Of a stretch of 64,000 nt of DNA, positions 1 to 64,000 are shown piece by piece. This DNA is from Devosia sp. YIM 151766 (GTDB taxonomy: Bacteria > Pseudomonadota > Alphaproteobacteria > Rhizobiales > Devosiaceae): the NCBI RefSeq assembly GCF_030285925.1, contig NZ_CP127251.1, positions 3,023,001 to 3,087,000 of the forward strand, in the 5' to 3' direction. Under the pieces are notes generated by a model, which had not been told where the DNA came from, ran no database searches, and saw only the letters and a list, made by a program, of their open reading frames with translations. The translations under genes were made by a program, and so were the position numbers. The number at the start of each line of letters is the position of its first letter. Position 1 is the stretch's first letter.

Positions 1-290
1 ACTTCCATATCTATCGCGCTGCGCAGAGCCCTGTCCTGCTCAGCCAGATAGAAAATCTCTGGCTGCGGTCGGGCCCCTATGTTCGTTTTCTCTCGGATCG
101 CATGAGCGAGCTGCTCAAGACCGAGCACAAGGCGGGCTTCACCGATTATCACGCCGCCATGGTCGATGCCATTCGCGCCAAGGACTGGGCCGCACTGGGA
201 GCAGCCTGCGAAGCCGATATCCGGTCCTCGCAGGACCTGCTGCTCGAAGCCATCGAGGCAGATGGCGAAACCGATCCAAACATCGGCTGA
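1..290 (+). CDS. GntR-family transcriptional regulator, C-terminal FCD part (5' end outside window)
   Basis: The frame is open from the left edge (first complete codon at base 3) to a TGA at 288-290. The roughly 95 visible residues begin FHIYRAAQSPVLLSQIENLW, followed by LWLRSGPYVR and then alternating helices (KAGFTDYHAAMVDAIRAKDW). This is the pattern of the last helices of an FCD effector domain, as in FadR-subfamily GntR repressors, where a late His often helps bind the metal or ligand. The DNA-binding domain lies outside the window. It ends inside the start of the next gene (29-base overlap), so it probably heads the same transcript and is a candidate regulator of the adjacent hydrolase/transporter genes. 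The family call is by motif recognition only. Confidence 0.8.
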   Translation, partial: FHIYRAAQSPVLLSQIENLWLRSGPYVRFLSDRMSELLKTEHKAGFTDYHAAMVDAIRAKDWAALGAACEADIRSSQDLLLEAIEADGETDPNIG

Positions 291-1134
291 CCGAATCGGC
301 TGGGGAGACCGAGAGATAGTTGAATTTCCGACCCAGGCCGCCCTGGACGAACAATTTTCCCTAGACCGCGTCAAAAATCTCGACGCGCTTTTTGCCCGAC
401 GCGCCCAGGCCGCCGAGCAGGCGCGTGCCCGTTTCGAGATGGTGCCAGCCATCTCCTATGGGCCCCATCCAGACCATAGGCTCAACATCTTCCCCGCTGC
501 GGGCGAACCGGGCCCGGTTCAGGTTTTCATTCATGGCGGCTTCTGGCGCTCTCTCGACGCCAACCTGTTCAGCTTCCTGGCTCCGGGTTTTGTGCCTTTC
601 GGCGCAACGCTGGTAGTGATCGACTATCCGCTCATGCCGGTGGCGCGGATGAGCGACGTCGTCCAAGCCTGTCAAATGTCGCTGGACTGGATCGCGGGCA
701 ATATCGGCAGATATGGCGGCGATCCGGATCGGGTGTTCATGTCGGGCAATTCGGCAGGCGGCCAATTGGTGGCCGAACTGATGGATGGCGCCGGGCAAAG
801 GATCAAGGGCGGCGCGGCGCTCAGTGGGGTATTTGACCTCGAACCGGTCAGCCGCTCGTTCCAGAATGACAGCCTTCAGCTGACCCCGGCCGAGATCGAA
901 CGCTACAGCCCTCTCAACCGTGCCCTCAGGATTTCTGCTCCGCTGCTGGTCGCTGTTGGCGGCCGCGAGACCGAGACGTTCATCGACCAGTCCGCGCGAC
1001 TGGCCGAACAGATCGGCACAAAGGCCATGATCGTTCCGGAGGCCGACCATATTACGATCGTCCTCGACGCCCTGGCCGATCCTGCGGCCGAGCTGAACCG
1101 CAAAGTGCGCCAGCAGATGGGGCTCATGGCCTAG
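262..1134 (+). CDS. alpha/beta hydrolase, kynurenine-formamidase/esterase-like
   Basis: A 290-residue protein of the alpha/beta hydrolase fold. An oxyanion-hole motif HGGFWRSLD follows a YGPHPDHRLNIFP strand. The nucleophile elbow is GNSAGG (Ser in GxSxGG), and the late EADHITIV supplies the likely catalytic His. The layout resembles arylformamidase-type and HSL-type esterases, which cleave small amide or ester bonds in the cytoplasm. No signal peptide is seen. The ATG at 262, preceded by GAGGCAG, overlaps the GntR gene; no good start lies further in before the conserved region. The gene sits between the GntR gene and a RidA gene, so it probably belongs to the catabolic set around the peptide-type transporter. 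Its substrate cannot be read from the sequence. Confidence 0.8.
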   Translation: MAKPIQTSADRIGWGDREIVEFPTQAALDEQFSLDRVKNLDALFARRAQAAEQARARFEMVPAISYGPHPDHRLNIFPAAGEPGPVQVFIHGGFWRSLDANLFSFLAPGFVPFGATLVVIDYPLMPVARMSDVVQACQMSLDWIAGNIGRYGGDPDRVFMSGNSAGGQLVAELMDGAGQRIKGGAALSGVFDLEPVSRSFQNDSLQLTPAEIERYSPLNRALRISAPLLVAVGGRETETFIDQSARLAEQIGTKAMIVPEADHITIVLDALADPAAELNRKVRQQMGLMA

Positions 1135-1193
1135 CCCGCCGATGGACAATGGCAAGGATTCGCCGGTTCGACATTGCAACCCTCAACCGGTTC

Positions 1194-1207
1194 TGATCAT
1201 ATGATCA
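1194..1207. promoter_or_regulatory. perfect 14-base palindrome upstream of the RidA gene (candidate operator)
   Basis: TGATCATATGATCA is self-complementary over its whole length and ends 23 bases before the RidA start. It contains two TGATCA cores. The same core forms the palindromes at 5155-5164 and 5269-5278 around the divergent promoter of this cluster, so all three may bind one regulator, for example the GntR protein whose tail starts the window. This is inference from symmetry and position. Confidence 0.4.
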
Positions 1208-1230
1208 CAAAAATCCTGGAAGGAAATATC

Positions 1231-1617
1231 ATGTCGTCAGATCGCTGGACCATCTCGTCGGGTTCGAAGTTTGAAAAGCTGGCCGGCTATTCGCGGGCCG
1301 TGGTCGACAATGAATGGGTCTTCGTCTCCGGCACGTCCGGCTATGCGCCGGATGGCAGCATGTCCACCGATGTGGTCGAACAGACCCGCCAGTCCCTGCG
1401 CACGATTTCGGCAGCGCTGGAACAGGCAGGGGCCACGCTGGCCGATGTGGTCCGCGTCGTCGTCTATGTCGCCGACCGCAATGACATCATGGCCGTATCG
1501 CAGGTGCTGGGCGAAACCTTCACCGATCCCCGCCCGGCCAATACCACCATTACCTGCGGCTTTGCCGTGGACGAAATCAAGATGGAAATCGAGGCGACGG
1601 CGCTCAAGCGCCGCTAA
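1231..1617 (+). CDS. RidA/YjgF/UK114-family protein
   Basis: A 128-residue protein with the Rid fold signature: FVSGTSGYAPDGSM near the N-terminus, EQTRQSLRTISAALEQAGATL in the middle, and an ITCGFAVDEIKMEIEATA C-terminus. Classic RidA hydrolyses reactive enamine/imine intermediates released by PLP enzymes. This member lacks the usual RPARS-type Arg motif: PRPANTTITCGF stands in the place of PARxxV, so it may belong to a Rid subgroup with another substrate. The start at 1231 was chosen because AAGGAAAT precedes it; an in-frame ATG at 1201 has no Shine-Dalgarno sequence. Rid proteins in catabolic clusters often serve deaminating steps, which would suit a nitrogen-containing substrate here. Confidence 0.85.
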   Translation: MSSDRWTISSGSKFEKLAGYSRAVVDNEWVFVSGTSGYAPDGSMSTDVVEQTRQSLRTISAALEQAGATLADVVRVVVYVADRNDIMAVSQVLGETFTDPRPANTTITCGFAVDEIKMEIEATALKRR

Positions 1618-1695
1618 GCGGTTTTCCCGAAATGGTTGCGGCGCCACTCCGGATAGAGCGGCGCCGCAACAAGCCTCGGCAATGGCGCCTCGCGC

Positions 1696-3771
1696 TCAGC
1701 CCTTGAGACTGCGTTCGAAAAAGGCGGCGAGCTTGCCATAGGCAAAACGGGTCAGTGGCCAATCCTGTTTGGACCAGGCATGGCCGGTGCCCGGCAGGGT
1801 CACGAGCTCGAAATGCTTGCCCTGCGAAATCATCTTTTCCACCAGCGCCATCGTGTCGGCATAAAGCACCACCTCGTCCTTGGTGCCGTGGATGATCATC
1901 AATTCGTCTTCGAGCCCGGCAGTATGGAACAAGGCGGACTGGGCGCGATAGCGCTCGATATAGTCTTCGCCCTCGGTCAGGCCCATGATCCAGCCCTGTT
2001 CGGGATAGGCGTGCCAGACATTGGTGGCCGGAGCCCCGGCAACGCCGGCGGCGTAGAGACCCGGTTTCTTGAACAACGACATCAGGGTCATCAGGCCGCC
2101 ATAGCTCGAACCCCAGATACCGACGCGCTTGGCATCCGCGTAGCCGAGACCGGTCAGCGTCTTCACGCAATCGGCAATGTCCTCGATATCCTGGGTGCCA
2201 TAGCTGTTGAGCTGCGCCTTGTTCCATTCCCGACCGCGGCCAAAGCTGCCGCGGATTTCCGGGCTGACGACCACGAAGCCGCGCGCGGCCAGATATTGGT
2301 CGATACCCCAGCTCGGATGGGCGGCGCGGCCGCCCCATTGATTGAGCAGGCCATCCGAATAGACGGAGCCGACGACCATGGCATTGCTGCCATCCTGACG
2401 GAAGCCCGGCGGGATCATGACGCGGGCCAGCAATTCCGCGCCATCCACGCTGCTGGTGAAGGCAATATACCGGACCTCCGCCCATTGCCGCTCGGCAAAG
2501 GCGGGCAGTGGCGAGCGGGTCAATTGCACCGCCGGCGCATCAGCGGTCATTGGCTGCACAAACAGCTCCGGCGGGGTCCTGTCATCGCTGAACAGATCGA
2601 CGAAAGCGCTGAAATCCGGTGCATAAGTGGGGACGTGGATGCCGGCGGGACCGGTCAGCCTTTGCACCATGCCGCCATCGATCGCCACGCTATAGACATG
2701 GCGTTCGGCGGGATGCGCCTCATTGGCGATGAAATAGATCTTGCCATTGGCGGCATCCAGGGTGAACTCGGCGATTTCCCAAGGACCTGAGGTCAGTGGC
2801 ACGAGGTCCGCACCGGCCGCAGGCAATAGGTGCAGGTGATTGAAACCGTCGCGATCGGTGAGGACGATCAGGCTCTTGCCATCGGGCGCAAAATCCACCT
2901 GCCAGTCCGGGCGGATCTTGAGCGGGTCATGGGCGGAGAAATGCACCGCCCGCTCCCCGGTCCGCGTGTCGAACAGAAAGATCGTATAATTCTTGATCGA
3001 CAGGTCGCTGCTGCTGATGAACAGCGAAGAGCCATCGGGGGAAAGGCCATAGCCCCAGATCGCGTCCTCGCCATCGGGGCGTTCGAACCAGCTGATGGCG
3101 CCGGTACCGAGGGAAACGAGCCCGACGCGACGGCGGGTGAGCAGGTCTCCCGGGAAGGCGCGGGTGAAGCGATCCTTGCGCGCCTCCGAGCGCGCATCAT
3201 AGGCGATCTCGATCTTGCGGGTATTGGTGTCATCGGCTTCGACAAAGACGATGCTCGCGCCATCCTTGGCCCAGTGGAATGACTCGACACCCACAAAACC
3301 GGCGCCCGACACGATCCGGCGGGCGGCAGTGGGAGCGGCGGCATCGCTCACCATCAGGGAATTGCCGCTGAGAAAAGCGAGCTGGCGCCCGTCGCGGGAG
3401 GTCGCAAGCGCGCTGACGCCGCCCGCACCCATGGCCAGTGGCGCCACGCTGCCATCAGCGCTTGCACCATAGAGCTGACCATCCATGACGAAGGCGATCC
3501 TGCCATCGGCCAGCCAGGCCAGTTCGACGATGCCCGGCGGTTCGCCACTGATCTGATCCTGGCCCAGAAAGGTGCGGCGGGTGAGCTTTTCCGCCTGGCG
3601 ATCCCAGACCCAGATGTCTCGAAACGTGTGCCCCGCCTCGTTCCAGAGAAAGGCGACGCTTTGGCCATCGACTGACCAGCGGCTGCCGATCGGCAAATTG
3701 CCGATGATGCTGGGCTCGCTATAAAGGGTCTCGAAGCTCAGTTCCGGGGCGATGGAAGCGGGTGACGACAT
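1696..3771 (-). CDS. prolyl oligopeptidase-family (S9) serine peptidase
   Basis: A 691-residue protein with the two-domain S9 layout. An N-terminal beta-propeller covers roughly residues 30-400, with repeated blades such as GGVSALATSRDGRQLAFLSG and WGYGLSPDGSSLFISSSD. A C-terminal alpha/beta hydrolase domain follows. The catalytic triad is visible as Ser about 556 in GSSYGG, Asp about 632 in GTKDEV, and His about 664 in GTGHAW. Family members cleave short peptides, often after proline or acyl groups. No signal peptide is evident, so it probably acts in the cytoplasm on imported peptides. It is followed on the same strand, upstream in transcription, by the amidohydrolase gene 54 bases away. 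That pair faces the peptide-type ABC transporter, which suggests import followed by hydrolysis. Exact specificity is unknown. Confidence 0.9.
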   Translation of the reverse strand: MSSPASIAPELSFETLYSEPSIIGNLPIGSRWSVDGQSVAFLWNEAGHTFRDIWVWDRQAEKLTRRTFLGQDQISGEPPGIVELAWLADGRIAFVMDGQLYGASADGSVAPLAMGAGGVSALATSRDGRQLAFLSGNSLMVSDAAAPTAARRIVSGAGFVGVESFHWAKDGASIVFVEADDTNTRKIEIAYDARSEARKDRFTRAFPGDLLTRRRVGLVSLGTGAISWFERPDGEDAIWGYGLSPDGSSLFISSSDLSIKNYTIFLFDTRTGERAVHFSAHDPLKIRPDWQVDFAPDGKSLIVLTDRDGFNHLHLLPAAGADLVPLTSGPWEIAEFTLDAANGKIYFIANEAHPAERHVYSVAIDGGMVQRLTGPAGIHVPTYAPDFSAFVDLFSDDRTPPELFVQPMTADAPAVQLTRSPLPAFAERQWAEVRYIAFTSSVDGAELLARVMIPPGFRQDGSNAMVVGSVYSDGLLNQWGGRAAHPSWGIDQYLAARGFVVVSPEIRGSFGRGREWNKAQLNSYGTQDIEDIADCVKTLTGLGYADAKRVGIWGSSYGGLMTLMSLFKKPGLYAAGVAGAPATNVWHAYPEQGWIMGLTEGEDYIERYRAQSALFHTAGLEDELMIIHGTKDEVVLYADTMALVEKMISQGKHFELVTLPGTGHAWSKQDWPLTRFAYGKLAAFFERSLKG

Positions 3772-3825
3772 GGATTCACCTTGGAATTTATGGATAAAAG
3801 GCGGGCGGCGCTCGAGTGATCGTCC

Positions 3826-5067
3826 TCAGTTCGGCGTCAGATCGGTCTTGTAGACCTGGCCGTCCTTCATGATGAGACGCAGATTTTTCTCCGGCTCGGT
3901 CAGGATCGAGATGTCCTTGAGCGGATCGCCATCGACGATGATGACGTCGGCGATGGCGCCGGGGGAAATGACGCCGAGGTCCGGACGCTGGACGATCTCC
4001 GCATTGACCGAGGTGGCGGACTTCAAGATGTCGACCGGCCGCTGCACACGGCCACGGATGGTGAATTCCTGGAGCTGGGCGAATTCCATTTCGCCCATGA
4101 GGTCGGTGCCGAAGCCGAGTTTGACGCCGGCATCCTCGCAGAGGCCGAGCATCGCGATACCGGCATCGTTGACCATGTTGAGCTTCTGCATGACATATTC
4201 GGAAAGGCCGAGGCGTTCGCCATGCTGGGCGGTCACCTCATAGGCGACCAGCGTGGGCACGATATAGGCCCCGGCGCCGGCGACCATGGCGGCCACTTCC
4301 GAATTGATCAGGTTGCCATGCTCAATGCAGCGCACGCCGGCGCGGATCGAATGTGCGATGGCGGCGCTTTCATAGGCGTGGGCGCAGACATATTTGCCGC
4401 GTATGCGCGCTTCTTCGACGACGGCGCGAATCTCGCCCTCGGTGAACTGGGTGGCCTCGATGGCATCATTGGGCGAGCCGACACCGCCCGAGGCGAGCAC
4501 CTTGATGTGATCGGCGCCCTTGCGAAGCTCGTTGCGCACGACGCTGCGCAGATTGGCCTCGCCCTCCACGATGCGGCAAATGAAATTGAAGGCGCTGGCA
4601 TTGATGTCGATATTCAGCCGCTCATCGGTGGTGCTGCGGTGGTCGCCATGGCCGCCGATCTGGCTGAGCGCGGGACCGCCCACGAAAAGGCGCGGGCCGG
4701 GGATATAGCCTTGGGCGATAGCGCGGCGGATGCCCACATCGCCCCCGGCAACATCGCGAACGCTGGTGAAACCGCGATCGAGCATTTTGCGGATGCGCGG
4801 CACGGCCTGGGCGGTCATTTCCGTCAGCGGAATTTCCCGATTGTGTTCTTCGACCAGATTGATGGCGAAGACATGGGCATGGGCATCGATGAGGCCCGGC
4901 AAGAGGGTGCGACCGCCCACATCATAGGTGACCGCTTCGCTGGAGGTGATCGGCTGCTCGCTGACGGCCTCGATGCGTCCATCCACGACCAGCACGTTCA
5001 TGCCGGGAACGGCCTCGTCACCCAACCCGTCGAACACACTTGCATTGGTGAAAATCGTTGCCGTCAT
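3826..5067 (-). CDS. metal-dependent amidohydrolase (imidazolonepropionase/prolidase-like)
   Basis: A 413-residue amidohydrolase-superfamily enzyme. It has a metal-binding HAH at about residues 63-65 after LLPGLID, a candidate carboxylated Lys in DHIKVLASGG, His residues in CAHAYE and CIEHGNLI, and an Asp in FGTDLMG. C-terminal strands ISPGAIADVIIVDGDPL complete the composite beta-sandwich. Close relatives hydrolyse cyclic amides or Xaa-Pro dipeptides. The ATG at 5067 is chosen because GGAGG lies 5 bases before it. A TTG four codons further out would place that site inside the gene. It is transcribed away from the transporter genes and leads the pair with the S9 peptidase. The substrate is probably an imported amide or peptide-like compound (inference). 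Confidence 0.85.
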   Translation of the reverse strand: MTATIFTNASVFDGLGDEAVPGMNVLVVDGRIEAVSEQPITSSEAVTYDVGGRTLLPGLIDAHAHVFAINLVEEHNREIPLTEMTAQAVPRIRKMLDRGFTSVRDVAGGDVGIRRAIAQGYIPGPRLFVGGPALSQIGGHGDHRSTTDERLNIDINASAFNFICRIVEGEANLRSVVRNELRKGADHIKVLASGGVGSPNDAIEATQFTEGEIRAVVEEARIRGKYVCAHAYESAAIAHSIRAGVRCIEHGNLINSEVAAMVAGAGAYIVPTLVAYEVTAQHGERLGLSEYVMQKLNMVNDAGIAMLGLCEDAGVKLGFGTDLMGEMEFAQLQEFTIRGRVQRPVDILKSATSVNAEIVQRPDLGVISPGAIADVIIVDGDPLKDISILTEPEKNLRLIMKDGQVYKTDLTPN

Positions 5068-5154
5068 GTGATCCTCCAAAGGCTGCGGCCGGTATCAGCG
5101 CTGGTCAAGGTCAGCCGGCGCAATCTGTCCATCCGCCATCCGCCTGTAAAGAAG

Positions 5155-5164
5155 TTTGATCAAA
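5155..5164. promoter_or_regulatory. TTTGATCAAA palindrome (candidate operator, left copy)
   Basis: A perfect 10-base palindrome, identical to the copy at 5269-5278 and sharing its TGATCA core with 1194-1207. It lies 88 bases upstream of the amidohydrolase start, between weak minus-strand -35 and -10 like sequences. The exact repeat in one control region suggests a dimeric repressor site. Binding is not shown. Confidence 0.45.
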
Positions 5165-5230
5165 AAATCACAAGACACGCAAGGCTGCTCAAACTAGAAT
5201 ATCGGCGATGGTTTTCTTGCTGTCCTGGCG

Positions 5231-5260
5231 TTGACATCGCAGCAAAGTGCCACTTACAAT
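5231..5260 (+). promoter_or_regulatory. sigma70-type promoter for the binding-protein/ABC transporter genes
   Basis: A perfect TTGACA at 5231-5236 and TACAAT at 5255-5260 are separated by 18 bases, close to the consensus. The predicted transcript would begin near 5267, giving a leader of about 105 bases before the start at 5372. The palindrome at 5269-5278 would lie at the transcription start, where a bound repressor would block initiation. Confidence 0.6.
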
Positions 5261-5268
5261 ATCAAGGT

Positions 5269-5278
5269 TTTGATCAAA
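5269..5278. promoter_or_regulatory. TTTGATCAAA palindrome at the predicted transcription start (candidate operator, right copy)
   Basis: A second exact copy of the palindrome, placed 8 bases after the -10 box of the promoter at 5231-5260. That position is typical of a repressor operator. The two copies are 114 bases apart, a distance compatible with looping by one regulator (inference). Confidence 0.5.
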
Positions 5279-5371
5279 TGCTCATCCTGCGGATCACATG
5301 CGAGGGGCTGCGTGCCCGAAGGTTGAAAGCGAGCAATCGGCTGCCGGAATATGGCAGACAAGGGAGCTAAA

Positions 5372-7111
5372 ATGAGAAATCGCGTTTCAGCCAGTCTGCT
5401 CCTCGGGGCCATGACACTGGCACTTTTGGGTTCGGCATCCGGCTACGCGCAGGAAGCGCGCACGGGCGGTACGCTGCGTGTCCTGGGCACTGCGGAAGTT
5501 GATCGCTTCGACACGGCGCCGCCGGCAACGGCCAATGTGGGCAAGTTCTTCCGCGCCACCACGCGCCAGTTGATCAGCTTCGCCGCCTCCACCGATCCGG
5601 AAGAGCAGATCGCGCCGCAGGCCGATCTGGCCGAGAGCGTGCCGACGGCGACCAATGACGGGCTGACCTATACATTCACCTTGCGTCAGGGCGCCAATTG
5701 GGACGCGCCGGATGGCCCGCGCCAGATCGTTGCCGGCGATATCGAGCGCGGCTTCAAGCGCCTCTGCAATCCCTTCATCCCGGCGCCGGCTGTCTCCTAT
5801 TTCGAAGACATGGTCGTCGGCTTCGCCGAGTTCTGCGCCGGCTTCGCCGAAGTGGACCCGACGGCCGAGGCCATGAAGGATTATATCGAAGGCAACGACA
5901 TTTCCGGCATCGAAACGCCGTCTGACGACACTATCGTCTTCAACCTCAATTATGCGGCGAACGACTTTGTCTATCTGCTGACCCTGCCGGTCACGACGCC
6001 CGCGCCGATCGAGGCCCTGGACTATCTGCCCGACAGCCCGGAATATCGCGACAATTATATTTCCAGCGGCCCTTACACCATCGAATCCTATGTCCCGGAC
6101 ACCATTGTCCGCCTGGTTCGCAACCCGGCCTGGACGCCGGAAAGCGATCCGCTGCGCAAGGCCTATGTCGACGAGATCGAGGTGATCGCCGGCGTCCAGC
6201 CCGACGCTGCCATGCAGCAGCTGCAGTCGGGCGATGGCGATATGCTCTTTGACATCACCGTTCCGCCGGTGACCGTGCAGATGCTGAATGCCCAGGGGGA
6301 CGACAAGATCTCCAAGCTGGCCGAAGGCAGCTCGCGGATGATCTGGATCAACACCGTTTCGGAAAACAATGACGGCGCGCTGCGCGACCTCAAGGTGCGC
6401 CAGGCTCTGAACTATGCCGTCAACAAGGCGGCGATCGTGCAGCAGCTCGGCGGCCCCGAATTCGCCACCCCGCTCAACGGCATCTTCCCCTTGGGCATTC
6501 TGGGCCACCACGATTTCGATCCCTATCCGACGCCGAACAATGAAGGCGATCCGGAAAAGGCCCGCGAATTGCTGGCCGAGGCGGGCTATCCCGATGGTCT
6601 CTCGCTCAAGATGCCGTTCCGCAATGCCGGCAATGGCGCTGCCGAAGCCCAGGTGCTGCAGGCAAGCCTTGAGGAAGCCGGCTTCAAGATCGAGTTGGTC
6701 CCGACCCCGGCATCGGATTTTTATCCGCGCCTGATCACCAATTTCGACAATGCGCTCAATGGCGTCTGGGACCTGGTGCCCTCGGGTTGGTCGCCGGATT
6801 GGCCGGGCGGCGCTGCGCGTTCGATCTTCCAGCCGCAATATACCTATGACGGCACCCACGGCACCTTCAACTTCTCCGACTACAACAATGAAGAAGCCAA
6901 TCCGATCGCGGAACGCGCTTTGACCACGACCGACATGGCCGAGGCCGAGGAGCTCTGGAACGAGGTCGACCGGATCGTCATGGCCGATCCCCCGACCGTG
7001 CCGCTGATCTCCCAGACCACCGTGCTCTATCACGGCGTGGCCGTCGAAAACTTCCTGCCCTTCGCGGCTGGCGGTGACGGCGACTGGACCAATGTTTGGC
7101 TGAACCGCTGA
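5372..7111 (+). CDS. ABC transporter substrate-binding protein, peptide/opine type (SBP_bac_5)
   Basis: A 579-residue periplasmic binding protein of the DppA/OppA family. A Sec signal peptide (MRNRVSASLLLGAMTLALLG, cleavage near GYA-QE) precedes TGGTLRVLGTAEVDRFD. The middle carries the family's LTYTFTLRQGANWDAPDG, and later VRQALNYAVNKAAIVQ. This family captures peptides, opines, nickel or related solutes outside the inner membrane and delivers them to a DppBC-type permease. The start at 5372 has AAGGGAG 5 bases upstream; an in-frame ATG at 5351 is less well placed. It is the first gene of the plus-strand transporter run. A strong hairpin directly follows its stop. The ligand cannot be told; the neighbouring peptidase and amide hydrolases suggest a peptide-like or amide compound. 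Confidence 0.9.
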   Translation: MRNRVSASLLLGAMTLALLGSASGYAQEARTGGTLRVLGTAEVDRFDTAPPATANVGKFFRATTRQLISFAASTDPEEQIAPQADLAESVPTATNDGLTYTFTLRQGANWDAPDGPRQIVAGDIERGFKRLCNPFIPAPAVSYFEDMVVGFAEFCAGFAEVDPTAEAMKDYIEGNDISGIETPSDDTIVFNLNYAANDFVYLLTLPVTTPAPIEALDYLPDSPEYRDNYISSGPYTIESYVPDTIVRLVRNPAWTPESDPLRKAYVDEIEVIAGVQPDAAMQQLQSGDGDMLFDITVPPVTVQMLNAQGDDKISKLAEGSSRMIWINTVSENNDGALRDLKVRQALNYAVNKAAIVQQLGGPEFATPLNGIFPLGILGHHDFDPYPTPNNEGDPEKARELLAEAGYPDGLSLKMPFRNAGNGAAEAQVLQASLEEAGFKIELVPTPASDFYPRLITNFDNALNGVWDLVPSGWSPDWPGGAARSIFQPQYTYDGTHGTFNFSDYNNEEANPIAERALTTTDMAEAEELWNEVDRIVMADPPTVPLISQTTVLYHGVAVENFLPFAAGGDGDWTNVWLNR

Positions 7112-7135
7112 TCGGTTCGCCTGATTTGATCGCGG

Positions 7136-7170
7136 GGGGTCGGGCATCGGTATTTGCCATGCCCGGCCCC
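7136..7170 (+). terminator. strong hairpin between binding-protein and ATPase genes
   Basis: GGGGTCGGGCAT (7136-7147) pairs with ATGCCCGGCCCC (7159-7170), 12 pairs with one G-T, around an 11-base loop. No run of T follows, so it is more likely a partial terminator or 3'-end stabiliser that lets the binding protein be made in excess over the membrane and ATPase parts. The ATPase gene starts 29 bases later. Confidence 0.55.
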
Positions 7171-7199
7171 TGCTATTCTCTGCTATCGGCTCCCCCAAT

Positions 7200-9034
<1,835 letters not shown>

Positions 9035-9038
<4 letters not shown>

Positions 9039-9973
9039 GCGCCGAGATCAAGCAACGCAGTTCGTTCGAACTCACCATGCGCCGGCTGCTCGCGGACCGG
9101 GCCGGGCTGATCTCGCTCGCCTTCATCCTCCTGCTGATCGCGACCGCGATCGGGGCGGACGCCATTGCGGCGCTGACCGGGCATGCGGCGACCGCGCAGT
9201 TCCGTGATACCGGCCTCACCCCTACCGGCCTGCCGGTGGCGCCCAGCGGCGAGTTCCTGTTCGGCACCGATCAACTGGGCCGCGACGTCCTGGTCCGGCT
9301 GGCCCATGGCGCCCGCATCTCGCTGGCAATCGGCGTCGTCGCCTCGCTGCTGGCGGCGCTGATCGGCATCACGGTCGGGATCGTGTCGGGTTATTTCGGT
9401 GGCTGGATCGACACAATTCTGGGCCGGTTGATGGATCTGGTGATGAGCATCCCGGTGCTGCTCTGCATGTTGTCGCTGGTGGCTGTGTTCGGTCCCAGCG
9501 TATCGCTCAGCGTCGCCGTGATCGTGTTCTTCTCCTGGACCACGATGGGCCGCGTCATCAGGGGCCAGGTGCTGTCGCTCAAGGAGCGTGAATTCGTCCT
9601 GGCGTCGCGGTCGATGGGCGCCGGAAATCTCTCGATCATGTTCACCGACATTCTGCCCAATCTGGCGGCGCCGATCATCATCTACACCACCATGATGGTG
9701 CCGACCTCGATCATCTTCGAGGCAACCTTGTCCTTCCTTGGCCTGGGCATCGTGCCGCCGGCGCCAAGCTGGGGCGGCATGCTGGCGGAGGCGGCCAACA
9801 ATTCCATCTATATGTTCGCCTGGTGGCTGGTGCTGTTCCCCGGCCTGGCGCTGCTGCTGACCACGCTGTCCTTCAATATTCTCGGGGATGCCCTGCGCGA
9901 TGCACTCGACCCCAACAGCGCGAAGCTGAAGGTCCGCAAGGCCCGCAAATTCACGTCTGGTGCGACCCCATGA
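9035..9973 (+). CDS. ABC transporter permease, DppC type
   Basis: A 312-residue inner-membrane permease. The N-terminal segment RAGLISLAFILLLIATAIGA is followed by a periplasmic stretch ending FGTDQLGRDVLVRLAHGARI, the hallmark of DppC/OppC proteins. Five further membrane segments follow. The EAA-like loop is seen around EREFVLASRSMGAGNLSIMF, and the family motif TLSFLGLGIVPPAPSWGGML is intact. It pairs with the DppB-type permease encoded next to form the channel for the solute bound by the protein at 5372-7111. ATGA-type overlaps at both ends show translational coupling with the ATPase and DppB genes. Confidence 0.92.
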
Positions 9974-10926
9974 TCAGGTTCATTCTCAGCCGCATCGGCT
10001 TTGCCGCGCTGGTGCTGCTCATGCTCAGCGGCTTCGTCTTCACCCTGTTCTTCGTCGCACCGGGCGATCCGGCGCGGCTGGTGGCCGGCGAACGCGCCAC
10101 CGAGGCGCAGGTGGCCATGGTGCGCGAGAATCTGGGCCTCGATCGGCCGGTGATCGAGCAATATGTGAGCTTTCTGGGCCGTAGCCTCAGCGGCGATCTG
10201 GGCTATTCCTACCGCAACCAGCAGCCCGTCATCGAACTGATCAAGAACCGCATGCCGGCGACCATTTCCCTGTGTATCGGCGCGGTGGTGATGTGGCTCT
10301 GCCTCGGCATACCCATCGGCATCATGTCGGCGCGCCATCCCGGCAGTCTGCGCGACCGGCTGGGACAAGGCTTCGTCCTGGTCGGGGTCAGCTTTCCCTC
10401 CTTCGTGCTGGGCATGGCGGCGCTCTATTTCCTCTATTTCCTGCCGCGGCAGGCCGGCTTCACCCTATTCCCTCCCGGCGGCTACCGGCCCTTCCTGCCC
10501 AATCCTGGAATTTGGGCCTGGCATCTGCTCCTGCCCTGGTTCACCCTGGCGTTGACCTCGGCCGCGATCTATGCGCGCCTTACGCGCGGACAATTGCTCG
10601 AAGTTCTGGGCGAGGATTATATCCGCACGGCGCGCGCCAAGGGCCTGTCGGAACGCAAGGTGATCTACAAGCATGGCGTAAGGTCGATCTTCTCGCCCCT
10701 GACCACCCAATTGGGCGCCGACATAGCCGCCCTGCTCGGTGGCGCATTGGTGACCGAGCAGGTATTCGGGCTTCAGGGCATCGGCTCGCTGGCCGTCCAG
10801 TCGGTGCAGACGCAGGACCGTCCGGTGATCATCGGGGTCGTCATGCTGGCGGGCTTTTTCATCGTCATCGCCAACCTGATCGTCGACTTCCTCTATATCC
10901 TGCTCGATCCGCGCATCCGCACCTGA
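9970..10926 (+). CDS. ABC transporter permease, DppB type
   Basis: A 318-residue inner-membrane permease starting MIRFILSRIGFAALVLLMLS. The typical DppB region follows the first membrane segment: FVAPGDPARLV, then VAMVRENLGLDRPVIEQYV and SGDLGYSYRNQQPV. The EAA-like loop is DYIRTARAKGLSERKVIYKH, and the C-terminus FLYILLDPRIRT matches family ends. It completes the first transporter. The ATG at 9970 overlaps the previous stop as ATGA. A 195-base gap follows before the cyclase gene. Upstream open sequence in this frame is only the antisense-like continuation of the dppC gene and was not used. Confidence 0.92.
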   Translation: MIRFILSRIGFAALVLLMLSGFVFTLFFVAPGDPARLVAGERATEAQVAMVRENLGLDRPVIEQYVSFLGRSLSGDLGYSYRNQQPVIELIKNRMPATISLCIGAVVMWLCLGIPIGIMSARHPGSLRDRLGQGFVLVGVSFPSFVLGMAALYFLYFLPRQAGFTLFPPGGYRPFLPNPGIWAWHLLLPWFTLALTSAAIYARLTRGQLLEVLGEDYIRTARAKGLSERKVIYKHGVRSIFSPLTTQLGADIAALLGGALVTEQVFGLQGIGSLAVQSVQTQDRPVIIGVVMLAGFFIVIANLIVDFLYILLDPRIRT

Positions 10927-11034
10927 GCGTGCAATCCAGCTGGACCCCAATCCGCCTTTTCATGAATATGCGAACATTGAAATTATACACTTAAAATAAT
11001 TTGCTAAGCCATGCGTCTGCTGGGTTATTCAGCC

Positions 11035-11050
11035 TTGCATATGCATGCAA
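11035..11050. promoter_or_regulatory. inverted repeat upstream of the cyclase gene
   Basis: TTGCAT-ATGC-ATGCAA is a perfect 6-base inverted repeat ending 71 bases before the cyclase start, in an AT-rich gap (10927-11121). It could be an operator, or it could be chance in AT-rich DNA. No well-spaced -35/-10 pair was found with it. Confidence 0.3.
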
Positions 11051-11121
11051 TTGCCGTAACGTCAGCATAGTGGCGCATCTGGCGCGAGGCCGAACAGGCG
11101 CCAATAGTCGAGGGAGAAAAC

Positions 11122-11913
11122 ATGACTTCGCAGCAAATTCTGGCCGATATGGCCACCGCCCTGGTGAGCGGCAAGATCGAGATCGTGGACCTGACCGCGC
11201 CGCTTGGCCCAGACACCCCGATCCTCCACCTGCCGCCGGATTTCGCCAAGAACACCCCGAAGTTCAAAATGCACGAAATCTCGGCATACGACCAGAACGG
11301 CCCCTGGTGGGCCTGGGGCTGGATGGAGTTGGGCGAACATACCGGCACCCATTTCGATGCACCCTCGCACTGGATTTCGGGCAAGGACGTGCCGGAAAAC
11401 ACCACCGATACCGTGCCGGTCAAGAATTTCGTCGCCCCCTGCGCGGTTATCGATTGCGCGGCCGAAGTGGCGGCCGATCCGGACTTCCTGCTGACCAAGG
11501 AGCATGTCCAAGCCTGGGAAGCCAAGCATGGCGACATCCAGCCGGGCACCTGGGTTTTGCTGCGGTCCGACTGGTATCACCGCAATACCAGCACCGAAGC
11601 CTTCCTCAATGCCGATGAGAACGGCTCCCATACTCCCGGCCCCAGCGTCGACTGCGTCCAGTACCTGGTCGAAAAGAACGTGATGGGCTTTGGCAGCGAG
11701 TGCGTCGGCACCGATGCCGGCAATGCCGCCGGTTTCACGCCTCCCTTCCCGGCCCACAGCCTGCTCCTGGGCATCGGCCGCTACGGCCTGGCCAGCCTGA
11801 CCAATCTGGACAAGCTGCCGCCAACCGGCGCCATGCTGGTAGTGGCTCCGCTCAAGATCATCGGTGGCACCGGTAGCCCGGTCCGCGCCCTGGCCATCGT
11901 GCCGCGCGACTGA
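11122..11913 (+). CDS. cyclase-family metal-dependent hydrolase (KynB-like)
   Basis: A 263-residue protein of the cyclase/kynurenine-formamidase (KynB) family. The metal-binding motif GEHTGTHFDAPSHW (HxGTHxDxPxH) is intact near residues 72-86. PGTWVLLRSDWYHRN and GFGSECVGTDAG correspond to later active-site loops, and a C-terminal segment ends the fold. Relatives hydrolyse N-formylkynurenine, isatin or other cyclic amides and esters in the cytoplasm. GGGAG lies 6 bases before the ATG. It follows the first transporter, so the imported compound may be its substrate or precursor. This cluster therefore holds two unrelated formamidase-like folds, here and at 262-1134. A strong TTCG hairpin follows the stop. 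Confidence 0.85.
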   Translation: MTSQQILADMATALVSGKIEIVDLTAPLGPDTPILHLPPDFAKNTPKFKMHEISAYDQNGPWWAWGWMELGEHTGTHFDAPSHWISGKDVPENTTDTVPVKNFVAPCAVIDCAAEVAADPDFLLTKEHVQAWEAKHGDIQPGTWVLLRSDWYHRNTSTEAFLNADENGSHTPGPSVDCVQYLVEKNVMGFGSECVGTDAGNAAGFTPPFPAHSLLLGIGRYGLASLTNLDKLPPTGAMLVVAPLKIIGGTGSPVRALAIVPRD

Positions 11914-11923
11914 TCCAAGCGCA

Positions 11924-11949
11924 GGGTTCCCGCGTTCGCGCGGGAACCC
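11924..11949 (+). terminator. TTCG-loop hairpin after the cyclase gene
   Basis: A perfect 11-base stem, GGGTTCCCGCG (11924-11934) with CGCGGGAACCC (11939-11949), closed by a TTCG loop of the very stable tetraloop class. It starts 11 bases after the stop codon. There is no long T run, so it is either a terminator or an mRNA end protector. It closes the first catabolic cluster. Confidence 0.7.
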
Positions 11950-12096
11950 TTGCCGGCGCTTTGTGCAGCCGGTGCTCGTTGGCGCCTGCGGCCGGCCGAG
12001 TAGCGCCGCCGCCTTGGCCTCGCGGTCGATGCAGGCCAGCGCATCAGCACGGCCAAGGAGGACGGGCTCGGTTCCTCGCCGACACGTTCTAACCCA

Positions 12097-12867
12097 TCAT
12101 AGATCGACCCGCGCACCGATCTGCTGCGAAATGACCGCGGCGGCTTCCTTGAGAGCGGCGACCATGTCGGAAGCCTGCTCTTCGGAATAGCGGAATTCGG
12201 GGATCTGGAAGCCGATGCTGCCGGTGGGCTCGCCCGAATGATCGAGAAAGGGCACCGCCACGCCGACCGAGGTCATGGTGCGATGGGAATAGGTTATCGC
12301 GAACTTGTTCTCGCGGATCTCGGCAAGGTGTTTGCGTAATTCGTCGGGATCGAGCGGATTGCCGCGCGCATCGGGCACGTTCGGGCCGAGTATGGCCCTT
12401 TCGATCTCCTCGGCGCTCAGTTGCGCCAGCATTGCCCGTCCCAGCGCGCCCCAGACCAGCGCGGCGGTCCGGTTGAGCTCGATGAAATAGCGCATCGGAT
12501 CGGGCGGGGCCGCCGAGGCCGCCACATACATCTGGAGATTGCGCCGCTGCAAAATCGTCACCAGCGCCGTCTCCCGGAACCTGTCGGCCAGGGAATCGAG
12601 CAGCGGCTGGACGATCCTCACCGCCGGCTGCTGCCCGCCCAGCCGTCCCGCCAGCCGGAAAAGCTCCGGCCCGGGCGCGAAGGCCCCCTTGCGGGTCTGG
12701 CTCGCATATTCGGCCTCGATCAGCCGGCGCAACAGCCTATGCGTGGTGCTTAGGGGCCATCCCAGGATTTCGGCGGCGTCCTTGGCCGAAACGTTCGGCT
12801 GATCGGCAAGAAGGCTGACCAGCCGCAGAACGCGCGCGATGGCTCCGATGTCACTTCTATCGCTCAT
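12097..12867 (-). CDS. IclR-family transcriptional regulator
   Basis: A 256-residue regulator. The N-terminal winged helix (about residues 8-65) reads RVLRLVSLLADQPNVSAKDA, then LGWPLSTTHRLLRRLIEAEY. The C-terminal ligand domain has LNRTAALVWGALGRAMLAQL and ITYSHRTMTSVGVAVPFLD, typical of IclR effector domains. The start has GGAGGGGAGAAG directly upstream. It faces the beta-propeller/tctCBA/SDR genes across a 190-base gap holding two inverted repeats. It is therefore the natural candidate regulator of that transport operon; IclR members often sit divergent to their targets. The effector is unknown. Confidence 0.9.
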   Translation of the reverse strand: MSDRSDIGAIARVLRLVSLLADQPNVSAKDAAEILGWPLSTTHRLLRRLIEAEYASQTRKGAFAPGPELFRLAGRLGGQQPAVRIVQPLLDSLADRFRETALVTILQRRNLQMYVAASAAPPDPMRYFIELNRTAALVWGALGRAMLAQLSAEEIERAILGPNVPDARGNPLDPDELRKHLAEIRENKFAITYSHRTMTSVGVAVPFLDHSGEPTGSIGFQIPEFRYSEEQASDMVAALKEAAAVISQQIGARVDL

Positions 12868-12933
12868 CTTCTCCCCTCCAGCGTGTTTTCACAGCAATCC
12901 TCGTTATCTGCCCCGGCCGGCCGCCAGAAACAA

Positions 12934-12950
12934 TATCGTCTCTAACGATA
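12934..12950. promoter_or_regulatory. inverted repeat TATCGT-N5-ACGATA (candidate IclR operator)
   Basis: A perfect 6-base inverted repeat with a 5-base centre (CTCTA), in the gap between the IclR gene and its divergent neighbour. Its TATC and GATA ends resemble those of the second repeat 34 bases away, centre to centre. A regulatory role is inferred from position only. Confidence 0.4.
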
Positions 12951-12965
12951 AAACCCACACTTGAC

Positions 12966-12986
12966 TATTATCACTCAATGATAATA
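12966..12986. promoter_or_regulatory. inverted repeat TATTATCA-N5-TGATAATA over a candidate promoter
   Basis: A perfect 8-base inverted repeat with centre CTCAA. A plus-strand TTGACT (12961-12966) and TACGTT (12985-12990), 18 bases apart, would bracket the repeat, so a bound regulator would cover the promoter. Transcription would begin near 12997. That supports the beta-propeller protein starting at 13059 rather than at the ATG at 12978. Confidence 0.45.
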
Positions 12987-13058
12987 CGTTCTCATGAAGT
13001 GATACAGCTACCGACGCTTTCGGATCAAAAAGGCGTCGGCGACGGGAGAATAGGGTAT

Positions 13059-14021
13059 ATGGCGGAAATTCTTGGCTCTGGGCGCTTTCGCTACGAGGCT
13101 CAGCAGGATTGGATTCGTCTTCCCGACGACATCGTGCTTGGCGAAGTTGCGGGCGTCGCTGTCGACGAGCGCGATCGCGTCTATGTCTTCAATCGCGGCC
13201 CGCATCCCATGGTGGTTCTGGACCGGGACGGCAATTTCTGCGCGAGCTGGGGCCAGGATCTGTTCCAGAAACCGCATGGCGTCCATATCGCGCCCGATGG
13301 CGCGATCTACTGCACCGATGAGGGCAGCCACACGGTCCTCAAATGTACGCTTGAGGGCAAGCTGCTGCTGCGCATCGGCGTACCCGGAGACCAGGCCCCC
13401 TATATGAGCGGGCGTCCCTTTAACCGCTGCACCCATACCGCGCTCGGCCGGAACGGGGAAATCTTCGTGACCGATGGCTATGGCAATGCCGCGGTACACG
13501 TGTTTTCGCCCCAGGGCGAGCATATCAAAAGCTGGGGCAAATCGGGCTCGGGACCGGGTGAATTCAATCTCCCGCATAATATTGTCGCCGATGCGGACGG
13601 CCTGCTCTATGTGGCCGACCGTGAAAACCACCGCATCCAGATTTTCGACGATCAGGGCACCTATCAGGGGCAGTGGAACAATCTGCACCGCCCGAGCGGC
13701 CTGTGCATGACCCATGGCGATTGCCCGTGCTGCTATGTCGGCGAGATCGCGCCCTATATGGCGGTGAACAGGGACGCTCCCAATCTCGGACCGCGGGTAT
13801 CGGTTTTGTCCGGCGAGGGCGAACTGGTCGGGCGTCTCGACAGCAAGGACGGTCCGGGGACGGCTGCCCATCAATTCACCTCCCCCCACGGCCTCGCCGT
13901 GGATTCGCGAGGCGATCTCTATGTCGGGGAAGTCACGGCATCGGCCTGGCCATCGCTGTTCCCCGGCCGTGAACTACCCGGCCATCTCAATGCATTGAAG
14001 AAATTTCGCAGACTGGAGTAA
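13059..14021 (+). CDS. six-bladed beta-propeller (NHL) protein, peptidyl-hydroxyglycine lyase-like
   Basis: A 320-residue protein built of NHL repeats, for example VAVDERDRVYVFNRGPHPMV, GVHIAPDGAIYCTDEGSHTV, GEFNLPHNIVADADGLLYVA and HGLAVDSRGDLYVGEVT. Its closest named relatives are the peptidyl-alpha-hydroxyglycine alpha-amidating lyase-like propellers found in many bacteria; the bacterial function is unsettled. No signal peptide is seen. A cysteine cluster, CMTHGDCPCC, lies near residue 220. The start at 13059 is preferred (AGGG upstream, and inside the predicted transcript); an ATG at 12978 would add 27 residues. It is the first gene before tctCBA and the SDR gene, so it may act on the compound that the Tct system imports. 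Confidence 0.75.
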   Translation: MAEILGSGRFRYEAQQDWIRLPDDIVLGEVAGVAVDERDRVYVFNRGPHPMVVLDRDGNFCASWGQDLFQKPHGVHIAPDGAIYCTDEGSHTVLKCTLEGKLLLRIGVPGDQAPYMSGRPFNRCTHTALGRNGEIFVTDGYGNAAVHVFSPQGEHIKSWGKSGSGPGEFNLPHNIVADADGLLYVADRENHRIQIFDDQGTYQGQWNNLHRPSGLCMTHGDCPCCYVGEIAPYMAVNRDAPNLGPRVSVLSGEGELVGRLDSKDGPGTAAHQFTSPHGLAVDSRGDLYVGEVTASAWPSLFPGRELPGHLNALKKFRRLE

Positions 14022-14101
14022 TCGTCCGCGAAGCGATGGATGCACCCTCCCAAGAGGAGAGAGGGCTTGCTAGATCCTGTTGAACTGAAAAGGCGAGGAA
14101 A

Positions 14102-15073
14102 ATGATACTCAGATTCACTGCATCGGCACTGACCGTGCTGGCCATGGCGTCCGGCGCTGTCGCGCAGGACTATCCGGTCCAAGGGCGGGTGGTAACGACC
14201 ATCGTGCCCTCCACCGCCGGCGGCGGCACCGACATGGCCGCGCGCATCGCGGCGCCGCTTCTGGAAAACGAGCTGGGCGTGACCATCGAAGTCGTCAATC
14301 GTCCGGGCGCCTCGATGCAGATCGGCCTGACCGAAGGCGCCAATGCCCGGCCCGACGGCTACACCCTGACCTGGGCGGTGCTGCCCACCGCCACGAGCAT
14401 TTATCTCGACGAAGACCGCGAGTCCAACTTCACGCGCGACAGCCTCGTTCCGGTCGCGCTTTATTACGGCGCGCCCTTCGGCGTTGCCGTCAACGCCGAC
14501 AGTCCTTACACATCGGTCACCGAGATCGTGGAGGCCGCCAAGGCAAATCCGGGCGGGCTTCGCAGCGGTACGACGGGTTATATGTCGACGGGCCATTTCG
14601 CCAATATCGCCTTCCAGATGGGCACCGAGACAGATATGGCCACCGTCAACTTCCAGGGCGGCGGACCGCAGGTCACGGCATTGCTCGGCAACCATATCGA
14701 TGTCAGCTTCAATTCGATCGGCGAATTGCTCACCCATCATAATGCCGGCACGATCCGCATCCTGGGCGTCATGGACGAGGTGCGCTCCGAACTGGTGCCG
14801 GACGTGCCCACTCTTGCCGAGGCCGGGCTGAGCGTGGAGCCGATCGGCTCCAATATCGGCCTCGCCGTGCCCGCCGGCACCCCCCAGGAGGTCATCGACC
14901 GCCTGAGCGACGCCATGGCCAAGATCACCCAGGATGAAACGCTGCAGCAGCGCATGCTGGAACTCGGCAATAGCATAACCTATCTCGACGCCGCCGATTA
15001 CACGACCTTCTGGGACGCGGTCGACGCCCGCTTCGCGCCCCTGATCGCGCAAGCCAAGACCCAGAGCCAGTAA
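14102..15073 (+). CDS. tctC: tripartite tricarboxylate transporter substrate-binding protein TctC
   Basis: A 323-residue periplasmic binding protein of the Bug/TctC family. A signal peptide (MILRFTASALTVLAMASGAV, cut near AQ) precedes VTTIVPSTAGGGTDMAARI, with the glycine-rich carboxylate-binding loop. RSGTTGYMSTG and the NFQGGGPQVTALLGNHID region are typical of the family. TctC proteins capture carboxylates outside the inner membrane for the TctAB carrier. The ATG at 14102 has GCGAGGAA upstream. It is followed by a perfect 14-base hairpin and then tctB and tctA. The ligand is unknown; Bug proteins bind many carboxylates and amides. Confidence 0.92.
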   Translation: MILRFTASALTVLAMASGAVAQDYPVQGRVVTTIVPSTAGGGTDMAARIAAPLLENELGVTIEVVNRPGASMQIGLTEGANARPDGYTLTWAVLPTATSIYLDEDRESNFTRDSLVPVALYYGAPFGVAVNADSPYTSVTEIVEAAKANPGGLRSGTTGYMSTGHFANIAFQMGTETDMATVNFQGGGPQVTALLGNHIDVSFNSIGELLTHHNAGTIRILGVMDEVRSELVPDVPTLAEAGLSVEPIGSNIGLAVPAGTPQEVIDRLSDAMAKITQDETLQQRMLELGNSITYLDAADYTTFWDAVDARFAPLIAQAKTQSQ

Positions 15074-15081
15074 TGGCCCCC

Positions 15082-15110
15082 CGCCTCCGCCCGAAATTCG
15101 GGCGGAGGCG
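15082..15110 (+). terminator. perfect 14-base hairpin between tctC and tctB
   Basis: CGCCTCCGCCCGAA (15082-15095) is the exact reverse complement of 15097-15110, with a single A at the centre; in RNA the innermost bases would open to form the loop. It starts 8 bases after the tctC stop. Without a T run it probably works as a partial terminator or a 3'-end guard that raises the TctC level over TctBA. Confidence 0.6.
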
Positions 15111-15145
15111 GACTTCGGACGCTACGGCCTTCTGAGGAGGAGCCT

Positions 15146-15610
15146 ATGACCAATCGGCAGCTATTCACGATTGGCGGCCTGACGATCGCCGCCGGTGGAC
15201 TGGCCCTGTTTTATGGCGCCTCCCGCATGCCCTATTACACCTCGATCGGCCCGGGGCCGGGATTCTTCCCCTTCTGGCTGTCGCTGCTGCTGACCGTTCT
15301 CGGCCTGCTGGCCGCTTTCGGAGCCTGGCGCGAGCCGGTTCGCGACCTGCCCGCCGATTTCTGGCCCCAGGAAGGCGGCATCTGGCGCCTTCTCGCCATT
15401 CTGGCGGCCCTGGCCATGGCGGCGCTGGGGCTGGAAACCATCGGTTTTCCCATCACCATGCTCGCGGTCAATCTGCTGGTTCTCATCACGCTGGGCCTGC
15501 GCAAGCCCCTGCCGCTGATCACGGTGGCGCTCGCCGGCAGTTTCGGCGTCTATTTCGTTTTCTCGCACTGGCTCAAGGTCACCCTGCCTGCCGGTTCCTT
15601 TCCGATCTAG
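15146..15610 (+). CDS. tctB: tripartite tricarboxylate transporter small membrane subunit TctB
   Basis: A 154-residue membrane protein with four hydrophobic segments: LFTIGGLTIAAGGLALFYGA, FFPFWLSLLLTVLGLLAAFG, LLAILAALAMAALGLETIGF and a segment near ITVALAGSFGVYFVFSHWLK. The motif IGPGPGFFPFW after the first segment, and the end HWLKVTLPAG, mark TctB. It is the small integral partner of TctA in the carboxylate carrier. GAGGAGG lies 5 bases before the ATG. It sits between tctC and tctA in the standard order. Confidence 0.9.
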   Translation: MTNRQLFTIGGLTIAAGGLALFYGASRMPYYTSIGPGPGFFPFWLSLLLTVLGLLAAFGAWREPVRDLPADFWPQEGGIWRLLAILAALAMAALGLETIGFPITMLAVNLLVLITLGLRKPLPLITVALAGSFGVYFVFSHWLKVTLPAGSFPI

Positions 15611-15625
15611 CCAGGAGCGGTTTTC

Positions 15626-17119
15626 ATGGAAACGCTTTCCCTGTTCTTGGGCGGTTTTGCCACCGTTCTTCAGCCCAGCTATCTCGGCTTCGCGCTAATC
15701 GGGTGCATTCTCGGAACAATGGTCGGCGTGCTGCCCGGCATCGGCCCGGCCGCCGGCACCGCCATCCTGATCCCCATCACCGCGGTGATGGATCCGACCG
15801 GATCGATCATCATGCTCGCCGCCATCTATTACGGCGCCATGTATGGCGGCACGATCACCTCTGTCCTGATCAATACGCCGGGCGAAGCCGCCTCGGCGGT
15901 GACCTGCCTGGACGGCTACCAGATGGCCAAGCAAGGCCGGGCCGGACCGGCCCTCGCCGTCGCGGCGATCGGCTCGTTCATCGGTGGCATGATCGCCACT
16001 ATCGGCCTCGTCGTCCTCGCTTTGCCGCTCACCAAGCTGGCACTGACCTTCGGCCCACCGGAAATCTTCGCCCTGCTCATCGTCGGGCTGGCTTTCGTTA
16101 CCGCCCTGGCCAACCAGTCCATGGTGCGGGCCATGATCGCCGCCGTTCTGGGCATGCTCATCGCGCAAGTGGGCATCGATCCCATCATGGGCACCGGACG
16201 CTATACCTTCGGCACGCCCGAACTTTACGATGGCTTCGACATCGTGGCGGTGATCATGGGCCTGTTCGGACTGGGAGAAATCCTCACCAATGCCGAGGCC
16301 CGCGCGCGCGGCGTCTTCGCCCACAAGGTTTCCTCGGTCTATCTCTCGCGCGAGGACATGAAGGCTTCGGCGGCGCCGATCGCGCGCGGCACGCTGATCG
16401 GCTTTCCGCTGGGACTGATCCCCGGCCTCGGCTCGATGATCCCCACATTCCTCTCCTATGCCGTCGAAAAGCGCCTTTCGAAGACCCCGGAAAAATTCGG
16501 CACCGGGATGATCGAAGGTGTCGCCGGCCCGGAAACCGCCAATAATGCCTATGCCAATGCGGCCATGATCCCGCTCTTTACCCTCGGCATCCCCAGCTCC
16601 CCGACCATCGCCGTCCTGATGGGCGCCTTCATGATCAACGGGCTGATCCCCGGACCGAGCCTGTTCATCGAGCATTCCGAATTCGTCTGGGCGGTCATCG
16701 CCAGCCTCGTGGTCGGCAATGCCATCCTGCTGGTGCTCAACCTGCCGCTGATCCCGCTCTGGGTCCAACTGCTCAAAGTGCCCTATCCGATACTCGTGAC
16801 GATCATCGTCGTCTTCTGCATCATCGGGGTCTATTCGCTCAATAACAGCGTCTTCGACATCTGGGTCGCCCTGGCCTTCGGCGTGGCGGGTTATCTGCTA
16901 CGCAAGCTCGACATTCCCGTCGCGCCGCTCGTTCTCACTCTCGTGCTCACGCCGATGATCGAACGCGCCCTGCGCCAGTCGCTCGAAATGTCGAACGGGA
17001 ATTTCGGGATATTCTTCGAACGCCCGCTCGCCCTCACCCTGCTTTCGGTTGCCCTGGCGGCCTTGCTGCTGTCGTCGCTGCGGGTCTTCCGCAAGGTTCA
17101 GGCCGACAGCGAAATCTGA
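15626..17119 (+). CDS. tctA: tripartite tricarboxylate transporter large membrane subunit TctA
   Basis: A 497-residue polytopic membrane protein with about 11-12 hydrophobic segments. The conserved motif [20 protein letters not shown] is seen near residue 36, followed by [20 protein letters not shown], which is diagnostic of TctA. A second, mirror-like glycine loop, [15 protein letters not shown], and a [20 protein letters not shown] stretch complete the carrier core. It moves the carboxylate bound by TctC across the inner membrane using an ion gradient. It starts 15 bases after tctB and ends 13 bases before the SDR gene, so one transcript is likely. Confidence 0.93.
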
Positions 17120-17132
17120 TTGGAGCCAAGTG

Positions 17133-17930
17133 ATGGAACTCGGACTGGACGGAAAGACGGCAATCATCACCGGCGGCGGCGAAGGTATAGGATTTGCCGC
17201 CGCCGCGCGGATTGCCCAGGAGGGCGGCAATGTCGTCATCGTGGGCCGGCGCAAGGACGTGCTCGAAAAGGCGGCGCAGCGGATCACCGCCGCCCATCGG
17301 GGCCGGGTGCTGGCCTTTGACCAGGACATCACCGCCAAGGGCGCGGCCGGGCGCATTGTCGATGCGGCGGTGAGCGCCTTTGGCGGCGTGGACATCCTGG
17401 TCAACAATGCCGGAATATCGCTGGCCAAGCCTTTCGACGCCGTCTCACAGGATGAGTGGGAAGCCGATTTCGACCTCAAGCTCTGGGCGGCGATCCATCT
17501 GGTGCGGGCCGCCTTGCCGCCGATGCGCCAGGCGGGCGGCGGACGCATCATCAACGTCACCAATCTGGATGGCCGCACCCCGCGCGCCGGCAAGATGCCG
17601 ACCAGCATTTCGCGGGCCGCCGGGATCGCCTTCACCAAGGGGCTGTCTCACGACCTGGCCGCCGACAATATCCTCGTCAACACCGTCTGCATCGGCTTCA
17701 TCAAGAGCGGCCAGCACGAACGGCGCTTCGAAAGCGCCAGCGGTCCCGATGCTCCCCGCACCCTCGATGAGCATTATGCCCGGGAGGCCGACAAGCGCGG
17801 CGTCCCTCTGGGGCGCGTCGGCGAGGGTGCCGAGGCCGGCGACGTCATCGCCTTCCTCGCCTCCGAACGCGCCAGCTACATCACCGGCGTCGCCATCAAT
17901 ATCGACGGAGGAGCGTGCCTTGTCGTCTGA
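17133..17930 (+). CDS. SDR-family protein with altered catalytic residues
   Basis: A 265-residue Rossmann-fold short-chain dehydrogenase. The cofactor loop TGGGEGIG and the NNAGIS motif are intact, and the C-terminal ITGVAINIDGG is standard. The catalytic positions are not standard. IINVTNLDG stands where NxSS normally gives the Ser, and PTSISRAAG stands where YxxxK should be, so Ser, Tyr and Lys appear as Asn, Thr and Arg. It may bind NAD(P) but work by another mechanism, or not be a dehydrogenase. The ATG at 17133 follows TGGAG. It ends the tct operon and meets the second IclR gene 19 bases away, tail to tail. Confidence 0.85.
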   Translation: MELGLDGKTAIITGGGEGIGFAAAARIAQEGGNVVIVGRRKDVLEKAAQRITAAHRGRVLAFDQDITAKGAAGRIVDAAVSAFGGVDILVNNAGISLAKPFDAVSQDEWEADFDLKLWAAIHLVRAALPPMRQAGGGRIINVTNLDGRTPRAGKMPTSISRAAGIAFTKGLSHDLAADNILVNTVCIGFIKSGQHERRFESASGPDAPRTLDEHYAREADKRGVPLGRVGEGAEAGDVIAFLASERASYITGVAINIDGGACLVV

Positions 17931-17949
17931 CGCCGGCCGGAATGCGTTG

Positions 17950-18729
17950 TTAGTTTTGCCGCCGTCCGCCCATCCGGCGCGACAGCGCGTCGCCGATCTT
18001 GCGCAATTCGGTCCCGTATCGCTCGATATTGCCCCGCACTTCGGCGCTGAGCATGCCGAGCGCCAGGCCGGCAATGGCGCGGGTGTCCGGTCCGAATATC
18101 GGCACCCCCAGGCACAGCATGCCTTCCCGCAACTGCCCGTCCTCGATGGAAAAGCCGCGCTCCCGGCAGGCGGCCAGCTCCGCATTGAGCCCGTCCACAT
18201 CCGCAACGCTGCGGCGTGTGCGCGCCTCGGGCCAGTCGCGGGCGATCGCCGCAATATCGGCCTCGGGAAAACTGCTCAGCATGGCTTTGCCGGTGGCGGT
18301 AAAGACCGCCGGCAGCGACATGCCGACCCTGAACGTGATGCCCAGCGATTCGGCGCCCTGCCGGCTGGCGACGTAGACGACCTGATCGCCGTTGAGAACG
18401 CTCAGATTGAGCGTGCCATGCCCCAGCGCGGCCATGTCGATGTCGAGCGCGTTGAACTCGGCGGTGAGCGAGGTCTGCCGGTCGAAGGCATTGGCCCATT
18501 CGCGCACCGTATAGCCCAGCTGAAAGGCATTGCCCGCATCGGAAAGGATATCGAGGTCCACCAGCGCCCAGCATATTCGATGCACCGAACTTTTGGGCAG
18601 ATGCACATGCTGAGCGATGTCGGAAATGCCGCGCGGCTCGGCGCTGGCACAGATATAGTCGATGATCTTCTTGGCGCTGCTCAGCGCGGGAACATGTGCC
18701 TGCATCGTCGTTTGCCGGCTTTTTTGCAT
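17950..18729 (-). CDS. IclR-family transcriptional regulator
   Basis: A 259-residue regulator. The winged helix reads LSSAKKIIDYICASAEPRGI, then IAQHVHLPKSSVHRICWALV. The effector domain shows VYVASRQGAESLGITFRVGM and LPAVFTATGKAMLSSFPEAD, followed by REGMLCLGVPIFGPD and IAGLALGML. The ATG at 18729 was chosen because a GGGGG lies upstream; a later ATG at 18705 lacks any Shine-Dalgarno sequence. It converges on the SDR gene and lies upstream of nothing obvious on its own strand. It may regulate the tct genes, the minus-strand catabolic cluster, or a distant target. The 242 bases between it and the cupin gene hold no recognised feature. Confidence 0.88.
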   Translation of the reverse strand: MQKSRQTTMQAHVPALSSAKKIIDYICASAEPRGISDIAQHVHLPKSSVHRICWALVDLDILSDAGNAFQLGYTVREWANAFDRQTSLTAEFNALDIDMAALGHGTLNLSVLNGDQVVYVASRQGAESLGITFRVGMSLPAVFTATGKAMLSSFPEADIAAIARDWPEARTRRSVADVDGLNAELAACRERGFSIEDGQLREGMLCLGVPIFGPDTRAIAGLALGMLSAEVRGNIERYGTELRKIGDALSRRMGGRRQN

Positions 18730-18971
18730 GGCAGTGATACCCCCGATTGCCACTACGTTTGGCCGCACACGCCGAGAAGGCCGCCAGGCAGCCTTATTCC
18801 AGCGCCTCATACGGCGTCATAGTCAAAATTTCAAACCACCATCGATGTCCTCTCTTTCGGGCGCAAGCCATCTTGAGCCCCCGCCGTTTCCGATGCGCGG
18901 CCGAACCGCCGCAATCCTGGTTTTAGCACACTTCCAAACCGCCGGAATTGCGGCCTGTCCTGCTGGAAGCG

Positions 18972-19397
18972 TTAGCGGGGCCCGGCGCTTTCCATGGCGA
19001 TGGGCCGGGTATCTCCTGTTGCAACAATGGTGCGGTTGGCCTCGATCGAGGCATAGATCCACAGGATCGACATCGGCTCGGTCTGCGATGCGTTGATGAA
19101 GCGATGCGGCACGCCGGCCGGAACGAAGGTCGTATCCTGGACCGAGAGCGCATGCGCTTCGCCGTCAAGCTCTGCAATTGCATTGCCGGACAGCACCATC
19201 ACGCTTTCATCGCAATTGTGAAAATGCACCGGGATGGCGGCACCGGGCTCGAAGGCGGTGATGCCGCTGATAAAATTCTTCGCCCCGATCTTGGGCGTGA
19301 CCAGGGGGGTCGTTCTCGCGCCGCCGCCGCGATCGTGAAAGGGCAGCGTCTTGGGGGAGAGGATAATGCCCTTCCCGGTAAGGTCTTGTGCCGTCAT
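18972..19397 (-). CDS. cupin-domain protein
   Basis: A 141-residue single-domain cupin. The first cupin motif, AAIPVHFHNCDESVMVLSGN, gives two His and a Glu as metal ligands; the second motif, FVPAGVPHRFIN, gives the third His. A preceding stretch, VTPKIGAKNFISGITAFEPG, forms the first strands. Such small cupins bind metal and act as isomerases, lyases or sugar-binding enzymes. The start at 19397 is supported by GGAGCG 6 bases upstream; the open frame runs further up but reads into the next gene's antisense. It is the last gene of the minus-strand catabolic run, 40 bases after the Hyi-like gene. Confidence 0.82.
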   Translation of the reverse strand: MTAQDLTGKGIILSPKTLPFHDRGGGARTTPLVTPKIGAKNFISGITAFEPGAAIPVHFHNCDESVMVLSGNAIAELDGEAHALSVQDTTFVPAGVPHRFINASQTEPMSILWIYASIEANRTIVATGDTRPIAMESAGPR

Positions 19398-19437
19398 GAC
19401 AAGCGCTCCAGTTCGATGTTCAATGCTTACACGCGGC

Positions 19438-20232
19438 TTATGCGGCGATCTGCCGTTTCCACTCGGAAAGCCATCCAAGCCCGCGCTCGGTATCGCCAGC
19501 CGGGATATATTCGAAGCCGATCGCGCCTTTATAGCCGGCGGTATGAAGCGCCCCAAGGATCGCCGGGAAATCCAGCGTGCCGCTGCCTGGCTCATGGCGT
19601 CCCGGGCAATCGGCAATGTGAATATGCCCGAGCAGCGGCGCATATGTGCCGATGGCCGCAACGCCGTCCACGCCATCCACCGCCGCATGATAGGTATCGA
19701 CAAGGATCGAGACGGCGCCGGGCGCGAATTCTCCGGCAATGCCCGCAGCCTGCTCCAGCCTATGCAGATGATAGCCCGGCACCACTTTGCGGCTGATTGC
19801 CTCGATCAGCACCGAAGGGCCGCGCCCCTGGCAGCTCTCGACGGCAAAGGCGATATTGTCGCGATATGTCTGCTCGACCTCTGGCGTAGCCGCCGGCGGC
19901 ATGCCCGCCATCGGATGGATATAGGGACAGCCAATGGCCTCCGCGTAATCGAGGGCGTGCAGCAGGGCATCGCGGAAGGCGCGTTCCTGCCCGGGCAGCG
20001 CGGCAAGCCCCTTGCCGGGTCCGTCGGCCACTTCCGCGCCGACGGCAAGCTGGGAGAATTTCAGCCCGCTCTCCTCGAGCAGCGCCTTGACGGCCGGCGC
20101 CGCCAGCGCGAAGGGATGCGGATGCTCAACGGCATCGAAGCCGGCCCGCGCCGCCGCTGCGAACCGCTCTTCGAGACGGTATTCACCGAACATGTAGCCG
20201 ATATGGGCCGAGAGCCCGCTTCTTGCTGTCAT
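19438..20232 (-). CDS. hydroxypyruvate isomerase-like TIM-barrel protein (Hyi/OtnI family)
   Basis: A 264-residue sugar-phosphate isomerase/epimerase-type TIM barrel. The N-terminal GLSAHIGYMFGEYRLEERFA closely follows E. coli Hyi. Metal ligands are seen in VLIEAIS (Glu), VDTYHAAVDG (Asp and His), GHIHIADCPGRHEPGSG and IGFEYIPAGDTERGLGW (Glu). Hyi interconverts hydroxypyruvate and tartronate semialdehyde; OtnI isomerises 2-oxo-tetronates. Either reaction on a small hydroxy-keto acid would suit a polyol or sugar-acid pathway. It begins 5 bases after the YqhD-like gene, so the two are probably translated together. The exact substrate is not decidable here. Confidence 0.85.
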   Translation of the reverse strand: MTARSGLSAHIGYMFGEYRLEERFAAAARAGFDAVEHPHPFALAAPAVKALLEESGLKFSQLAVGAEVADGPGKGLAALPGQERAFRDALLHALDYAEAIGCPYIHPMAGMPPAATPEVEQTYRDNIAFAVESCQGRGPSVLIEAISRKVVPGYHLHRLEQAAGIAGEFAPGAVSILVDTYHAAVDGVDGVAAIGTYAPLLGHIHIADCPGRHEPGSGTLDFPAILGALHTAGYKGAIGFEYIPAGDTERGLGWLSEWKRQIAA

Positions 20233-20237
20233 GGCGC

Positions 20238-21416
20238 TTATGCCGCCTGCATCGGAGGCGTGGCCGGAATCGCGTTGAGGATAGCGCGCACCTCTTCGGC
20301 GCCGATATCGCGGCCCTCGCCAAGCGGCAGTTGCCCGGCCCGCGCGATGTGATCGACAATGGCATCCACGGCGATTTCGGTCGGGGCGATATCCGCCAGC
20401 GAGACCGGCGCCCCCATGGCCATGAAGAAAGCCTCGATGCGATCGATGGCGAACCGGGCGGCTTCCTCGTCGCTGCCCGCGCCGAAATCCCAGACCTCGC
20501 GCGCGCACTGGGCCAGCATGTCCTGCTTGGCCGCGATCCGGCTCCTGAAGACCGAGGCCATGACCAGCGACAGCGTCCGCGCATGGTCGAGGCCATGCAG
20601 TTCGGTGATCGCATGGCCGATCATATGGGTCGACCAATCCTGCCTGACGCCGGCCCCGATCAGCCCGTTAAGCGCTTGATTGGCGGCCCAGAGGACGTTT
20701 TCGCGCGCCTCGTCGGAATTGTCTTCGAGCAAGACCGGCCCCCATGCCAGCAGTACCTTGAGCAAGGTTTCGCTGAATCCCTGCTGGATCGGGGTATTGT
20801 CCTTTACCGTCGCATATTGCTCCAGCACATGGGTGAAGGCATCGACGACGCCATTGCTGAGTTGCCGCCGGTCGAGGCTCGCCATGGTGTCGCTGTCGAG
20901 AATGGCGAACCGGGGGCGGGCCTTCTCATAGCTGAACGGCAATTTGAGATGACGCGTCACGCTGGTGATCACCGAGACCGGATTGCTTTCCGAACCCGTG
21001 GCGGGAAGCGTGAGTACGACGCCGACCGGCAGGGGCGAGGCGGGATATTCGCCCTTTAGGAAAGCATCCCATGGGTCCGTTTCCTCGACGGCGGCGACAC
21101 TGGCGAGGAATTTGGCGGCGTCGACGACCGAGCCGCCCCCCACGGCCAGAATCAGTTCGGCTTTTTCCACCTTGGCGAGCGCGGCGGCCTTCTGGATCGT
21201 TTCGTAATGGGGATTGACCTCGATGCCGCCGAACTCGATCACGCTGCATGCGGCGAGCGCCCGCATCACCTGCTCATAGACGCCGTTGCGCTTGATGCTG
21301 CCGCCGCCATAGACGAGCATGACGCGGGTTCGGGCCGGGACCAGTTCCGAGAGCGACGCTATCGCGCCCTTGCCGAAGGCGATGCTGGTCGGGTTGGAGA
21401 GATTAAACGAGATCAT
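20238..21416 (-). CDS. iron-containing alcohol dehydrogenase, YqhD-like
   Basis: A 392-residue group III (iron-type) alcohol dehydrogenase, strikingly like E. coli YqhD from the start: FNLSNPTSIAFGKGAIASL. The NADP-binding region AVGGGSVVDAAKF and LTLPATGSESN are intact. Metal ligands are present in NGVVDAFTHVLEQY (Asp, His) and in WSTHMIGHAITELHGLDHA (His, His). YqhD-type enzymes reduce short aldehydes or oxidise small alcohols and polyols using NADP(H). Between an isomerase gene and DhaL, it probably oxidises or reduces the carbon skeleton handled by this cluster. It is separated from dhaL by 29 bases. Confidence 0.92.
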   Translation of the reverse strand: MISFNLSNPTSIAFGKGAIASLSELVPARTRVMLVYGGGSIKRNGVYEQVMRALAACSVIEFGGIEVNPHYETIQKAAALAKVEKAELILAVGGGSVVDAAKFLASVAAVEETDPWDAFLKGEYPASPLPVGVVLTLPATGSESNPVSVITSVTRHLKLPFSYEKARPRFAILDSDTMASLDRRQLSNGVVDAFTHVLEQYATVKDNTPIQQGFSETLLKVLLAWGPVLLEDNSDEARENVLWAANQALNGLIGAGVRQDWSTHMIGHAITELHGLDHARTLSLVMASVFRSRIAAKQDMLAQCAREVWDFGAGSDEEAARFAIDRIEAFFMAMGAPVSLADIAPTEIAVDAIVDHIARAGQLPLGEGRDIGAEEVRAILNAIPATPPMQAA

Positions 21417-21445
21417 GGCATAGTTCCTTGGCGATCCGATGCTGT

Positions 21446-22057
21446 TCAGGGCTGGCCGGCAATGGCGGAAACCATAAGATGGAGCGCCAGCATGCCCGGG
21501 TCGGTGAGGCCGACCGATTCCGCCCCATAGAGGCGGGCGCGGCCGAGTTTGGAGGGGCGGTCCCGGAAATCCGCGATCGCCTGTTCAAGGGCCGCGATCG
21601 CCGTCGATGCCGGCGGCTGACCGCCGGGGGCCGTGGCCAGCGCGCGCGCCAGATAGTCGAGCGCGTCGACGACGCTCTTGTCCCCCAGATTGGCCTGTCC
21701 CCGGCTCATGATCCCGTCGCGGACCAGAACCAGGAGCTCGCCGAACTCGACGAACGATAGCTCCGTTTTGCCGCTACTGGCTTTTGCCATGACCATCAAG
21801 GCGACGACCACCAGGGTTCCCAGGCTCGAACCGGTCGTGGCGCTGGCGGCTTTCGCCAACCGGCTGAAGCTCGATTGCAGGCTCTCCGACCCCGACAGAT
21901 CGACCTCGGCGAGGCCCTGGACGAGCCTGGCCAGCATGGTGCCGGTATCGCCGTCTCCCAGTTTCGCATCGGCCGCGTCCAGTTCGGCCGAAATCGCCGG
22001 CATACGGACATTGATCCTGGCGATCGCCGCTGCGATCGATTGGCTCGTGACGTTCAT
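21446..22057 (-). CDS. dhaL: dihydroxyacetone kinase L subunit (DhaL)
   Basis: A 203-residue, all-helical nucleotide-binding subunit. The ADP/Mg site motif DAADAKLGDGDTGTML carries the conserved Asp residues. ATTGSSLGTLV and GDKSVVDALDYLARAL follow as in the DhaL barrel. DhaL carries the nucleotide that phosphorylates the substrate bound covalently by DhaK. No DhaM (phosphotransferase component) gene lies nearby, so the enzyme either uses ATP directly or draws on a distant dhaM. The ATG at 22057 overlaps the dhaK stop as ATGA. A longer frame upstream runs inside dhaK and was rejected. Confidence 0.92.
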   Translation of the reverse strand: MNVTSQSIAAAIARINVRMPAISAELDAADAKLGDGDTGTMLARLVQGLAEVDLSGSESLQSSFSRLAKAASATTGSSLGTLVVVALMVMAKASSGKTELSFVEFGELLVLVRDGIMSRGQANLGDKSVVDALDYLARALATAPGGQPPASTAIAALEQAIADFRDRPSKLGRARLYGAESVGLTDPGMLALHLMVSAIAGQP

Positions 22058-23058
22058 TTCGCACCCACCGTCCAGAAGGGACAAGTGGCCGGCGCCGCGA
22101 GCTGGCGCTCGATCTCCTCGTCGAGAAAGCACAGTGAGATCGACAGGCCGGCCATTTCCATCGAGGTCACATATTCGCCCACCATCTGGCTGCTGATCTC
22201 GAACTTCTCCTGTGCGAGCCGCTCCGCCGCGCGCCGATACATGAGGAACAATTCTTCGAGCGGGGTCGAACCGAAGCCATTGACCAGAACGGCCACCCGC
22301 CCATTGCTATCGTCCGGCGCTTCGGCCAGCAGCCTTTCGATCATTTCGTCGACCAGCACATCGGCCGGCGGCCGGGCGGCGCGCCAGATACCGGGCTCGC
22401 CGTGAATGCCCATGCCCATTTCGATTTCATCGTCGCCGATCTGGAAGACCGGCGCCTTCGAACCGGGAATGATGCAGGGCGAGGTGGCCGCGCCGATCGT
22501 CTTGGTGCGCGCCACCGTGCGCTGGGCCAGTTCGGCGACCTCGTCGAGCGTGCCGCCGGCACTCGCGCAGGCGCCCGCCGCCTTATACGCGAAGACGATG
22601 CCCGCCACGCCGCGGCGCTTATGCGCTTCGGCCGGCGGGGCGCCCGCGATGTCGTCGGTGCCCAGAACGGTGCGGACCGAGATGCCATCGAGCTCGACCA
22701 TCTCCGAGGCCATGTCGAAATTCATCCTGTCGCCGCCGTAATTGCCATAGAGGCAAAGGACCCCTGCGCCTTCATTCGCCGTTTCGATCGCCTCCTGGCA
22801 TGATGCCATGTTCGGGCCTTCAAAGACATTGCCGACCGAGCAGGCATCGAGCAGTCCGTCCCCGACATAGCCGCAGAACAGCGGCAGATGTCCCGAACCG
22901 CCGCCGCTGACGATACCCACCTTGCCCGCGATATTGGGCTTGGACCGCCTGATGACCCGTCCGCCCGTACCGATACGCGCGAGGCTTTTATGCGCCATGA
23001 CCAGGCCGTCGAGAACCTCATCGACGTAGCGCTCGGGGTGGTTGATTAGCTTTTTCAT
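22054..23058 (-). CDS. dhaK: dihydroxyacetone kinase K subunit (DhaK)
   Basis: A 334-residue substrate-binding subunit starting MKKLINHPERYVDEVLDGLV, the classic DhaK N-terminus. SGGGSGHLPL holds one active-site His, and MGMGIHGEPGI holds the His that forms the covalent hemiaminal with the keto substrate. GNYGGDRMNFD and DDIAGAPPAEAHKRRGVAG match family loops. DhaK-like kinases act on dihydroxyacetone and, in some catabolic clusters, on erythrulose or other small keto-sugars. SGHLP replaces the more usual SGHEP. It lies between the aldolase and dhaL genes of the minus-strand cluster. The substrate may therefore be a C3 or C4 ketose, but this is inference. Confidence 0.93.
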   Translation of the reverse strand: MKKLINHPERYVDEVLDGLVMAHKSLARIGTGGRVIRRSKPNIAGKVGIVSGGGSGHLPLFCGYVGDGLLDACSVGNVFEGPNMASCQEAIETANEGAGVLCLYGNYGGDRMNFDMASEMVELDGISVRTVLGTDDIAGAPPAEAHKRRGVAGIVFAYKAAGACASAGGTLDEVAELAQRTVARTKTIGAATSPCIIPGSKAPVFQIGDDEIEMGMGIHGEPGIWRAARPPADVLVDEMIERLLAEAPDDSNGRVAVLVNGFGSTPLEELFLMYRRAAERLAQEKFEISSQMVGEYVTSMEMAGLSISLCFLDEEIERQLAAPATCPFWTVGAK

Positions 23059-23084
23059 CTATCGAGCCTGCTATCTGGGAGCAA

Positions 23085-23912
23085 TCACGCGTTCCGGGAA
23101 GCGGCGATGGCCTTGCGCAATCCCTCTACGCGCGCGGTCGCGGCCTCGACGAGGAAAGCGGAATCGGCATGGGTGGAGAGGAAGCGGACGCCGCGCTTGA
23201 TATAGCCTGCCTGCCGGTCGGGGTCGCGATCCCCGCCCATGCCCGCGAATATGCCATGGCGCGTGCATGCCGCGATCACGCGCTCCATCGCATCGTTGGC
23301 TGCCGCGCTGCCGAATTCGCCGGCCATGCCCATATCGATGAGCAGGTCGGAAAGTCCCACATGCAGGACGTCGATGCCCGGCACCGCCGCGATCTCCTCG
23401 ACATTTTCCAGGGCCTGGCGGGTTTCGATCATGCAGATCACCGCCGTCGTGCGGTCGAGCCGCGCGATAATGTCGGTCATGGGCAGCGGCGCATAGTTGA
23501 AATTGGGATAGACGCCGGCATAGGAGCGCCGCCCGAGCGGGGCGAATTTGCAGGCCTGGACGCAGCGCCGGGCCTCCTCGGCCGTATTCACGTCGGGATA
23601 GATAATGCCCGTCACCCCGCCATCCAGCAGAACCTGCACATTGGGATCGTCGACGCCGCGGACGCGGGCGATGGGCGCGATGCCGCATCCGAGCGCCGTC
23701 TGGGCGATATGCGCGATGGTCTCGGCCGAAAAAATGCCGTGCTGGCCGTCGATGAAGATGAAATCATGGCCTGTCAGCTTGGCCAGGCGGGCGATTTCGC
23801 CCGACCGCGCCAGCCGCACGACCATGCCCATGGCTGGTTCGTCGGCCCGCATCCGCTCAAGGACGGGATTGGTGTCGGCGGCTTCGGGAAGGATGTCTGT
23901 GGCAAGGCTCAT
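23085..23912 (-). CDS. HpcH/HpaI-family aldolase
   Basis: A 275-residue class II pyruvate-aldolase-like TIM barrel. The N-terminal LARLTKLTGHDF-type strand (AKLTGHDFIFIDGQHG) has the catalytic His in GQHG. The metal-binding Glu lies in VICMIETRQALENVEEIA and the Asp in HVGLSDLLIDMG, both family-typical. HpcH/HpaI enzymes cleave 2-keto-3-deoxy or 4-hydroxy-2-keto acids into pyruvate and an aldehyde. AGGAGATTTCGA precedes the ATG. It lies 26 bases upstream of dhaK in transcription and follows the transporter ATPase genes. Its aldehyde product could feed the aldehyde dehydrogenase at the cluster head or the YqhD-like enzyme. Confidence 0.9.
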   Translation of the reverse strand: MSLATDILPEAADTNPVLERMRADEPAMGMVVRLARSGEIARLAKLTGHDFIFIDGQHGIFSAETIAHIAQTALGCGIAPIARVRGVDDPNVQVLLDGGVTGIIYPDVNTAEEARRCVQACKFAPLGRRSYAGVYPNFNYAPLPMTDIIARLDRTTAVICMIETRQALENVEEIAAVPGIDVLHVGLSDLLIDMGMAGEFGSAAANDAMERVIAACTRHGIFAGMGGDRDPDRQAGYIKRGVRFLSTHADSAFLVEAATARVEGLRKAIAASRNA

Positions 23913-23942
23913 TCGAAATCTCCTGTAACTAAAATGACGGGT

Positions 23943-24953
23943 TCAGGCGGCTTGCGTCGCCGTCCCTTGAAGCGAAAGCTCTTCCGCGCGATGGCATCGC
24001 ACGGTGCGGCCCGGCGATAGGGTGCGTTCATCGGGGACCTCCTGTTTGCAGCGCTCGATGGCGAACGGGCATCTGGGATGGAAGGCGCAGCCGCTGGGCG
24101 GGTTGGCCGGGTCGGCGATCTCGCCGCGCAGCACCGTGCGCGCACCGCGCTTTTCCGGATCGGCCACCGGGGCCGAGGACAGCAGCGCCGCCGTATAGGG
24201 ATGGAGCGGACGCAAATAGAGGTCTTCGGTCGGACCCGTTTCCACGATGCGTCCGACATACATGACGGCGACGCGGTCGCTCATATGCTTGACCACGCCC
24301 AAATCATGGGCGACGAACAGGTAAGACAGGCCCAGTTCCTGTTGCAATTCGAGCAGCAGATTGACCACTTGGGCCTGGACCGACACGTCGAGCGCCGACA
24401 CCGGCTCGTCGGCGACGATCAGCTTGGGATTAAGCGCCAGCGCCCGCGCGATGCCGATGCGCTGGCGTTGGCCGCCGCTGAAAGCATGGGGAAAGCGGGA
24501 AACCGAGCTTTTGGGCATCCGCACCAGGTCCAGCAATTCGAGAACCCGCTTGCGCCGCTCTTCGGGCGTTCCGGACCTGTTGATCAGCATGGGTTCGTCG
24601 ATGATGTCGCCCACGGTCATGCGCGCATTGAGCGATGAATTGGGGTCCTGGAAAATCATCTGGATCTGTCGCCGGATCGGCTTTAGGCCATTGCGGTCAA
24701 GCCGCGCGAGGTCGACCTGGCCGGCATCGGCATCGAACAACATCTCCCCCGCCGAAGGCGTGTGCGCCCGCAGGACGCAGCGCGACACAGTGGTCTTGCC
24801 GCAGCCGCTTTCGCCAACCAGCGACAAGGTTTCCCCCTTGCGGATGGCAAAGCTGACATTGTCGACGGCCTGGACCTGGCCGACTTCGCGCTGGAGCAGC
24901 CCGCGACGGATGGGAAACCTCTTGGAGAGGTTTTTGACCTCGAGCAAATTCAT
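23943..24953 (-). CDS. ABC transporter ATPase, DppF/OppF type
   Basis: A 336-residue ATPase beginning MNLLEVKNLSKRFPIRRGLL. Walker A is GESGCGKT, the signature is FSGGQRQR, and Walker B is LIVADEPVSALD, followed by HDLGVVKHMSDRVAVMYVG. The oligopeptide-type C-terminal cysteine motif, CAFHPRCPFAIERC, is present. It partners the ATPase encoded just upstream, whose stop overlaps its ATG by four bases. Together they drive the permeases at 25959-28108. The long frame extending upstream of 24953 reads out of phase with the neighbour and was not used. Confidence 0.93.
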   Translation of the reverse strand: MNLLEVKNLSKRFPIRRGLLQREVGQVQAVDNVSFAIRKGETLSLVGESGCGKTTVSRCVLRAHTPSAGEMLFDADAGQVDLARLDRNGLKPIRRQIQMIFQDPNSSLNARMTVGDIIDEPMLINRSGTPEERRKRVLELLDLVRMPKSSVSRFPHAFSGGQRQRIGIARALALNPKLIVADEPVSALDVSVQAQVVNLLLELQQELGLSYLFVAHDLGVVKHMSDRVAVMYVGRIVETGPTEDLYLRPLHPYTAALLSSAPVADPEKRGARTVLRGEIADPANPPSGCAFHPRCPFAIERCKQEVPDERTLSPGRTVRCHRAEELSLQGTATQAA

Positions 24954-25954
24954 AGTGGAATACCCGTACGAAAACAGCTCACCCTGCTGCCCATGGGCAG
25001 ATGGACCTCCTTCGGCACCTCGACGTCGCAAAGGCCGGATTCGGCGATCGGGCAGCGCGGATGGAACAGACAGCCTTGGGGGCGCATATAGGGATGGGGA
25101 ACCGAGCCCTCGATCGTTGGCAGTTTCGACTTGGGCGCGGCCCGGATATCGGGAATTGAACGCAGCAGCAGCCGTGTATAGGGATGCTGGGGCGACTGGA
25201 ATATCGTGCGCACCGGCGCATGTTCGACCACGCGCCCCAGATACATCACCGCCACGTCGTCGCACATTTCCGCAACCACCCCCATATCGTGGGTGATCAG
25301 GATCAGCGCCAGGTTGTTTTCCTGCTGGATGCGCTGCAACAGGTCGAGAATCTGCGCTTGCGTCGTCACGTCCAGCGCCGTGGTGGGCTCGTCGGCGATG
25401 AGCACCCGCGGATCCCCGGCCAGCGCCATGGCGATCACCACGCGCTGGCGCAGGCCGCCGCTGAGCTGGAAGGAATAGCTGTCGATCCGGCTGCTCGGCT
25501 GGGGAATGCCCACCTCGTTCATGTAATGGATCGCCATTTCCCGCGCCTCGCGCTTGGTCACGTTGCGATGCTTGAGGATCACCTCGATGATCTGGCTGCC
25601 GATCGTATATAAGGGGCTGAGCGAGGTCATCGGCTCCTGGAAGATCAGCGCGATGCGGCCACCGCGGATCGAACGGATCTGCGACCCCTCCGCCGGCAGG
25701 CCGACGAGATCCACGGCCGCCGCGTCCACGCCGTCATCGAGCCAGATCTGGCCGTTATCGATGCTCGCGGATTTGTCGAGGATGCGCAGGATCGAGCGGG
25801 CGGTAACGCTTTTGCCGCAGCCGCTTTCTCCGACGATGCCGAGTGTCTTGCCGGCATAGACTTCCAGATTGACGCCATCGAGCGCCTTGATGACACCTTC
25901 GTCCTGATGAAATGAGGTCTCGAGATCGGTGATCCGCAAAATCGGCGTCTGCAT
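24950..25954 (-). CDS. ABC transporter ATPase, DppD/OppD type
   Basis: A 334-residue ATPase starting MQTPILRITDLETSFHQDEG. Walker A is GESGCGKS, the signature is LSGGLRQR, and Walker B is [12 protein letters not shown], with HDMGVVAEMCDDVAVMYLG after it. The C-terminal CLFHPRCPIAESGLC motif is the oligopeptide/carbohydrate-transporter Cys cluster. TATGGAGG upstream supports the start at 25954. It begins 4 bases after the DppC-type gene and overlaps the DppF-type gene as ATGA, so all are co-translated. Confidence 0.93.
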   Translation of the reverse strand: MQTPILRITDLETSFHQDEGVIKALDGVNLEVYAGKTLGIVGESGCGKSVTARSILRILDKSASIDNGQIWLDDGVDAAAVDLVGLPAEGSQIRSIRGGRIALIFQEPMTSLSPLYTIGSQIIEVILKHRNVTKREAREMAIHYMNEVGIPQPSSRIDSYSFQLSGGLRQRVVIAMALAGDPRVLIADEPTTALDVTTQAQILDLLQRIQQENNLALILITHDMGVVAEMCDDVAVMYLGRVVEHAPVRTIFQSPQHPYTRLLLRSIPDIRAAPKSKLPTIEGSVPHPYMRPQGCLFHPRCPIAESGLCDVEVPKEVHLPMGSRVSCFRTGIPL

Positions 25955-25958
25955 GGCG

Positions 25959-27119
25959 TCAGCCTCCATAGGGGTCAGCGGCGTCGCGCAAGCCGTCGCC
26001 AAAGAAATTGAAGGCGAGGATCACGACGATCACCGGGATGGCGGCACTGAGCAGCCAGGGTGCCAGCACCAGCGACTGGACGTTCTGCACGTCCTGCAGG
26101 AGGATGCCCCAACTGATGGCCGGCGGACGCAGGCCCAGCCCGAGAAAGCTCAGAGCCGTCTCGCTGATGATCATGGCCGGGAGCGCCAGCGTTACCGAGG
26201 CGATGAGATGGCTGACAAAGGATGGCAGGAGATGGCGGAAAATGATCCGCGTCCGGCTGGCCCCGGCCAATTCGGCCGCCAGCACGAAGTCCTCGCCGCG
26301 TAGCGACATGAACCGTCCACGCACCACCCGCGCCAGATCCGTCCATCCGATCAGCGAGATGATCACGGTGATGGCGAAATAGACCTGCATCGTGCTCCAG
26401 GTCGGCGGCAACGCCGCCGCAAGCCCCATCCACAGCGGTATGGTCGGTATGGAATGCAGGATTTCGATAGTGCGCTGGATGAAATTGTCGATGATCCCGC
26501 CGAACAGCCCCGATATGCCGCCGAGAACGACGCCGAGCACGAGACTGACGGCGACACCGGCCAATCCGATGAACAGCGATATGCGCGTCGCATGGGCCAG
26601 CCGCGACAGCAGGTCACGCCCGAGCTGGTCGGTCCCCAGAAGATAGATGCCGTCGGCGCTGTTGGCGGCGGCCGGCTCGGCCAGCCCGATCAGGTGCCGA
26701 TTGGTCTCGAAAAGCCCGAACAGGTGATAGCTATAGCCCTCGGCAAACAGGCTCACGGGAATTTTCCGATCCGGGTCGGGCTCGTAGACGATACGGAAAG
26801 TGCGCAAGTCGCGCTTGCCCGACAGGCCATAGACATGGGGATTGAAGCCGCTTTCATCGAATAAATGGATCGCCTGCGGCGGGATGAAGCTCCGGGCGGA
26901 GGCCGTCGCGTGCGGATTGTTGATCGAGAGGAAGTCGGCAAAGATGGCGATCGTATAAAAGACGATGAGGACGATGCCTCCCGCCAATGCGAGCTTGTGC
27001 TTGCGAAAGCGCCACCAGGTGAGCTGGAGCTGCCCGGCTTGCGCGACGCGCGCCTCGATATCGCTCTGATCCGTCGAGATTATGGTGGACTGGGGTGCAC
27101 CGACAGCGATCTGGCTCAT
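25959..27119 (-). CDS. ABC transporter permease, DppC type with large periplasmic insert
   Basis: A 386-residue inner-membrane permease. After the first membrane segment (KLALAGGIVLIVFYTIAIFA) comes an unusually long external stretch of roughly 120 residues, including YGLSGKRDLRTFRIVYEPDP and FAEGYSYHLFGLFETNRHLI. Then follows the normal LGTDQLGRDLLSRLAHATRI and five membrane segments, ending in the ALSFLGLGLRPPAISWGILL motif. DppC proteins with such inserts are found in transporters for sugars and other non-peptide solutes, whereas the permease at 9035-9973 lacks one. The ATG at 27119 overlaps the DppB stop as ATGA. Confidence 0.92.
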   Translation of the reverse strand: MSQIAVGAPQSTIISTDQSDIEARVAQAGQLQLTWWRFRKHKLALAGGIVLIVFYTIAIFADFLSINNPHATASARSFIPPQAIHLFDESGFNPHVYGLSGKRDLRTFRIVYEPDPDRKIPVSLFAEGYSYHLFGLFETNRHLIGLAEPAAANSADGIYLLGTDQLGRDLLSRLAHATRISLFIGLAGVAVSLVLGVVLGGISGLFGGIIDNFIQRTIEILHSIPTIPLWMGLAAALPPTWSTMQVYFAITVIISLIGWTDLARVVRGRFMSLRGEDFVLAAELAGASRTRIIFRHLLPSFVSHLIASVTLALPAMIISETALSFLGLGLRPPAISWGILLQDVQNVQSLVLAPWLLSAAIPVIVVILAFNFFGDGLRDAADPYGG

Positions 27120-28108
27120 TGTGTCACCTGGAAACGAATGCGTGGATCGAGCCACATCAACAAAAGGTCCGAAATGAAGGTGCCGATGACGGTCAGGACG
27201 CCGAGCAGAAGCACGATGGCGCCCGCCAGATACATGTCCTGGGCCACCAGTGCCCTGAGCAGGACCGGGCCCACAGTGGGCAGGCCGAGCACCAGCGCCA
27301 CGATGATGCTGCCCGAGATCAGCTGAGGAAAGACATAGGCCATCGAACTCACGAAGGGATTGAGCGAGGCCCGGACCGGATATTTGACCAGCACGCGCAT
27401 CGCCGTCAGCCCCTTGGCGCGGGCGGTGACGACATAGGGCTGACGCAATTCGTCCAGCAGGTTGGCGCGCATCAGGCGGATGAGCTGGGCCGTGCCCGCC
27501 ATGGCCAGGATGAAGGCCGGCAGCACGAGATGCGCCAGCAGGTCGAGGACCTTGGCCAGGCTCCACGGCGCCTGTTCGTATTCGGGCGAGAACAGCCCGC
27601 CGACGCTGGTGCCGAAATAGCGGAAGCCGATATAGAGCATGATCAGCGCCAGCAGGAAATTGGGCACGGCCAGCCCGATAAATCCAAGGAAGGTGAAGAT
27701 GTAGTCGCCGACCGAATATTTCCGCACGGCGGAATAGATGCCGACCGGAATGGCGATCAGCCAGGTGATGAGGAGCGCCGACACCGAAACGGCGAGCGTC
27801 AGCCACAGGCGGTCCGACAGGATGTCCCAGACCGGGCGCCGCCATTCCATCGAATAGCCGAAATTGCCCACGAGGATTTTGCCGATCCATTTTACGTATT
27901 GGATGAAGATCGGATCATCGAGCCCGAATTCCCGCCGCAGATTCTCGGCCTCGGCCGCCGATACGGCGCTGCCGCTGGCCGCCAGCTGCGCGATATAGGC
28001 ATCGGCGAAATCTCCGGGCGGCAGCTGGATGATCACGAAGGTGATGATGGTGATAAAAAAGATCGTGACGGCTGCCATCAGCAATCTATGGGCAATGTAG
28101 CGCAGCAT
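27116..28108 (-). CDS. ABC transporter permease, DppB type
   Basis: A 330-residue inner-membrane permease starting MLRYIAHRLLMAAVTIFFIT. The usual DppB landmarks are ITFVIIQLPPGDFADAYIAQ, an REFGLDDPIFIQYVKWIGKI region, then VGNFGYSMEWRRPVWDI, and later an EAA-like loop around QPYVVTARAKGLTAMRVLVK. The C-terminal LLMWLDPRIRF matches the family. GAAAGG lies 9 bases before the ATG. It is separated from the binding-protein gene by 62 bases containing a hairpin. Confidence 0.92.
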   Translation of the reverse strand: MLRYIAHRLLMAAVTIFFITIITFVIIQLPPGDFADAYIAQLAASGSAVSAAEAENLRREFGLDDPIFIQYVKWIGKILVGNFGYSMEWRRPVWDILSDRLWLTLAVSVSALLITWLIAIPVGIYSAVRKYSVGDYIFTFLGFIGLAVPNFLLALIMLYIGFRYFGTSVGGLFSPEYEQAPWSLAKVLDLLAHLVLPAFILAMAGTAQLIRLMRANLLDELRQPYVVTARAKGLTAMRVLVKYPVRASLNPFVSSMAYVFPQLISGSIIVALVLGLPTVGPVLLRALVAQDMYLAGAIVLLLGVLTVIGTFISDLLLMWLDPRIRFQVTQ

Positions 28109-28136
28109 CGCGTGCCTTTCTCAGCAGCTGGCAGGA

Positions 28137-28153
28137 CGGGCGCCGAGCGCCCG
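28137..28153 (-). terminator. hairpin between binding-protein and permease genes (second ABC system)
   Basis: CGGGCGC (28137-28143) and GCGCCCG (28147-28153) form a perfect 7-base stem with a CGA loop. It begins 18 bases after the stop of the binding-protein gene, on its downstream side. No T run follows. It mirrors the hairpins at 7136-7170 and 15082-15110, which hold the same place in the other two transporters. Confidence 0.5.
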
Positions 28154-28170
28154 CCCCGAAGTTCAAGAGA

Positions 28171-30231
28171 TCAGCGGAAGAAGAATTGCTGCGGATAGGC
28201 CGCCGACGGCGTGCGGCACTGATTGGCCACGCAGCTGCGCTCGGGCGTATTGCCCAGCTTGTTGCTGACGACACGCGTTCCGAAACTGCCCGGCGATACG
28301 CCCACGGCACCGATGGACCATTGCTGATCGACAACGATCTTCCAGATTTCCTGGGCCAGCCGGTTGCGCTCTTCCTCGCCCACTGATGGCGCCTGACGGA
28401 ACAGATCAAAAACCTCGATCATGTAAGGGTCTTCGGGCGCCACGCCCTGTTCGCCGCCCGAGACGTACCAGCGGGCGAATTCAGGCCCGTTATTGGACTG
28501 GCTGGGATCGATGGGCACGACATAATGCGGAACCAGGAACAGTTTCTCGGATCCCGAATTGCTGAACGGGAAGATCTGCAATTCATTATTGAGCAGGCGC
28601 GTAAAGGCCAGGGACCTCTCGGTTTCCCGCACGTCGAGCGCAATACCGATATCCTTCCACTGCTGCGCCACCATTTCGAGCTGCTGCGGATAGGGCTGCA
28701 GGGACTGCACGGCGGCGGCCTGCAGGACCAGGCGCTGGCCATTATCGGTGCGCACGCGATATCCTTCGTCATCGCGCTGGTCGAGACCGATCGCATCGAG
28801 CATGCGATTGGCTTCGTCGGGCTGATAGGTCGACCATTTCGTGCGCCATTCCGGTCCGGGGTTTTCCGGCGATTCGTCGGCGACCACCGGCGAGCCGGAT
28901 GTGCCCAAGCCGATCCAGAACGTTTCGTTGAGCTGCTCGCGATCGATGCCCAGCGACAGCGCCCGGCGGAAATCGACATTGCGCAGCCACTTGCCGATTT
29001 CCTCGTCCGCCGTGTAGCTCATATTCATGTGCAGAACGAGATCGGCGCCATAGGTCGCCAGGTCGATATGGACGGTGTAGTCGCCACGCTCCTGGTTCTC
29101 GAGCAGGACCGGCAGCTTGGCCAATTGCAGGTGCCGCTGCTGATAATCATATTCGCCGGCAATGGCTCGCAGATTGACCACTTCGAGGTCTTCGGCGAGA
29201 CCGAAATTCACCCGGTCGATATAGGGCAATTGATTACCCTCGGTGTCGACCATCCAGTAATAGGGATTGCGCTCCAGAACCCAGTTCGACGTGTTGATGG
29301 GCTGCACGGTCTTCCACGGGCCCAGCACCGGCAATTCGGTGTTGAGGCGCCAATCCTTGAGGAAGTGGAAATACTGCACCCAGTTCTCGTATCCCGCCGC
29401 CTGGGCGGTTTGTTCGACCTCCTCGAGCGGCGTGTAATCGGGATGGAACTGCTTGAGATAGGCTGCCGGGGCATAGGGGCCGAGACTGCGGCCGCTATTC
29501 TGGCCCCAGGTCTGGCCGCCCACATTACCCTGCGCCGCGAACTGCTCGACCAGAAGGAAATTGGGGCCGTCGAATTCGAAGCGGACGGTATAATCGTCGA
29601 CCTTGACCACCCGGCCTTCCGACCCGGCGACCTGCAATTCCTGGATGCGGGGTCCGCCGATATCGCTGTTCTTGTAGACGTCTTCATACCAGAAGACGAA
29701 ATCGTCGGCGGTAAAGGGATCGCCGTTCGACCATTTCATGCCTTCGCGCAGATGCAGCGTCGTCTGGAACCCATCCTCACTGATTTCCCAGTCGCGCGCC
29801 ACGCTGGGCTTGAGCGTGGATCCCGAATAATCCCAGGTGAGGACACGGTCCGATGCCATGACGCGGTTACCCGCCTCGCTGTCGCCCGGGCCGGTAAAGG
29901 CCGTGCGCCAGGTGCCGCCATATTGACCGATTTCCTCAAGCGTCTGCAGCACCAGCGGCTGGCTTGGGAGACGCTCGGCCACCGGGGGAAGCTCGCCCGC
30001 CGCCACCAGATCCGCAAGCTCGGGCGCCTCGCCAAAACCGTTGGAGAACGCGATTTCCTCGGCGTACACCTCGGCGCCCTCGAGCTGGCCGATCAGTGAC
30101 GACCCTTCAAGGGCCCCCTGCGCGAAGACGGCCTGGCCGCTCATGGCCAGCATGGCGGCTAGAGCCACTCCCGAAAGCCTGTGCATGGATGCCCGGCGCA
30201 GGGCACCGTAGCCTTGCTTTATTACGATCAT
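28171..30231 (-). CDS. ABC transporter substrate-binding protein, Dpp-family, probable carbohydrate/polyol type
   Basis: A 686-residue binding protein with a signal peptide whose core is LSGVALAAMLAMSGQAVFAQ. The mature part has the SBP_bac_5 features GLEISEDG-like WEISEDGFQTTLHLREGMKW, NGDPFTADDFVFWYEDVYK and FRRALSLGIDREQLNETFW. The stretch NPYYWMVDTEGNQLPYIDRV is characteristic of the large binding proteins that in Thermotoga and relatives serve oligosaccharides rather than peptides (recalled family knowledge). At 686 residues it is about 100 longer than the protein at 5372-7111. GGGAGG lies about 9 bases before the ATG at 30231; an in-frame ATG 15 codons in is the alternative. It follows the aldehyde dehydrogenase gene by 31 bases. 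Confidence 0.9.
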   Translation of the reverse strand: MIVIKQGYGALRRASMHRLSGVALAAMLAMSGQAVFAQGALEGSSLIGQLEGAEVYAEEIAFSNGFGEAPELADLVAAGELPPVAERLPSQPLVLQTLEEIGQYGGTWRTAFTGPGDSEAGNRVMASDRVLTWDYSGSTLKPSVARDWEISEDGFQTTLHLREGMKWSNGDPFTADDFVFWYEDVYKNSDIGGPRIQELQVAGSEGRVVKVDDYTVRFEFDGPNFLLVEQFAAQGNVGGQTWGQNSGRSLGPYAPAAYLKQFHPDYTPLEEVEQTAQAAGYENWVQYFHFLKDWRLNTELPVLGPWKTVQPINTSNWVLERNPYYWMVDTEGNQLPYIDRVNFGLAEDLEVVNLRAIAGEYDYQQRHLQLAKLPVLLENQERGDYTVHIDLATYGADLVLHMNMSYTADEEIGKWLRNVDFRRALSLGIDREQLNETFWIGLGTSGSPVVADESPENPGPEWRTKWSTYQPDEANRMLDAIGLDQRDDEGYRVRTDNGQRLVLQAAAVQSLQPYPQQLEMVAQQWKDIGIALDVRETERSLAFTRLLNNELQIFPFSNSGSEKLFLVPHYVVPIDPSQSNNGPEFARWYVSGGEQGVAPEDPYMIEVFDLFRQAPSVGEEERNRLAQEIWKIVVDQQWSIGAVGVSPGSFGTRVVSNKLGNTPERSCVANQCRTPSAAYPQQFFFR

Positions 30232-30262
30232 CGAACTTGTCCTCCCTCGATCGTTTCGAAAA

Positions 30263-31630
30263 CTATTCGCCCCCGACCCACACGGTCTTGACGTTGACGA
30301 ATTCCCTGAGGCCGTAGCTACCCAGCTCGCGGCCATAGCCGGATTTCTTGATGCCGCCGAACGGCAGATGCGGGTGCGACGCAACAATGGCGTTGATAAA
30401 GACCGCTCCGGCCTCGATGCGCGGAACCACGGCCCGGGCCCGTTCCGTGTCGGCGGTCCAGATGGCCGCGCCCAATCCGTATTCGGAGCGGTTGGCCAGG
30501 GCGATCGCGTGCTCGCGATCGTCGGCGCGAATGATCGCGGCAACCGGACCGAACAATTCCTCGTCGAATGCCGGCATGCCCGGGGCGACCTGGTCGAGCA
30601 CGGTCGGCGCATAGAAGCTGCCCGCGCCGTCGATGGGCCGTCCGCCGAGCCGGGCGACCGCGCCGCGCTCGACGCTTTTTTGCACCTGGGCGTGCAATTC
30701 CGCCCGCAGGTTATCCCGCGCCATCGGCCCGATGCTGACGCCGTCATCCATCGGATCGCCAACCTTGAGGCGCTCGACCTCGGCGCAGAACGCATCGGCA
30801 AAGGCATCGGCAACCGAGGCTTCGACGATGAACCGCTTGGCGTTGACGCAGCTCTGGCCGTTATTGATGAAGCGCGATCGCACGCCCGCCGCCGCCGCCT
30901 TGGCGATATCGGCATCGGCAAGCACGATGAACGGATCCGATCCGCCCAGTTCCAGCACCTGCTTTTTCAGCGCCGCGCCGGCCTGCGCCGCGACCACCGC
31001 GCCGACAGCGGTGGAGCCCGTCAGCGTTATCGCGGCGATACGGTCGTCGGCGATGATCGCACCCACGGGATCGGGACCGATCATCAGCACCCCGGCAAGC
31101 CCCTCGGGCACCTGCGCCTCGCGCAGGACATCGGCGATCAGCAGCGCACATTCGGGAACATTGCTGGCATGTTTGAGCACGACGCCATTGCCCGCCATCA
31201 GCGCCGGGGCAAAGAAGCGGAAAAACTGCCACAGGGGATAGTTCCACGGCATGATGGCAAAGACCACGCCGAGCGGATCGAAGGTTGCCGCGCTATAGGC
31301 GGCCTCGGTGGCGATCGGTTCAGGCGCCAGAAAGTCCGGGCCCTTCTCCGCATAGAACGTGCAGCACCAGGCGCATTTCTCGACCTCGGCAAGGGCTTCC
31401 GCATAGGGTTTGCCCATTTCTTCGGTGACGACCCGCGCCAGGACATCCGCCCGCGATCTCAGCGCCGCGGCGATTGCCCTCAACAGCGCGGACCGATCGG
31501 CAAGCGCTGTTTCCCGCCAGGCAAGCTGGGCATTTCGCGCCGCGTCCAGCGCCGCATCAACGTCTTCCTGCGTGTGTTCGGGGAATCGATTCCGTAGCGC
31601 CCCGGTCGCAGGATTGATCGATAACAACAT
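30263..31630 (-). CDS. NAD(P)-dependent succinate-semialdehyde-type aldehyde dehydrogenase
   Basis: A 455-residue aldehyde dehydrogenase, close to the short E. coli Sad/YneI subgroup: MLLSINPATGALRNRFPEH at the start and AIMPWNYPLWQFFRFFAPAL at the cofactor site. The catalytic Cys lies in NNGQSCVNAKR, the general base Glu in LELGGSDPF, and the C-terminal FGGIKKSGYGRELG is standard. The reaction is oxidation of an aldehyde such as succinate semialdehyde to the acid. Within this cluster it may instead oxidise the aldehyde released by the HpcH/HpaI aldolase. It is the first catabolic gene after the predicted promoter at 31660-31689. Confidence 0.92.
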   Translation of the reverse strand: MLLSINPATGALRNRFPEHTQEDVDAALDAARNAQLAWRETALADRSALLRAIAAALRSRADVLARVVTEEMGKPYAEALAEVEKCAWCCTFYAEKGPDFLAPEPIATEAAYSAATFDPLGVVFAIMPWNYPLWQFFRFFAPALMAGNGVVLKHASNVPECALLIADVLREAQVPEGLAGVLMIGPDPVGAIIADDRIAAITLTGSTAVGAVVAAQAGAALKKQVLELGGSDPFIVLADADIAKAAAAGVRSRFINNGQSCVNAKRFIVEASVADAFADAFCAEVERLKVGDPMDDGVSIGPMARDNLRAELHAQVQKSVERGAVARLGGRPIDGAGSFYAPTVLDQVAPGMPAFDEELFGPVAAIIRADDREHAIALANRSEYGLGAAIWTADTERARAVVPRIEAGAVFINAIVASHPHLPFGGIKKSGYGRELGSYGLREFVNVKTVWVGGE

Positions 31631-31648
31631 TCAGCGGTTCCATATCTT

Positions 31649-31675
31649 GAACGAACATCAGTGTATGGAACGAAC
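31649..31675. promoter_or_regulatory. paired GAACGAAC repeats overlapping the cluster promoter (candidate GntR operators)
   Basis: GAACGAAC occurs at 31649-31656 and 31668-31675, a start-to-start distance of 19 bases. GTTCCATA (31637-31644) and TATGGAAC (31664-31671) also form an inverted pair. One copy falls between the -35 and -10 boxes and the other at the predicted start of transcription. The adjacent GntR gene makes these plausible operators, but no binding is shown. Confidence 0.45.
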
Positions 31676-31689
31676 GTAAAAAATGTCAA
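31660..31689 (-). promoter_or_regulatory. sigma70-type promoter of the minus-strand catabolic cluster
   Basis: Read on the minus strand, TTGACA (31684-31689) and TACACT (31660-31665) are 18 bases apart, near consensus. Transcription would start near 31653, giving a leader of about 23 bases to the aldehyde dehydrogenase start at 31630. This fits a single long transcript through the transporter, aldolase, kinase and isomerase genes. Confidence 0.6.
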
Positions 31690-31880
31690 CGGACAAAATT
31701 CGACCTGCCCTCGTCTGGTCCCGAACGCCGCACGCCGACCTGCGCGCGGCCGGGCGCGCGCCGGCGCCGGTCACGAAATCATGCGTGTATTTGGTGGATA
31801 GATTGGTGCCTTGACGATCCTGGGCGAAGCCATGGCGGCGCGCCTGCTATCGCCCTCAGGCAATGCCCGCTATCGGGGCT

Positions 31881-32657
31881 TCAGGCCGCGGAGCCGCCGT
31901 CTTCCATGCGCCCGGCGGCCCGTTCGAATCCCTGGGAAATGGCGTCGCGCATGGCCGCGCGGGCGGCGGCGGGATCGCGGTCGCGAATGGCTTCGGCGAT
32001 GCGCCGGTGCACATTCACCGTCTCGGCCAGGGCGGCGGAATTGTTGACCGGCGAGGAAATGGTGAAGGCCGCCGTCAGCGCCATTTCCACCAGGGCGCTG
32101 ATCGAGGCCATGAACGGATTGCCCGAGGCCTCGGCCACCGCCCGGTGGAATTCGAGATCGTAGCGGGCGAAATCGGCCGGGGTTTTGGCGCCGGCCATCT
32201 TGTTCACCCACTCGCTCAGAATGGCGGCCTGGTCCGGCTCCGCCCGTTCCGCCGCCAAGGCCGCGGCCTCGATCTCGATGCCGATCCGGACCTCGGCGAG
32301 GCTGCGCAGGAAGGCGATGTCCGGGCCCAGCTCGAAATGCCAGGCCAGCACGTCGGCATCGAAGAGATTCCAGCGCCCGCGCGGCAATACCCTGGTGCCG
32401 ATCCGCGCCCGTGCCTCGATCAATCCCTTGGCGGCCAGGGTCTTCAGCGCCTCGCGCAGCACCGTGCGCGACACGCCGAACCGGTCCAGCAATTCGCTGT
32501 CGGGCGGCAATATGCTGCCCTGCGGATACTGTCCCGAAACGATGGCGAAACCCATTTCCCACAACACGTCGGAATGCAGGTTCCGCGCCGGATTGCGGCC
32601 GGAAAGCGTGGCGATGAGGTCGCCGGAATTGCGCGCGCGTCCGCTGGACCTGTCCAT
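31881..32657 (-). CDS. GntR-family (FadR/FCD) transcriptional regulator
   Basis: A 258-residue regulator. The winged helix is visible as LHSDVLWEMGFAIVSGQYPQ, then LPPDSELLDRFGVSRTVLRE and ALKTLAAKGLIEARARIGT. The FCD effector domain has EVRIGIEIEAAALAAERAE, the metal-site pattern FARYDLEFHRAVAEASGN, and VNVHRRIAEAIRDRDPAAAR. FCD regulators usually repress catabolic genes and are released by an acid or sugar-acid. It lies directly upstream of the catabolic cluster on the same strand, 250 bases from the aldehyde dehydrogenase start, with candidate operators between them. It is therefore the likely local regulator. Confidence 0.92.
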   Translation of the reverse strand: MDRSSGRARNSGDLIATLSGRNPARNLHSDVLWEMGFAIVSGQYPQGSILPPDSELLDRFGVSRTVLREALKTLAAKGLIEARARIGTRVLPRGRWNLFDADVLAWHFELGPDIAFLRSLAEVRIGIEIEAAALAAERAEPDQAAILSEWVNKMAGAKTPADFARYDLEFHRAVAEASGNPFMASISALVEMALTAAFTISSPVNNSAALAETVNVHRRIAEAIRDRDPAAARAAMRDAISQGFERAAGRMEDGGSAA

Positions 32658-32804
32658 CTCGACTCTTCTTTCTCGACCGGACCCGAGCTAATCACAGGCC
32701 CATAAGTATGACAATAAGACCCGGCTGACGGGCTGGACAGGCCGCACTCGGCCGCGCCATTGTGCTGGCCGCAAATTCGGTTTCAACGACAGGACAATTG
32801 GACC

Positions 32805-34202
32805 ATGACCAGCCCGCAAACCATCGACAAAGTACTCGAAAGTGTCGATTCGGGGCTGGATCAGAGCCTTGAACGGCTTTTCGCCCTCTTGCGCATCAAG
32901 TCGATTTCCACCGATCCGGCCTATGCCGCCGAATGTCGCAAGGCCGCCGACTGGCTTGCCGCCGAACTCGGCGAGCTTGGTTTCACCGCCGCCTCGCGCC
33001 CTACGCCCGGCCATCCCGTCGTCGTCGCCCATGGCCCCGAACAGGCCGGCCCGCACGTGCTGTTCTACGCCCATTATGACGTGCAGCCGGTCGATCCGCT
33101 CGCGCTCTGGCACACCGATCCCTTCGCGCCGGTAATCCAGGAGCGGGACGGCCGCAAGATCATCGTGGCGCGCGGCGCCTCCGACGACAAGGGCCAGATG
33201 CTCACCTTCATCGAAGCCTGCCGCGCCTGGAAGGCGGCCACCGGCGCGCTGCCGCTGCGCATCTCGCTGCTGCTGGAAGGCGAGGAGGAAAGCGGCGGCA
33301 AGAACCTGCCGCCCTTCATGCGCGACCATGCCGAGGAACTGCAGGCCGATATCGCCCTGGTTTGCGACACCGACATGTGGGATCGCCAGACGCCGTCCAT
33401 CACCACCATGCTGCGCGGCCTCGTCGCCGACGAGGTGGAAATCATCGCTGCCGACAAGGACCTGCATTCGGGCATGTTCGGCAATGCCGCGCGCAATCCC
33501 AATCAGGTGCTGGCCGAGATCATTGCCAGCCTGCGCGCCCCGGACGGCTCGGTCACCCTGCCCGGCTTCTATGACGATGTTGCCGAGATTTCGCCCGAGC
33601 TGAAAGCCCAATGGGCCGGGCTCGGCTTCGACGAGAAGAGCTTTCTGGGCAATGTGAACCTGTCCGTCGCCGCCGGCGAACAGGGCCGCTCGGTGCTCGA
33701 ACAGCTCTGGGCCCGCCCGACCTGCGAAATCAACGGCATGAGCGGCGGCTATATCGGCGACGGCTTCAAGACCGTCATCCCCGCCCGGGCCAGCGCCAAG
33801 ATATCCTTCCGCCTCGTCTCAGGGCAGGACCCGGACAAGATCCGCGCCGCGTTCCGCGCCCATGTCGAGAGCCTGCTGCCGGCCGATTGCACGGTGAAGT
33901 TCACCCCCCATGGCGGCTCGCCGGCCATCACCGTTCCCGCCGATGGCGATTTCCTGCGCCAGGCGCTGTCCGGGCTCACCGATGAATGGGGCAAGCAGGC
34001 GGTGATCACCGGTTCGGGCGGCTCGATCCCGGTAGTGGGCGAGTTCAAGTCGATCCTCGGCCTCGATACGCTGCTGATCGGCTTCGCCCAGGTCGACGAC
34101 CAGATTCACTCGCCCAATGAAAAATACGACCTGGACAGCTTCCACCGCGGCATCCGCTCCTGGGTGCGGGTGCTGGGAGCCCTGAGCCGCGCCGCCGGCT
34201 GA
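32805..34202 (+). CDS. M20-family metallopeptidase (dipeptidase-like)
   Basis: A 465-residue two-domain M20 peptidase. Di-zinc ligands are seen in LFYAHYDVQPVDP (His, Asp), ARGASDDKGQ (Asp), LLEGEEESGGKN (Glu, the general base pair), VCDTDMWD (Asp) and the late QIHSPNEKYDLDSFHRG (His). The dimerisation domain, about residues 200-320, holds DLHSGMFGNAARNPNQVLAE. The ArgE/DapE/carnosinase relatives cleave dipeptides or N-acyl amino acids in the cytoplasm; this long form with EGEEESGG resembles dipeptidases. CAGGACAATTGGACC precedes the ATG. It is transcribed away from the GntR gene, 147 bases apart, and ends facing deoD. Confidence 0.92.
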   Translation: MTSPQTIDKVLESVDSGLDQSLERLFALLRIKSISTDPAYAAECRKAADWLAAELGELGFTAASRPTPGHPVVVAHGPEQAGPHVLFYAHYDVQPVDPLALWHTDPFAPVIQERDGRKIIVARGASDDKGQMLTFIEACRAWKAATGALPLRISLLLEGEEESGGKNLPPFMRDHAEELQADIALVCDTDMWDRQTPSITTMLRGLVADEVEIIAADKDLHSGMFGNAARNPNQVLAEIIASLRAPDGSVTLPGFYDDVAEISPELKAQWAGLGFDEKSFLGNVNLSVAAGEQGRSVLEQLWARPTCEINGMSGGYIGDGFKTVIPARASAKISFRLVSGQDPDKIRAAFRAHVESLLPADCTVKFTPHGGSPAITVPADGDFLRQALSGLTDEWGKQAVITGSGGSIPVVGEFKSILGLDTLLIGFAQVDDQIHSPNEKYDLDSFHRGIRSWVRVLGALSRAAG

Positions 34203-34241
34203 TCCGGCGGAGCGAATCCGGGCGGGCCCCTGAATGGCGCC

Positions 34242-34955
34242 TTACGCCTCCACTGCCACGTCGAGCGCCAGTTCCACCATGTCGGTGAGCGAGGTCTGGC
34301 GGTCCTCGGCGCTGATTTCCTCCTGGGTGATCAGGCAATCGGTCATGGTGCAGATGGTGAGCGCCCGCACGTCGAACCGGGCGGCCAGCGTATAGAGCGC
34401 CGCCGCCTCCATCTCGACGCCGATCACCCCGTGATCGGGCAGCTGGCCGTAACCCTCGAAGCCATCGGCGTGATAGAAGATGTCCGAGGACAGCATATTG
34501 CCGGCATGGAATTTGAGCCCCTTGGCATCGGCCTTGTCCGCCGCTGCCCGCAACAGGCCGAAATCGGCGATCGGAGCGAAATTATAGGGGCCGAACCGGC
34601 CCCTGACGATGGCCGAATCGGTCGTCGCTCCCAGCGCCAGCACCACGTCGCGCACTTTCACCTTGGCATTGAGCCCGCCACAGGTGCCGACGCGGATCAG
34701 CGTCTTGGCGCCATAGACATTGATCAATTCGTGCACATAGATCGACAAGGATGGCTGGCCCATGCCCGAGGCCTGCACCGAGACCGGCCGGCCCTTCCAC
34801 TTGCCGGTAAAGCCCAGGCAATTGCGCACCGAATTGACCTGCCTGGCATCCTCGAAAAAGGTCTCGGCGATCCATTTGGCGCGCAGCGGGTCGCCCGGCA
34901 GCAGCACGGCTTCGGCATAATCGCCCGGCTTGGCATGGTTGTGCGGGGTGGTCAT
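34242..34955 (-). CDS. deoD: purine-nucleoside phosphorylase, DeoD type
   Basis: A 237-residue phosphorylase of the hexameric (low-molecular-mass) type, the usual family length. The phosphate-binding loop LLPGDPLRAKWIAE, QASGMGQPSLSIYVHELI, LIRVGTCGGL and the nucleoside-binding GVIGVEMEAAALYTLA are intact. CTMTDCLI stands where the catalytic Asp of the CTVSDH-type motif falls, so the Asp is kept. It splits purine nucleosides with phosphate for salvage. It is monocistronic, divergent from argC and convergent with the M20 gene. Confidence 0.95.
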   Translation of the reverse strand: MTTPHNHAKPGDYAEAVLLPGDPLRAKWIAETFFEDARQVNSVRNCLGFTGKWKGRPVSVQASGMGQPSLSIYVHELINVYGAKTLIRVGTCGGLNAKVKVRDVVLALGATTDSAIVRGRFGPYNFAPIADFGLLRAAADKADAKGLKFHAGNMLSSDIFYHADGFEGYGQLPDHGVIGVEMEAAALYTLAARFDVRALTICTMTDCLITQEEISAEDRQTSLTDMVELALDVAVEA

Positions 34956-35085
34956 GGCGCTCTTTCCTTCCTGTCCATCTGCTCAAATCAATGCCACCCT
35001 GCCATGGCAAAGACAATCCTGGCCCCGGCGCTTGACGGAAGCGGCCGCCGGGGCCATCTACGCCTGCAGCCAAGGAGGCATGGAC

Positions 35086-36039
35086 ATGGTCGCAAGGATT
35101 TTCATCGATGGCGAAGCCGGCACGACGGGGCTGCAGATTCGCGAGCGCCTGGCCGGCCGCCGCGACCTCGAAGTCCTGTCCATCGCCCCTGACAAGCGCA
35201 AGGATGAGGACGAGCGCCGCCGCCTGCTCAACGAAGCCGATATCGCCATCCTCTGCCTGCCCGACGAGGCGGCGAAGGAAAGCGTGCGGCTGATCGAGAA
35301 TGATACCACCCGCGTCATCGATGCGTCCTCGGCCCATCGCGTCGCCGCCGGCTGGACCTATGGCTTTGCCGAAATGGCGGCCGACCAGAGCGATGCCATC
35401 GCCGCTTCGCGCTATGTCGCCAATCCCGGCTGCTGGCCCCAGGGCCTGATCGCCTCGATCCGCCCGCTGATCGAGGCGCGGCTGCTGCCCGGCGATTATC
35501 CGCTCTCCTATCACGGCATCAGCGGCTATTCCGGCGGCGGTCGCCAGATGATCGAGGATTATGAAGCCCAGGGCACGACGGCGAGCCAGTTCATGCCCTA
35601 TAGCCTGGCCTTCCAGCACAAGCACCTGCCGGAAATGCAGGTCTATTCCGGGCTCAATCGCGCCCCGCTCTTCGAGCCGGTGGTCGGCAATTTCGCCCAG
35701 GGCATGACCAATTCGGTGCCGCTGCATCTCGACATGGTCGCCCAAATGCCTTCGGGCAAGGCTCTCCACGCCGCCCTGGCCGACCATTACGCCGCCATTG
35801 CCGACAGCTTTGTCCGCGTCGCGCCCTATCAGGCCGGGCTGGGCAAGGACGCCGCCCTCGATCCGCAGACCCATAACGGCACCAATACGCTGACCCTGCA
35901 TGTCTTCGCCAATGACGACGCCGCTCAGGCCGTCATCGTCTCGATCTATGACAATCTGGGCAAGGGCGCGGCGGGAGCCGCGGTGCAGAACCTCAATATC
36001 ATGCTGGGGGTCGGGGCCGGGGAAAGCCTGGAGGCGTAA
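35086..36039 (+). CDS. argC: N-acetyl-gamma-glutamyl-phosphate reductase (short type)
   Basis: A 317-residue ArgC of the short type 2 class common in alphaproteobacteria. The NADP loop [12 protein letters not shown], the catalytic Cys in ANPGCWPQG, the His in [15 protein letters not shown] and the [20 protein letters not shown] stretch match the family. It reduces N-acetylglutamyl phosphate to the semialdehyde in arginine synthesis. AAGGAGG lies 7 bases before the ATG at 35086; the ATG at 35080 would sit almost on that site. It is divergent from deoD, and a hairpin (36055-36079) follows. Confidence 0.95.
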
Positions 36040-36054
36040 TCGCCGGGCCGGACC

Positions 36055-36079
36055 GCCGAACGCTTCGGTACGGTTCGGC
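36055..36079 (+). terminator. hairpin after argC
   Basis: GCCGAAC (36055-36061) and GTTCGGC (36073-36079) form a perfect 7-base stem around an 11-base GC-rich loop, 15 bases after the argC stop. No T run follows. It may be a weak terminator between argC and leuD. Confidence 0.4.
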
Positions 36080-36137
36080 CTTGACCCAAAGCCCGGTTCT
36101 GCGTCATGACCATCCCAATAGCGAGGTCCAGAGCCCC

Positions 36138-36743
36138 ATGGAAAAATTCACCACCCTCACCGGTGTCGCGGCGCCCCTGCCGATCATCAATATCGACACC
36201 GACATGATCATCCCCAAGCAATATCTGAAGACCATCAAGCGCACCGGTCTGGGCACCGCCCTGTTCTCGGAAATGCGCTATGACGAGGACGGCGCGGAAA
36301 ATCCCGAATTCGTGCTCAACAAGCCGGCCTATCGCGACGCCAGGATCATCATTGCCGGCGACAATTTCGGCTGCGGCTCCTCGCGTGAACATGCGCCCTG
36401 GGCTCTGCTGGATTTCGGCATCCGCTGCGTGATCTCCACCAGCTTCGCCGATATTTTCTATAATAATTGCTTCAAGAACGGCATCCTGCCCATCGTGGTG
36501 ACCCCCGAGCAATTGAAGCTGCTGCTCGACGACGCCGAGCGCGGCTCCAACGCCACGCTGAGCGTCGATCTCGAAGCCCAGACCATTCGCGGGCCCGATG
36601 GCGGCACCTTGCATTTCGACATCGACCCGTCCCGCAAGCAGATCCTGCTCGAAGGCCTCGACGACATCGCCGGCACGCTGAAATCGGACCCCTCCATCTC
36701 CGCCTTCGAAGGCAGGATGGCTTCCGAACGGCCCTGGCTCTAG
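36138..36743 (+). CDS. leuD: 3-isopropylmalate dehydratase small subunit
   Basis: A 201-residue LeuD of standard length. [20 protein letters not shown] at the start, [16 protein letters not shown], and the signature [20 protein letters not shown] are all present. With LeuC it isomerises 2- to 3-isopropylmalate in leucine synthesis. No leuC lies in the window, so the large subunit is encoded elsewhere. leuB follows about 2.8 kb downstream on the same strand after unrelated genes. The ATG at 36138 begins the conserved N-terminus; an upstream ATG at 36081 adds residues not typical for the family. Confidence 0.95.
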
Positions 36744-36818
36744 AGCGTCGTGCCGAAAAGTGGCATCCGGTTTTTGGCAAGAACGATGCGACACCAAGAA
36801 GATGGAGCGGCACTTTCA
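36744..36818. repeat. Hyphomicrobiales-type intergenic repeat after leuD
   Basis: The stretch has the GCCGAAAAGTGGCATCCGG and GGTTTTTGGCAAGAACGA order seen in a very common intergenic repeat of Rhizobium-related bacteria (recalled from memory). Imperfect inverted ends GCGTCGT (36745-36751) and ACGATGC (36783-36789) could fold. It directly follows the leuD stop and may act as a terminator or be a mobile short repeat. Confidence 0.5.
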
Positions 36819-36863
36819 TAGGGCGTGCGCCGCTTTGGCCCGCCCCGCACATGTGTCCGGGCG

Positions 36864-37505
36864 ATGAATGGCAAACAGCTCGCCCTGCTCGTGCATGCAG
36901 CACTCCTGATCGGAGTGCTGCTTTGGCTCGTGCCGGCGCTGACCCAATGGGATTCGCGCGCCGGCTATCTCTTCTCGCTGACCTTCTACTGGCTGTTCTT
37001 CTGCCTGCCGGTGATCGGGCTCCACGCGCTGCCCGGCAATGACGGCCGCCTGTTCTCCGAAAAGCTGCCCTGGCGCGATTGGTGGCTCATTCCCCTGCTG
37101 CTGGCCCAGATCGGGCTGATCGCCATCGTCGCCTTCGCGCCCAATACCGCCATATTGACCAATGGCGGTATGTGGCTGGCCATTCTCATTGCCACGATCA
37201 ACGGCCCGCTGGAGGAGATGGCCTGGCGCGGCGGCTTCCTCGCCACCTTCCGCGCCTGGCCGCGGCTGGGCTTATGGCTCGGCTGGGCGCTGTTCAGCCT
37301 CTGGCACGTGCCGCTGGCGCTGAGCCATGGCGTCGTCTTCGATGGCGGGGCGGCCGCCCTGATCGGCGGCGCGGCGCTGCTGGGGCTGTTATGGAGCTGG
37401 ATCGCCTGGCGCACCGGTTCGGTGTTTTATGTGAGCATTGCTCACACCCTCACCAATCTCTTCACCTTCTGGGTCCTGTTCGACCGCAACGGCTTCGCCG
37501 CCTGA
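36864..37505 (+). CDS. CPBP-family intramembrane metalloprotease
   Basis: A 213-residue polytopic membrane protein with about six hydrophobic segments. The CPBP (Abi/CAAX-protease) motifs are intact: GPLEEMAWRGGFL (EExxxR), FSLWHVPLAL (His) and VSIAHTLTNLF (His). Family members cleave or bind substrates within the membrane; bacterial roles vary and are rarely known. The start at 36864 has weak upstream spacing but begins just before the first hydrophobic segment. It ends 2 bases before the rnk gene, tail to tail. Confidence 0.85.
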   Translation: MNGKQLALLVHAALLIGVLLWLVPALTQWDSRAGYLFSLTFYWLFFCLPVIGLHALPGNDGRLFSEKLPWRDWWLIPLLLAQIGLIAIVAFAPNTAILTNGGMWLAILIATINGPLEEMAWRGGFLATFRAWPRLGLWLGWALFSLWHVPLALSHGVVFDGGAAALIGGAALLGLLWSWIAWRTGSVFYVSIAHTLTNLFTFWVLFDRNGFAA

Positions 37506-37507
37506 CG

Positions 37508-37891
37508 CTACCAGCCGTAATCGACCACCGTCAGCGTGCGGATCTTGCCCTGGTCCAGCCATTCGATACTGGCCTTGCGGCGCATGCCAATCAGGGCCGC
37601 ACCGACCGGCCCGAGGATCGGCACATTGCCGCGTTCCCCGAACGGCCGGTTGGGATAGCTCAAGACCCCCAGCCGCGCCCGCGGCTCGTCGTCCAGCCGG
37701 AACAGCACCCGCTGTCCCATCGACACGCCCGCCTTCTCCCAGGGATTGCAGACTTCGGCGCGGTGCAGCTCCCGTTCGAGATAGGCCGACACATAGGGCA
37801 TGGCGCTGGCCGACCGCTCCGCCAGCAGCAGCACGCGATTGTAATCGTCGGAATTGATGAGAATCGCAGGCAGCGGCAGGGAGGAAAACAC
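37508..37891 (-). CDS. rnk: nucleoside diphosphate kinase regulator-like (Rnk/GreA C-domain) protein
   Basis: A 127-residue protein with the Rnk plan. A short N-terminal part, PAILINSDDYNRVLLLAERS, leads to a GreA/GreB-type C-terminal FKBP-like domain (about residues 45-127): CNPWEKAGVSMGQRVLFRLD, then NVPILGPVGAALIGMRRKAS. Rnk binds RNA polymerase near the secondary channel. It lacks the long coiled coil of GreA. It lies divergent from the glutamate dehydrogenase gene across 179 bases and convergent with the CPBP gene. Confidence 0.8.
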   Translation of the reverse strand: MFSSLPLPAILINSDDYNRVLLLAERSASAMPYVSAYLERELHRAEVCNPWEKAGVSMGQRVLFRLDDEPRARLGVLSYPNRPFGERGNVPILGPVGAALIGMRRKASIEWLDQGKIRTLTVVDYGW

Positions 37892-37935
37892 TGAACACCA
37901 AGGAACGAGCGGGTTGTCATATTCCTATGCCATTG

Positions 37936-37952
37936 TGCCCAGTCAATGGGCA
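37936..37952. promoter_or_regulatory. inverted repeat TGCCCA-N5-TGGGCA in the rnk-gdh gap
   Basis: A perfect 6-base inverted repeat with centre GTCAA, 45 bases upstream of the rnk start and 119 bases from the dehydrogenase start. It could be a regulator site for either gene; nothing else supports it. Confidence 0.3.
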
Positions 37953-38029
37953 GAGAAGAATTTTTCAGCCCAACATGCGTCAGGTTTATTGACCTAACCC
38001 CCTCGCCATGGCAGGTGTGTGCCGCATTT

Positions 38030-38046
38030 TTATGCGTTTCGCATAA
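38030..38046. promoter_or_regulatory. inverted repeat TTATGCG-TTT-CGCATAA at the gdh promoter
   Basis: A perfect 7-base inverted repeat with a 3-base centre, ending 24 bases before the ATG at 38071. A -10 like CATAAT (38042-38047) overlaps its right arm, so a bound protein would cover the promoter. No convincing -35 was found. This is a candidate operator for nitrogen or amino-acid control. Confidence 0.4.
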
Positions 38047-38070
38047 TTCCCCCGTCCTTGAGGGTTAACC

Positions 38071-39336
38071 ATGTCCGACGACACCCTGCTCGACCGTGCG
38101 CTCATTCGCCTGGAAGAAGCCGCCAATCATCTCCAGATCGATCCGGACGTAACCGAAAAGCTCAAATATCCGCGCGAGACCACCAAGACGCGCCTGCTCA
38201 TCCGCATGGACGATGGCTCGCGCAAATCGTTCCTGGCCTGGCGCTGCCGCTATGACGATACCCGTGGCCCCACCAAGGGCGGCATCCGCTTTCATCCCGA
38301 CAGCAATATCGAAGAAGTCGAGACGCTGGCCTTCTGGATGACCTTCAAATGCGCGGTGATGAACCTGCCCTATGGGGGCGGCAAGGGCGCCATCCGCGTC
38401 AACCCGCATGAATTGTCCAAGTCGGAACTGGAGCGGCTGTCGCGCGCCTATGTGCAGGCCTTCGCCAATATCATGGGGCCCGACCGCGATATCCCGGCGC
38501 CCGACGTCTATACCAATGCCATGATCATGGGCTGGATGGCCGACGAATATAACCAGATCACCGGCCAGGTTTCCCCCGCCGTCATCACCGGCAAGCCTAT
38601 CGCCCTGGGCGGCTCGCTCGGCCGCAACGACGCCACGGCGCGCGGCGGCTTCTACCTCGTGCGCCACCTGGCCGCCGAACTGGGCCTGGACAAGGACCAC
38701 ACCGTCGCCATTCAGGGCTTCGGCAATGCCGGCCAATATTATGCCCGGCTCAGCGCCGCCGATGGCAATGTGGTCGTGGCGGTCTCCGATTCGGCCGGCG
38801 CCATCTATCGCCCCGGCGGGCTCGACGTCGAAAAACTGATCAAGGGCAAGAATGCCGGCCGCCGCGTCGCCGACATGGCCGCCGAGCAGGGCGCCCATGT
38901 CATTTCGGCCGACGATCTGCTGGCCATCGAGGCCGACCTGCTGGTGCCCGCCGCCCTGGAAGACATGATCACCAAGGACAATGCCGGCACCATCAAGGCC
39001 AAGGTCCTGCTCGAACTGGCCAATGGCCCGATCACCCCCGATGCCGACCAGATCCTGAACGACAAGGGCGTCGTGGTCCTGCCCGACATCCTGGCCAATG
39101 CCGGCGGCGTCACCGTGTCCTATTTCGAATGGGTGCAGAACCGTCAGGGCTATTATTGGGACCTGGAAGAAATCCAGGCGCGCCTGCTCAAGATGATGGA
39201 GCGCGAAGGGCGCGCCGTCTGGGACATCGCCAAGACCCGCAATGTTTCGGCCCGTTCCGCCGCCTATATCCATGCCCTGGGCCGCCTCGCCACCGCCATC
39301 GAAGCCCACGGCACCCAGCCGTTCTTCGCCGGTTGA
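38071..39336 (+). CDS. Glu/Leu/Phe/Val dehydrogenase (glutamate dehydrogenase-like)
   Basis: A 421-residue enzyme of the length usual for GdhA/RocG-type dehydrogenases. YDDTRGPTKGGIRFHPD, the catalytic region MNLPYGGGKGAIRVNPHELS (Lys in GGGKG) and IPAPDVYTNAMIMGWMADEY are present. The Rossmann loop is AIQGFGNAGQYYARL. The family reversibly deaminates glutamate or branched-chain amino acids. A clear terminator hairpin follows. It stands alone between leuD and leuB; its exact amino-acid preference is not readable, though the length and motifs favour glutamate. Confidence 0.9.
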   Translation: MSDDTLLDRALIRLEEAANHLQIDPDVTEKLKYPRETTKTRLLIRMDDGSRKSFLAWRCRYDDTRGPTKGGIRFHPDSNIEEVETLAFWMTFKCAVMNLPYGGGKGAIRVNPHELSKSELERLSRAYVQAFANIMGPDRDIPAPDVYTNAMIMGWMADEYNQITGQVSPAVITGKPIALGGSLGRNDATARGGFYLVRHLAAELGLDKDHTVAIQGFGNAGQYYARLSAADGNVVVAVSDSAGAIYRPGGLDVEKLIKGKNAGRRVADMAAEQGAHVISADDLLAIEADLLVPAALEDMITKDNAGTIKAKVLLELANGPITPDADQILNDKGVVVLPDILANAGGVTVSYFEWVQNRQGYYWDLEEIQARLLKMMEREGRAVWDIAKTRNVSARSAAYIHALGRLATAIEAHGTQPFFAG

Positions 39337-39376
39337 AACGGATAGCCCGTTTTGGGCTCCCCTGCGGCTAAGGAAA

Positions 39377-39403
39377 GCGCCCGTTATGGGCGCCTTCTTT
39401 TTT
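39377..39403 (+). terminator. rho-independent terminator of the glutamate dehydrogenase gene
   Basis: GCGCCC (39377-39382), loop GTTAT, GGGCGC (39388-39393), then CTTC and a run of six T (39398-39403). It lies 41 bases after the stop. This is a textbook intrinsic terminator. Confidence 0.8.
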
Positions 39404-39516
39404 GTGCCGCCCCTATCGGTCCCGGCGGAGCACGGCTTGCGCGGCATGGGCAAAAAGCGCTAACTGCGCCGCATTGAGGTGTACCCACCAGTACGGCGAG
39501 GAGTTTTTAGACGATC

Positions 39517-40617
39517 ATGGCCACCCATTCCCTTTTCCTTCTGCCCGGCGACGGCATCGGCACCGAGATCATGGTCGAGGTGGAAAAGCTCATTGCCTGG
39601 ACCAATGCCGAGGGCCTGACGGACTTTTCGCTGGATCGCGGCCTGGCCGGCGGCGCCGCCTATGACGCCCATCAGCTGGCGATCACCGACGAGGACGTCG
39701 CCAAGGCCAAGGCCGCCGATGCGGTGATCTTCGGCGCCGTCGGCGGCCCCAAATGGGACCAGGTGCCCTATGAGCAGCGCCCGGAAGCCGCGCTGCTGCG
39801 CCTGCGCCAGGAACTGGCGGTCTTCGCCAATCTGCGCCCCGCCATCTGCTATCCGGCCTTGGCCGAAGCCTCCTCGCTCAAGCGGGAATTGGTGGAAGAC
39901 CTCGATATCCTCATCGTGCGCGAATTGACCGGCGGCGTCTATTTCGGCGAGCCCAAGACCATCACCGATCTCGGCTCCGGCCAGAAGCGCGCCATCGACA
40001 CCCAGGTCTATGAGACCTATGAGATCGACCGCATCGCCCGCGTCGCCTTCGACCTCGCCCGTACCCGCAGCGGCAAGGTGCATTCGGCCGACAAGAAGAA
40101 CGTCATGAAGTCCGGCGTGCTCTGGGACGAAGTGGTCAGGACTGTTGCCCAGGATTATGCCGATATCGAGCTGCACCATATCCTGGCCGACAACGCCGCC
40201 ATGCAATTGGTGCGCAATCCCAAGCAGTTCGACGTCATGGTCACCGACAATCTGTTCGGCGACATTCTCTCCGACGTCGCCGCCATGCTCACCGGCTCGC
40301 TGGGCATGCTGCCCTCCGCCTCGCTCGGCGCCCCCGATCCGGCGACCGGCAAGCGCAAGGCCTTCTACGAGCCCGTTCACGGCTCGGCTCCCGACATTGC
40401 CGGCCAGGGCATCGCCAATCCCATCGCCATGATCGCCTCCTTCGCCATGGCGCTGCGCTATTCGTTCAACATGATCGAATTGGCCGGCAAGGTGGAAGGC
40501 GCCATCTCCGCCGTGCTCAGCGACGGATTGCGCACCGGCGACATCGCCCAGGACAATCGCAAGACCATCGGCACCGAGGAAATGGGCGCCGCCATCCTCG
40601 CTAAGCTGAAGCAGTAA
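39517..40617 (+). CDS. leuB: 3-isopropylmalate dehydrogenase
   Basis: A 366-residue LeuB of normal length. [18 protein letters not shown], the AVGGPKWD loop, the catalytic [32 protein letters not shown] and [20 protein letters not shown] are intact, and [19 protein letters not shown] closes the active site. It oxidatively decarboxylates 3-isopropylmalate with NAD in leucine synthesis. GGCGAGGAG precedes the ATG. A bidirectional terminator separates it from rpsP, which reads the other way. Confidence 0.95.
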
Positions 40618-40630
40618 GAGCCCCTGAGAC

Positions 40631-40657
40631 CTCACGGTGAGCCCGTCGAACCATGAG
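40631..40657. repeat. short intergenic repeat (GTGAGCnnGTCGAACCA family), copy 1
   Basis: The core CACGGTGAGCCCGTCGAACC matches the copy at 47579-47601 (CATGGTGAGCTTGTCGAACC) at 17 of 20 positions. It lies between leuB and the terminator that separates leuB from rpsP. It looks like a dispersed intergenic element common in alphaproteobacterial genomes (recalled). Confidence 0.5.
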
Positions 40658-40667
40658 CCCGCCCAAC

Positions 40668-40699
40668 AAAAAGCCCCGGTCTTGCGACCGGGGCTTTTT
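40668..40699. terminator. bidirectional rho-independent terminator between leuB and rpsP
   Basis: GCCCCGGTC (40673-40681), loop TTGC, GACCGGGGC (40686-40694), flanked by five A on the left (40668-40672) and five T on the right (40695-40699). The stem therefore has a T tract in both reading directions and would end both convergent transcripts. Confidence 0.9.
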
Positions 40700-40718
40700 C
40701 AATTCACCAGAACCGGAA

Positions 40719-41093
40719 TTATTCGGCGGCTTCTTCCTCGGCCGGCGCATTGGCAGCGGCGTCCTTGGCGGCCTTTTCTTCAGCGCGCGCCTTGGCCTTC
40801 TCGCCCGGCTCGCCCTTGTTGGGATTGTTGCGGGCATCACGCTTGGCAAGACCGGCGGCGTCGAGGAAACGCAGCACGCGGTCGGTCGGCACGGCGCCGA
40901 CGGAGAGCCAGTGCTGGGCGCGCTCATTGTTGAGCACGATGCGGTTTTCCGCATCCTTGGCCAGCAGCGGGTTGAAGGTGCCGAGCTTTTCGATGAAGCG
41001 ACCATCGCGCGGCGACCGGGCATCGGCGATGACGATATGGTAGAAGGGGCGCTTCTTGGTGCCGGCGCGGGCAAGGCGGATCTTGAGAGCCAT
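40719..41093 (-). CDS. rpsP: 30S ribosomal protein S16
   Basis: A 124-residue S16. [20 protein letters not shown] is the classic N-terminus, with [20 protein letters not shown] and a [18 protein letters not shown] region. A charged alanine/glutamate-rich tail beyond residue 85 ([20 protein letters not shown]) is an extension typical of alphaproteobacterial S16. It follows ffh by 35 bases on the same strand and ends at the bidirectional terminator. rimM, trmD and rplS, which often follow rpsP, are absent here. Confidence 0.97.
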
Positions 41094-41128
41094 TGTTCAG
41101 TCCTGTCAGTTCAAGTCGGTTAAAAGAG

Positions 41129-42712
41129 CTATTTCTTCTTGCCCAGGCCGGGAAGGCCGGGGAAACGGGGCGCTCCGCCGAGCCCGGGCAAGGCCGGACC
41201 GCCGGAGGATTTGAGCAGCGCGTTGACGTCGCTGGGCAGCGCCTTCTGCTGCGGCGGATCGGCGGCAGGCAGGCCCTTGAGCTGCTCGGGATTGATCCCG
41301 GCCTGGCGCGCCATCTGTTCGAGCTGGGCCGGGTCCATCTTGGAAAGATCGGGCATGCCGCCCAGCATCCCGCCCATCTTGCCGCCGAACATGCCCCCAA
41401 GCGCGCCCATGCCGCCCCGGGAGACCTTCTTCATCATATCCGCCATCTGGCGGTGCTGCTTGGCAAGCTTGTTGATGTCCGAGACCTCGACGCCGGCGCC
41501 GGCCGCGATGCGCTTGCGGCGGGAGGCATTGAGCAGGTCGGGATTTTCCCGCTCCTTGCGGGTCATTGAATTGATGATGGCGATCTGCCGGTCGAAGACT
41601 TTTTCATCGACATTGGCGCCGGCCATGGCTTTCTTGAGCTGGCCCGCTCCCGGCAGCATACCCATGAGGCCGCCCATGCCGCCCATCTTCTTCATTTGCT
41701 GCAATTGGCCGCGCAAATCCTCGAAGTCGAAGACGCCCTTTTTGAGCTTCTTGGCCATCTTGGCGGCGTCTTCGGCGGTGACATGTTCCGCCGCTTTCTC
41801 GACCAGCGAGACGATATCGCCCATGCCCAGAATGCGGTCGGCGATGCGCGCCGGATGGAAATCCTCCAGCGCATCCATCTTTTCGCCGACACCGATCAGC
41901 TTGATCGGCTTGCCGGTGGCGGCGCGCATCGACAAAGCCGCACCGCCGCGCCCGTCACCGTCGACGCGGGTCATGACGATGCCGGTAATGTCGAGGCGCC
42001 CGTCGAAGCTCCGGGCGACATTGATGGCGTCCTGGCCGGTCAGCGCATCGACCACCAGCAGGATTTCGTGCGGGCGGGCGACCTCGCGGATGGCGACCGT
42101 TTCGGCCATCAGCTCTTCATCGATATGGGTGCGGCCGGCCGTGTCGAGGATGAGGACGTCATAGCCGCCCAGGCGACCTTCGCGCTCGGCGCGGCGGGCA
42201 ATCTCGACCGGATTTTCGGTGGCGACGATGGGCAGCGTATCGACGCCCACCTGCTCGCCCAAAACCCGCAATTGCTCCATCGCCGCCGGGCGGCGCGTAT
42301 CGAGCGAGGCCAGCAGCACCTTTTTCTTCTGCCGGTCCTTGAGGCGCTTGGCGATCTTGGCGCTGGTCGTGGTCTTGCCCGAGCCCTGCAGGCCCACCAT
42401 CAGCAAGGCGACCGGCGCCGGCGCATTGAGATCGATACTGACCGCATCGGAACCCAGTACGGCGACCAGTTCGTCATTGACGATCTTGACCACCTGCTGG
42501 CCCGGCGTCACCGAGCGGGTAACCTCGGCGCCCACGGCGCGGGCGCGCACCTGCTCGACAAAGGCGCGGACCACTTCGAGCGACACGTCGGCCTCGATCA
42601 GCGCCCGGCGGATTTCGCGCATGGCCGCATCGACATCGGCGGCGTTCAGCGCGCCGCGTCCGCGAAGCCCATCGAAAATCTTGCCAAGCCGGTCGGAAAG
42701 GCTCTCAAACAT
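41129..42712 (-). CDS. ffh: signal recognition particle protein Ffh
   Basis: A 527-residue SRP GTPase with N, G and M domains. G1 is GLQGSGKTTTSAKIA, the DTAGRTHIDEEL loop is G3, and TRVDGDGRGGAALSM carries the G4-like TRxDG. The M domain (about 330-440) has GGMGGLMGMLPG and the MTRKERENP, RRKRIAAGAG helices that bind 4.5S RNA. A Met/Gly-rich C-terminal tail (GGMGALGGMFGGKMGGMLGG) extends beyond the E. coli length. It directs nascent membrane proteins to FtsY, encoded about 5 kb away in this window. It is co-transcribed with rpsP. Confidence 0.96.
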   Translation of the reverse strand: MFESLSDRLGKIFDGLRGRGALNAADVDAAMREIRRALIEADVSLEVVRAFVEQVRARAVGAEVTRSVTPGQQVVKIVNDELVAVLGSDAVSIDLNAPAPVALLMVGLQGSGKTTTSAKIAKRLKDRQKKKVLLASLDTRRPAAMEQLRVLGEQVGVDTLPIVATENPVEIARRAEREGRLGGYDVLILDTAGRTHIDEELMAETVAIREVARPHEILLVVDALTGQDAINVARSFDGRLDITGIVMTRVDGDGRGGAALSMRAATGKPIKLIGVGEKMDALEDFHPARIADRILGMGDIVSLVEKAAEHVTAEDAAKMAKKLKKGVFDFEDLRGQLQQMKKMGGMGGLMGMLPGAGQLKKAMAGANVDEKVFDRQIAIINSMTRKERENPDLLNASRRKRIAAGAGVEVSDINKLAKQHRQMADMMKKVSRGGMGALGGMFGGKMGGMLGGMPDLSKMDPAQLEQMARQAGINPEQLKGLPAADPPQQKALPSDVNALLKSSGGPALPGLGGAPRFPGLPGLGKKK

Positions 42713-42958
42713 CTATCGGTCCATCCTTCGTCTGCCGGAAAAGGTCCCGGAGAGATAGGGTGCAGCAAGCCAAACACCAAACCCACCCGCGGGCGCAACG
42801 CGCTGGCGGGTGTTGACCTCCGGGATCGTCTGACTACCCTTGCGGGGTCCCGGTCGGCGGCTCAGGAACATGAAGCTCGATGAACGGGCTGGCTCTAAGG
42901 GAAAGTCCCGCCGGAGTCAAGGACAGGCCAGGCGTTTGAGGTCCGGCAGCGCGGCCGC

Positions 42959-44161
42959 TCAGGCCCGGCGCCATGCCAGATGCATGAACCGGGTCCGCAG
43001 CCCCGCCGGCATGCGCAGCACCAGTCCCTTGAGCGCCGGCCGCAGCAGCACGTCCCAGCCCTGGGTGATCAGCCAGCCCTTCAGCGTGACCGGCAGGGCG
43101 AAATCGCGCACGATCACCGTTTCGGTGGCGAAGGTCAGCTTATAGGGCATGACCGGCACGCCCAGATCGCAGCCGGAAAGACCCCGTTCGGCGCAGGCCT
43201 TGAGCACTTCGCCCAAATGCAGCTTGCCCGGGCTTTCATCGGAATTGGAAAAATCGCGGGCGGCGACATAGGCATAATAGCGCCCGCCATGCACGAACCC
43301 CCATTGCTCGGCGATCGGCTTGCCCTTCTGGGTCAGCGAAAAGGTCATGAGGTCGATATCGGGATGGCCGACTAGATTGCGGCAGAAATCCGGAAAGCCG
43401 CTATCGCGGAAAGCCCGCGAGGTGAGCCCCTGATCGCGCAGCCGCTCGGCCCGGCCGGCCAGGGTGCGCTCGATGAGGCCCAATTGCTCGATCGGTGCCG
43501 TGGCGACCTTGTGTTCCACCGGCCCGCTCCGTTCCAGCCGGTTCCGGGCATTGCGCATATTCTTGCGCGTCTTGCTGCGAATAGTGGCGAAATAGCCGGC
43601 GAAATCGGCAAAATCATCCAGCGCGACATAGGGCGCGCCCGCTTCGGAGCCGGTTTCGATGGCGGTCTTGGGCAGACCGCGGTCGAGGCTCGATCCATCC
43701 CTGATCTTGAGTAGGCTCACCGCGTCGCAGGGCGCCGCCGCAATCGCCGCATCCAGCAGGCGCGACATGGCCCGCCCCGGATCGATACCCGGCGCCAGCA
43801 GCATATTGCAATATTGCCCGAAGCCATTGCCCAGCGGCACCAGCACCCGGCGCATCGCCGTCCGGACGCGCTCGAGCGGCAGCACCGCGATCAATTGCTG
43901 GCCCTGCCTGAGGACCGCGATGACCGGATCGAAATCCGGGTTTTCGCGCGCCGCCTCGAAGTCGAAGACCGCCCGCGCCCAGCCCAGGCTCTGGAACAGG
44001 TTGGCGCCGCTGCTTCCGGCCTCGAGCGCCTGCCAGCATCCAGCCAGCGCATCGAGGTCCTGCCTTTTGCGCACCACTTTCGCGCCCAATTCCTGGCCGG
44101 GCGCTGTCGCGTCGGCACTATGGCGCCCCGGGGAAAGCGCGATCGCGCCTGCGGCAGTCAT
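42959..44161 (-). CDS. FemAB/CelD-like GNAT acyltransferase
   Basis: A 400-residue protein with the plan of the BcsL/CelD, FemAB-like acetyltransferases. The N-terminal half has NLFQSLGWARAVFDFEAARE and PVIAVLRQGQQLIAVLPLER. The C-terminal GNAT half has RSKTRKNMRNARNRLERSGP, YYAYVAARDFSNSDESPGKL and HLGEVLKACAERGLSGCDLG. Members transfer acyl or aminoacyl groups in polysaccharide, peptidoglycan or lipid work, but the substrate here is unknown. Its start overlaps the stop of the JmjC/cupin-like gene as ATGA, so the two are probably translated together. No signal peptide is seen. Confidence 0.75.
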   Translation of the reverse strand: MTAAGAIALSPGRHSADATAPGQELGAKVVRKRQDLDALAGCWQALEAGSSGANLFQSLGWARAVFDFEAARENPDFDPVIAVLRQGQQLIAVLPLERVRTAMRRVLVPLGNGFGQYCNMLLAPGIDPGRAMSRLLDAAIAAAPCDAVSLLKIRDGSSLDRGLPKTAIETGSEAGAPYVALDDFADFAGYFATIRSKTRKNMRNARNRLERSGPVEHKVATAPIEQLGLIERTLAGRAERLRDQGLTSRAFRDSGFPDFCRNLVGHPDIDLMTFSLTQKGKPIAEQWGFVHGGRYYAYVAARDFSNSDESPGKLHLGEVLKACAERGLSGCDLGVPVMPYKLTFATETVIVRDFALPVTLKGWLITQGWDVLLRPALKGLVLRMPAGLRTRFMHLAWRRA

Positions 44162-45117
44162 TTCTCGAATGTATGGGCCGGAATATCGCGCACGCCTTCC
44201 GGCGCTTGAGGATCGACCCGGAAATCGACGCTATAGACCTTTTTCTTCTGCGGATTGAGCGGGCTGAACTTCACCGCCCCGGCCAGCCCCAATTTGCTGA
44301 GATAGGACAGGCCCGTCACCTGCTGGCTGAGTTTTTTCCGGCCCAGTCTGCCGCGCAGAATGCCATTGGCGTAATTGACCGCGTAATGCTTGCGCAAATC
44401 GTCGGTCCAGTGCTCGGTGGTGAAGCTGACATTGAGCATGCCGTGATTGACCACGCGGTGCGGCCCGTTAAGCGGCCAATGCAGCATCTGCCCGGCCTCC
44501 AGATCGTAGACCTGGGCGAAATCGTCGAACCAGGGCTCGAACGGCATGTCGGTTTCGCGCAATTGCCCCAGGATCAGTTTTTCCAGCGCCGGCTGCGAAA
44601 TGAACGGCGCCTGGGCCGGATAGACATAGACCTTCTTGGTGCCGCGCACCTGCCACAGGCTCTGCCCCGGCACGTCGGAATGATATTTCACCGAAACATT
44701 CGGCGAGGAGATCAGGATGGTCAGATTGCGCTTATAGCTCTTGAAGCCCGGCACCCGCTCCTCGAATTCGGCATAGAGGCTGTCGAGCAAGGCGCCATAG
44801 GCCGGATCGGTCTTGGCCGGGGCGGTCAGGTTCACCCAGATATTGCCATTGCGCACCACCTCGAGCACTTCGGCGCCGGAAATTTCCTTGATTTCGCCTT
44901 CGCGCCTCTTGGGCGGATTGCCCGGCGTTTTCTGCGAATAATTGACGTGATAGGCTTCGCGCGGCGAGCGGTCGATCAGCGATGCCAGCGCCTCGTCCGT
45001 GAACAGCGGCGAATTGGCGAGGCTATGGCCGAGGCGCAACGATTGATTGCCCCAAAGCTTGGGATAATGCGGCTGCCAGTCGGTGATGATCTGATCGGAA
45101 ATGAGCGGCATGTTCAT
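44158..45117 (-). CDS. JmjC/cupin-like domain protein (possible 2-oxoglutarate/Fe oxygenase)
   Basis: A 319-residue protein with a double-stranded beta-helix core. SVKYHSDVPGQSLWQVRGTK gives an HxD pair, followed by KVYVYPAQAPF. PHRVVNHGMLNVSFTTEHW gives the distal His and the closing strands, so a 2-His-1-carboxylate iron site is plausible. JmjC-like bacterial proteins hydroxylate proteins or small molecules. The N-terminal part (DQIITDWQPHYPKLWGNQSL) resembles lysyl-hydroxylase-like or cupin_8 neighbours. It is the first gene of a two-gene unit with the FemAB-like protein and is divergent from dapF. Function unknown. Confidence 0.65.
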   Translation of the reverse strand: MNMPLISDQIITDWQPHYPKLWGNQSLRLGHSLANSPLFTDEALASLIDRSPREAYHVNYSQKTPGNPPKRREGEIKEISGAEVLEVVRNGNIWVNLTAPAKTDPAYGALLDSLYAEFEERVPGFKSYKRNLTILISSPNVSVKYHSDVPGQSLWQVRGTKKVYVYPAQAPFISQPALEKLILGQLRETDMPFEPWFDDFAQVYDLEAGQMLHWPLNGPHRVVNHGMLNVSFTTEHWTDDLRKHYAVNYANGILRGRLGRKKLSQQVTGLSYLSKLGLAGAVKFSPLNPQKKKVYSVDFRVDPQAPEGVRDIPAHTFEK

Positions 45118-45377
45118 GGATCGGCTCCCCGGATGCTGGGATAAGATTTTCGGCCATCATCCTAGTCCACAAAGCGCCAGCTGCACGTGAAAGCTGCCTT
45201 TCTGGTTAAGATCAACCCCAGCGCAAGTGGTTAAAAATAAAAGAAAAATGCAGCTATGGCGCGCGCTGAGCCCTGAACCGGATCAATCGGGCAACACCCA
45301 TGCTGGCAATTTTCCGGTACATCCGCCATATAAACCGGCAAAGTGCTATTTGGTAGCAACACCGATGGAAGACCGCC

Positions 45378-46250
45378 TTGAGCGACGTCCCCTTTTTTAA
45401 GATGAACGGGCTGGGCAACCAGATCATCGTCGCCGATTTGCGCGGCATGCCGGCGCGCGTCACGCCGCAAGCCGCCATCGCCATCAATGCGCATCCCGAA
45501 ACCCGCTTCGACCAGATCATGGCCGTGCATGACCCGCGCACACCCGGCACCGACAATTATATCGAGATCGTCAATTCCGACGGCAGCCGCGCCCAGGCCT
45601 GCGGCAATGGCATGCGCTGCGTGGTCCGGGCCCTTTCGGCCGAACAGGGCCGGCGGCGCTTCACCTTCGAGACCGTCGCCGGCATCCTCTTCGGCGAGGA
45701 AGACGAAGATGGCGCCATCCTTGTCGATATGGGCACGCCCAAATTCGCCTGGTACGACATTCCGCTCAACGAGGAATTCGCCGATACCCGCGCCATCGAG
45801 CTCCAGATCGGCCCCATCGACGCGCCGGTGCTGCATTCGCCCTCCGTCGCCTCCATGGGCAATCCGCATGCCACCTTCTGGGTCAAGGACGATATATGGT
45901 CCTATGCGCTGGACCGGTTCGGGCCGCTGCTCGAAAACCATCCGCTGTTTCCCGAGCGCTGCAACATTTCCATCGCCGAAGTGGTCCGCCCCGATCACAT
46001 CGTCCTCAGGACCTGGGAGCGCGGCGCCGGCCTGACCGAGGCCTGCGGCACCGCCGCCTGCGCCGCCCTGGTCAATGGCGCCCGCACCCGGCGCACCGGC
46101 CGCAAGGCCAGGGTGACGCTGCCGGGCGGCGATCTTTTGGTTGAATGGCTCGACAACGATCATGTCACCCTCACCGGGCCGGCCGAGCTCGAATGGCGCG
46201 GCAGGCTGGATCCGGCCAGTGGCGCCTGGACCCGCGGCGGGGCCGCCTGA
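45378..46250 (+). CDS. dapF: diaminopimelate epimerase
   Basis: A 290-residue DapF with both catalytic cysteines: ACGNGMRC (first) and [11 protein letters not shown] (second). The KMNGLGN N-terminal loop and NPHATFWV are intact. GLGNQI replaces the more usual GLGND. It inverts LL- to meso-diaminopimelate for lysine and peptidoglycan. The start is a TTG at 45378: GGAAG lies 7 bases upstream, and the next ATG falls inside the conserved KMNGLGN. Its last base overlaps the mtaB start. The 260-base gap upstream holds AT-rich sequence but no clear promoter pair. Confidence 0.95.
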
Positions 46251-47512
46251 TGGGGGTCGAGACGCTGACATTCGGCTGTCGCCTCAACGCCTATGAGGGC
46301 GAGGTGATGAAGGCCGAGGCCGAAAAGGCCGGGCTCGACAATGCCATCATCATCAATACCTGCGCGGTGACCGCCGAGGCCGTGCGTCAGGCTAGGCAGG
46401 CCGTGCGCAAGGCCAGGCGCGACCATCCCGCCGCCCGCATCATCGTCACCGGCTGCGCCGCCCAGACCGAGGCGCGCAGTTTCGGCGACATGGCAGAGGT
46501 CGACCTGGTCATCGGCAATGCGGACAAGCTCAAGGCCGAGAGCTACCGGCCTATGGTTTTCGGCACCCCGCTCAACGACAAGGTGCAGGTCAACGACATC
46601 ATGAGTGTGCGCGAGACCGCCGGGCACCTCATCGAGGGCATGGATGGCCGCACCCGCGCTTTCGTGCAGGTGCAGAATGGCTGCGATCATCGCTGCACCT
46701 TCTGCATCATCCCCTTCGGTCGCGGGCCGTCGCGCTCGGTGCCGATGGGGCTGGTGGTCGAGCAGATCAAGAAGCTCGTCGGCAATGGCTATGCCGAAGT
46801 GGTGCTGACCGGGGTGGACATCACCTCCTATGGCCCCGACCTGCCGGGCAGTCCGACCCTGGGCAAGCTCACGCAATCGATCCTCCGCCATGTCCCGGAC
46901 CTGCCGCGCCTCAGGATTTCCTCGATCGATTCCATCGAAGCCGATCCGGCGCTCTATGAGGCGGTGGGCGAGCCGCGGCTGATGCCGCATCTGCACCTGT
47001 CGCTGCAATCGGGCGACGATCTCATCCTCAAGCGCATGAAGCGCCGGCATCTGCGCGACGATGCGCTCGGCGTCGTCGACAAATTGCGCAGCCGGCGTCC
47101 CGACATGGTCTTCGGCGCCGATATCATTGCCGGCTTCCCCACCGAGACCGACGCCATGTTCGAAAATTCCCGGCGCTTCATCGCCGAGGCCGGGCTCACC
47201 TATATCCACGCCTTTCCCTATTCGCCGCGCCCCGGCACCCCCGCCGCCCGCATGCCGCAGGTCGGCAAGGCCATTGCCCGCCGGCGCGCCGCGCTGCTGC
47301 GCCAGGCGGGCGACAGCCAGTTCGCCGCCCTGTGCCGGAGCCGCCTCGGCCGGCTCGAAAACGTCCTGGTCGAACGCAACGGCCTTGGCCGCACCGAACA
47401 ATTCATCCCGGTGCGCGTTCCGGGAGCCCAGGCCGGCGCATTGCTCGGCGTCAGCATTACCGGCATGGATGCGGACGGGCTGACCGGCGAGGCCTTGCCG
47501 GCGGCGGCCTAG
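46250..47512 (+). CDS. mtaB: tRNA (t6A37) methylthiotransferase MtaB
   Basis: A 420-residue radical-SAM methylthiotransferase. The N-terminal UPF0004 domain supplies cluster cysteines in TFGCRLNAYEG, INTCAVTAEA and VTGCAAQTEA. The radical-SAM CxxxCxxC is DHRCTFCIIPFGRGPSRS with the preceding NGCDH. PHLHLSLQSG and AFPYSPRPGTPA follow, and a short TRAM-like C-terminus ends the protein. It adds a methylthio group to t6A at position 37 of tRNAs reading ANN codons; tsaD, which makes t6A, is in the same window. It overlaps dapF by one base. Confidence 0.95.
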   Translation: MGVETLTFGCRLNAYEGEVMKAEAEKAGLDNAIIINTCAVTAEAVRQARQAVRKARRDHPAARIIVTGCAAQTEARSFGDMAEVDLVIGNADKLKAESYRPMVFGTPLNDKVQVNDIMSVRETAGHLIEGMDGRTRAFVQVQNGCDHRCTFCIIPFGRGPSRSVPMGLVVEQIKKLVGNGYAEVVLTGVDITSYGPDLPGSPTLGKLTQSILRHVPDLPRLRISSIDSIEADPALYEAVGEPRLMPHLHLSLQSGDDLILKRMKRRHLRDDALGVVDKLRSRRPDMVFGADIIAGFPTETDAMFENSRRFIAEAGLTYIHAFPYSPRPGTPAARMPQVGKAIARRRAALLRQAGDSQFAALCRSRLGRLENVLVERNGLGRTEQFIPVRVPGAQAGALLGVSITGMDADGLTGEALPAAA

Positions 47513-47520
47513 CGGCAACG

Positions 47521-47604
47521 ACCTCGTCCTTCGACAGGCTCAGGATGAGGTCTCCGGGAGTTCTGCGTTAGCGTGGAGCTCATGGTGAGCTTGTCGAACC
47601 AGAC
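47521..47604. repeat. intergenic repeat with two hairpins between mtaB and ftsY (copy 2 of the GTCGAACCA family)
   Basis: ACCTCGTCCT (47521-47530) pairs with AGGATGAGGT (47542-47551), with one G-T. AGCTCA-TGG-TGAGCT (47577-47591) follows and runs into the CATGGTGAGCTTGTCGAACC core shared with 40631-40657. Its palindromic make-up is typical of dispersed extragenic repeats, and it may slow read-through from mtaB into ftsY. Confidence 0.5.
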
Positions 47605-47644
47605 GGTTGTGGCAATGTGGGCCGGAACCAGCGAAAGACAGGCA

Positions 47645-48856
47645 ATGACCGACAAGAAACCGGGCTTTTTCCAGCGCCTCTTCGGCGGCAACCAGCCGGC
47701 GCCCAGTCCCGCGCCGCCGGAAACGAAGCCGGAAGTCCCGGCCGAGCCGGCGCCGGAAAGCGTGCCGGCCACGCCCGAACCCGAGCCCATCCCGGAGCCG
47801 GCCGAGCCGCTCCGGCCCGCCGATATTCCGCCGCCGCCCGGCCCGCCGGAAACCACCCCCGATTATATCGAGCGGGTCGAGGACCAGTTCGTCACCCCGC
47901 CCGCCGAGATCGCCACGCCGGCCCAGCCGCTCCAGTCCTGGTTCGGCCGCCTGGCTTCGGGCCTCAAGCGCTCTTCGGACAATCTCAGCTCGTCCATTAC
48001 CTCGGTCTTTACCAAGCGCAAACTGGATGCGGCGACGCTCGATGAACTCGAAGACGTGCTGATCCAGGCCGATCTGGGCGTGGACACCGCCATGGCGATC
48101 ACCGAGATTCTGCGCCGCGACCGCTTCGACAAGGACGTGTCGGGCGACGATGTGCGGGCGGTGCTGGCCGCCGAGGTGGAGGAGGTGCTGACCGCCGTGG
48201 CTCAGCCGCTCGCCATTGATGCGGGCAAGAAACCCTTCGTCATCCTGATGATCGGCGTCAATGGCTCGGGCAAGACCACCACGATCGGCAAGCTGGCGCA
48301 GAAGCTGACCCGCGAGGGCCGCTCGGTCATGCTGGCGGCCGGCGATACCTTCCGCGCCGCCGCCATCGAGCAATTGCAGGTCTGGGGCCAGCGCACCGGC
48401 GCGCCGGTCATCGCCCGCCCGGCCGGCGCCGATGCCTCGGGCCTGGCCTTCGACGCCGTCACCCAGGCCCGGGCGGAAGGCCGCGATGTGCTGATCATCG
48501 ACACCGCCGGACGGTTGCAGAACCGCGACGAATTGATGAACGAGCTGGAAAAGATCATCCGCGTCATCAAGAAAGTCGATCCCGAAGCCCCCCATGCTAC
48601 CCTGCTGACCCTCGATGCCACGACCGGCCAGAATGCTCTCAAGCAGGTGGAAATCTTCGGCCAGCGCGCCGGAGTGACGGGGCTGGTCATGACCAAGCTC
48701 GACGGCACCGCCCGCGGCGGCATCCTCGTCGCCATCGCCAGCAAATTCGGCCTGCCGGTGCATTTCATCGGCGTCGGCGAAGGGGTCGAGGACCTCGAAC
48801 CCTTCGCCGCCAGCGATTTCGCCCGCGCCATTGCCGGCTTCGAGCCACCCCGCTAG
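47645..48856 (+). CDS. ftsY: signal recognition particle receptor FtsY
   Basis: A 403-residue SRP receptor. An acidic, proline-rich N-terminal region (PAPPETKPEVPAEPAPESVP and on to about residue 85) replaces the long A domain of E. coli. The N domain follows at about 95-180. The G domain has GVNGSGKTTTIGKLA, AAGDTFRAAAIEQL, DTAGRLQNRDELMNEL, TKLDGTARGG and GVGEGVEDLEPF. It receives Ffh-ribosome complexes at the membrane; ffh is encoded about 5 kb away. The ATG at 47645 was chosen over ATG codons at 47573 and 47582, which lie inside the repeat. A hairpin repeat follows the stop. Confidence 0.95.
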   Translation: MTDKKPGFFQRLFGGNQPAPSPAPPETKPEVPAEPAPESVPATPEPEPIPEPAEPLRPADIPPPPGPPETTPDYIERVEDQFVTPPAEIATPAQPLQSWFGRLASGLKRSSDNLSSSITSVFTKRKLDAATLDELEDVLIQADLGVDTAMAITEILRRDRFDKDVSGDDVRAVLAAEVEEVLTAVAQPLAIDAGKKPFVILMIGVNGSGKTTTIGKLAQKLTREGRSVMLAAGDTFRAAAIEQLQVWGQRTGAPVIARPAGADASGLAFDAVTQARAEGRDVLIIDTAGRLQNRDELMNELEKIIRVIKKVDPEAPHATLLTLDATTGQNALKQVEIFGQRAGVTGLVMTKLDGTARGGILVAIASKFGLPVHFIGVGEGVEDLEPFAASDFARAIAGFEPPR

Positions 48857-48859
48857 GGC

Positions 48860-48920
48860 AAATCTCTCCAGTGGAGAGATTTGAGGCGAGAAGGCCATGA
48901 GAGCTACGCTCGAATGGCGG
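48860..48920 (+). repeat. 61-base structured repeat, copy 1 (after ftsY)
   Basis: It starts 3 bases after the ftsY stop. AAATCTCTCC (48860-48869), loop AGT, GGAGAGATTT (48873-48882) form a perfect 10-base stem. A small GAGC-TAC-GCTC hairpin (48901-48911) and the tail CGAATGGCGG follow. The copy at 50204-50264 has the same plan, with stem changes that keep pairing. It probably ends the ftsY transcript and belongs to a dispersed structured repeat family. Confidence 0.7.
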
Positions 48921-49141
48921 GAGGGGGTGCTGCGGTTTCTACACATCCGGCAGCCTCGCCCTCGCTCCGCCGGGAGGTGGCGTCCAGCGTTGATCGACAG
49001 AACCGTTCCCATCCCGAAGGGAATAGCGCATTGGCTGCGGCGAATGCCGGCAAAGCCAAAATCTCACCACTCTTGCGGACTATTGCGCCTTGCATGATCC
49101 GGCCCCTGCCCTCACATTGGAGCCATGCCACGGGAAGTAAG

Positions 49142-49759
49142 ATGACGGACAAAGCCGAACCTGAAGTCAATTGGGACGAATTGCGCCCCCAGATCACCAA
49201 GCTGGCGCTGGAGCTCGGACCGCTGGTCGTCTTCTTCATCATGAATGGCCGCGCCGATATTTTCGTCGCCACCGCCTGGTTCATGGCGGCCATGACCATT
49301 TCCCTGCTGCTGAGCTGGATCATTCTCAAAAAGGTCGCCGTCATGCCGCTGGTCACCGGCGTCGTGGTGCTGGTCTTTGGCGGGCTGACGCTGTGGCTGC
49401 AGGACGACACTTTCATCAAGATGAAGCCCACCATCACCAATGTGATGTTCGCCTCAATTCTCCTGGGCGGCCTGGTCTTCGGGCAATCGCTGCTGAAATA
49501 TGTCTTCGGCGACGTCTATAAGCTCAGGCCCGAAGGCTGGTGGAAGCTGACGCTCAATTGGGGCCTGTTCTTCGTCGTCCTCGCCGTGCTCAATGAAGCG
49601 GTCTGGCGCAATTTTTCGACCGATTTCTGGGTGGCCTTCAAGGTCTGGGGCATCATGCCGCTGACCATCGTCTTCTCGATGAGCCAATTGCCGCTGCTCA
49701 ACAAATATGCCCCCGCGGCGGAGCCGGCTCAGCCTCCCCCCGTCGCCACCGGCACCTGA
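49142..49759 (+). CDS. yciB: inner-membrane-spanning protein YciB (septation protein A family)
   Basis: A 205-residue protein with five to six membrane segments: [60 protein letters not shown], then [20 protein letters not shown]. Family motifs [20 protein letters not shown] and [20 protein letters not shown] are present. YciB/IspA-like proteins influence cell-envelope and septum formation. GGGAAG lies 4 bases before the ATG at 49142; the frame extends further up through the repeat, but without family similarity. A proline-rich tail ([15 protein letters not shown]) ends it. Confidence 0.93.
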
Positions 49760-50100
49760 AGCGGGCCTTCTCGCCTCCTTCCCGCCCGCCCCCGGGATCG
49801 GGGCCGGCGTGAAAACTTATCCCCGCTGCCGAAATCTGGTGCACCTTTCATCCATTCCCGCACAAGCTGCGCGGTCGCGACGAACGGTCGGTGCGGGATA
49901 CCGGATGGAGAAGGGGTCGCCCTTCTTCCGTCGCGCGTATGGGCGGATCCCGGCTCACTCCACGGGAACCATGTCGGGCCGTTCCGGCTGCACCGGACGG
50001 CAGCTGTCACGTCGCCAGCAGGGCGAAGACGAAACAGTCCCTCATGGGCGGAAATCAGGACGCAAGTCCGCCGCACCAGCGCGATGAACGAGCATCCGGT

Positions 50101-50173
50101 GCATGGGGCGAGGTCTTCCTCACCCATTATTTTCCGCCGGACGACCGGCACCGAGGCAAACCTCGCCCCATGC
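50101..50173. ncRNA. candidate structured RNA element
   Basis: GCATGGGGCGAGGT (50101-50114) is the exact reverse complement of ACCTCGCCCCATGC (50160-50173). Inside it, CCTC (50118-50121) can pair with GAGG (50152-50155), and GCCGG-ACGA-CCGGC (50136-50149) forms a perfect apical hairpin. The result is a long, well-closed 73-base fold on either strand. No known RNA family was recognised, and transcription is not shown. It is listed as a candidate only. Confidence 0.35.
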
Positions 50174-50203
50174 CGCAGCTTCGAGTTGTGCGGCAAAGCC
50201 CAC

Positions 50204-50264
50204 AAATCGGTCCGGTGGACCGGTTTGAAACGAGAAGGCCGTGAGAGCTAAGCTCGAATGGCGG
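50204..50264 (+). repeat. 61-base structured repeat, copy 2
   Basis: AAATCGGTCC (50204-50213), loop GGT, GGACCGGTTT (50217-50226), then a GAGC-TAA-GCTC hairpin (50245-50255) and CGAATGGCGG. Compared with copy 1, two stem pairs changed on both sides (T-A to G-C, C-G to G-C) and one became T-G, while the 38-base tail differs at only four positions. Confidence 0.7.
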
Positions 50265-50326
50265 TCCTTCACCAAAGCAAACCCGGAGGCCCATGGCCGT
50301 CCGGCGCTTCGGCACGTCCAGGCCGC

Positions 50327-50761
50327 CTATAGACCACCCATCTGGCAGAGCAGCGTCCATTCGGCGTCACCGACCTTGGACACCGACAGCCGGGAGAGCT
50401 TGACCAGCTCCATCTCGCTCAATTCGGGAATCGCCTTGATCTCGGCCAGCGTCACCGGGCGGGCAAAGGGCTTCACCGCCTGCACGTCGACGCATTCCCA
50501 CACCACCGCGCCCTTGGCGTTGAGCTCGGCGGTGCTGTCGGGATGGGCCAGGGCCACGATCTTCATGATCCCGACGATCTCCTTGCCGATATTGGAATGG
50601 TAGAAGAACGCCTCGTCGCCGATGGCCATGGCCTTCATATTGTTGCGCGCCGCATAATTGCGCACGCCGTTCCATTCCTCGACCTCGCCCTTCGCCGTCT
50701 TCCTGGCCAGATCGTCGAAGGAAAAAACGTCCGGCTCCGACTTCATCAGCCAATAGGCCAT
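50327..50761 (-). CDS. EVE-domain protein
   Basis: A 144-residue single EVE (PUA-like) domain of standard length. MAYWLMKSEPDVFSFDDLAR, EWNGVRNYAARNNMKAMAIG, AFFYHSNIGKEIVGIMKIVA and the late LSEMELVKLSRLSVSKVG all match the family. EVE domains bind modified bases in DNA or RNA; free-standing ones are widespread, with unclear roles. It is the last gene of the minus-strand run after YciI (3-base gap). Confidence 0.92.
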   Translation of the reverse strand: MAYWLMKSEPDVFSFDDLARKTAKGEVEEWNGVRNYAARNNMKAMAIGDEAFFYHSNIGKEIVGIMKIVALAHPDSTAELNAKGAVVWECVDVQAVKPFARPVTLAEIKAIPELSEMELVKLSRLSVSKVGDAEWTLLCQMGGL

Positions 50762-50764
50762 GGC

Positions 50765-51058
50765 TCAGAGCTCCGCGCCGGAATTGTTGATGGCCAGGCG
50801 CCAGCGCTTGACCTCATAGGCGGAAAACACCCCGGCCGACACGAACGGATCGGCGGCGGCCAGCGCCTCGGCCTCGGCAAGGCTCTCGGCCTCGAACACC
50901 ACGATCGAGCCCTCCGGCTGTTCGTAGGCATCGAGCAGCGCTCCGGCAAAGACCAGCTTCGGGCCCAGCGATTTGAGATGGTCCAGATGCTGCGGCCGCG
51001 TGTCGAGCCGGGTCTGGAGCGCGCCGGGAGCATCCTTGGCGATCATGGCATAGAGCAT
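50765..51058 (-). CDS. YciI-family protein
   Basis: A 97-residue YciI-like (ferredoxin-fold, dimeric) protein. LYAMIAKDAPGALQTRLDTR, HLDHLKSLGPKLVFAGALLD, GSIVVFEAESLAEAEALAAA and DPFVSAGVFSAYEVKRWRLA follow the family pattern, with the conserved His in the first helix and Asp in DPF. Biochemical roles of most members are unknown. It lies one base after gpsA and 3 bases before the EVE gene, as in many Hyphomicrobiales (recalled). Confidence 0.9.
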   Translation of the reverse strand: MLYAMIAKDAPGALQTRLDTRPQHLDHLKSLGPKLVFAGALLDAYEQPEGSIVVFEAESLAEAEALAAADPFVSAGVFSAYEVKRWRLAINNSGAEL

Positions 51059-51059
51059 T

Positions 51060-52046
51060 TCAATCTTCCCTCTTGAGCGGGCGGGACATCAATCCCGCCA
51101 CGATTTCGGCAATATCGGCCTGACCGGCTATGACGGCGTCGACGGCCTCGATCAGCGGCGCCTCGACAGCGAGGCTTTTCGCCAGAGCGGCGGCGACCGG
51201 CGCCGTAGCCACGCCCTCCGCCAGCCTGGACCCGCCGGCCAGGATATCCTCGGTCCGGCGGCCCGCGCCCAGCGCCATGCCGAATTGATAATTGCGCGAT
51301 TGCACCGAGGTGCAGGTCAGCGTCAGATCGCCCAGCCCGGCCAGCCCGGTCAAGGTATGGGCCGAACCGCCCATGGCGGTGACCATCCGTGCCATTTCCG
51401 CATAGCCCCGGGCGATCAGCGCCGCCCGGGCCGAAGCGCCGAGATGGGCGCCTTCGACGGCGCCGCAGGCCAGCGCATAGACATTCTTCAGCGCCCCGGC
51501 GATCTCCACCCCGACGCGGTCGTCGGCGGCATAGGGCCGGAATGTCGGGCCGGCCAGGGCGGCGGCCAGCGCGGAAGTGTCGCTGGCATCGTCTCCCGCC
51601 AGCGTCACCGCCGTCGGCCGCCCCGCCGCGACATCGGCGGCAAAGCTGGGGCCGGACAGCACATAGGGCACGGCCTCCGGCGCCATGTCGGCGAGAATCT
51701 CGCTCTGCCGCGCCAGCGTGCCGGTCTCCAGCCCCTTGGCCGAAAGCACGATCGGCCGGCCGGCAAGCAGGGCCGGATCGAGCCCGGACAACAGGGTCCG
51801 CGTCGCCTGCGCCGGCACCGCCAGAATGACGATATCGGCGCCGCTGAAAGCCCCGGCGGCCGTGACGCCCGGCAGCAGGACCTGCCCCGGCAAGGCCGCC
51901 TGATTGATGCGGCCGGCATTGATGGCGGCCGCCTGTTCGGCATTGCGCATGATCAGCGTCACCGACCGGCCGGCCATGGCGACGGCCTGCGCCAGCGCCG
52001 TGCCCCACGCCCCGCCGCCGATCACGGCTACGCTTTCAAGCGGCAT
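51060..52046 (-). CDS. gpsA: NAD(P)H-dependent glycerol-3-phosphate dehydrogenase
   Basis: A 328-residue GpsA. The Rossmann motif [20 protein letters not shown] opens the protein. [20 protein letters not shown] and [20 protein letters not shown] mark the centre, and the catalytic Lys lies in [19 protein letters not shown]. It reduces dihydroxyacetone phosphate to sn-glycerol 3-phosphate for phospholipids. The ATG at 52046 is preferred, with AAGG 9 bases upstream; a GTG two codons earlier sits too near that site. The first 11 bases overlap the tsaD end. Confidence 0.95.
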
Positions 52047-53115
52047 CTTCACTCACCTTCATGTCGGGCATGTCCAGCGGCCAGCGCGGCCGCGCCGCCA
52101 CATCCAGCCCATTGCCGGCGCCCAGGGCCAGCCGCTCGGCGCCGGCCCAGGCCACCATGGCGCCATTATCGGTGCACAGGGCAATCGGCGGCACCACCAG
52201 ACGAACGCCCATATCTTCTGCGACCGCCGCCAGCGCCGCGGCAATGCTTCTATTGGCGGCGACCCCGCCGGCCACCACCAATTGCGGCGCCATGTCGGGC
52301 CATTCCGCCTGCAACCGTTGCAGCGCCTGTCGCGACCGCGTCGCCACGATCTCGGTCACCGCTGCCTGGAAACTGGCGGCGATATCGGCCACGTCCTGCC
52401 GGGTCAGCGGCGCGATGGCCTCGGCCTGCAGCCGCACCGCCGTCTTGAGCCCGGAAAAGGAAAAATCCAGCCGCGCCTCGCGCAGCAATGGCCGCGGAAA
52501 TTTGAACCGCCTGGCATCGCCATCGCGGGCGATCCGCTCCACTTCCGGCCCGCCCGGATGGCCCAGGCTCAGCAATTTGGCCACCTTGTCGAAAGCCTCG
52601 CCCAGGGCATCGTCGATAGTGCCGCCCCAGCGCTGGTAATCGCCGACGCCGCGCACCAGCACGAATTGGCTATGCCCGCCCGAAACCAGCAGCATAAGAT
52701 AGGGGAATTTTATCCCGTCGGTAAGCCGCGCCGTCAGCGCATGGGCTTCCAGATGGTTGACCGCGATCAGCCGCTTGCCCAAAGCGGCGGCCAATGCCTT
52801 GCCGGTGGTCAGCCCCACCAGGACGCCGCCGATCAATCCCGGCCCCGCCGTTGCCGCCACCGCGTCGATATCGGACAAGTCGATTCCCGCTTCGTCCACG
52901 GCCTGCGCGATGATGTGATCGAGCCATTCCACATGGGCCCGCGCCGCCAGTTCGGGCACCACGCCGCCAAATGCCGCATGTTCATCGAGCTGGCTGCGCA
53001 CCACATTGGAACGAATGGTTCCGCGACCGGATTCATCCCGCATGACAATGGCGGCGGCGGTTTCATCGCAGCTGGTCTCGATACCCAGGATAATGGCTGG
53101 CGCTTGCCCGGTCAT
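52036..53115 (-). CDS. tsaD: tRNA N6-adenosine threonylcarbamoyltransferase
   Basis: A 359-residue Tsa[17 protein letters not shown] is the signature N-terminus, the metal pair lies in [10 protein letters not shown], and [17 protein letters not shown] and [20 protein letters not shown] are typical. The late [12 protein letters not shown] and [20 protein letters not shown] complete the ATPase-like fold. It transfers threonylcarbamoyl to A37 of tRNAs. The ATG at 53115 is used. An ATG at 53136 would add seven residues; neither has an ideal Shine-Dalgarno. It is divergent from hemC with a 57-base gap. Confidence 0.95.
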
Positions 53116-53172
53116 GACGAAGTAGTCTACTCCCATCAGCGAGCTTATCGCCTACACCAGGACCGCCCGGAT

Positions 53173-54111
53173 ATGCAATCGCCCACTCCCTTCGCCCGGA
53201 TCGGAACACGCGGCAGCCCCCTTGCCCTTGCCCAGGCACGGCTGGTCCGCCAATTGCTCGCCGAGGCGCATGGCGTCGCCGAGGACGATATCGCCATCGA
53301 GGTCTTTTCCACCGGCGGCGACCGCAGCCAGTCGGAAAACACCACTTTGTCCGATATCGGCGGCAAGGGCGTCTTCACCAAGGAGATCGACGAGGCACTG
53401 CTTTCGGGCCGCGTGGATATCGGCGTCCATTCCAGCAAGGACGTGGCGACCGGCCTGCCGCCCGGCATGGTGCTGGCCGCCTTCCTCGAACGCGAGGATG
53501 TGCGCGACGCCTTCCTCTCGGTCAGCGTCAAGGGCATCGACAACCTGCCAGAGGGCGCCCGTTTCGGCACCTCGTCCATCCGCCGCGCCGCCCAGGCGAA
53601 GCGGTTGCGGCCGGACCTGCGCATCGTGCCGTTCCGCGGCAATGTGCATACCAGGCTGCAAAAGCTGCTCGATGGCGTCGCCGATGCCACCTTGCTGGCT
53701 CTGGCAGGGCTGAACCGGCTGGGCGAAGCGCATCGCGCCACCTCCATTCTCGATCCCGAGCATTTCATGCCGGCCCCGGCCCAGGGCGCCATCGGCATCG
53801 CCATCCGCGAAGGCGACCAGCACTTTGCCGATATCGTCGCTCCGCTCGACCACGCCCCGACCCATGCCGCCATTGCCGCCGAACGCGCCATGCTCGCCAT
53901 ATTGGATGGCTCCTGCCGCACCCCGGTCGGGGCACTGACGGCCCGCGACGGCGGCCTGCTGAGCCTGAAGGGCGAGATTCTCAGCCTTGACGGCCAGACC
54001 AGCTATCGGGCCGAGGCCCAAGGGAGCGATCCGCGCCAGCTCGGCGAACAGGTCGGCCGGGAGCTGTTGGCGCAGGCCGGTCCGGATTGGCTGAAGCGGT
54101 GGATGGCATGA
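53173..54111 (+). CDS. hemC: porphobilinogen deaminase (hydroxymethylbilane synthase)
   Basis: A 312-residue HemC. IGTRGSPLALAQARLVRQLL starts the fold, SDIGGKGVFTKEIDEALLSG, VHSSKDVATGLPPGM and GTSSIRRAAQAKRLRPDL follow, and the dipyrromethane cofactor Cys is in LDGSCRTPVGAL. It joins four porphobilinogens on the way to heme and corrins. The ATG at 53173 has CAGGA upstream. Its TGA overlaps the hemD ATG, so this is the start of the hemC-hemD-mic60-hemY operon. Confidence 0.96.
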   Translation: MQSPTPFARIGTRGSPLALAQARLVRQLLAEAHGVAEDDIAIEVFSTGGDRSQSENTTLSDIGGKGVFTKEIDEALLSGRVDIGVHSSKDVATGLPPGMVLAAFLEREDVRDAFLSVSVKGIDNLPEGARFGTSSIRRAAQAKRLRPDLRIVPFRGNVHTRLQKLLDGVADATLLALAGLNRLGEAHRATSILDPEHFMPAPAQGAIGIAIREGDQHFADIVAPLDHAPTHAAIAAERAMLAILDGSCRTPVGALTARDGGLLSLKGEILSLDGQTSYRAEAQGSDPRQLGEQVGRELLAQAGPDWLKRWMA

Positions 54112-54842
54112 TGCGCATGCTGGTGACGCGGCCGGAGCCCGATGCGCAGGCGACGCAGGAGCGGCTGGCGGCATTGGGAATTCCCTCGGCAATGGCGCCG
54201 CTGATGACGAGGCAGACGCTGGCGGCAAATCTGCCTATGGCCGAAGGCTTTGCCGCCATCGCCTTCACCAGTACCAACGCCCTGCGCGGCCTCGCGGATC
54301 TGGAAGCCTTGTCGCCCTTCCTCACCACGCCGGCCTTCGCTGTGGGCGATCGCACCGCCCATGAGGCCCGGCAATTGGGCTTCGTCTCGGTGACGCCCGC
54401 CGATGGCACGCTGGGATCGCTGGTCACCACCATCGCCCTGGCCCGGCTCGCCGGCCCGGTCTTCTATCCTGCCGGCAAGCATCTGAGCGGCGATCTCGCC
54501 CATGCCCTGGCGCCGCATGGCCTGATGGTGGTGACCACCCCGGTCTATGAAATGGTCGCCGAATCCCGCCTCGATCCCGAGATCGCGGCCGCCCTGTCGG
54601 CTGAGGATTTCGGCGCCGTTCTATTCTATTCCCGCCGCACCGCCGAGATTTTCTGCGCGCTGGCCGCCGCGAATCTCACGGACGCACAAAGACGCCGCCT
54701 GCCCATGCTGTGCCTGTCGGAAAATGTGGCCGCCCCGCTCATCGACAACCGCTTCAGCCGCATTCTTCTCGCCGACCATCCCAGCGAGGAAGCGATGATG
54801 GCGCTGGCACTGGCTTTTGCCCGCGAGCAAACTGGGCCATGA
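54108..54842 (+). CDS. hemD: uroporphyrinogen-III synthase
   Basis: A 244-residue HemD. It has the weakly conserved two-domain pattern: MLVTRPEPDAQATQERLAAL at the N-terminus, AIAFTSTNALRGLADLE, AFAVGDRTAHEARQLGFVSV, FYPAGKHLSGDLAHALAPHG, then VLFYSRRTAEIFCALAAANL. It closes and inverts ring D to give uroporphyrinogen III. The call rests on these motifs plus the position, ATGA-coupled to hemC. GAGGTAAGG after its end is the start signal of the mic60-like gene. Confidence 0.9.
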   Translation: MMRMLVTRPEPDAQATQERLAALGIPSAMAPLMTRQTLAANLPMAEGFAAIAFTSTNALRGLADLEALSPFLTTPAFAVGDRTAHEARQLGFVSVTPADGTLGSLVTTIALARLAGPVFYPAGKHLSGDLAHALAPHGLMVVTTPVYEMVAESRLDPEIAAALSAEDFGAVLFYSRRTAEIFCALAAANLTDAQRRRLPMLCLSENVAAPLIDNRFSRILLADHPSEEAMMALALAFAREQTGP

Positions 54843-54867
54843 TCGGAACGAGCAAGAGGTAAGGCCC

Positions 54868-56070
54868 ATGGCTGACAATCCCGGCAAGGACACGCCGCCC
54901 ACCGATCCCAAAGCCCAGGACAAGACCGGCCCGGTCAGGCCGCCGATCCTGGAAGGCACGGCCCGCGCCGCGCCGGGCGCCAAACCCGCCGATGCGAGCG
55001 TGAAAAGCAAGCCGCAGCCAACAAAGCCATCGGCCACGACCAAGCCCCGCGAACCGGATCGAGGTTCGGGCGCGCCGTGGATCGCCGGAATTCTGGGGGG
55101 CGCCATCGGTCTCGGCGCCGCCTATGGCCTGGCCTGGTTCGGCCTCTGGCCCAGCCCGGCACAGACCCCGCCGCCGGATCCACGCCTCGCCCAATTCGCC
55201 ACCGCCATTCCCGAATTGCAGACGACGACCGGCACGCTGCAAAGCGAACTGGCCACGCTCGGCAACCGCGTCGGCAATCTGCAATCCGACATCGCGGCCC
55301 TGCCGGCCCCGGGCCAGCAAACCGACATTGGCGATCTTGCCGAACGGCTTGCGGACCTGTCCGCGCGATTCGAGGCCTTGCCGGCCGGTCCGGCGCCCGG
55401 AGAAGGCGAAGGCCAGAACGCCGCCGCGATTGCCGCGCTCGAAACTCAATTGGCAGAATTGCGCCAGGAGGCCAGCGAGACGACCACCAGGCTCGCCGAC
55501 AATGAAAGCCGCATCTCCGCATTGGCCGAGGCGGCCAGTGCCAGCGCGTCGGCAACGGACCAGACCGCCCAATTGCCGCTGATCTTCTCCAGTCTGGAAA
55601 GCGCTTTCCTGTCCGGCCGCCCCTATACCGCCGAATTGGCGGCGCTGCGCCGGACCTGGCCGGAGACATCAATTCCCGAAATGGTTGCCGCTGCTGCCAC
55701 CGGAGGCTTGCCGCGGCCCGACGAGGTGGCGCGGCGTCTCAACCAGGTGGTGCCCGACATGCTGGCCGGTCGGCCCGCCAATGCCGGGGCCGATTGGCAG
55801 GACGGCGCCATGGACTGGCTGCGCGGCATCGTGGCGATGCGGCCCGCCGGCGAGATCGAGGGCGACGGTCCGGAAGCCATCGTGACCCAGCTCGAGGCGG
55901 CCATGGCGCGGCGCGACTTCCGCGCCGCCCAATCGGCGCTGAGCGCCCTGCCTGCCGCCATGAGCGCCGCCGCCGGACCGGTCGCGGACGACATCGCCGC
56001 CCTGGCGGAGGCCGAAGCCTTCCTCGCCAGTCTGCGCAGCCTGGCGCTCGGCACGGGGAGCGGCGCATGA
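54868..56070 (+). CDS. mitofilin (Mic60)-like membrane protein
   Basis: A 400-residue protein with a low-complexity N-terminus (about 1-68, rich in Pro, Lys and Ala) and one membrane segment at about 70-94 (APWIAGILGGAIGLGAAYGL). A helical, coiled-coil-prone region follows at about 110-270 (IAALETQLAELRQEASETTT), and a C-terminal mitofilin-like domain covers 280-400. Alphaproteobacterial Mic60 is known to sit in the heme operon between hemD and hemY and to bend the inner membrane. Sequence conservation is low, so the call leans on architecture and neighbours. Its end overlaps hemY as ATGA. Confidence 0.82.
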   Translation: MADNPGKDTPPTDPKAQDKTGPVRPPILEGTARAAPGAKPADASVKSKPQPTKPSATTKPREPDRGSGAPWIAGILGGAIGLGAAYGLAWFGLWPSPAQTPPPDPRLAQFATAIPELQTTTGTLQSELATLGNRVGNLQSDIAALPAPGQQTDIGDLAERLADLSARFEALPAGPAPGEGEGQNAAAIAALETQLAELRQEASETTTRLADNESRISALAEAASASASATDQTAQLPLIFSSLESAFLSGRPYTAELAALRRTWPETSIPEMVAAAATGGLPRPDEVARRLNQVVPDMLAGRPANAGADWQDGAMDWLRGIVAMRPAGEIEGDGPEAIVTQLEAAMARRDFRAAQSALSALPAAMSAAAGPVADDIAALAEAEAFLASLRSLALGTGSGA

Positions 56071-57452
56071 TCCGTCTCGCCTCCTGGATCATCGGCAGCC
56101 TCGCCATTGCCGCCCTTGCCGCCTGGGTCATCTCCCTGCCCGGTACGCTGATTCTGGAAATTGCCGGCCAGCGCCTGCAACCGCGCCTCGGCACCGCAAT
56201 CGTCATTCTGCTGCTGGGCGCGGCGCTGATCATCGCCGTCTGGGCCGTGCTGCGCCGCATCATCGGCGCGCCGAAAGCCATGGCGCGCCGCCGCGCCGCC
56301 AAACGCCGCGAACAGGGCGTCGAGGCCCTTTCCGACGCCATCATCGCCCTCCAGGCCGGCGATCCGGCCCGGGCCCGCATCATGGCCCGCGAAGCCCAGG
56401 CCCGCCTGTCCGACAGCAGCGCCGCAAAACTGCTCGAAGCCCGGGCCGATCTGGCCCTGGGCGACATGCCCGCCGCCCGCGAGCATTATCGCGCTCTTAT
56501 CGCCAGCGAGAGAACCGCCGTGGCCGCTCTGACCGGTCTCTATGACCAGGCCCGGGCCCAGAACCGGCCGGAAGCGGCCCTGACCTTTGCCCGCAAGACC
56601 CTAGCCCTGGCGCCGAGCAGCGATTGGGCCGCCGAGGCCGTGTTCGGCGATCTGGCGCGGCGCGGCCAATGGGCCGAAGCGGTGGCCATGGTCAATGCCG
56701 AAGCCGCCGGCACCCGGGAAGAAAAGGCCCGCAAGCGCCGCCGCCAGGCCGTCATCGAAACCGCCCGCGCCCGCGAAAATGAGACCACCGAGCCCAATGC
56801 CGCGCTCGACCACGCGCTGACCGCGCTGAAATTGCTGCCCGATTTCGTACCCGCCGCCCTGATCGCGGCCCGCATCTATACCAATCGCGGCGAAACCCGT
56901 CGGGCGCAAAGCCTGTTGCGGCGCATCTGGCGCGCCACCGGCCATCCCGATATCGCCGCGCTCTATGCCCATGCGCAACCCGGCGCCTCGGCGGTCGAAC
57001 GGCTGAAACGCCTGCGCGAAATCGTCGAACTGCCGCCGCCCCACCGCGCCGCTGGCATGGCTTTGGCCGGCGCCGCCATCGATGCCTATGACTGGCCGCT
57101 GGCCCGCGAAGCCCTGTTGCCCTTTGCCGGAGCCGATGCCACGCAGGGCGTCGCCAGCCTGATGGCCGAGATCGAGGAAGGCCAGAGCGGCGACCAGGGC
57201 AAGGCCCGTGAATGGCTGGCCCGCGCCGTGCGCGCGCCCCGGGATCCGGCATGGACCGCCGATAATATCGTCAGCGACGAATGGGAGCCGATTTCCCCGC
57301 TCACCGGGCGGCTGGATGCGTTCGAATGGAAAGTGCCGGTAGCCAGCAACAAAAGTCCGGCCCCGCTTGCGGCGGCCACCAGCGGCTCCGTGCCGGCTTT
57401 GTTGTCGACACCCGCTCCCTTGCCCCTTGCGCCGACCGAAAACGACCAGTAA
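56067..57452 (+). CDS. hemY: HemY-family TPR membrane protein
   Basis: A 461-residue HemY_N-type protein. Two N-terminal membrane segments (about 6-27 and 43-64), WVISLPGTLILEIAGQRLQP between them, and a basic stretch APKAMARRRAAKRREQGVEA precede a TPR region (about 85-380), such as ARADLALGDMPAAREHYRAL. The C-terminal LDAFEWKVPV is family-typical. It is named for the heme operon, but has no shown enzymatic role and is not the oxidase also called HemY in Gram-positive bacteria. It is co-translated with the mic60-like gene and ends 36 bases before tRNA-Thr. Confidence 0.88.
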   Translation: MIRLASWIIGSLAIAALAAWVISLPGTLILEIAGQRLQPRLGTAIVILLLGAALIIAVWAVLRRIIGAPKAMARRRAAKRREQGVEALSDAIIALQAGDPARARIMAREAQARLSDSSAAKLLEARADLALGDMPAAREHYRALIASERTAVAALTGLYDQARAQNRPEAALTFARKTLALAPSSDWAAEAVFGDLARRGQWAEAVAMVNAEAAGTREEKARKRRRQAVIETARARENETTEPNAALDHALTALKLLPDFVPAALIAARIYTNRGETRRAQSLLRRIWRATGHPDIAALYAHAQPGASAVERLKRLREIVELPPPHRAAGMALAGAAIDAYDWPLAREALLPFAGADATQGVASLMAEIEEGQSGDQGKAREWLARAVRAPRDPAWTADNIVSDEWEPISPLTGRLDAFEWKVPVASNKSPAPLAAATSGSVPALLSTPAPLPLAPTENDQ

Positions 57453-57488
57453 AAGACCCGCCATCCGTTAGGGGCCACCCCCTTCGGC

Positions 57489-57564
57489 GCCGCTTTAGCT
57501 CAGTTGGTAGAGCACATCATTCGTAATGATGGGGTCAGGTGTTCGAGTCACCTAAGCGGCACCA
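57489..57564 (+). tRNA. tRNA-Thr (anticodon CGT), CCA encoded
   Basis: The 76-base cloverleaf folds fully. Acceptor GCCGCTT pairs with AAGCGGC, the D stem is GCTC/GAGC with loop AGTTGGTA, and the anticodon stem is CATCA/TGATG with loop TTCGTAA. The T stem AGGTG/CACCT has loop TTCGAGT; the discriminator is A, followed by an encoded CCA. The anticodon CGT reads ACG (Thr). TTTTCTT follows and may help termination. No integrase or attachment-site repeat is seen beside it. Confidence 0.97.
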
Positions 57565-57570
57565 CTTTTC

Positions 57571-58332
57571 TTATTCGACCCGTTCCATCAATTCGAGCCG
57601 TTGTGCCTGCCGCGCCGATGGCGCGATGGCGATGAGGTCGGGCTGTTTCGTGCCGAACAGGGCGGCGCGTTCCTCGGGAAGCGACATGAAGAAGGGATAG
57701 CGATCCGCCACGCGGTCGCGGATGGCTGGCACTTCGGCGGCGTAAAGCTGCATGGGAAAGGCGAGATTGGCGTAGCTGCGCTCCTCGCCCAGGGGCTTCG
57801 CGCCGAATACCCGCTTGTAGAAGGCGGTATGTTCGGGCCTGACGGCGGACATGCAATAGCGGACAGGGAAATATTCGCAGGCCATGGCGGCAAGCCGCAA
57901 TGTCAGATAGGGCAGGGCCGGATAGGCCAGCGACAAATCGAAATCGGCGGTGAAGCGGCCGGGATCGATAAAATTCTTGCCGCTATCCAGAAGCGGCTGC
58001 AACACGTCGGGCCAGACCGACATGCAGGGCGAATAAGGCTGTTCGGGCGTGACGACGTGAAAACGCAGCGAGCTGGCCAATTGGCCATCGATATAGACGC
58101 CGAAGCAATAGCAATTGGGCAGGTCGTCGAATTCGTCCCTTGTGACCTGCTGGGAATTGACCGGGATGAAATCTTCGCGCCGATAGGCTTCGTAGCGCAA
58201 CCGATAGACCGGATCGAATTGCTCATCGGAGCTGACCCGCCGATAGCGCACAAGATCGAGCAGATCGAGCAACGTCGTGGCAAAACGCGAATTGGCGCTG
58301 GTTTCAGCAGATTTGGCCGCACTCATGAACAT
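57571..58332 (-). CDS. FeeM-like N-acyltransferase (GNAT / autoinducer-synthase fold)
   Basis: A 253-residue protein of the N-acyl amino acid synthase FeeM / PEP-CTERM-associated acyltransferase group. PVYRLRYEAYRREDFIPVNS, NCYCFGVYIDGQLASSLRFH, FIDPGRFTADF and the RYCMSAVRPEHTAFYKRVFG block are characteristic. FeeM joins long-chain acyl groups to amino acids. No partner acyl-carrier or exosortase genes are visible. ATGTTCATG gives two possible starts (58332 or 58326). It is convergent with tRNA-Thr and lies 129 bases from the GGDEF-EAL gene on the same strand. Confidence 0.75.
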   Translation of the reverse strand: MFMSAAKSAETSANSRFATTLLDLLDLVRYRRVSSDEQFDPVYRLRYEAYRREDFIPVNSQQVTRDEFDDLPNCYCFGVYIDGQLASSLRFHVVTPEQPYSPCMSVWPDVLQPLLDSGKNFIDPGRFTADFDLSLAYPALPYLTLRLAAMACEYFPVRYCMSAVRPEHTAFYKRVFGAKPLGEERSYANLAFPMQLYAAEVPAIRDRVADRYPFFMSLPEERAALFGTKQPDLIAIAPSARQAQRLELMERVE

Positions 58333-58461
58333 TGCCCCATAGTCCAGAAGGCATATTAACCCTCTGTTAGGGATAACCGCATTGGGAAAATAGCCCGGCT
58401 GGCGCCAAATACCCGAGGCAGGGGCTGAATTTTACTGAAAAATCAGCGAGTTAATCGAATG

Positions 58462-60756
58462 TTAACCATGTAGGCGATTTTCGGCATGGCGGTTGGACGT
58501 CTTGCCGTTGAAGCGCTCGATCAGTTCGGCAATGTCTTTGGCCGGCAGGGGGCGGCTGAAGAAATAGCCCTGGACTTGCTGAACGCTGGTCTGGCTCAGC
58601 ATGACATTGAGCTGTTCCTCGGTCTCGACCCCCTCGGCCACCACCTTCAAATCGAGATCCCGGCCCAGTCGCGCCACATTGGCCAAGAGCCGCAGGGCGC
58701 GCGGGTCGTCGGCAATGTCGGCCACGAAGGAGCGATCGATCTTGAGCTTGGTAAAGGGCAGCGCGCTGAGATAGCTCAGCGAGGAATAGCCGGTGCCGAA
58801 ATCGTCCAGCGCGATGGCGATGCCGCGATCGGCGAGCGCCTGCAACACGCTGCCGGCCAGGTCGCGCTCCTCGATGACGGCAGTCTCGGTCACCTCGATT
58901 TCGAAGCGCTCCGGCGGCAGGCCGGATTGCCGCAGCGCCCGGTCGACCAAGGCCGGCAGATCGATGCCGCGGAAATCACGCGCCGAAACGTTGACGCCGA
59001 CCCCAACCGAGCTGGCCCAGCAACTGCATTCGCGCGTCGCATTCTCGACCACCCAGGCGGTGATGTCGGAGATCAGTCCCATTTCTTCGGCCAGCGGAAT
59101 GAAGATCGCCGGCGCGATCGGGCCGAGCTCGGCATGCGTCCAGCGCGCCAGCGCCTCGCAGCTCATCACCTTGCGCGTCGAAATATCGAGCAGCGGCTGG
59201 AAGGCCAGGCTCAACTGGCCAGCCGCCACGGCATCGCGCAGATCGGCCTTGAGGCGCTGTCTATAATGGTAGTCGATATCCATCTGGGCATGGAAAATCT
59301 GGCTGCGGGCCTTGCCTTCCGTCTTGGCGGCATTGAGCGCCAGGTCCGCCTTGGTCATCAGCTCTTCCAGATCGTCCTGGCTGGCCGGGCTATGCACCAC
59401 GCCGATACTGATTCGGACCGGCAGGTCGATGCCATTGAGCATGAAGGACGTATCGAAAGCGGCCAGCGCCTGCTCTGCCGCGCTCCGACCCTTGGCGTGG
59501 TCCGCCGCGCATAGGGCGATGAATTCGTCGCCGCCCAGCCGCGCCAGCAGAACCTCGTCCGGCAGCGCCGCGCTCAGGCGGTCGGCGGTCTGGCGCAGCA
59601 ATTCGTCGCCGACCACATGGCCGAAACTGTCATTGACGTGTTTGAATTCATCGATGTCGATGATCATCAGGGTGCTGGGCAGACCCATCTCGGCCCGCAT
59701 CTGCAAATGCTCCGCCGCCAATGTGTTGAAATGGCTGCGATTGGGCAGGCCGGTAAGCGTGTCGTGCCGGGCAATGAAATTGATGCGCTCTTCGGCCAGC
59801 ATGCGCTCGGTAATGTCTTCAAAGAGCAGCACCGTCCTTTGTTGACCCGAACTGACCGTGACCTCGAAACAGGGCCCTTCATGGATCGAGAACAGCACCT
59901 TGCCGGAGCCGCGCTCATCGATGATTTTCCTCAACCGGGCTACCGCGATTTTCGGCACCAGAGCGCGCGCGCCCAATGTTTCGAGCACCGGTCCGAAAGG
60001 TTGGCCAGCGAGTTTGCCGATTTCGAGCGAAGTAAAGATCTGCACCGCCCGATCATTGGCCAGGGTGATGGTGCCGTTTTCATCGAGCATGCACAGACCA
60101 TGCTCGAGCGTGGTGATGGCGATGTCGAATTCGGCGGCGAGACGGGAGACCTCCACGCGGCCATGCACGGCGGAGAGCAGCAGCGCCCGCACATCGCCCG
60201 CCATCTTGCGATAGCTGATGAGCAACAGGATCAGCATGGCCGCCAAGAGCTGGTGGTAGAAATTGCCGCGGAAGATCATGGCGATCCAGAGCGGCACCGA
60301 CAGCGAGACGATCTGGATGGTGAGCAGCCTGTCGAGGCCGAAATTGCGGGCGACCAGGCCCACGGTGGAGGCGATGGTCAGGGTGCAGCTCGCCAGTTCG
60401 GCAAAGGGATCGCGCACCACCAGGATGGCCACCAGGCACCAGATGCCGTGGGTGAACGCCACCAGCGCGCCGCCGATCAGCGCCCGATTTTCCCAGCGTT
60501 CGGCCGCTTCGGCGTCGTCGTCGCCAATGCCGGCGCGCCAGAAAGCCTGCATGTTGTAAAACCGGATCAGTCCGACCACCAGCAGCGCGGCCGCCACCAC
60601 GAGCAGGATCGGCGCCTCTGCCTGGAAAGACGAGATCGCGGCCACTGCGGCACTGGAAATGGCGCCAAGCAGCATGGCGCCCCGTTCACTATAGACCGAA
60701 CGGATAATGGACACATAGTCCAAGGCCGGCATGGTTTTTCTGGCAGAGGTCAGCAC
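58462..60756 (-). CDS. membrane-bound GGDEF-EAL c-di-GMP signalling protein with PAS domain
   Basis: A 764-residue protein. Five or so N-terminal membrane segments span about residues 28-185. A PAS-like domain follows (about 205-320, with LCMLDENGTITLANDRAVQI). The GGDEF domain is intact (LGGDEF near 408-412, RHDTLTGLPNRSHF before it). The EAL domain is also intact (CEALARW near 534, EVTET, DDFGTGYSSLSYL near 650, EGVETEEQ). No RxxD inhibitory site is seen before GGDEF. Both cyclase and phosphodiesterase residues are kept, so it could make or break c-di-GMP. It sits upstream of the FeeM-like gene on the same strand. Confidence 0.93.
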   Translation of the reverse strand: MLTSARKTMPALDYVSIIRSVYSERGAMLLGAISSAAVAAISSFQAEAPILLVVAAALLVVGLIRFYNMQAFWRAGIGDDDAEAAERWENRALIGGALVAFTHGIWCLVAILVVRDPFAELASCTLTIASTVGLVARNFGLDRLLTIQIVSLSVPLWIAMIFRGNFYHQLLAAMLILLLISYRKMAGDVRALLLSAVHGRVEVSRLAAEFDIAITTLEHGLCMLDENGTITLANDRAVQIFTSLEIGKLAGQPFGPVLETLGARALVPKIAVARLRKIIDERGSGKVLFSIHEGPCFEVTVSSGQQRTVLLFEDITERMLAEERINFIARHDTLTGLPNRSHFNTLAAEHLQMRAEMGLPSTLMIIDIDEFKHVNDSFGHVVGDELLRQTADRLSAALPDEVLLARLGGDEFIALCAADHAKGRSAAEQALAAFDTSFMLNGIDLPVRISIGVVHSPASQDDLEELMTKADLALNAAKTEGKARSQIFHAQMDIDYHYRQRLKADLRDAVAAGQLSLAFQPLLDISTRKVMSCEALARWTHAELGPIAPAIFIPLAEEMGLISDITAWVVENATRECSCWASSVGVGVNVSARDFRGIDLPALVDRALRQSGLPPERFEIEVTETAVIEERDLAGSVLQALADRGIAIALDDFGTGYSSLSYLSALPFTKLKIDRSFVADIADDPRALRLLANVARLGRDLDLKVVAEGVETEEQLNVMLSQTSVQQVQGYFFSRPLPAKDIAELIERFNGKTSNRHAENRLHG

Positions 60757-60950
60757 AGAATTTTCCCCGTTACTGCGCTATTGGGCGCATAAGCCCTTAA
60801 CAAGCTCTTGCCCGGAGCCGCCGATCCGGGTCGGAGTCGGCTTGTAGGCTAAACGGCTGGTTAATGCCGGCATGCCGGGTCAGCCGCAGCTTTTCTTCCG
60901 GTCAATCGTTCTTGCTTGGCCGCATCAAGGATTTCGTCGAGGAGGAAGAC

Positions 60951-61241
60951 ATGGCTGAAAAATTATCGGCAGAGGCGCGCAACCTGGCTCTGGCCCGGCT
61001 TGCGGACTGGTCCCATGACGCTGCGAGTGACGCCATCATTCGCGAATTCCGCTTCAAGGATTTTTCTCAAAGCTTCGCCTTCATGACGCGCGTGGCATTA
61101 TTGGCGGAGAAGGCGGCCCATCATCCCGAATGGTCCAATGTCTATAACCAGGTCCGCATTGTCTTATCCACGCATGATGCGGGCGGATTGAGCCAGAAGG
61201 ATATCGATCTGGCCCACAGCATCGATGCGCTTCTTGACTGA
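60951..61241 (+). CDS. phhB: 4a-hydroxytetrahydrobiopterin dehydratase
   Basis: A 96-residue pterin-4a-carbinolamine dehydratase of normal length. The active-site block [20 protein letters not shown] with the two His, and [20 protein letters not shown], match the signature. It recycles tetrahydrobiopterin used by phenylalanine hydroxylase, or has a related pterin/molybdopterin role; no hydroxylase gene lies in the window. GGAGGAAGAC precedes the ATG at 60951; an ATG at 60864 lacks one. It is convergent with dnaE2. Confidence 0.95.
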
Positions 61242-61264
61242 GCATTGGGTGAAATCCTTCGTCC

Positions 61265-64000
61265 TTAGTGAAAATTTCGCCCGCCCGGCAGGGCTGCATA
61301 AGCCTGGCGGCGGGCCAGTTCGATCTCGCGCAAGGCCTCGCGGTTGCGGCTTTCCGGCCGGTCGCCACCGGATTTCCCCTCATCGCCCCGCGCCAGTATT
61401 CCGTTCCCGATATCCTTGCCATGGGCGAGATCGAGCAGATGCCGGGTCAGGTCCTCCATTTCCTCGGCGATGATATGGATGACGCCTCTTTCGGATTGCA
61501 CCTTGCCCCGCACCGCCAGCATGCGGCTCGACAGGATGGTCTTGCGATTGGCATCGAACACTTTGGGCCAGATCACCACATTGGCCACGCCGGTTTCGTC
61601 CTCCAGCGTGGCAAAGACCACCCCGCTGGCCGTGCCCGGCCGCTGTCGCACCAGGACCAGGCCGGCAACTTCCACCCGCAGGCCGGAAGCGACTTTGGGT
61701 AGATTGCCGGCCCGGGTCGTGCCCCGCGCCATCAGCATGGGCCGCAGGAATTCGACCGGATGGCCCTTGAGCGACAATGACAGCGTCGCATAATCATGGA
61801 TGACTTCTTCGCCTTGCTGCATATCCGGCAGGTCCGCCGCATCCTCGGAGGGCGGGATTGCCGGTGGACCGGCGGCGGCAAAGAGCGGCAGGGTTTCGGC
61901 GCCGTGCGTCCCCACCAATCCCTTGACGGCCCAGAGCGCATCGCGCCTTTTCAGGCCCAATGAGGCAAAGGCGTCGGCTCGTGCCAGTTTTTCGAGGCTG
62001 GCGATCGGCACACCGGTCCGCAGCCACAAATCGCGCACCGAGACATAGCCGGCCCCGCGTCGCGCCACGATGATATTGATGTCGTTTTCGGCGAGACCCT
62101 CGATGAAGCGCAGGCCCAGCCTTATGGCCTTGTTCGAGAGGATGTCATCGGCCATCTCGGCATGACGCGGCCAGATATGGTCCCGGACCTGGCGATCGCC
62201 GCCCGGCTCCAGCAAGCATTCGAGATCGGACAGATTGACATCCGCTTCCCGCACCTCGATCCCGTGCTCGCGCACGTCGCGGATGATCTGGCTGGGCGCA
62301 TAGAACCCCATGGGCTGGGAATTGAGCAGCGCGCAGGCGAAAATATCGGGGTAATGGCATTTGAACCAGCAGGATGCATAGACCAGCAGCGCAAAGCTGG
62401 CCGCGTGGCTTTCGGGAAAGCCATATTCGGCAAAGCCCTTGATCTGGGCGAAACAGCGCTCGGCGAATTGGCGCTCGTAATTATTGGCAATCATGCCGTC
62501 AATGAACCGCTTCTCGAAAATCGCGATCTTGCCGGTGCGTCGCCAGGCCGCCATGGCCCGGCGCAATTGATCGGCTTCGCCCGGCGTGAAACCGGCTCCC
62601 TTGATGGCCATCTGCATGGCCTGTTCCTGGAAAAGCGGAATGCCCAGGGTTTCCTTGAGCACATCATCGAGGGCGTCGCCGGGCTTGGGTTTCCATTTTT
62701 CGATACCGTCACGGCGCTTGAGATAGGGATGCACCATGCCGCCCTGGATGGGGCCGGGACGCACGATGGCCACTTCGATGACGAGGTCGTAAAAGCGTTG
62801 CGGGCGCAGGCGCGGCAGCATCGACATCTGTGCCCGGCTCTCGATCTGGAACACGCCGATCGTGTCGGCGCGATGGGTCATGGCATAGACGCGGGCCTTG
62901 TCCAGCGGTCCCTTGCCGGTTTCCTCGGCAAGCAGATCCTCCAGCTCATAGCGCTTGCGGTAATGGACATGGAGCAGATCGAAAGCCTGCCGCAGACAGG
63001 ACAGCATGCCCAGAGCCAGAATGTCGACCTTGAGAATGCCCAGGGCATCGATATCGTCCTTGTTCCATTCGATGATCGCCCGGCTATCCATGGCCGACTG
63101 GCCGATGGGCACGAGGCTTTCGAGCGAATCCCGGGTAATGACGAAACCGCCCACATGCTGGGAAAGATGACGCGGGAAACCGCGCAGCACCTTCACCACC
63201 TCGAACATCTGCGCCATGACCGGATCGTCGGGATTGAGCCCGAGATGTTCGAGATCCTTGAGATTGAGAGAGCTGCCCCAGCCCCAATGCAATTGGTTGA
63301 AGGCGGCTATGATGTCGTCCGAAACACCGAACGCCTTGGCGGTTTCGCGGATCGCGCTGCGGGAACGATAGCAAATGACATTGGCGGTCAGCCCCGTGCG
63401 CTTGCCGCCATATTTATTATAAACATATTGCATCACCTCCTCGCGCCGCTCGTGCTCGAAATCGACGTCGATATCGGGCGGCTCGTCCCGCTCGGTGGAG
63501 ATGAAGCGGCCGAAGACCAGCGTATTCTTGGTCGGGTCGACCGCGGTAATGCCCAGGCAGAAACAGACGCTGGAATTAGCCGCCGAGCCGCGCCCCTGGC
63601 ATAGGATCCTGCGCTCATTGCGAGCATAGATGACGATGTCGTGCACAGTGAGAAAATAGGCGGCATAGCCCTTATAGGCGATGAGGCAGAGCTCCTTCCA
63701 AAGGCTCTCCTTGACCGCATTGTTGACGCCGCCGGGATAGCGCCGCGCCGCCCCTTCCCAAGTCAGGCGCTCCAGCGTCTGCTGCGCGGTTTCGCCATTG
63801 CCGATGGTTTCCTCGGGATAATTGTAGCGGAGCTGATCGAGCGAAAAGCCGATGCGGTCGATGAAAACCCGGGTCTGGGCCAGGGCATCGGGATATTCGG
63901 CAAAAAGCCGGGCCATTTCTTCCGCCGGCTTCAAGTGCCGCTCGGCATTGGCGCTGAGCCGGAAGCCGGCTTCCTCCAAGGTGACATGCTCGCGAATGCA
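61265..64000 (-). CDS. dnaE2: error-prone DNA polymerase DnaE2, 5' end outside window
   Basis: 911 residues are present and the frame is open to the right edge (CIREHVTLEEAGFRLSANAE), so the N-terminal PHP region is missing. The catalytic Asp motif PPDIDVDFEHERREEV, GRGSAANSSVCF and the RPGPIQGGMVHPYLKRR stretch are intact. A C-terminal OB-fold and tail end in HLLDLAHGKDIGNGILARGD and ALPGGRNFH, as usual for DnaE2. It acts in SOS mutagenesis with ImuA and ImuB, whose genes would be expected just beyond 64000. LexA control cannot be checked here. Confidence 0.95.
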   Translation of the reverse strand, partial: CIREHVTLEEAGFRLSANAERHLKPAEEMARLFAEYPDALAQTRVFIDRIGFSLDQLRYNYPEETIGNGETAQQTLERLTWEGAARRYPGGVNNAVKESLWKELCLIAYKGYAAYFLTVHDIVIYARNERRILCQGRGSAANSSVCFCLGITAVDPTKNTLVFGRFISTERDEPPDIDVDFEHERREEVMQYVYNKYGGKRTGLTANVICYRSRSAIRETAKAFGVSDDIIAAFNQLHWGWGSSLNLKDLEHLGLNPDDPVMAQMFEVVKVLRGFPRHLSQHVGGFVITRDSLESLVPIGQSAMDSRAIIEWNKDDIDALGILKVDILALGMLSCLRQAFDLLHVHYRKRYELEDLLAEETGKGPLDKARVYAMTHRADTIGVFQIESRAQMSMLPRLRPQRFYDLVIEVAIVRPGPIQGGMVHPYLKRRDGIEKWKPKPGDALDDVLKETLGIPLFQEQAMQMAIKGAGFTPGEADQLRRAMAAWRRTGKIAIFEKRFIDGMIANNYERQFAERCFAQIKGFAEYGFPESHAASFALLVYASCWFKCHYPDIFACALLNSQPMGFYAPSQIIRDVREHGIEVREADVNLSDLECLLEPGGDRQVRDHIWPRHAEMADDILSNKAIRLGLRFIEGLAENDINIIVARRGAGYVSVRDLWLRTGVPIASLEKLARADAFASLGLKRRDALWAVKGLVGTHGAETLPLFAAAGPPAIPPSEDAADLPDMQQGEEVIHDYATLSLSLKGHPVEFLRPMLMARGTTRAGNLPKVASGLRVEVAGLVLVRQRPGTASGVVFATLEDETGVANVVIWPKVFDANRKTILSSRMLAVRGKVQSERGVIHIIAEEMEDLTRHLLDLAHGKDIGNGILARGDEGKSGGDRPESRNREALREIELARRQAYAALPGGRNFH

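What the first reader, a model, noticed from the sequence alone, without database searches (positions are those of the whole stretch)
18972..32657. A complete-looking uptake-and-catabolism cluster of unknown substrate
Thirteen minus-strand genes follow a GntR regulator and one consensus promoter: aldehyde dehydrogenase, a five-part Dpp-type transporter, HpcH/HpaI aldolase, DhaK, DhaL, YqhD-like dehydrogenase, Hyi-like isomerase and a cupin. The binding protein has the long form and the GNQLPYID stretch seen in sugar-type members, and its DppC partner carries a large outer insert. Together they suggest a path in which a polyol, ketose or sugar derivative is imported, oxidised or isomerised, phosphorylated by DhaKL, and cleaved to pyruvate plus an aldehyde. 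I know of no described pathway with exactly this set; the order of steps is inference.
Basis: partly seen in the sequence, partly recalled or inferred. Interest (0 to 1): 0.72.

Follow-up and report, generated by a model that had tools for sequence, protein, structure and literature searches.

The report
Composite sugar-acid uptake and catabolism operon
A Devosia-like bacterium carries a twelve-gene operon that looks like a new combination of known parts for importing an unknown sugar acid and turning it into central-metabolism compounds through a triose kinase; the parts recur elsewhere, but I did not find this combination again.

Summary
An IclR gene lies 161 bases beyond, then a tripartite carboxylate transporter with a short-chain dehydrogenase (14102-17930, +). 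No listed curated model reaches its cut-off with any operon protein.

Outside this genome the set splits into separately conserved modules: a five-gene Dpp-type importer (beside a putative uronate-dehydrogenase-like gene in two of eight loci); Hyi-like isomerase, Sad-like aldehyde dehydrogenase and cupin, usually with a hydroxy-acid dehydrogenase, sometimes TctCBA or OtnK; and DhaKL, at times with a YqhD-like enzyme, often near TctCBA and pyruvate-aldolase-type genes. No other locus examined held the whole set; aldolase and cupin were not found in the 11 other same-genus and 9 other same-family genomes sampled.

Best reading: an acquired locus for a sugar acid or hydroxy-carboxylate rather than a polyol or neutral ketose; an aldolase or decarboxylation releases a free triose, which DhaKL phosphorylates, probably with ATP. 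Substrate and step order are inference. Testable, but a new combination of known parts.

The parts
31881..32657 (-). FadR-type GntR regulator (GntR + FCD domains)
   Evidence: nearest NCBIfam model NanR 99.9 of 260 bits, not reached
31637..31689 (-). promoter-like site TTGACA-18-TACACT (31689-31660) overlapped by perfect inverted repeat GTTCCATA (31637-31644) / TATGGAAC (31664-31671), candidate operator
   Evidence: 8-bp repeat in 1.4% of shuffles; function not tested
30263..31630 (-). aldehyde dehydrogenase of the Sad type; the catalytic Cys and Glu positions (recalled) appear kept
   Evidence: best solved match Sad 8qmq, 476 bits; listed NCBIfam cut-offs not reached; relatives 48-63% identical lie at or near the cupin elsewhere
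28171..30231 (-). family-5 solute-binding protein, long form, 686 aa
   Evidence: closest database protein 88% identical
27116..28108 (-). DppB-type permease
25959..27119 (-). DppC-type permease with about 108 residues between its first two hydrophobic stretches
24950..25954 (-). DppD-type ATPase
23943..24953 (-). DppF-type ATPase
23085..23912 (-). HpcH/HpaI-family aldolase; candidate active-site residues (positions recalled) appear kept
   Evidence: alignments; closest protein 81% identical
22054..23058 (-). DhaK: triose-binding kinase subunit; His56, Asp109, His218 of E. coli DhaK (positions recalled) kept, GGGSGHEP is GGGSGHLP
21446..22057 (-). DhaL: nucleotide-binding kinase subunit, motif GDGDTG
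   Evidence: no DhaM match in the genome
20238..21416 (-). iron-type alcohol dehydrogenase, YqhD-like
19438..20232 (-). xylose-isomerase-like TIM barrel, about equally close to hydroxypyruvate isomerase and 2-oxo-tetronate isomerase
   Evidence: 206.8 and 204.2 bits against cut-offs of 353.45 and 325
18972..19397 (-). single-domain cupin with His-x-His...Glu and a later His
   Evidence: relatives of >=50% identity lie next to the Sad-like aldehyde dehydrogenase in 15 of 19 loci
17950..18810 (-). IclR-type regulator beyond the operon end, possibly part of the system
   Evidence: several DhaKL relatives have an IclR gene near them
14102..15073 (+).
15146..15610 (+). TctB-type small membrane protein
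   Evidence: by position between tctC and tctA; 27% match to the gene between tctC and tctA in L187
15626..17119 (+). TctA permease
   Evidence: 42-47% identical to TctA in L024, L126, L127-L130, L149, L185 and L187; 31% in L146
17133..17930 (+). short-chain dehydrogenase directly after TctA, where L185 and L127-L128 have an Ldh_2 gene
   Evidence: 48% identical to an SDR near an aldolase and TctA in L149

Best explanation
An acquired locus for one sugar acid or hydroxy-carboxylate, or a small family of them. The Dpp-type ABC system imports it, and the neighbouring TctCBA system probably imports it or a smaller acid. The acid is oxidised and rearranged inside the cell as an unphosphorylated 2-oxo or 3-oxo acid (Sad-like aldehyde dehydrogenase, Hyi-like isomerase, cupin, SDR). 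The HpcH/HpaI aldolase, or a decarboxylation, releases pyruvate or CO2 plus a free triose (dihydroxyacetone or glyceraldehyde). DhaKL phosphorylates the triose, probably with ATP, giving dihydroxyacetone phosphate or its isomer; the YqhD-like enzyme reduces or oxidises the side aldehyde. GntR and/or IclR control it. Shown: gene classes, order, operon-like spacing and conserved partnerships of the modules. Inferred: substrate class, order of steps, every reaction.
For: (1) DhaK clade: of the 80 best loci of 134 relatives, a DHDPS-family (pyruvate-aldolase-type) gene lies in the locus in 12 of 17 with DhaK >=59% identical, 6 of 17 at 50-59% (five of these six at only 24-26% identity), 2 of 46 below 50%; TctA in 8, 6 and 2 (Fisher 1.7e-7 and 2e-4 for top against bottom; loci not independent by descent). 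In Devosia neptuniae the DHDPS gene directly precedes dhaK, where the window has the HpcH/HpaI gene. (2) Cupin >=50% identical: a Sad-like aldehyde dehydrogenase within 150 bases in 15 of 19 loci, against 0 of 18 for cupins <45%. Among 19 such loci: Ldh_2 in 12, TctC in 8, Hyi in 7 (five of them picked through Hyi), TctA in 6, OtnK in 3. (3) The full order TctCBA, Ldh_2, Hyi, ALDH, cupin is seen in L185. (4) The Dpp set (SBP 52-55%, DppC 67-73%) recurs in 7 of 8 SBP loci; two loci have a putative uronate-dehydrogenase-like gene within 200 bases of the SBP gene, and a third has one in the locus with a galactonate-dehydratase-like gene. (5) No DhaM match in the genome.
Against: No listed equivalog cut-off is reached, so each reaction is a family-level guess. 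The aldolase is not a usual partner of this DhaK clade: HpcH-like genes lie in 2 of 80 DhaK loci, at 29-31%, and in none of the 17 closest. None of the 19 cupin loci holds dhaK, the YqhD gene or the aldolase at E<=1e-10, so the modules may serve different substrates here. Four of 8 SBP loci gave no match to my sugar-acid queries and a fifth (L215) only a 28% enolase-family match. Other DhaKL relatives sit with CoA-transferases or amidohydrolases. There is no dehydratase or Ldh_2 in the operon. The Dpp and Tct systems would be two importers for one pathway.
Confidence: 0.5

Rival explanations
1. One reading: a polyol, ketose or sugar derivative is imported, oxidised or isomerised, phosphorylated by DhaKL and then cleaved to pyruvate plus an aldehyde.
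For: DhaKL, a YqhD-like dehydrogenase and an SBP with sugar-type solved relatives lie in one operon. DhaK-family kinases also act on tetruloses (recalled).
Against: HpcH/HpaI aldolases act on unphosphorylated 2-oxo acids (recalled). No dehydratase is present to make a 2-oxo-3-deoxy acid from a ketose phosphate. Partners of the modules are often carboxylate genes.
Confidence: 0.1
2. Aldarate-type route: the aldolase cleaves a 5-keto-4-deoxy-glucarate-like acid to pyruvate plus tartronate semialdehyde, as GarL does; the Hyi-like enzyme interconverts that with hydroxypyruvate, and ALDH or YqhD disposes of it.
For: The aldolase matches HpaI, GarL and 2-keto-3-deoxy-L-rhamnonate aldolase models (110, 94 and 80 bits). 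A Hyi-like enzyme is present. Some relatives of the Dpp system lie near putative uronate-dehydrogenase-like or galactonate-dehydratase-like genes. SwHKA, a relative at 88 bits, accepts hydroxypyruvate (PMC10099721, passages read).
Against: GarL cut-off is 406.75 bits and is not reached. The genome has no tartronate semialdehyde reductase over cut-off (best 50.3 of 340.75 bits). DhaKL is left without a role.
Confidence: 0.2
3. A chance composite: two or three independent catabolic modules placed under one promoter, each with its own substrate, so that there is no single pathway.
For: The modules are separate in the other loci examined. Aldolase and cupin were not found in the 11 other same-genus and 9 other same-family genomes sampled.
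Against: Tight spacing through all twelve genes. Metagenome proteins 88% (SBP), 81% (aldolase) and 74% (DhaL) identical hint that a relative keeps several of them, though on short contigs that I could not link. For Roseomonas sp. OT10 the source names and one shared contig length (5,329,498) link an SBP of 68% and an aldolase of 59%; their distance is unknown, and no DhaL of it was in the 120 listed.
Confidence: 0.17
4. Pectin or oligogalacturonate importer with downstream uronate catabolism.
For: Second-best solved SBP relative is SPH1118, a pectin-binding protein (315 bits). Two relatives of the system adjoin a putative uronate-dehydrogenase-like gene. Three SPH1118 ligand-site arginines (57, 294, 466) are kept.
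Against: Of 15 SPH1118 residues named as ligand contacts in PMC9314435 (passages) that I mapped on the alignment (12 by script, Glu505, Phe592 and Trp594 by eye), 3 are kept and 12 differ or fall in a gap; Asn324 was not mapped. Two of the three that the paper stresses, Arg438 and Trp594, are lost. No pectinase or uronate isomerase gene in the operon.
Confidence: 0.06

Closest known systems
L-threonate / D-erythronate pathway (LtnD, OtnI, OtnK, OtnC to dihydroxyacetone phosphate)
   Same: Hyi/OtnI-like isomerase; end point at the triose-phosphate level; the ALDH-cupin genes lie near OtnK in 3 of 19 loci (L176, L178, L183), the L183 kinase being over the OtnK cut-off (519 of 350 bits)
   Different: No OtnK or OtnC in the cluster; DhaKL instead; extra aldolase, YqhD-like enzyme, ALDH and cupin; the isomerase is below the OtnI cut-off
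TctCBA, Ldh_2, Hyi-like, Sad-like ALDH, cupin operons of Alphaproteobacteria (L185, L128-L130; no described function found)
   Same: TctA 45-47%, Hyi 48-53%, ALDH 60-63%, cupin 60-64% identical
   Different: In the window Ldh_2 is missing (an SDR follows TctA), ALDH lies 10.9 kb from the cupin, and Dpp, aldolase, DhaKL and YqhD genes lie between
DhaKL loci with TctCBA, IclR and a DHDPS-family gene in Devosia, Azospirillum and Shinella
   Same: DhaK 65-68%, DhaL 44-49%; TctCBA and IclR close by
   Different: HpcH/HpaI aldolase in place of the DHDPS-family gene; operon shared with a Dpp transporter and the Hyi/cupin genes
SPH1118 pectin-binding protein and structure 5ipw
   Same: Full-length relatives of the SBP (315 and 350 bits)
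   Different: Most mapped SPH1118 ligand residues differ

Membership tests
L-threonate/D-erythronate pathway (OtnI-OtnK-OtnC) | 2-oxo-tetronate isomerase OtnI | tested here: not met
   204.2 bits, cut-off 325 (NF043033)
L-threonate/D-erythronate pathway (OtnI-OtnK-OtnC) | OtnK (DUF1537) kinase and OtnC decarboxylase in the cluster | tested here: not met
   no such domain among the 14 proteins scanned; two PF07005 matches lie elsewhere in the genome
Hydroxypyruvate isomerase Hyi | TIGR03234 equivalog | tested here: not met
   206.8 bits, cut-off 353.45
Galactarate/glucarate pathway (GarL, GarR) | GarL aldolase | tested here: not met
   93.7 bits, cut-off 406.75
Galactarate/glucarate pathway (GarL, GarR) | tartronate semialdehyde reductase in the genome | tested here: not met
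   best 50.3 bits, cut-off 340.75; the control rings over the cut-off in 1 of 14 genomes
Dihydroxyacetone kinase DhaKLM (PTS type) | DhaM phosphotransfer subunit | tested here: not met
   no match in the genome; control rings in 3 of 14 genomes
Dihydroxyacetone kinase, two-subunit DhaK + DhaL | Dak1 and Dak2 domains | tested here: met
   372.6 and 87.7 bits
Dihydroxyacetone kinase, two-subunit DhaK + DhaL | covalent-binding His and catalytic Asp/His of DhaK | tested here: met
   aligned; positions recalled from E. coli DhaK
Dihydroxyacetone kinase, two-subunit DhaK + DhaL | curated equivalogs TIGR02363 (DhaK) and TIGR02365 (DhaL) | tested here: not met
   346.9 of 406.25 and 73.9 of 138.3 bits
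Dihydroxyacetone kinase, two-subunit DhaK + DhaL | activity on dihydroxyacetone | not testable with these tools
   needs enzyme assay
YqhD | PRK15138 equivalog | tested here: not met
   390.9 bits, cut-off 645; same family, not the same equivalog
Succinate-semialdehyde dehydrogenase | PRK13968 / PRK09406 equivalogs | tested here: not met
   534.9 of 855 and 545.3 of 730 bits
SPH1118-type pectin SBP | Arg57, Arg438 and Trp594 of the ligand site | tested here: not met
   Arg kept; Leu; Asn (alignment, mapping and by eye; residues from PMC9314435)
Tripartite tricarboxylate transporter (adjacent genes) | TctA and TctC domains in one operon with a small TctB | tested here: met
   530.7 and 148.5 bits; TctB by position and a 27% match

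The most novel reading that the evidence does not exclude
A kinase-last version of four-carbon acid-sugar catabolism: an acid such as threonate or erythronate is oxidised, the Hyi/OtnI-like isomerase makes the 3-oxo acid, the cupin (or spontaneous loss of CO2) decarboxylates it to free dihydroxyacetone, and DhaKL makes dihydroxyacetone phosphate. This would replace the OtnK-OtnC pair, and it shares the DhaKL step with a pyruvate aldolase that makes the same triose from a six-carbon acid brought in by the Dpp system. Against it: in the 19 cupin loci examined, OtnK (3) and Hyi (7) never occur together, and the aldehyde dehydrogenase has no place in this route.
Probability: 0.15. Interest if true: 0.6.

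Novelty: new variant of a known kind. Interest (0 to 1): 0.4.

Why it matters
The Sad-like ALDH and cupin pair is a conserved partnership (15 of 19 loci, in Alphaproteobacteria, a betaproteobacterium and an actinobacterium) for which my paper searches showed no assigned function. The window ties that pair to a triose kinase and an aldolase in one operon, which points to short oxo acids and makes it testable with one strain. If right, it gives a function to one kind of unassigned carboxylate-transporter operon of soil bacteria and a new use for DhaKL.

Tried and rejected
Pectin route: put last on ligand-site residues. PTS-type DhaKLM: rejected, no DhaM match. A whole-cluster relative: not found. 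I looked in 80 DhaK loci, 397 genomes of the order for the aldolase and 397 for the cupin, 385 genomes of the class for DhaL and 385 for the SBP, 199 genomes of the order for DhaK, and plasmid records (of their hits I fetched 27 stretches, some without annotation). Base composition tells nothing: GC 0.636 in the cluster, 0.639 in the rest. The DhaK motif GHLP is found in relatives of many contexts. The second DhaK of the genome (L016) lies with an ALDH, a TIM barrel, an AMP-binding enzyme and a thiolase, and was not pursued. Genome-level co-occurrence of aldolase (12) and cupin (23) in 396 genomes: 7 share both, Fisher 6e-7; without one small-genome family 3 shared of 8 and 11, 9e-4. In the three that I looked at (G445, G591, G678) the two genes are about 14 kb apart or on different contigs, so this is weak.
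Full report
What is there. On the minus strand, reading down from 32657, lie a FadR-type GntR gene (31881-32657), a 250-base gap with one sigma-70-like site, then twelve genes spaced by -4 to 62 bases: Sad-like aldehyde dehydrogenase, family-5 binding protein, DppB, DppC, DppD, DppF, HpcH/HpaI aldolase, DhaK, DhaL, YqhD-like iron alcohol dehydrogenase, Hyi-like TIM barrel and a one-domain cupin. After 161 bases follows an IclR gene (17950-18810). On the other strand directly beyond it lie TctC, TctB, TctA and a short-chain dehydrogenase (14102-17930). The promoter TTGACA-18-TACACT is the best-scoring site of 12800-32760, but sites there are not more frequent than in shuffles. A perfect 8-base inverted repeat overlaps its -10 region and the presumed start.

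Where it comes from. The window lies in a closed 3.29-Mb genome. The DhaK locus of same-genus genome G389 lies on a 10,106-base contig with the same length and the same matches as a contig titled Devosia indica (L113 and L028), so I infer a Devosia-like genus. None of the 11 other same-genus and 9 other same-family genomes in the sample has the aldolase at E<=1e-45 or the cupin at E<=1e-20, so the locus is accessory. Its base composition does not stand out.

Module 1, the Dpp importer. In 385 genomes of the class, four besides the own one hold the SBP at E<=1e-150, and the 23 genomes of one of their families add four at E<=1e-200 (the tally of 5 there includes G231, and a second copy in G781 was not fetched). 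I fetched eight loci (L204-L207, L213-L216). Seven of eight keep the five-gene set, with DppB 65-68%, DppC 67-73%, DppD 58-61% and DppF 66-68%; the SBP is 52-55% identical in all eight. In L206 no DppBCDF set of that identity was seen. A putative uronate-dehydrogenase-like gene (so called by me from sequence resemblance; its nearest NCBIfam model is the glucose-6-phosphate dehydrogenase Azf at 147 of 400 bits) lies divergently within 200 bases of the SBP gene in L213 and L216, and in L204 about 3.5 kb away with a galactonate-dehydratase-like gene (211 of 311 bits) and a GntR gene; of the other five loci only L215 shows a distant enolase-family match (28%). L214 and L216 also have a gene whose start reads like an isocitrate/isopropylmalate-type dehydrogenase (not scanned). 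The nearest solved proteins are 5ipw and the pectin-binding SPH1118. Of 15 SPH1118 ligand contacts mapped (12, 3 by eye), Arg57, Arg294 and Arg466 are kept and 12 are not; three kept arginines would fit an acidic ligand, but the pocket is not that of SPH1118.

Module 2, Hyi-ALDH-cupin. The cupin is specific: 40 plasmid records in all and 24 of 397 order genomes, the own one included. I examined 19 loci with a cupin of at least 50% identity: all five chromosomal ones outside the window, nine plasmid records out of the 40, and five records found through the Hyi gene (five of the 25 listed). A Sad-like aldehyde dehydrogenase lies within 150 bases in 15 of the 19; L178 has one 2.9 kb away; L127, L156 and L180 have none. 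The 18 chromosomal cupins below 45% have none within 1.5 kb (Fisher 5e-7). In the 19 loci, tblastn finds Ldh_2 in 12, TctC in 8, Hyi in 7 (five of them chosen through Hyi), TctA in 6, OtnK in 3, and dhaK, YqhD or aldolase in none. L185 has the clean order TctC, TctB, TctA, Ldh_2, Hyi, ALDH, cupin. L183 carries a kinase well over the OtnK cut-off next to the ALDH.

Module 3, DhaKL. Of 134 relatives found in genome contigs the best 80 were kept. A DHDPS-family gene lies in the locus in 12 of 17 with DhaK >=59%, 6 of 17 at 50-59% (five of these at 24-26% identity) and 2 of 46 below; TctA in 8, 6 and 2 (Fisher). Loci average 17.6 to 18.8 kb, so the groups are comparable in length, but the relatives are not independent by descent. 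A YqhD-like gene 60-62% identical lies directly after dhaL in L024, after an open frame that looks like a fused DhaK-DhaL in L126 (DhaK part 40%), and about 9 kb from dhaKL in L125. In other relatives DhaKL sits with CoA-transferases and an acetolactate-synthase-like gene, or with amidohydrolases, so the DHDPS link is common, not universal. HpcH-like genes lie in only 2 of the 80 loci.

The aldolase. Of 397 order genomes, 13 including the own one have a relative at E<=1e-45, the best 58% (L146, with TcuB over its equivalog cut-off, a FAD enzyme, an Ldh_2-type gene and a TctA of 31%) and one of 42% with an SDR of 48% and TctA of 47% (L149, also with Ldh_2, a thiamine-diphosphate enzyme, an enolase-family dehydratase-like gene and RraA). 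In 5.8 billion proteins the closest is 81% on a short metagenome contig; for the SBP 88% and for DhaL 74%. Roseomonas sp. OT10 is named for an SBP of 68% and an aldolase of 59%, both with the contig length 5,329,498; its neighbourhoods could not be read.

How it probably works. Each module's company is, in part of its loci, carboxylate or sugar-acid metabolism, so I favour an acid as substrate. In the DhaK relatives a different pyruvate-aldolase-type gene often lies near dhaK, in Devosia neptuniae directly before it, where the window has its aldolase; I read this as replacement of one aldolase type by another, an inference. The lack of a DhaM match makes ATP the likely donor. Where ALDH, Hyi and cupin act is open: as in the known threonate route, read in passages of PMC12540250, the isomerase may act on a 2-oxo acid; or it may act on hydroxypyruvate or tartronate semialdehyde, although the genome has no tartronate semialdehyde reductase over cut-off.

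What is known and what is new. None of the listed curated models reaches its cut-off with any of the operon's proteins (for the aldehyde dehydrogenase and the two ATPases only the best 25 models of 43, 185 and 186 were listed), so the cluster is a member of no assigned pathway by that test. Paper searches for such a gene set (listings and starts of abstracts, with passages read of PMC12540250, PMC9314435 and PMC10099721) gave none; most subscription papers are not in that library. I file it as a new combination of known modules. The surprise for a specialist is moderate; the main gain is that a conserved but apparently unassigned ALDH-cupin partnership and a DhaKL clade are here tied together and can be tested in one organism.

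Noticed in passing
L152-L155, L175-L177, L179, L181-L183, L128-L131: Sad-like aldehyde dehydrogenase and a small cupin are adjacent in these 15 of the 19 loci examined, across Alphaproteobacteria, Burkholderia and Rhodococcus, with no function that I could find.
   Followed up: partly
window 5351-10926: A second Dpp/Opp-type ABC transporter (SBP, fused ATPase, two permeases) lies on the plus strand upstream, followed by a Cyclase-family gene at 11122-11913 and another IclR gene (12097-12867, minus).
   Followed up: partly
window 12978-14021: An NHL-repeat protein directly precedes tctC; it may be a lactonase-like partner of the transporter.
   Followed up: no
L021, L022, L031, L033: Verrucomicrobial DhaK genes of the same clade (65-68%) come with a DHDPS-family gene and a multi-spanning membrane protein that, from its sequence start, may be a carboxylate transporter (not scanned), so the aldolase-kinase link crosses phyla.
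   Followed up: partly
L119, L121, L125, L034: DhaKL next to an acetolactate-synthase-like thiamine-diphosphate enzyme and CoA-transferases in Shinella, Azospirillum, Microvirga and, judged from sequence starts only, Pelagibacterium: another use of DhaKL that I could not place.
   Followed up: no
L036 14985-20951 (Devosia geojensis): DppC/D/F relatives (51-58%) next to a UPF0261 gene and a PEP-hydrolase-like gene, close to the DhaKL/TctCBA cluster.
   Followed up: partly
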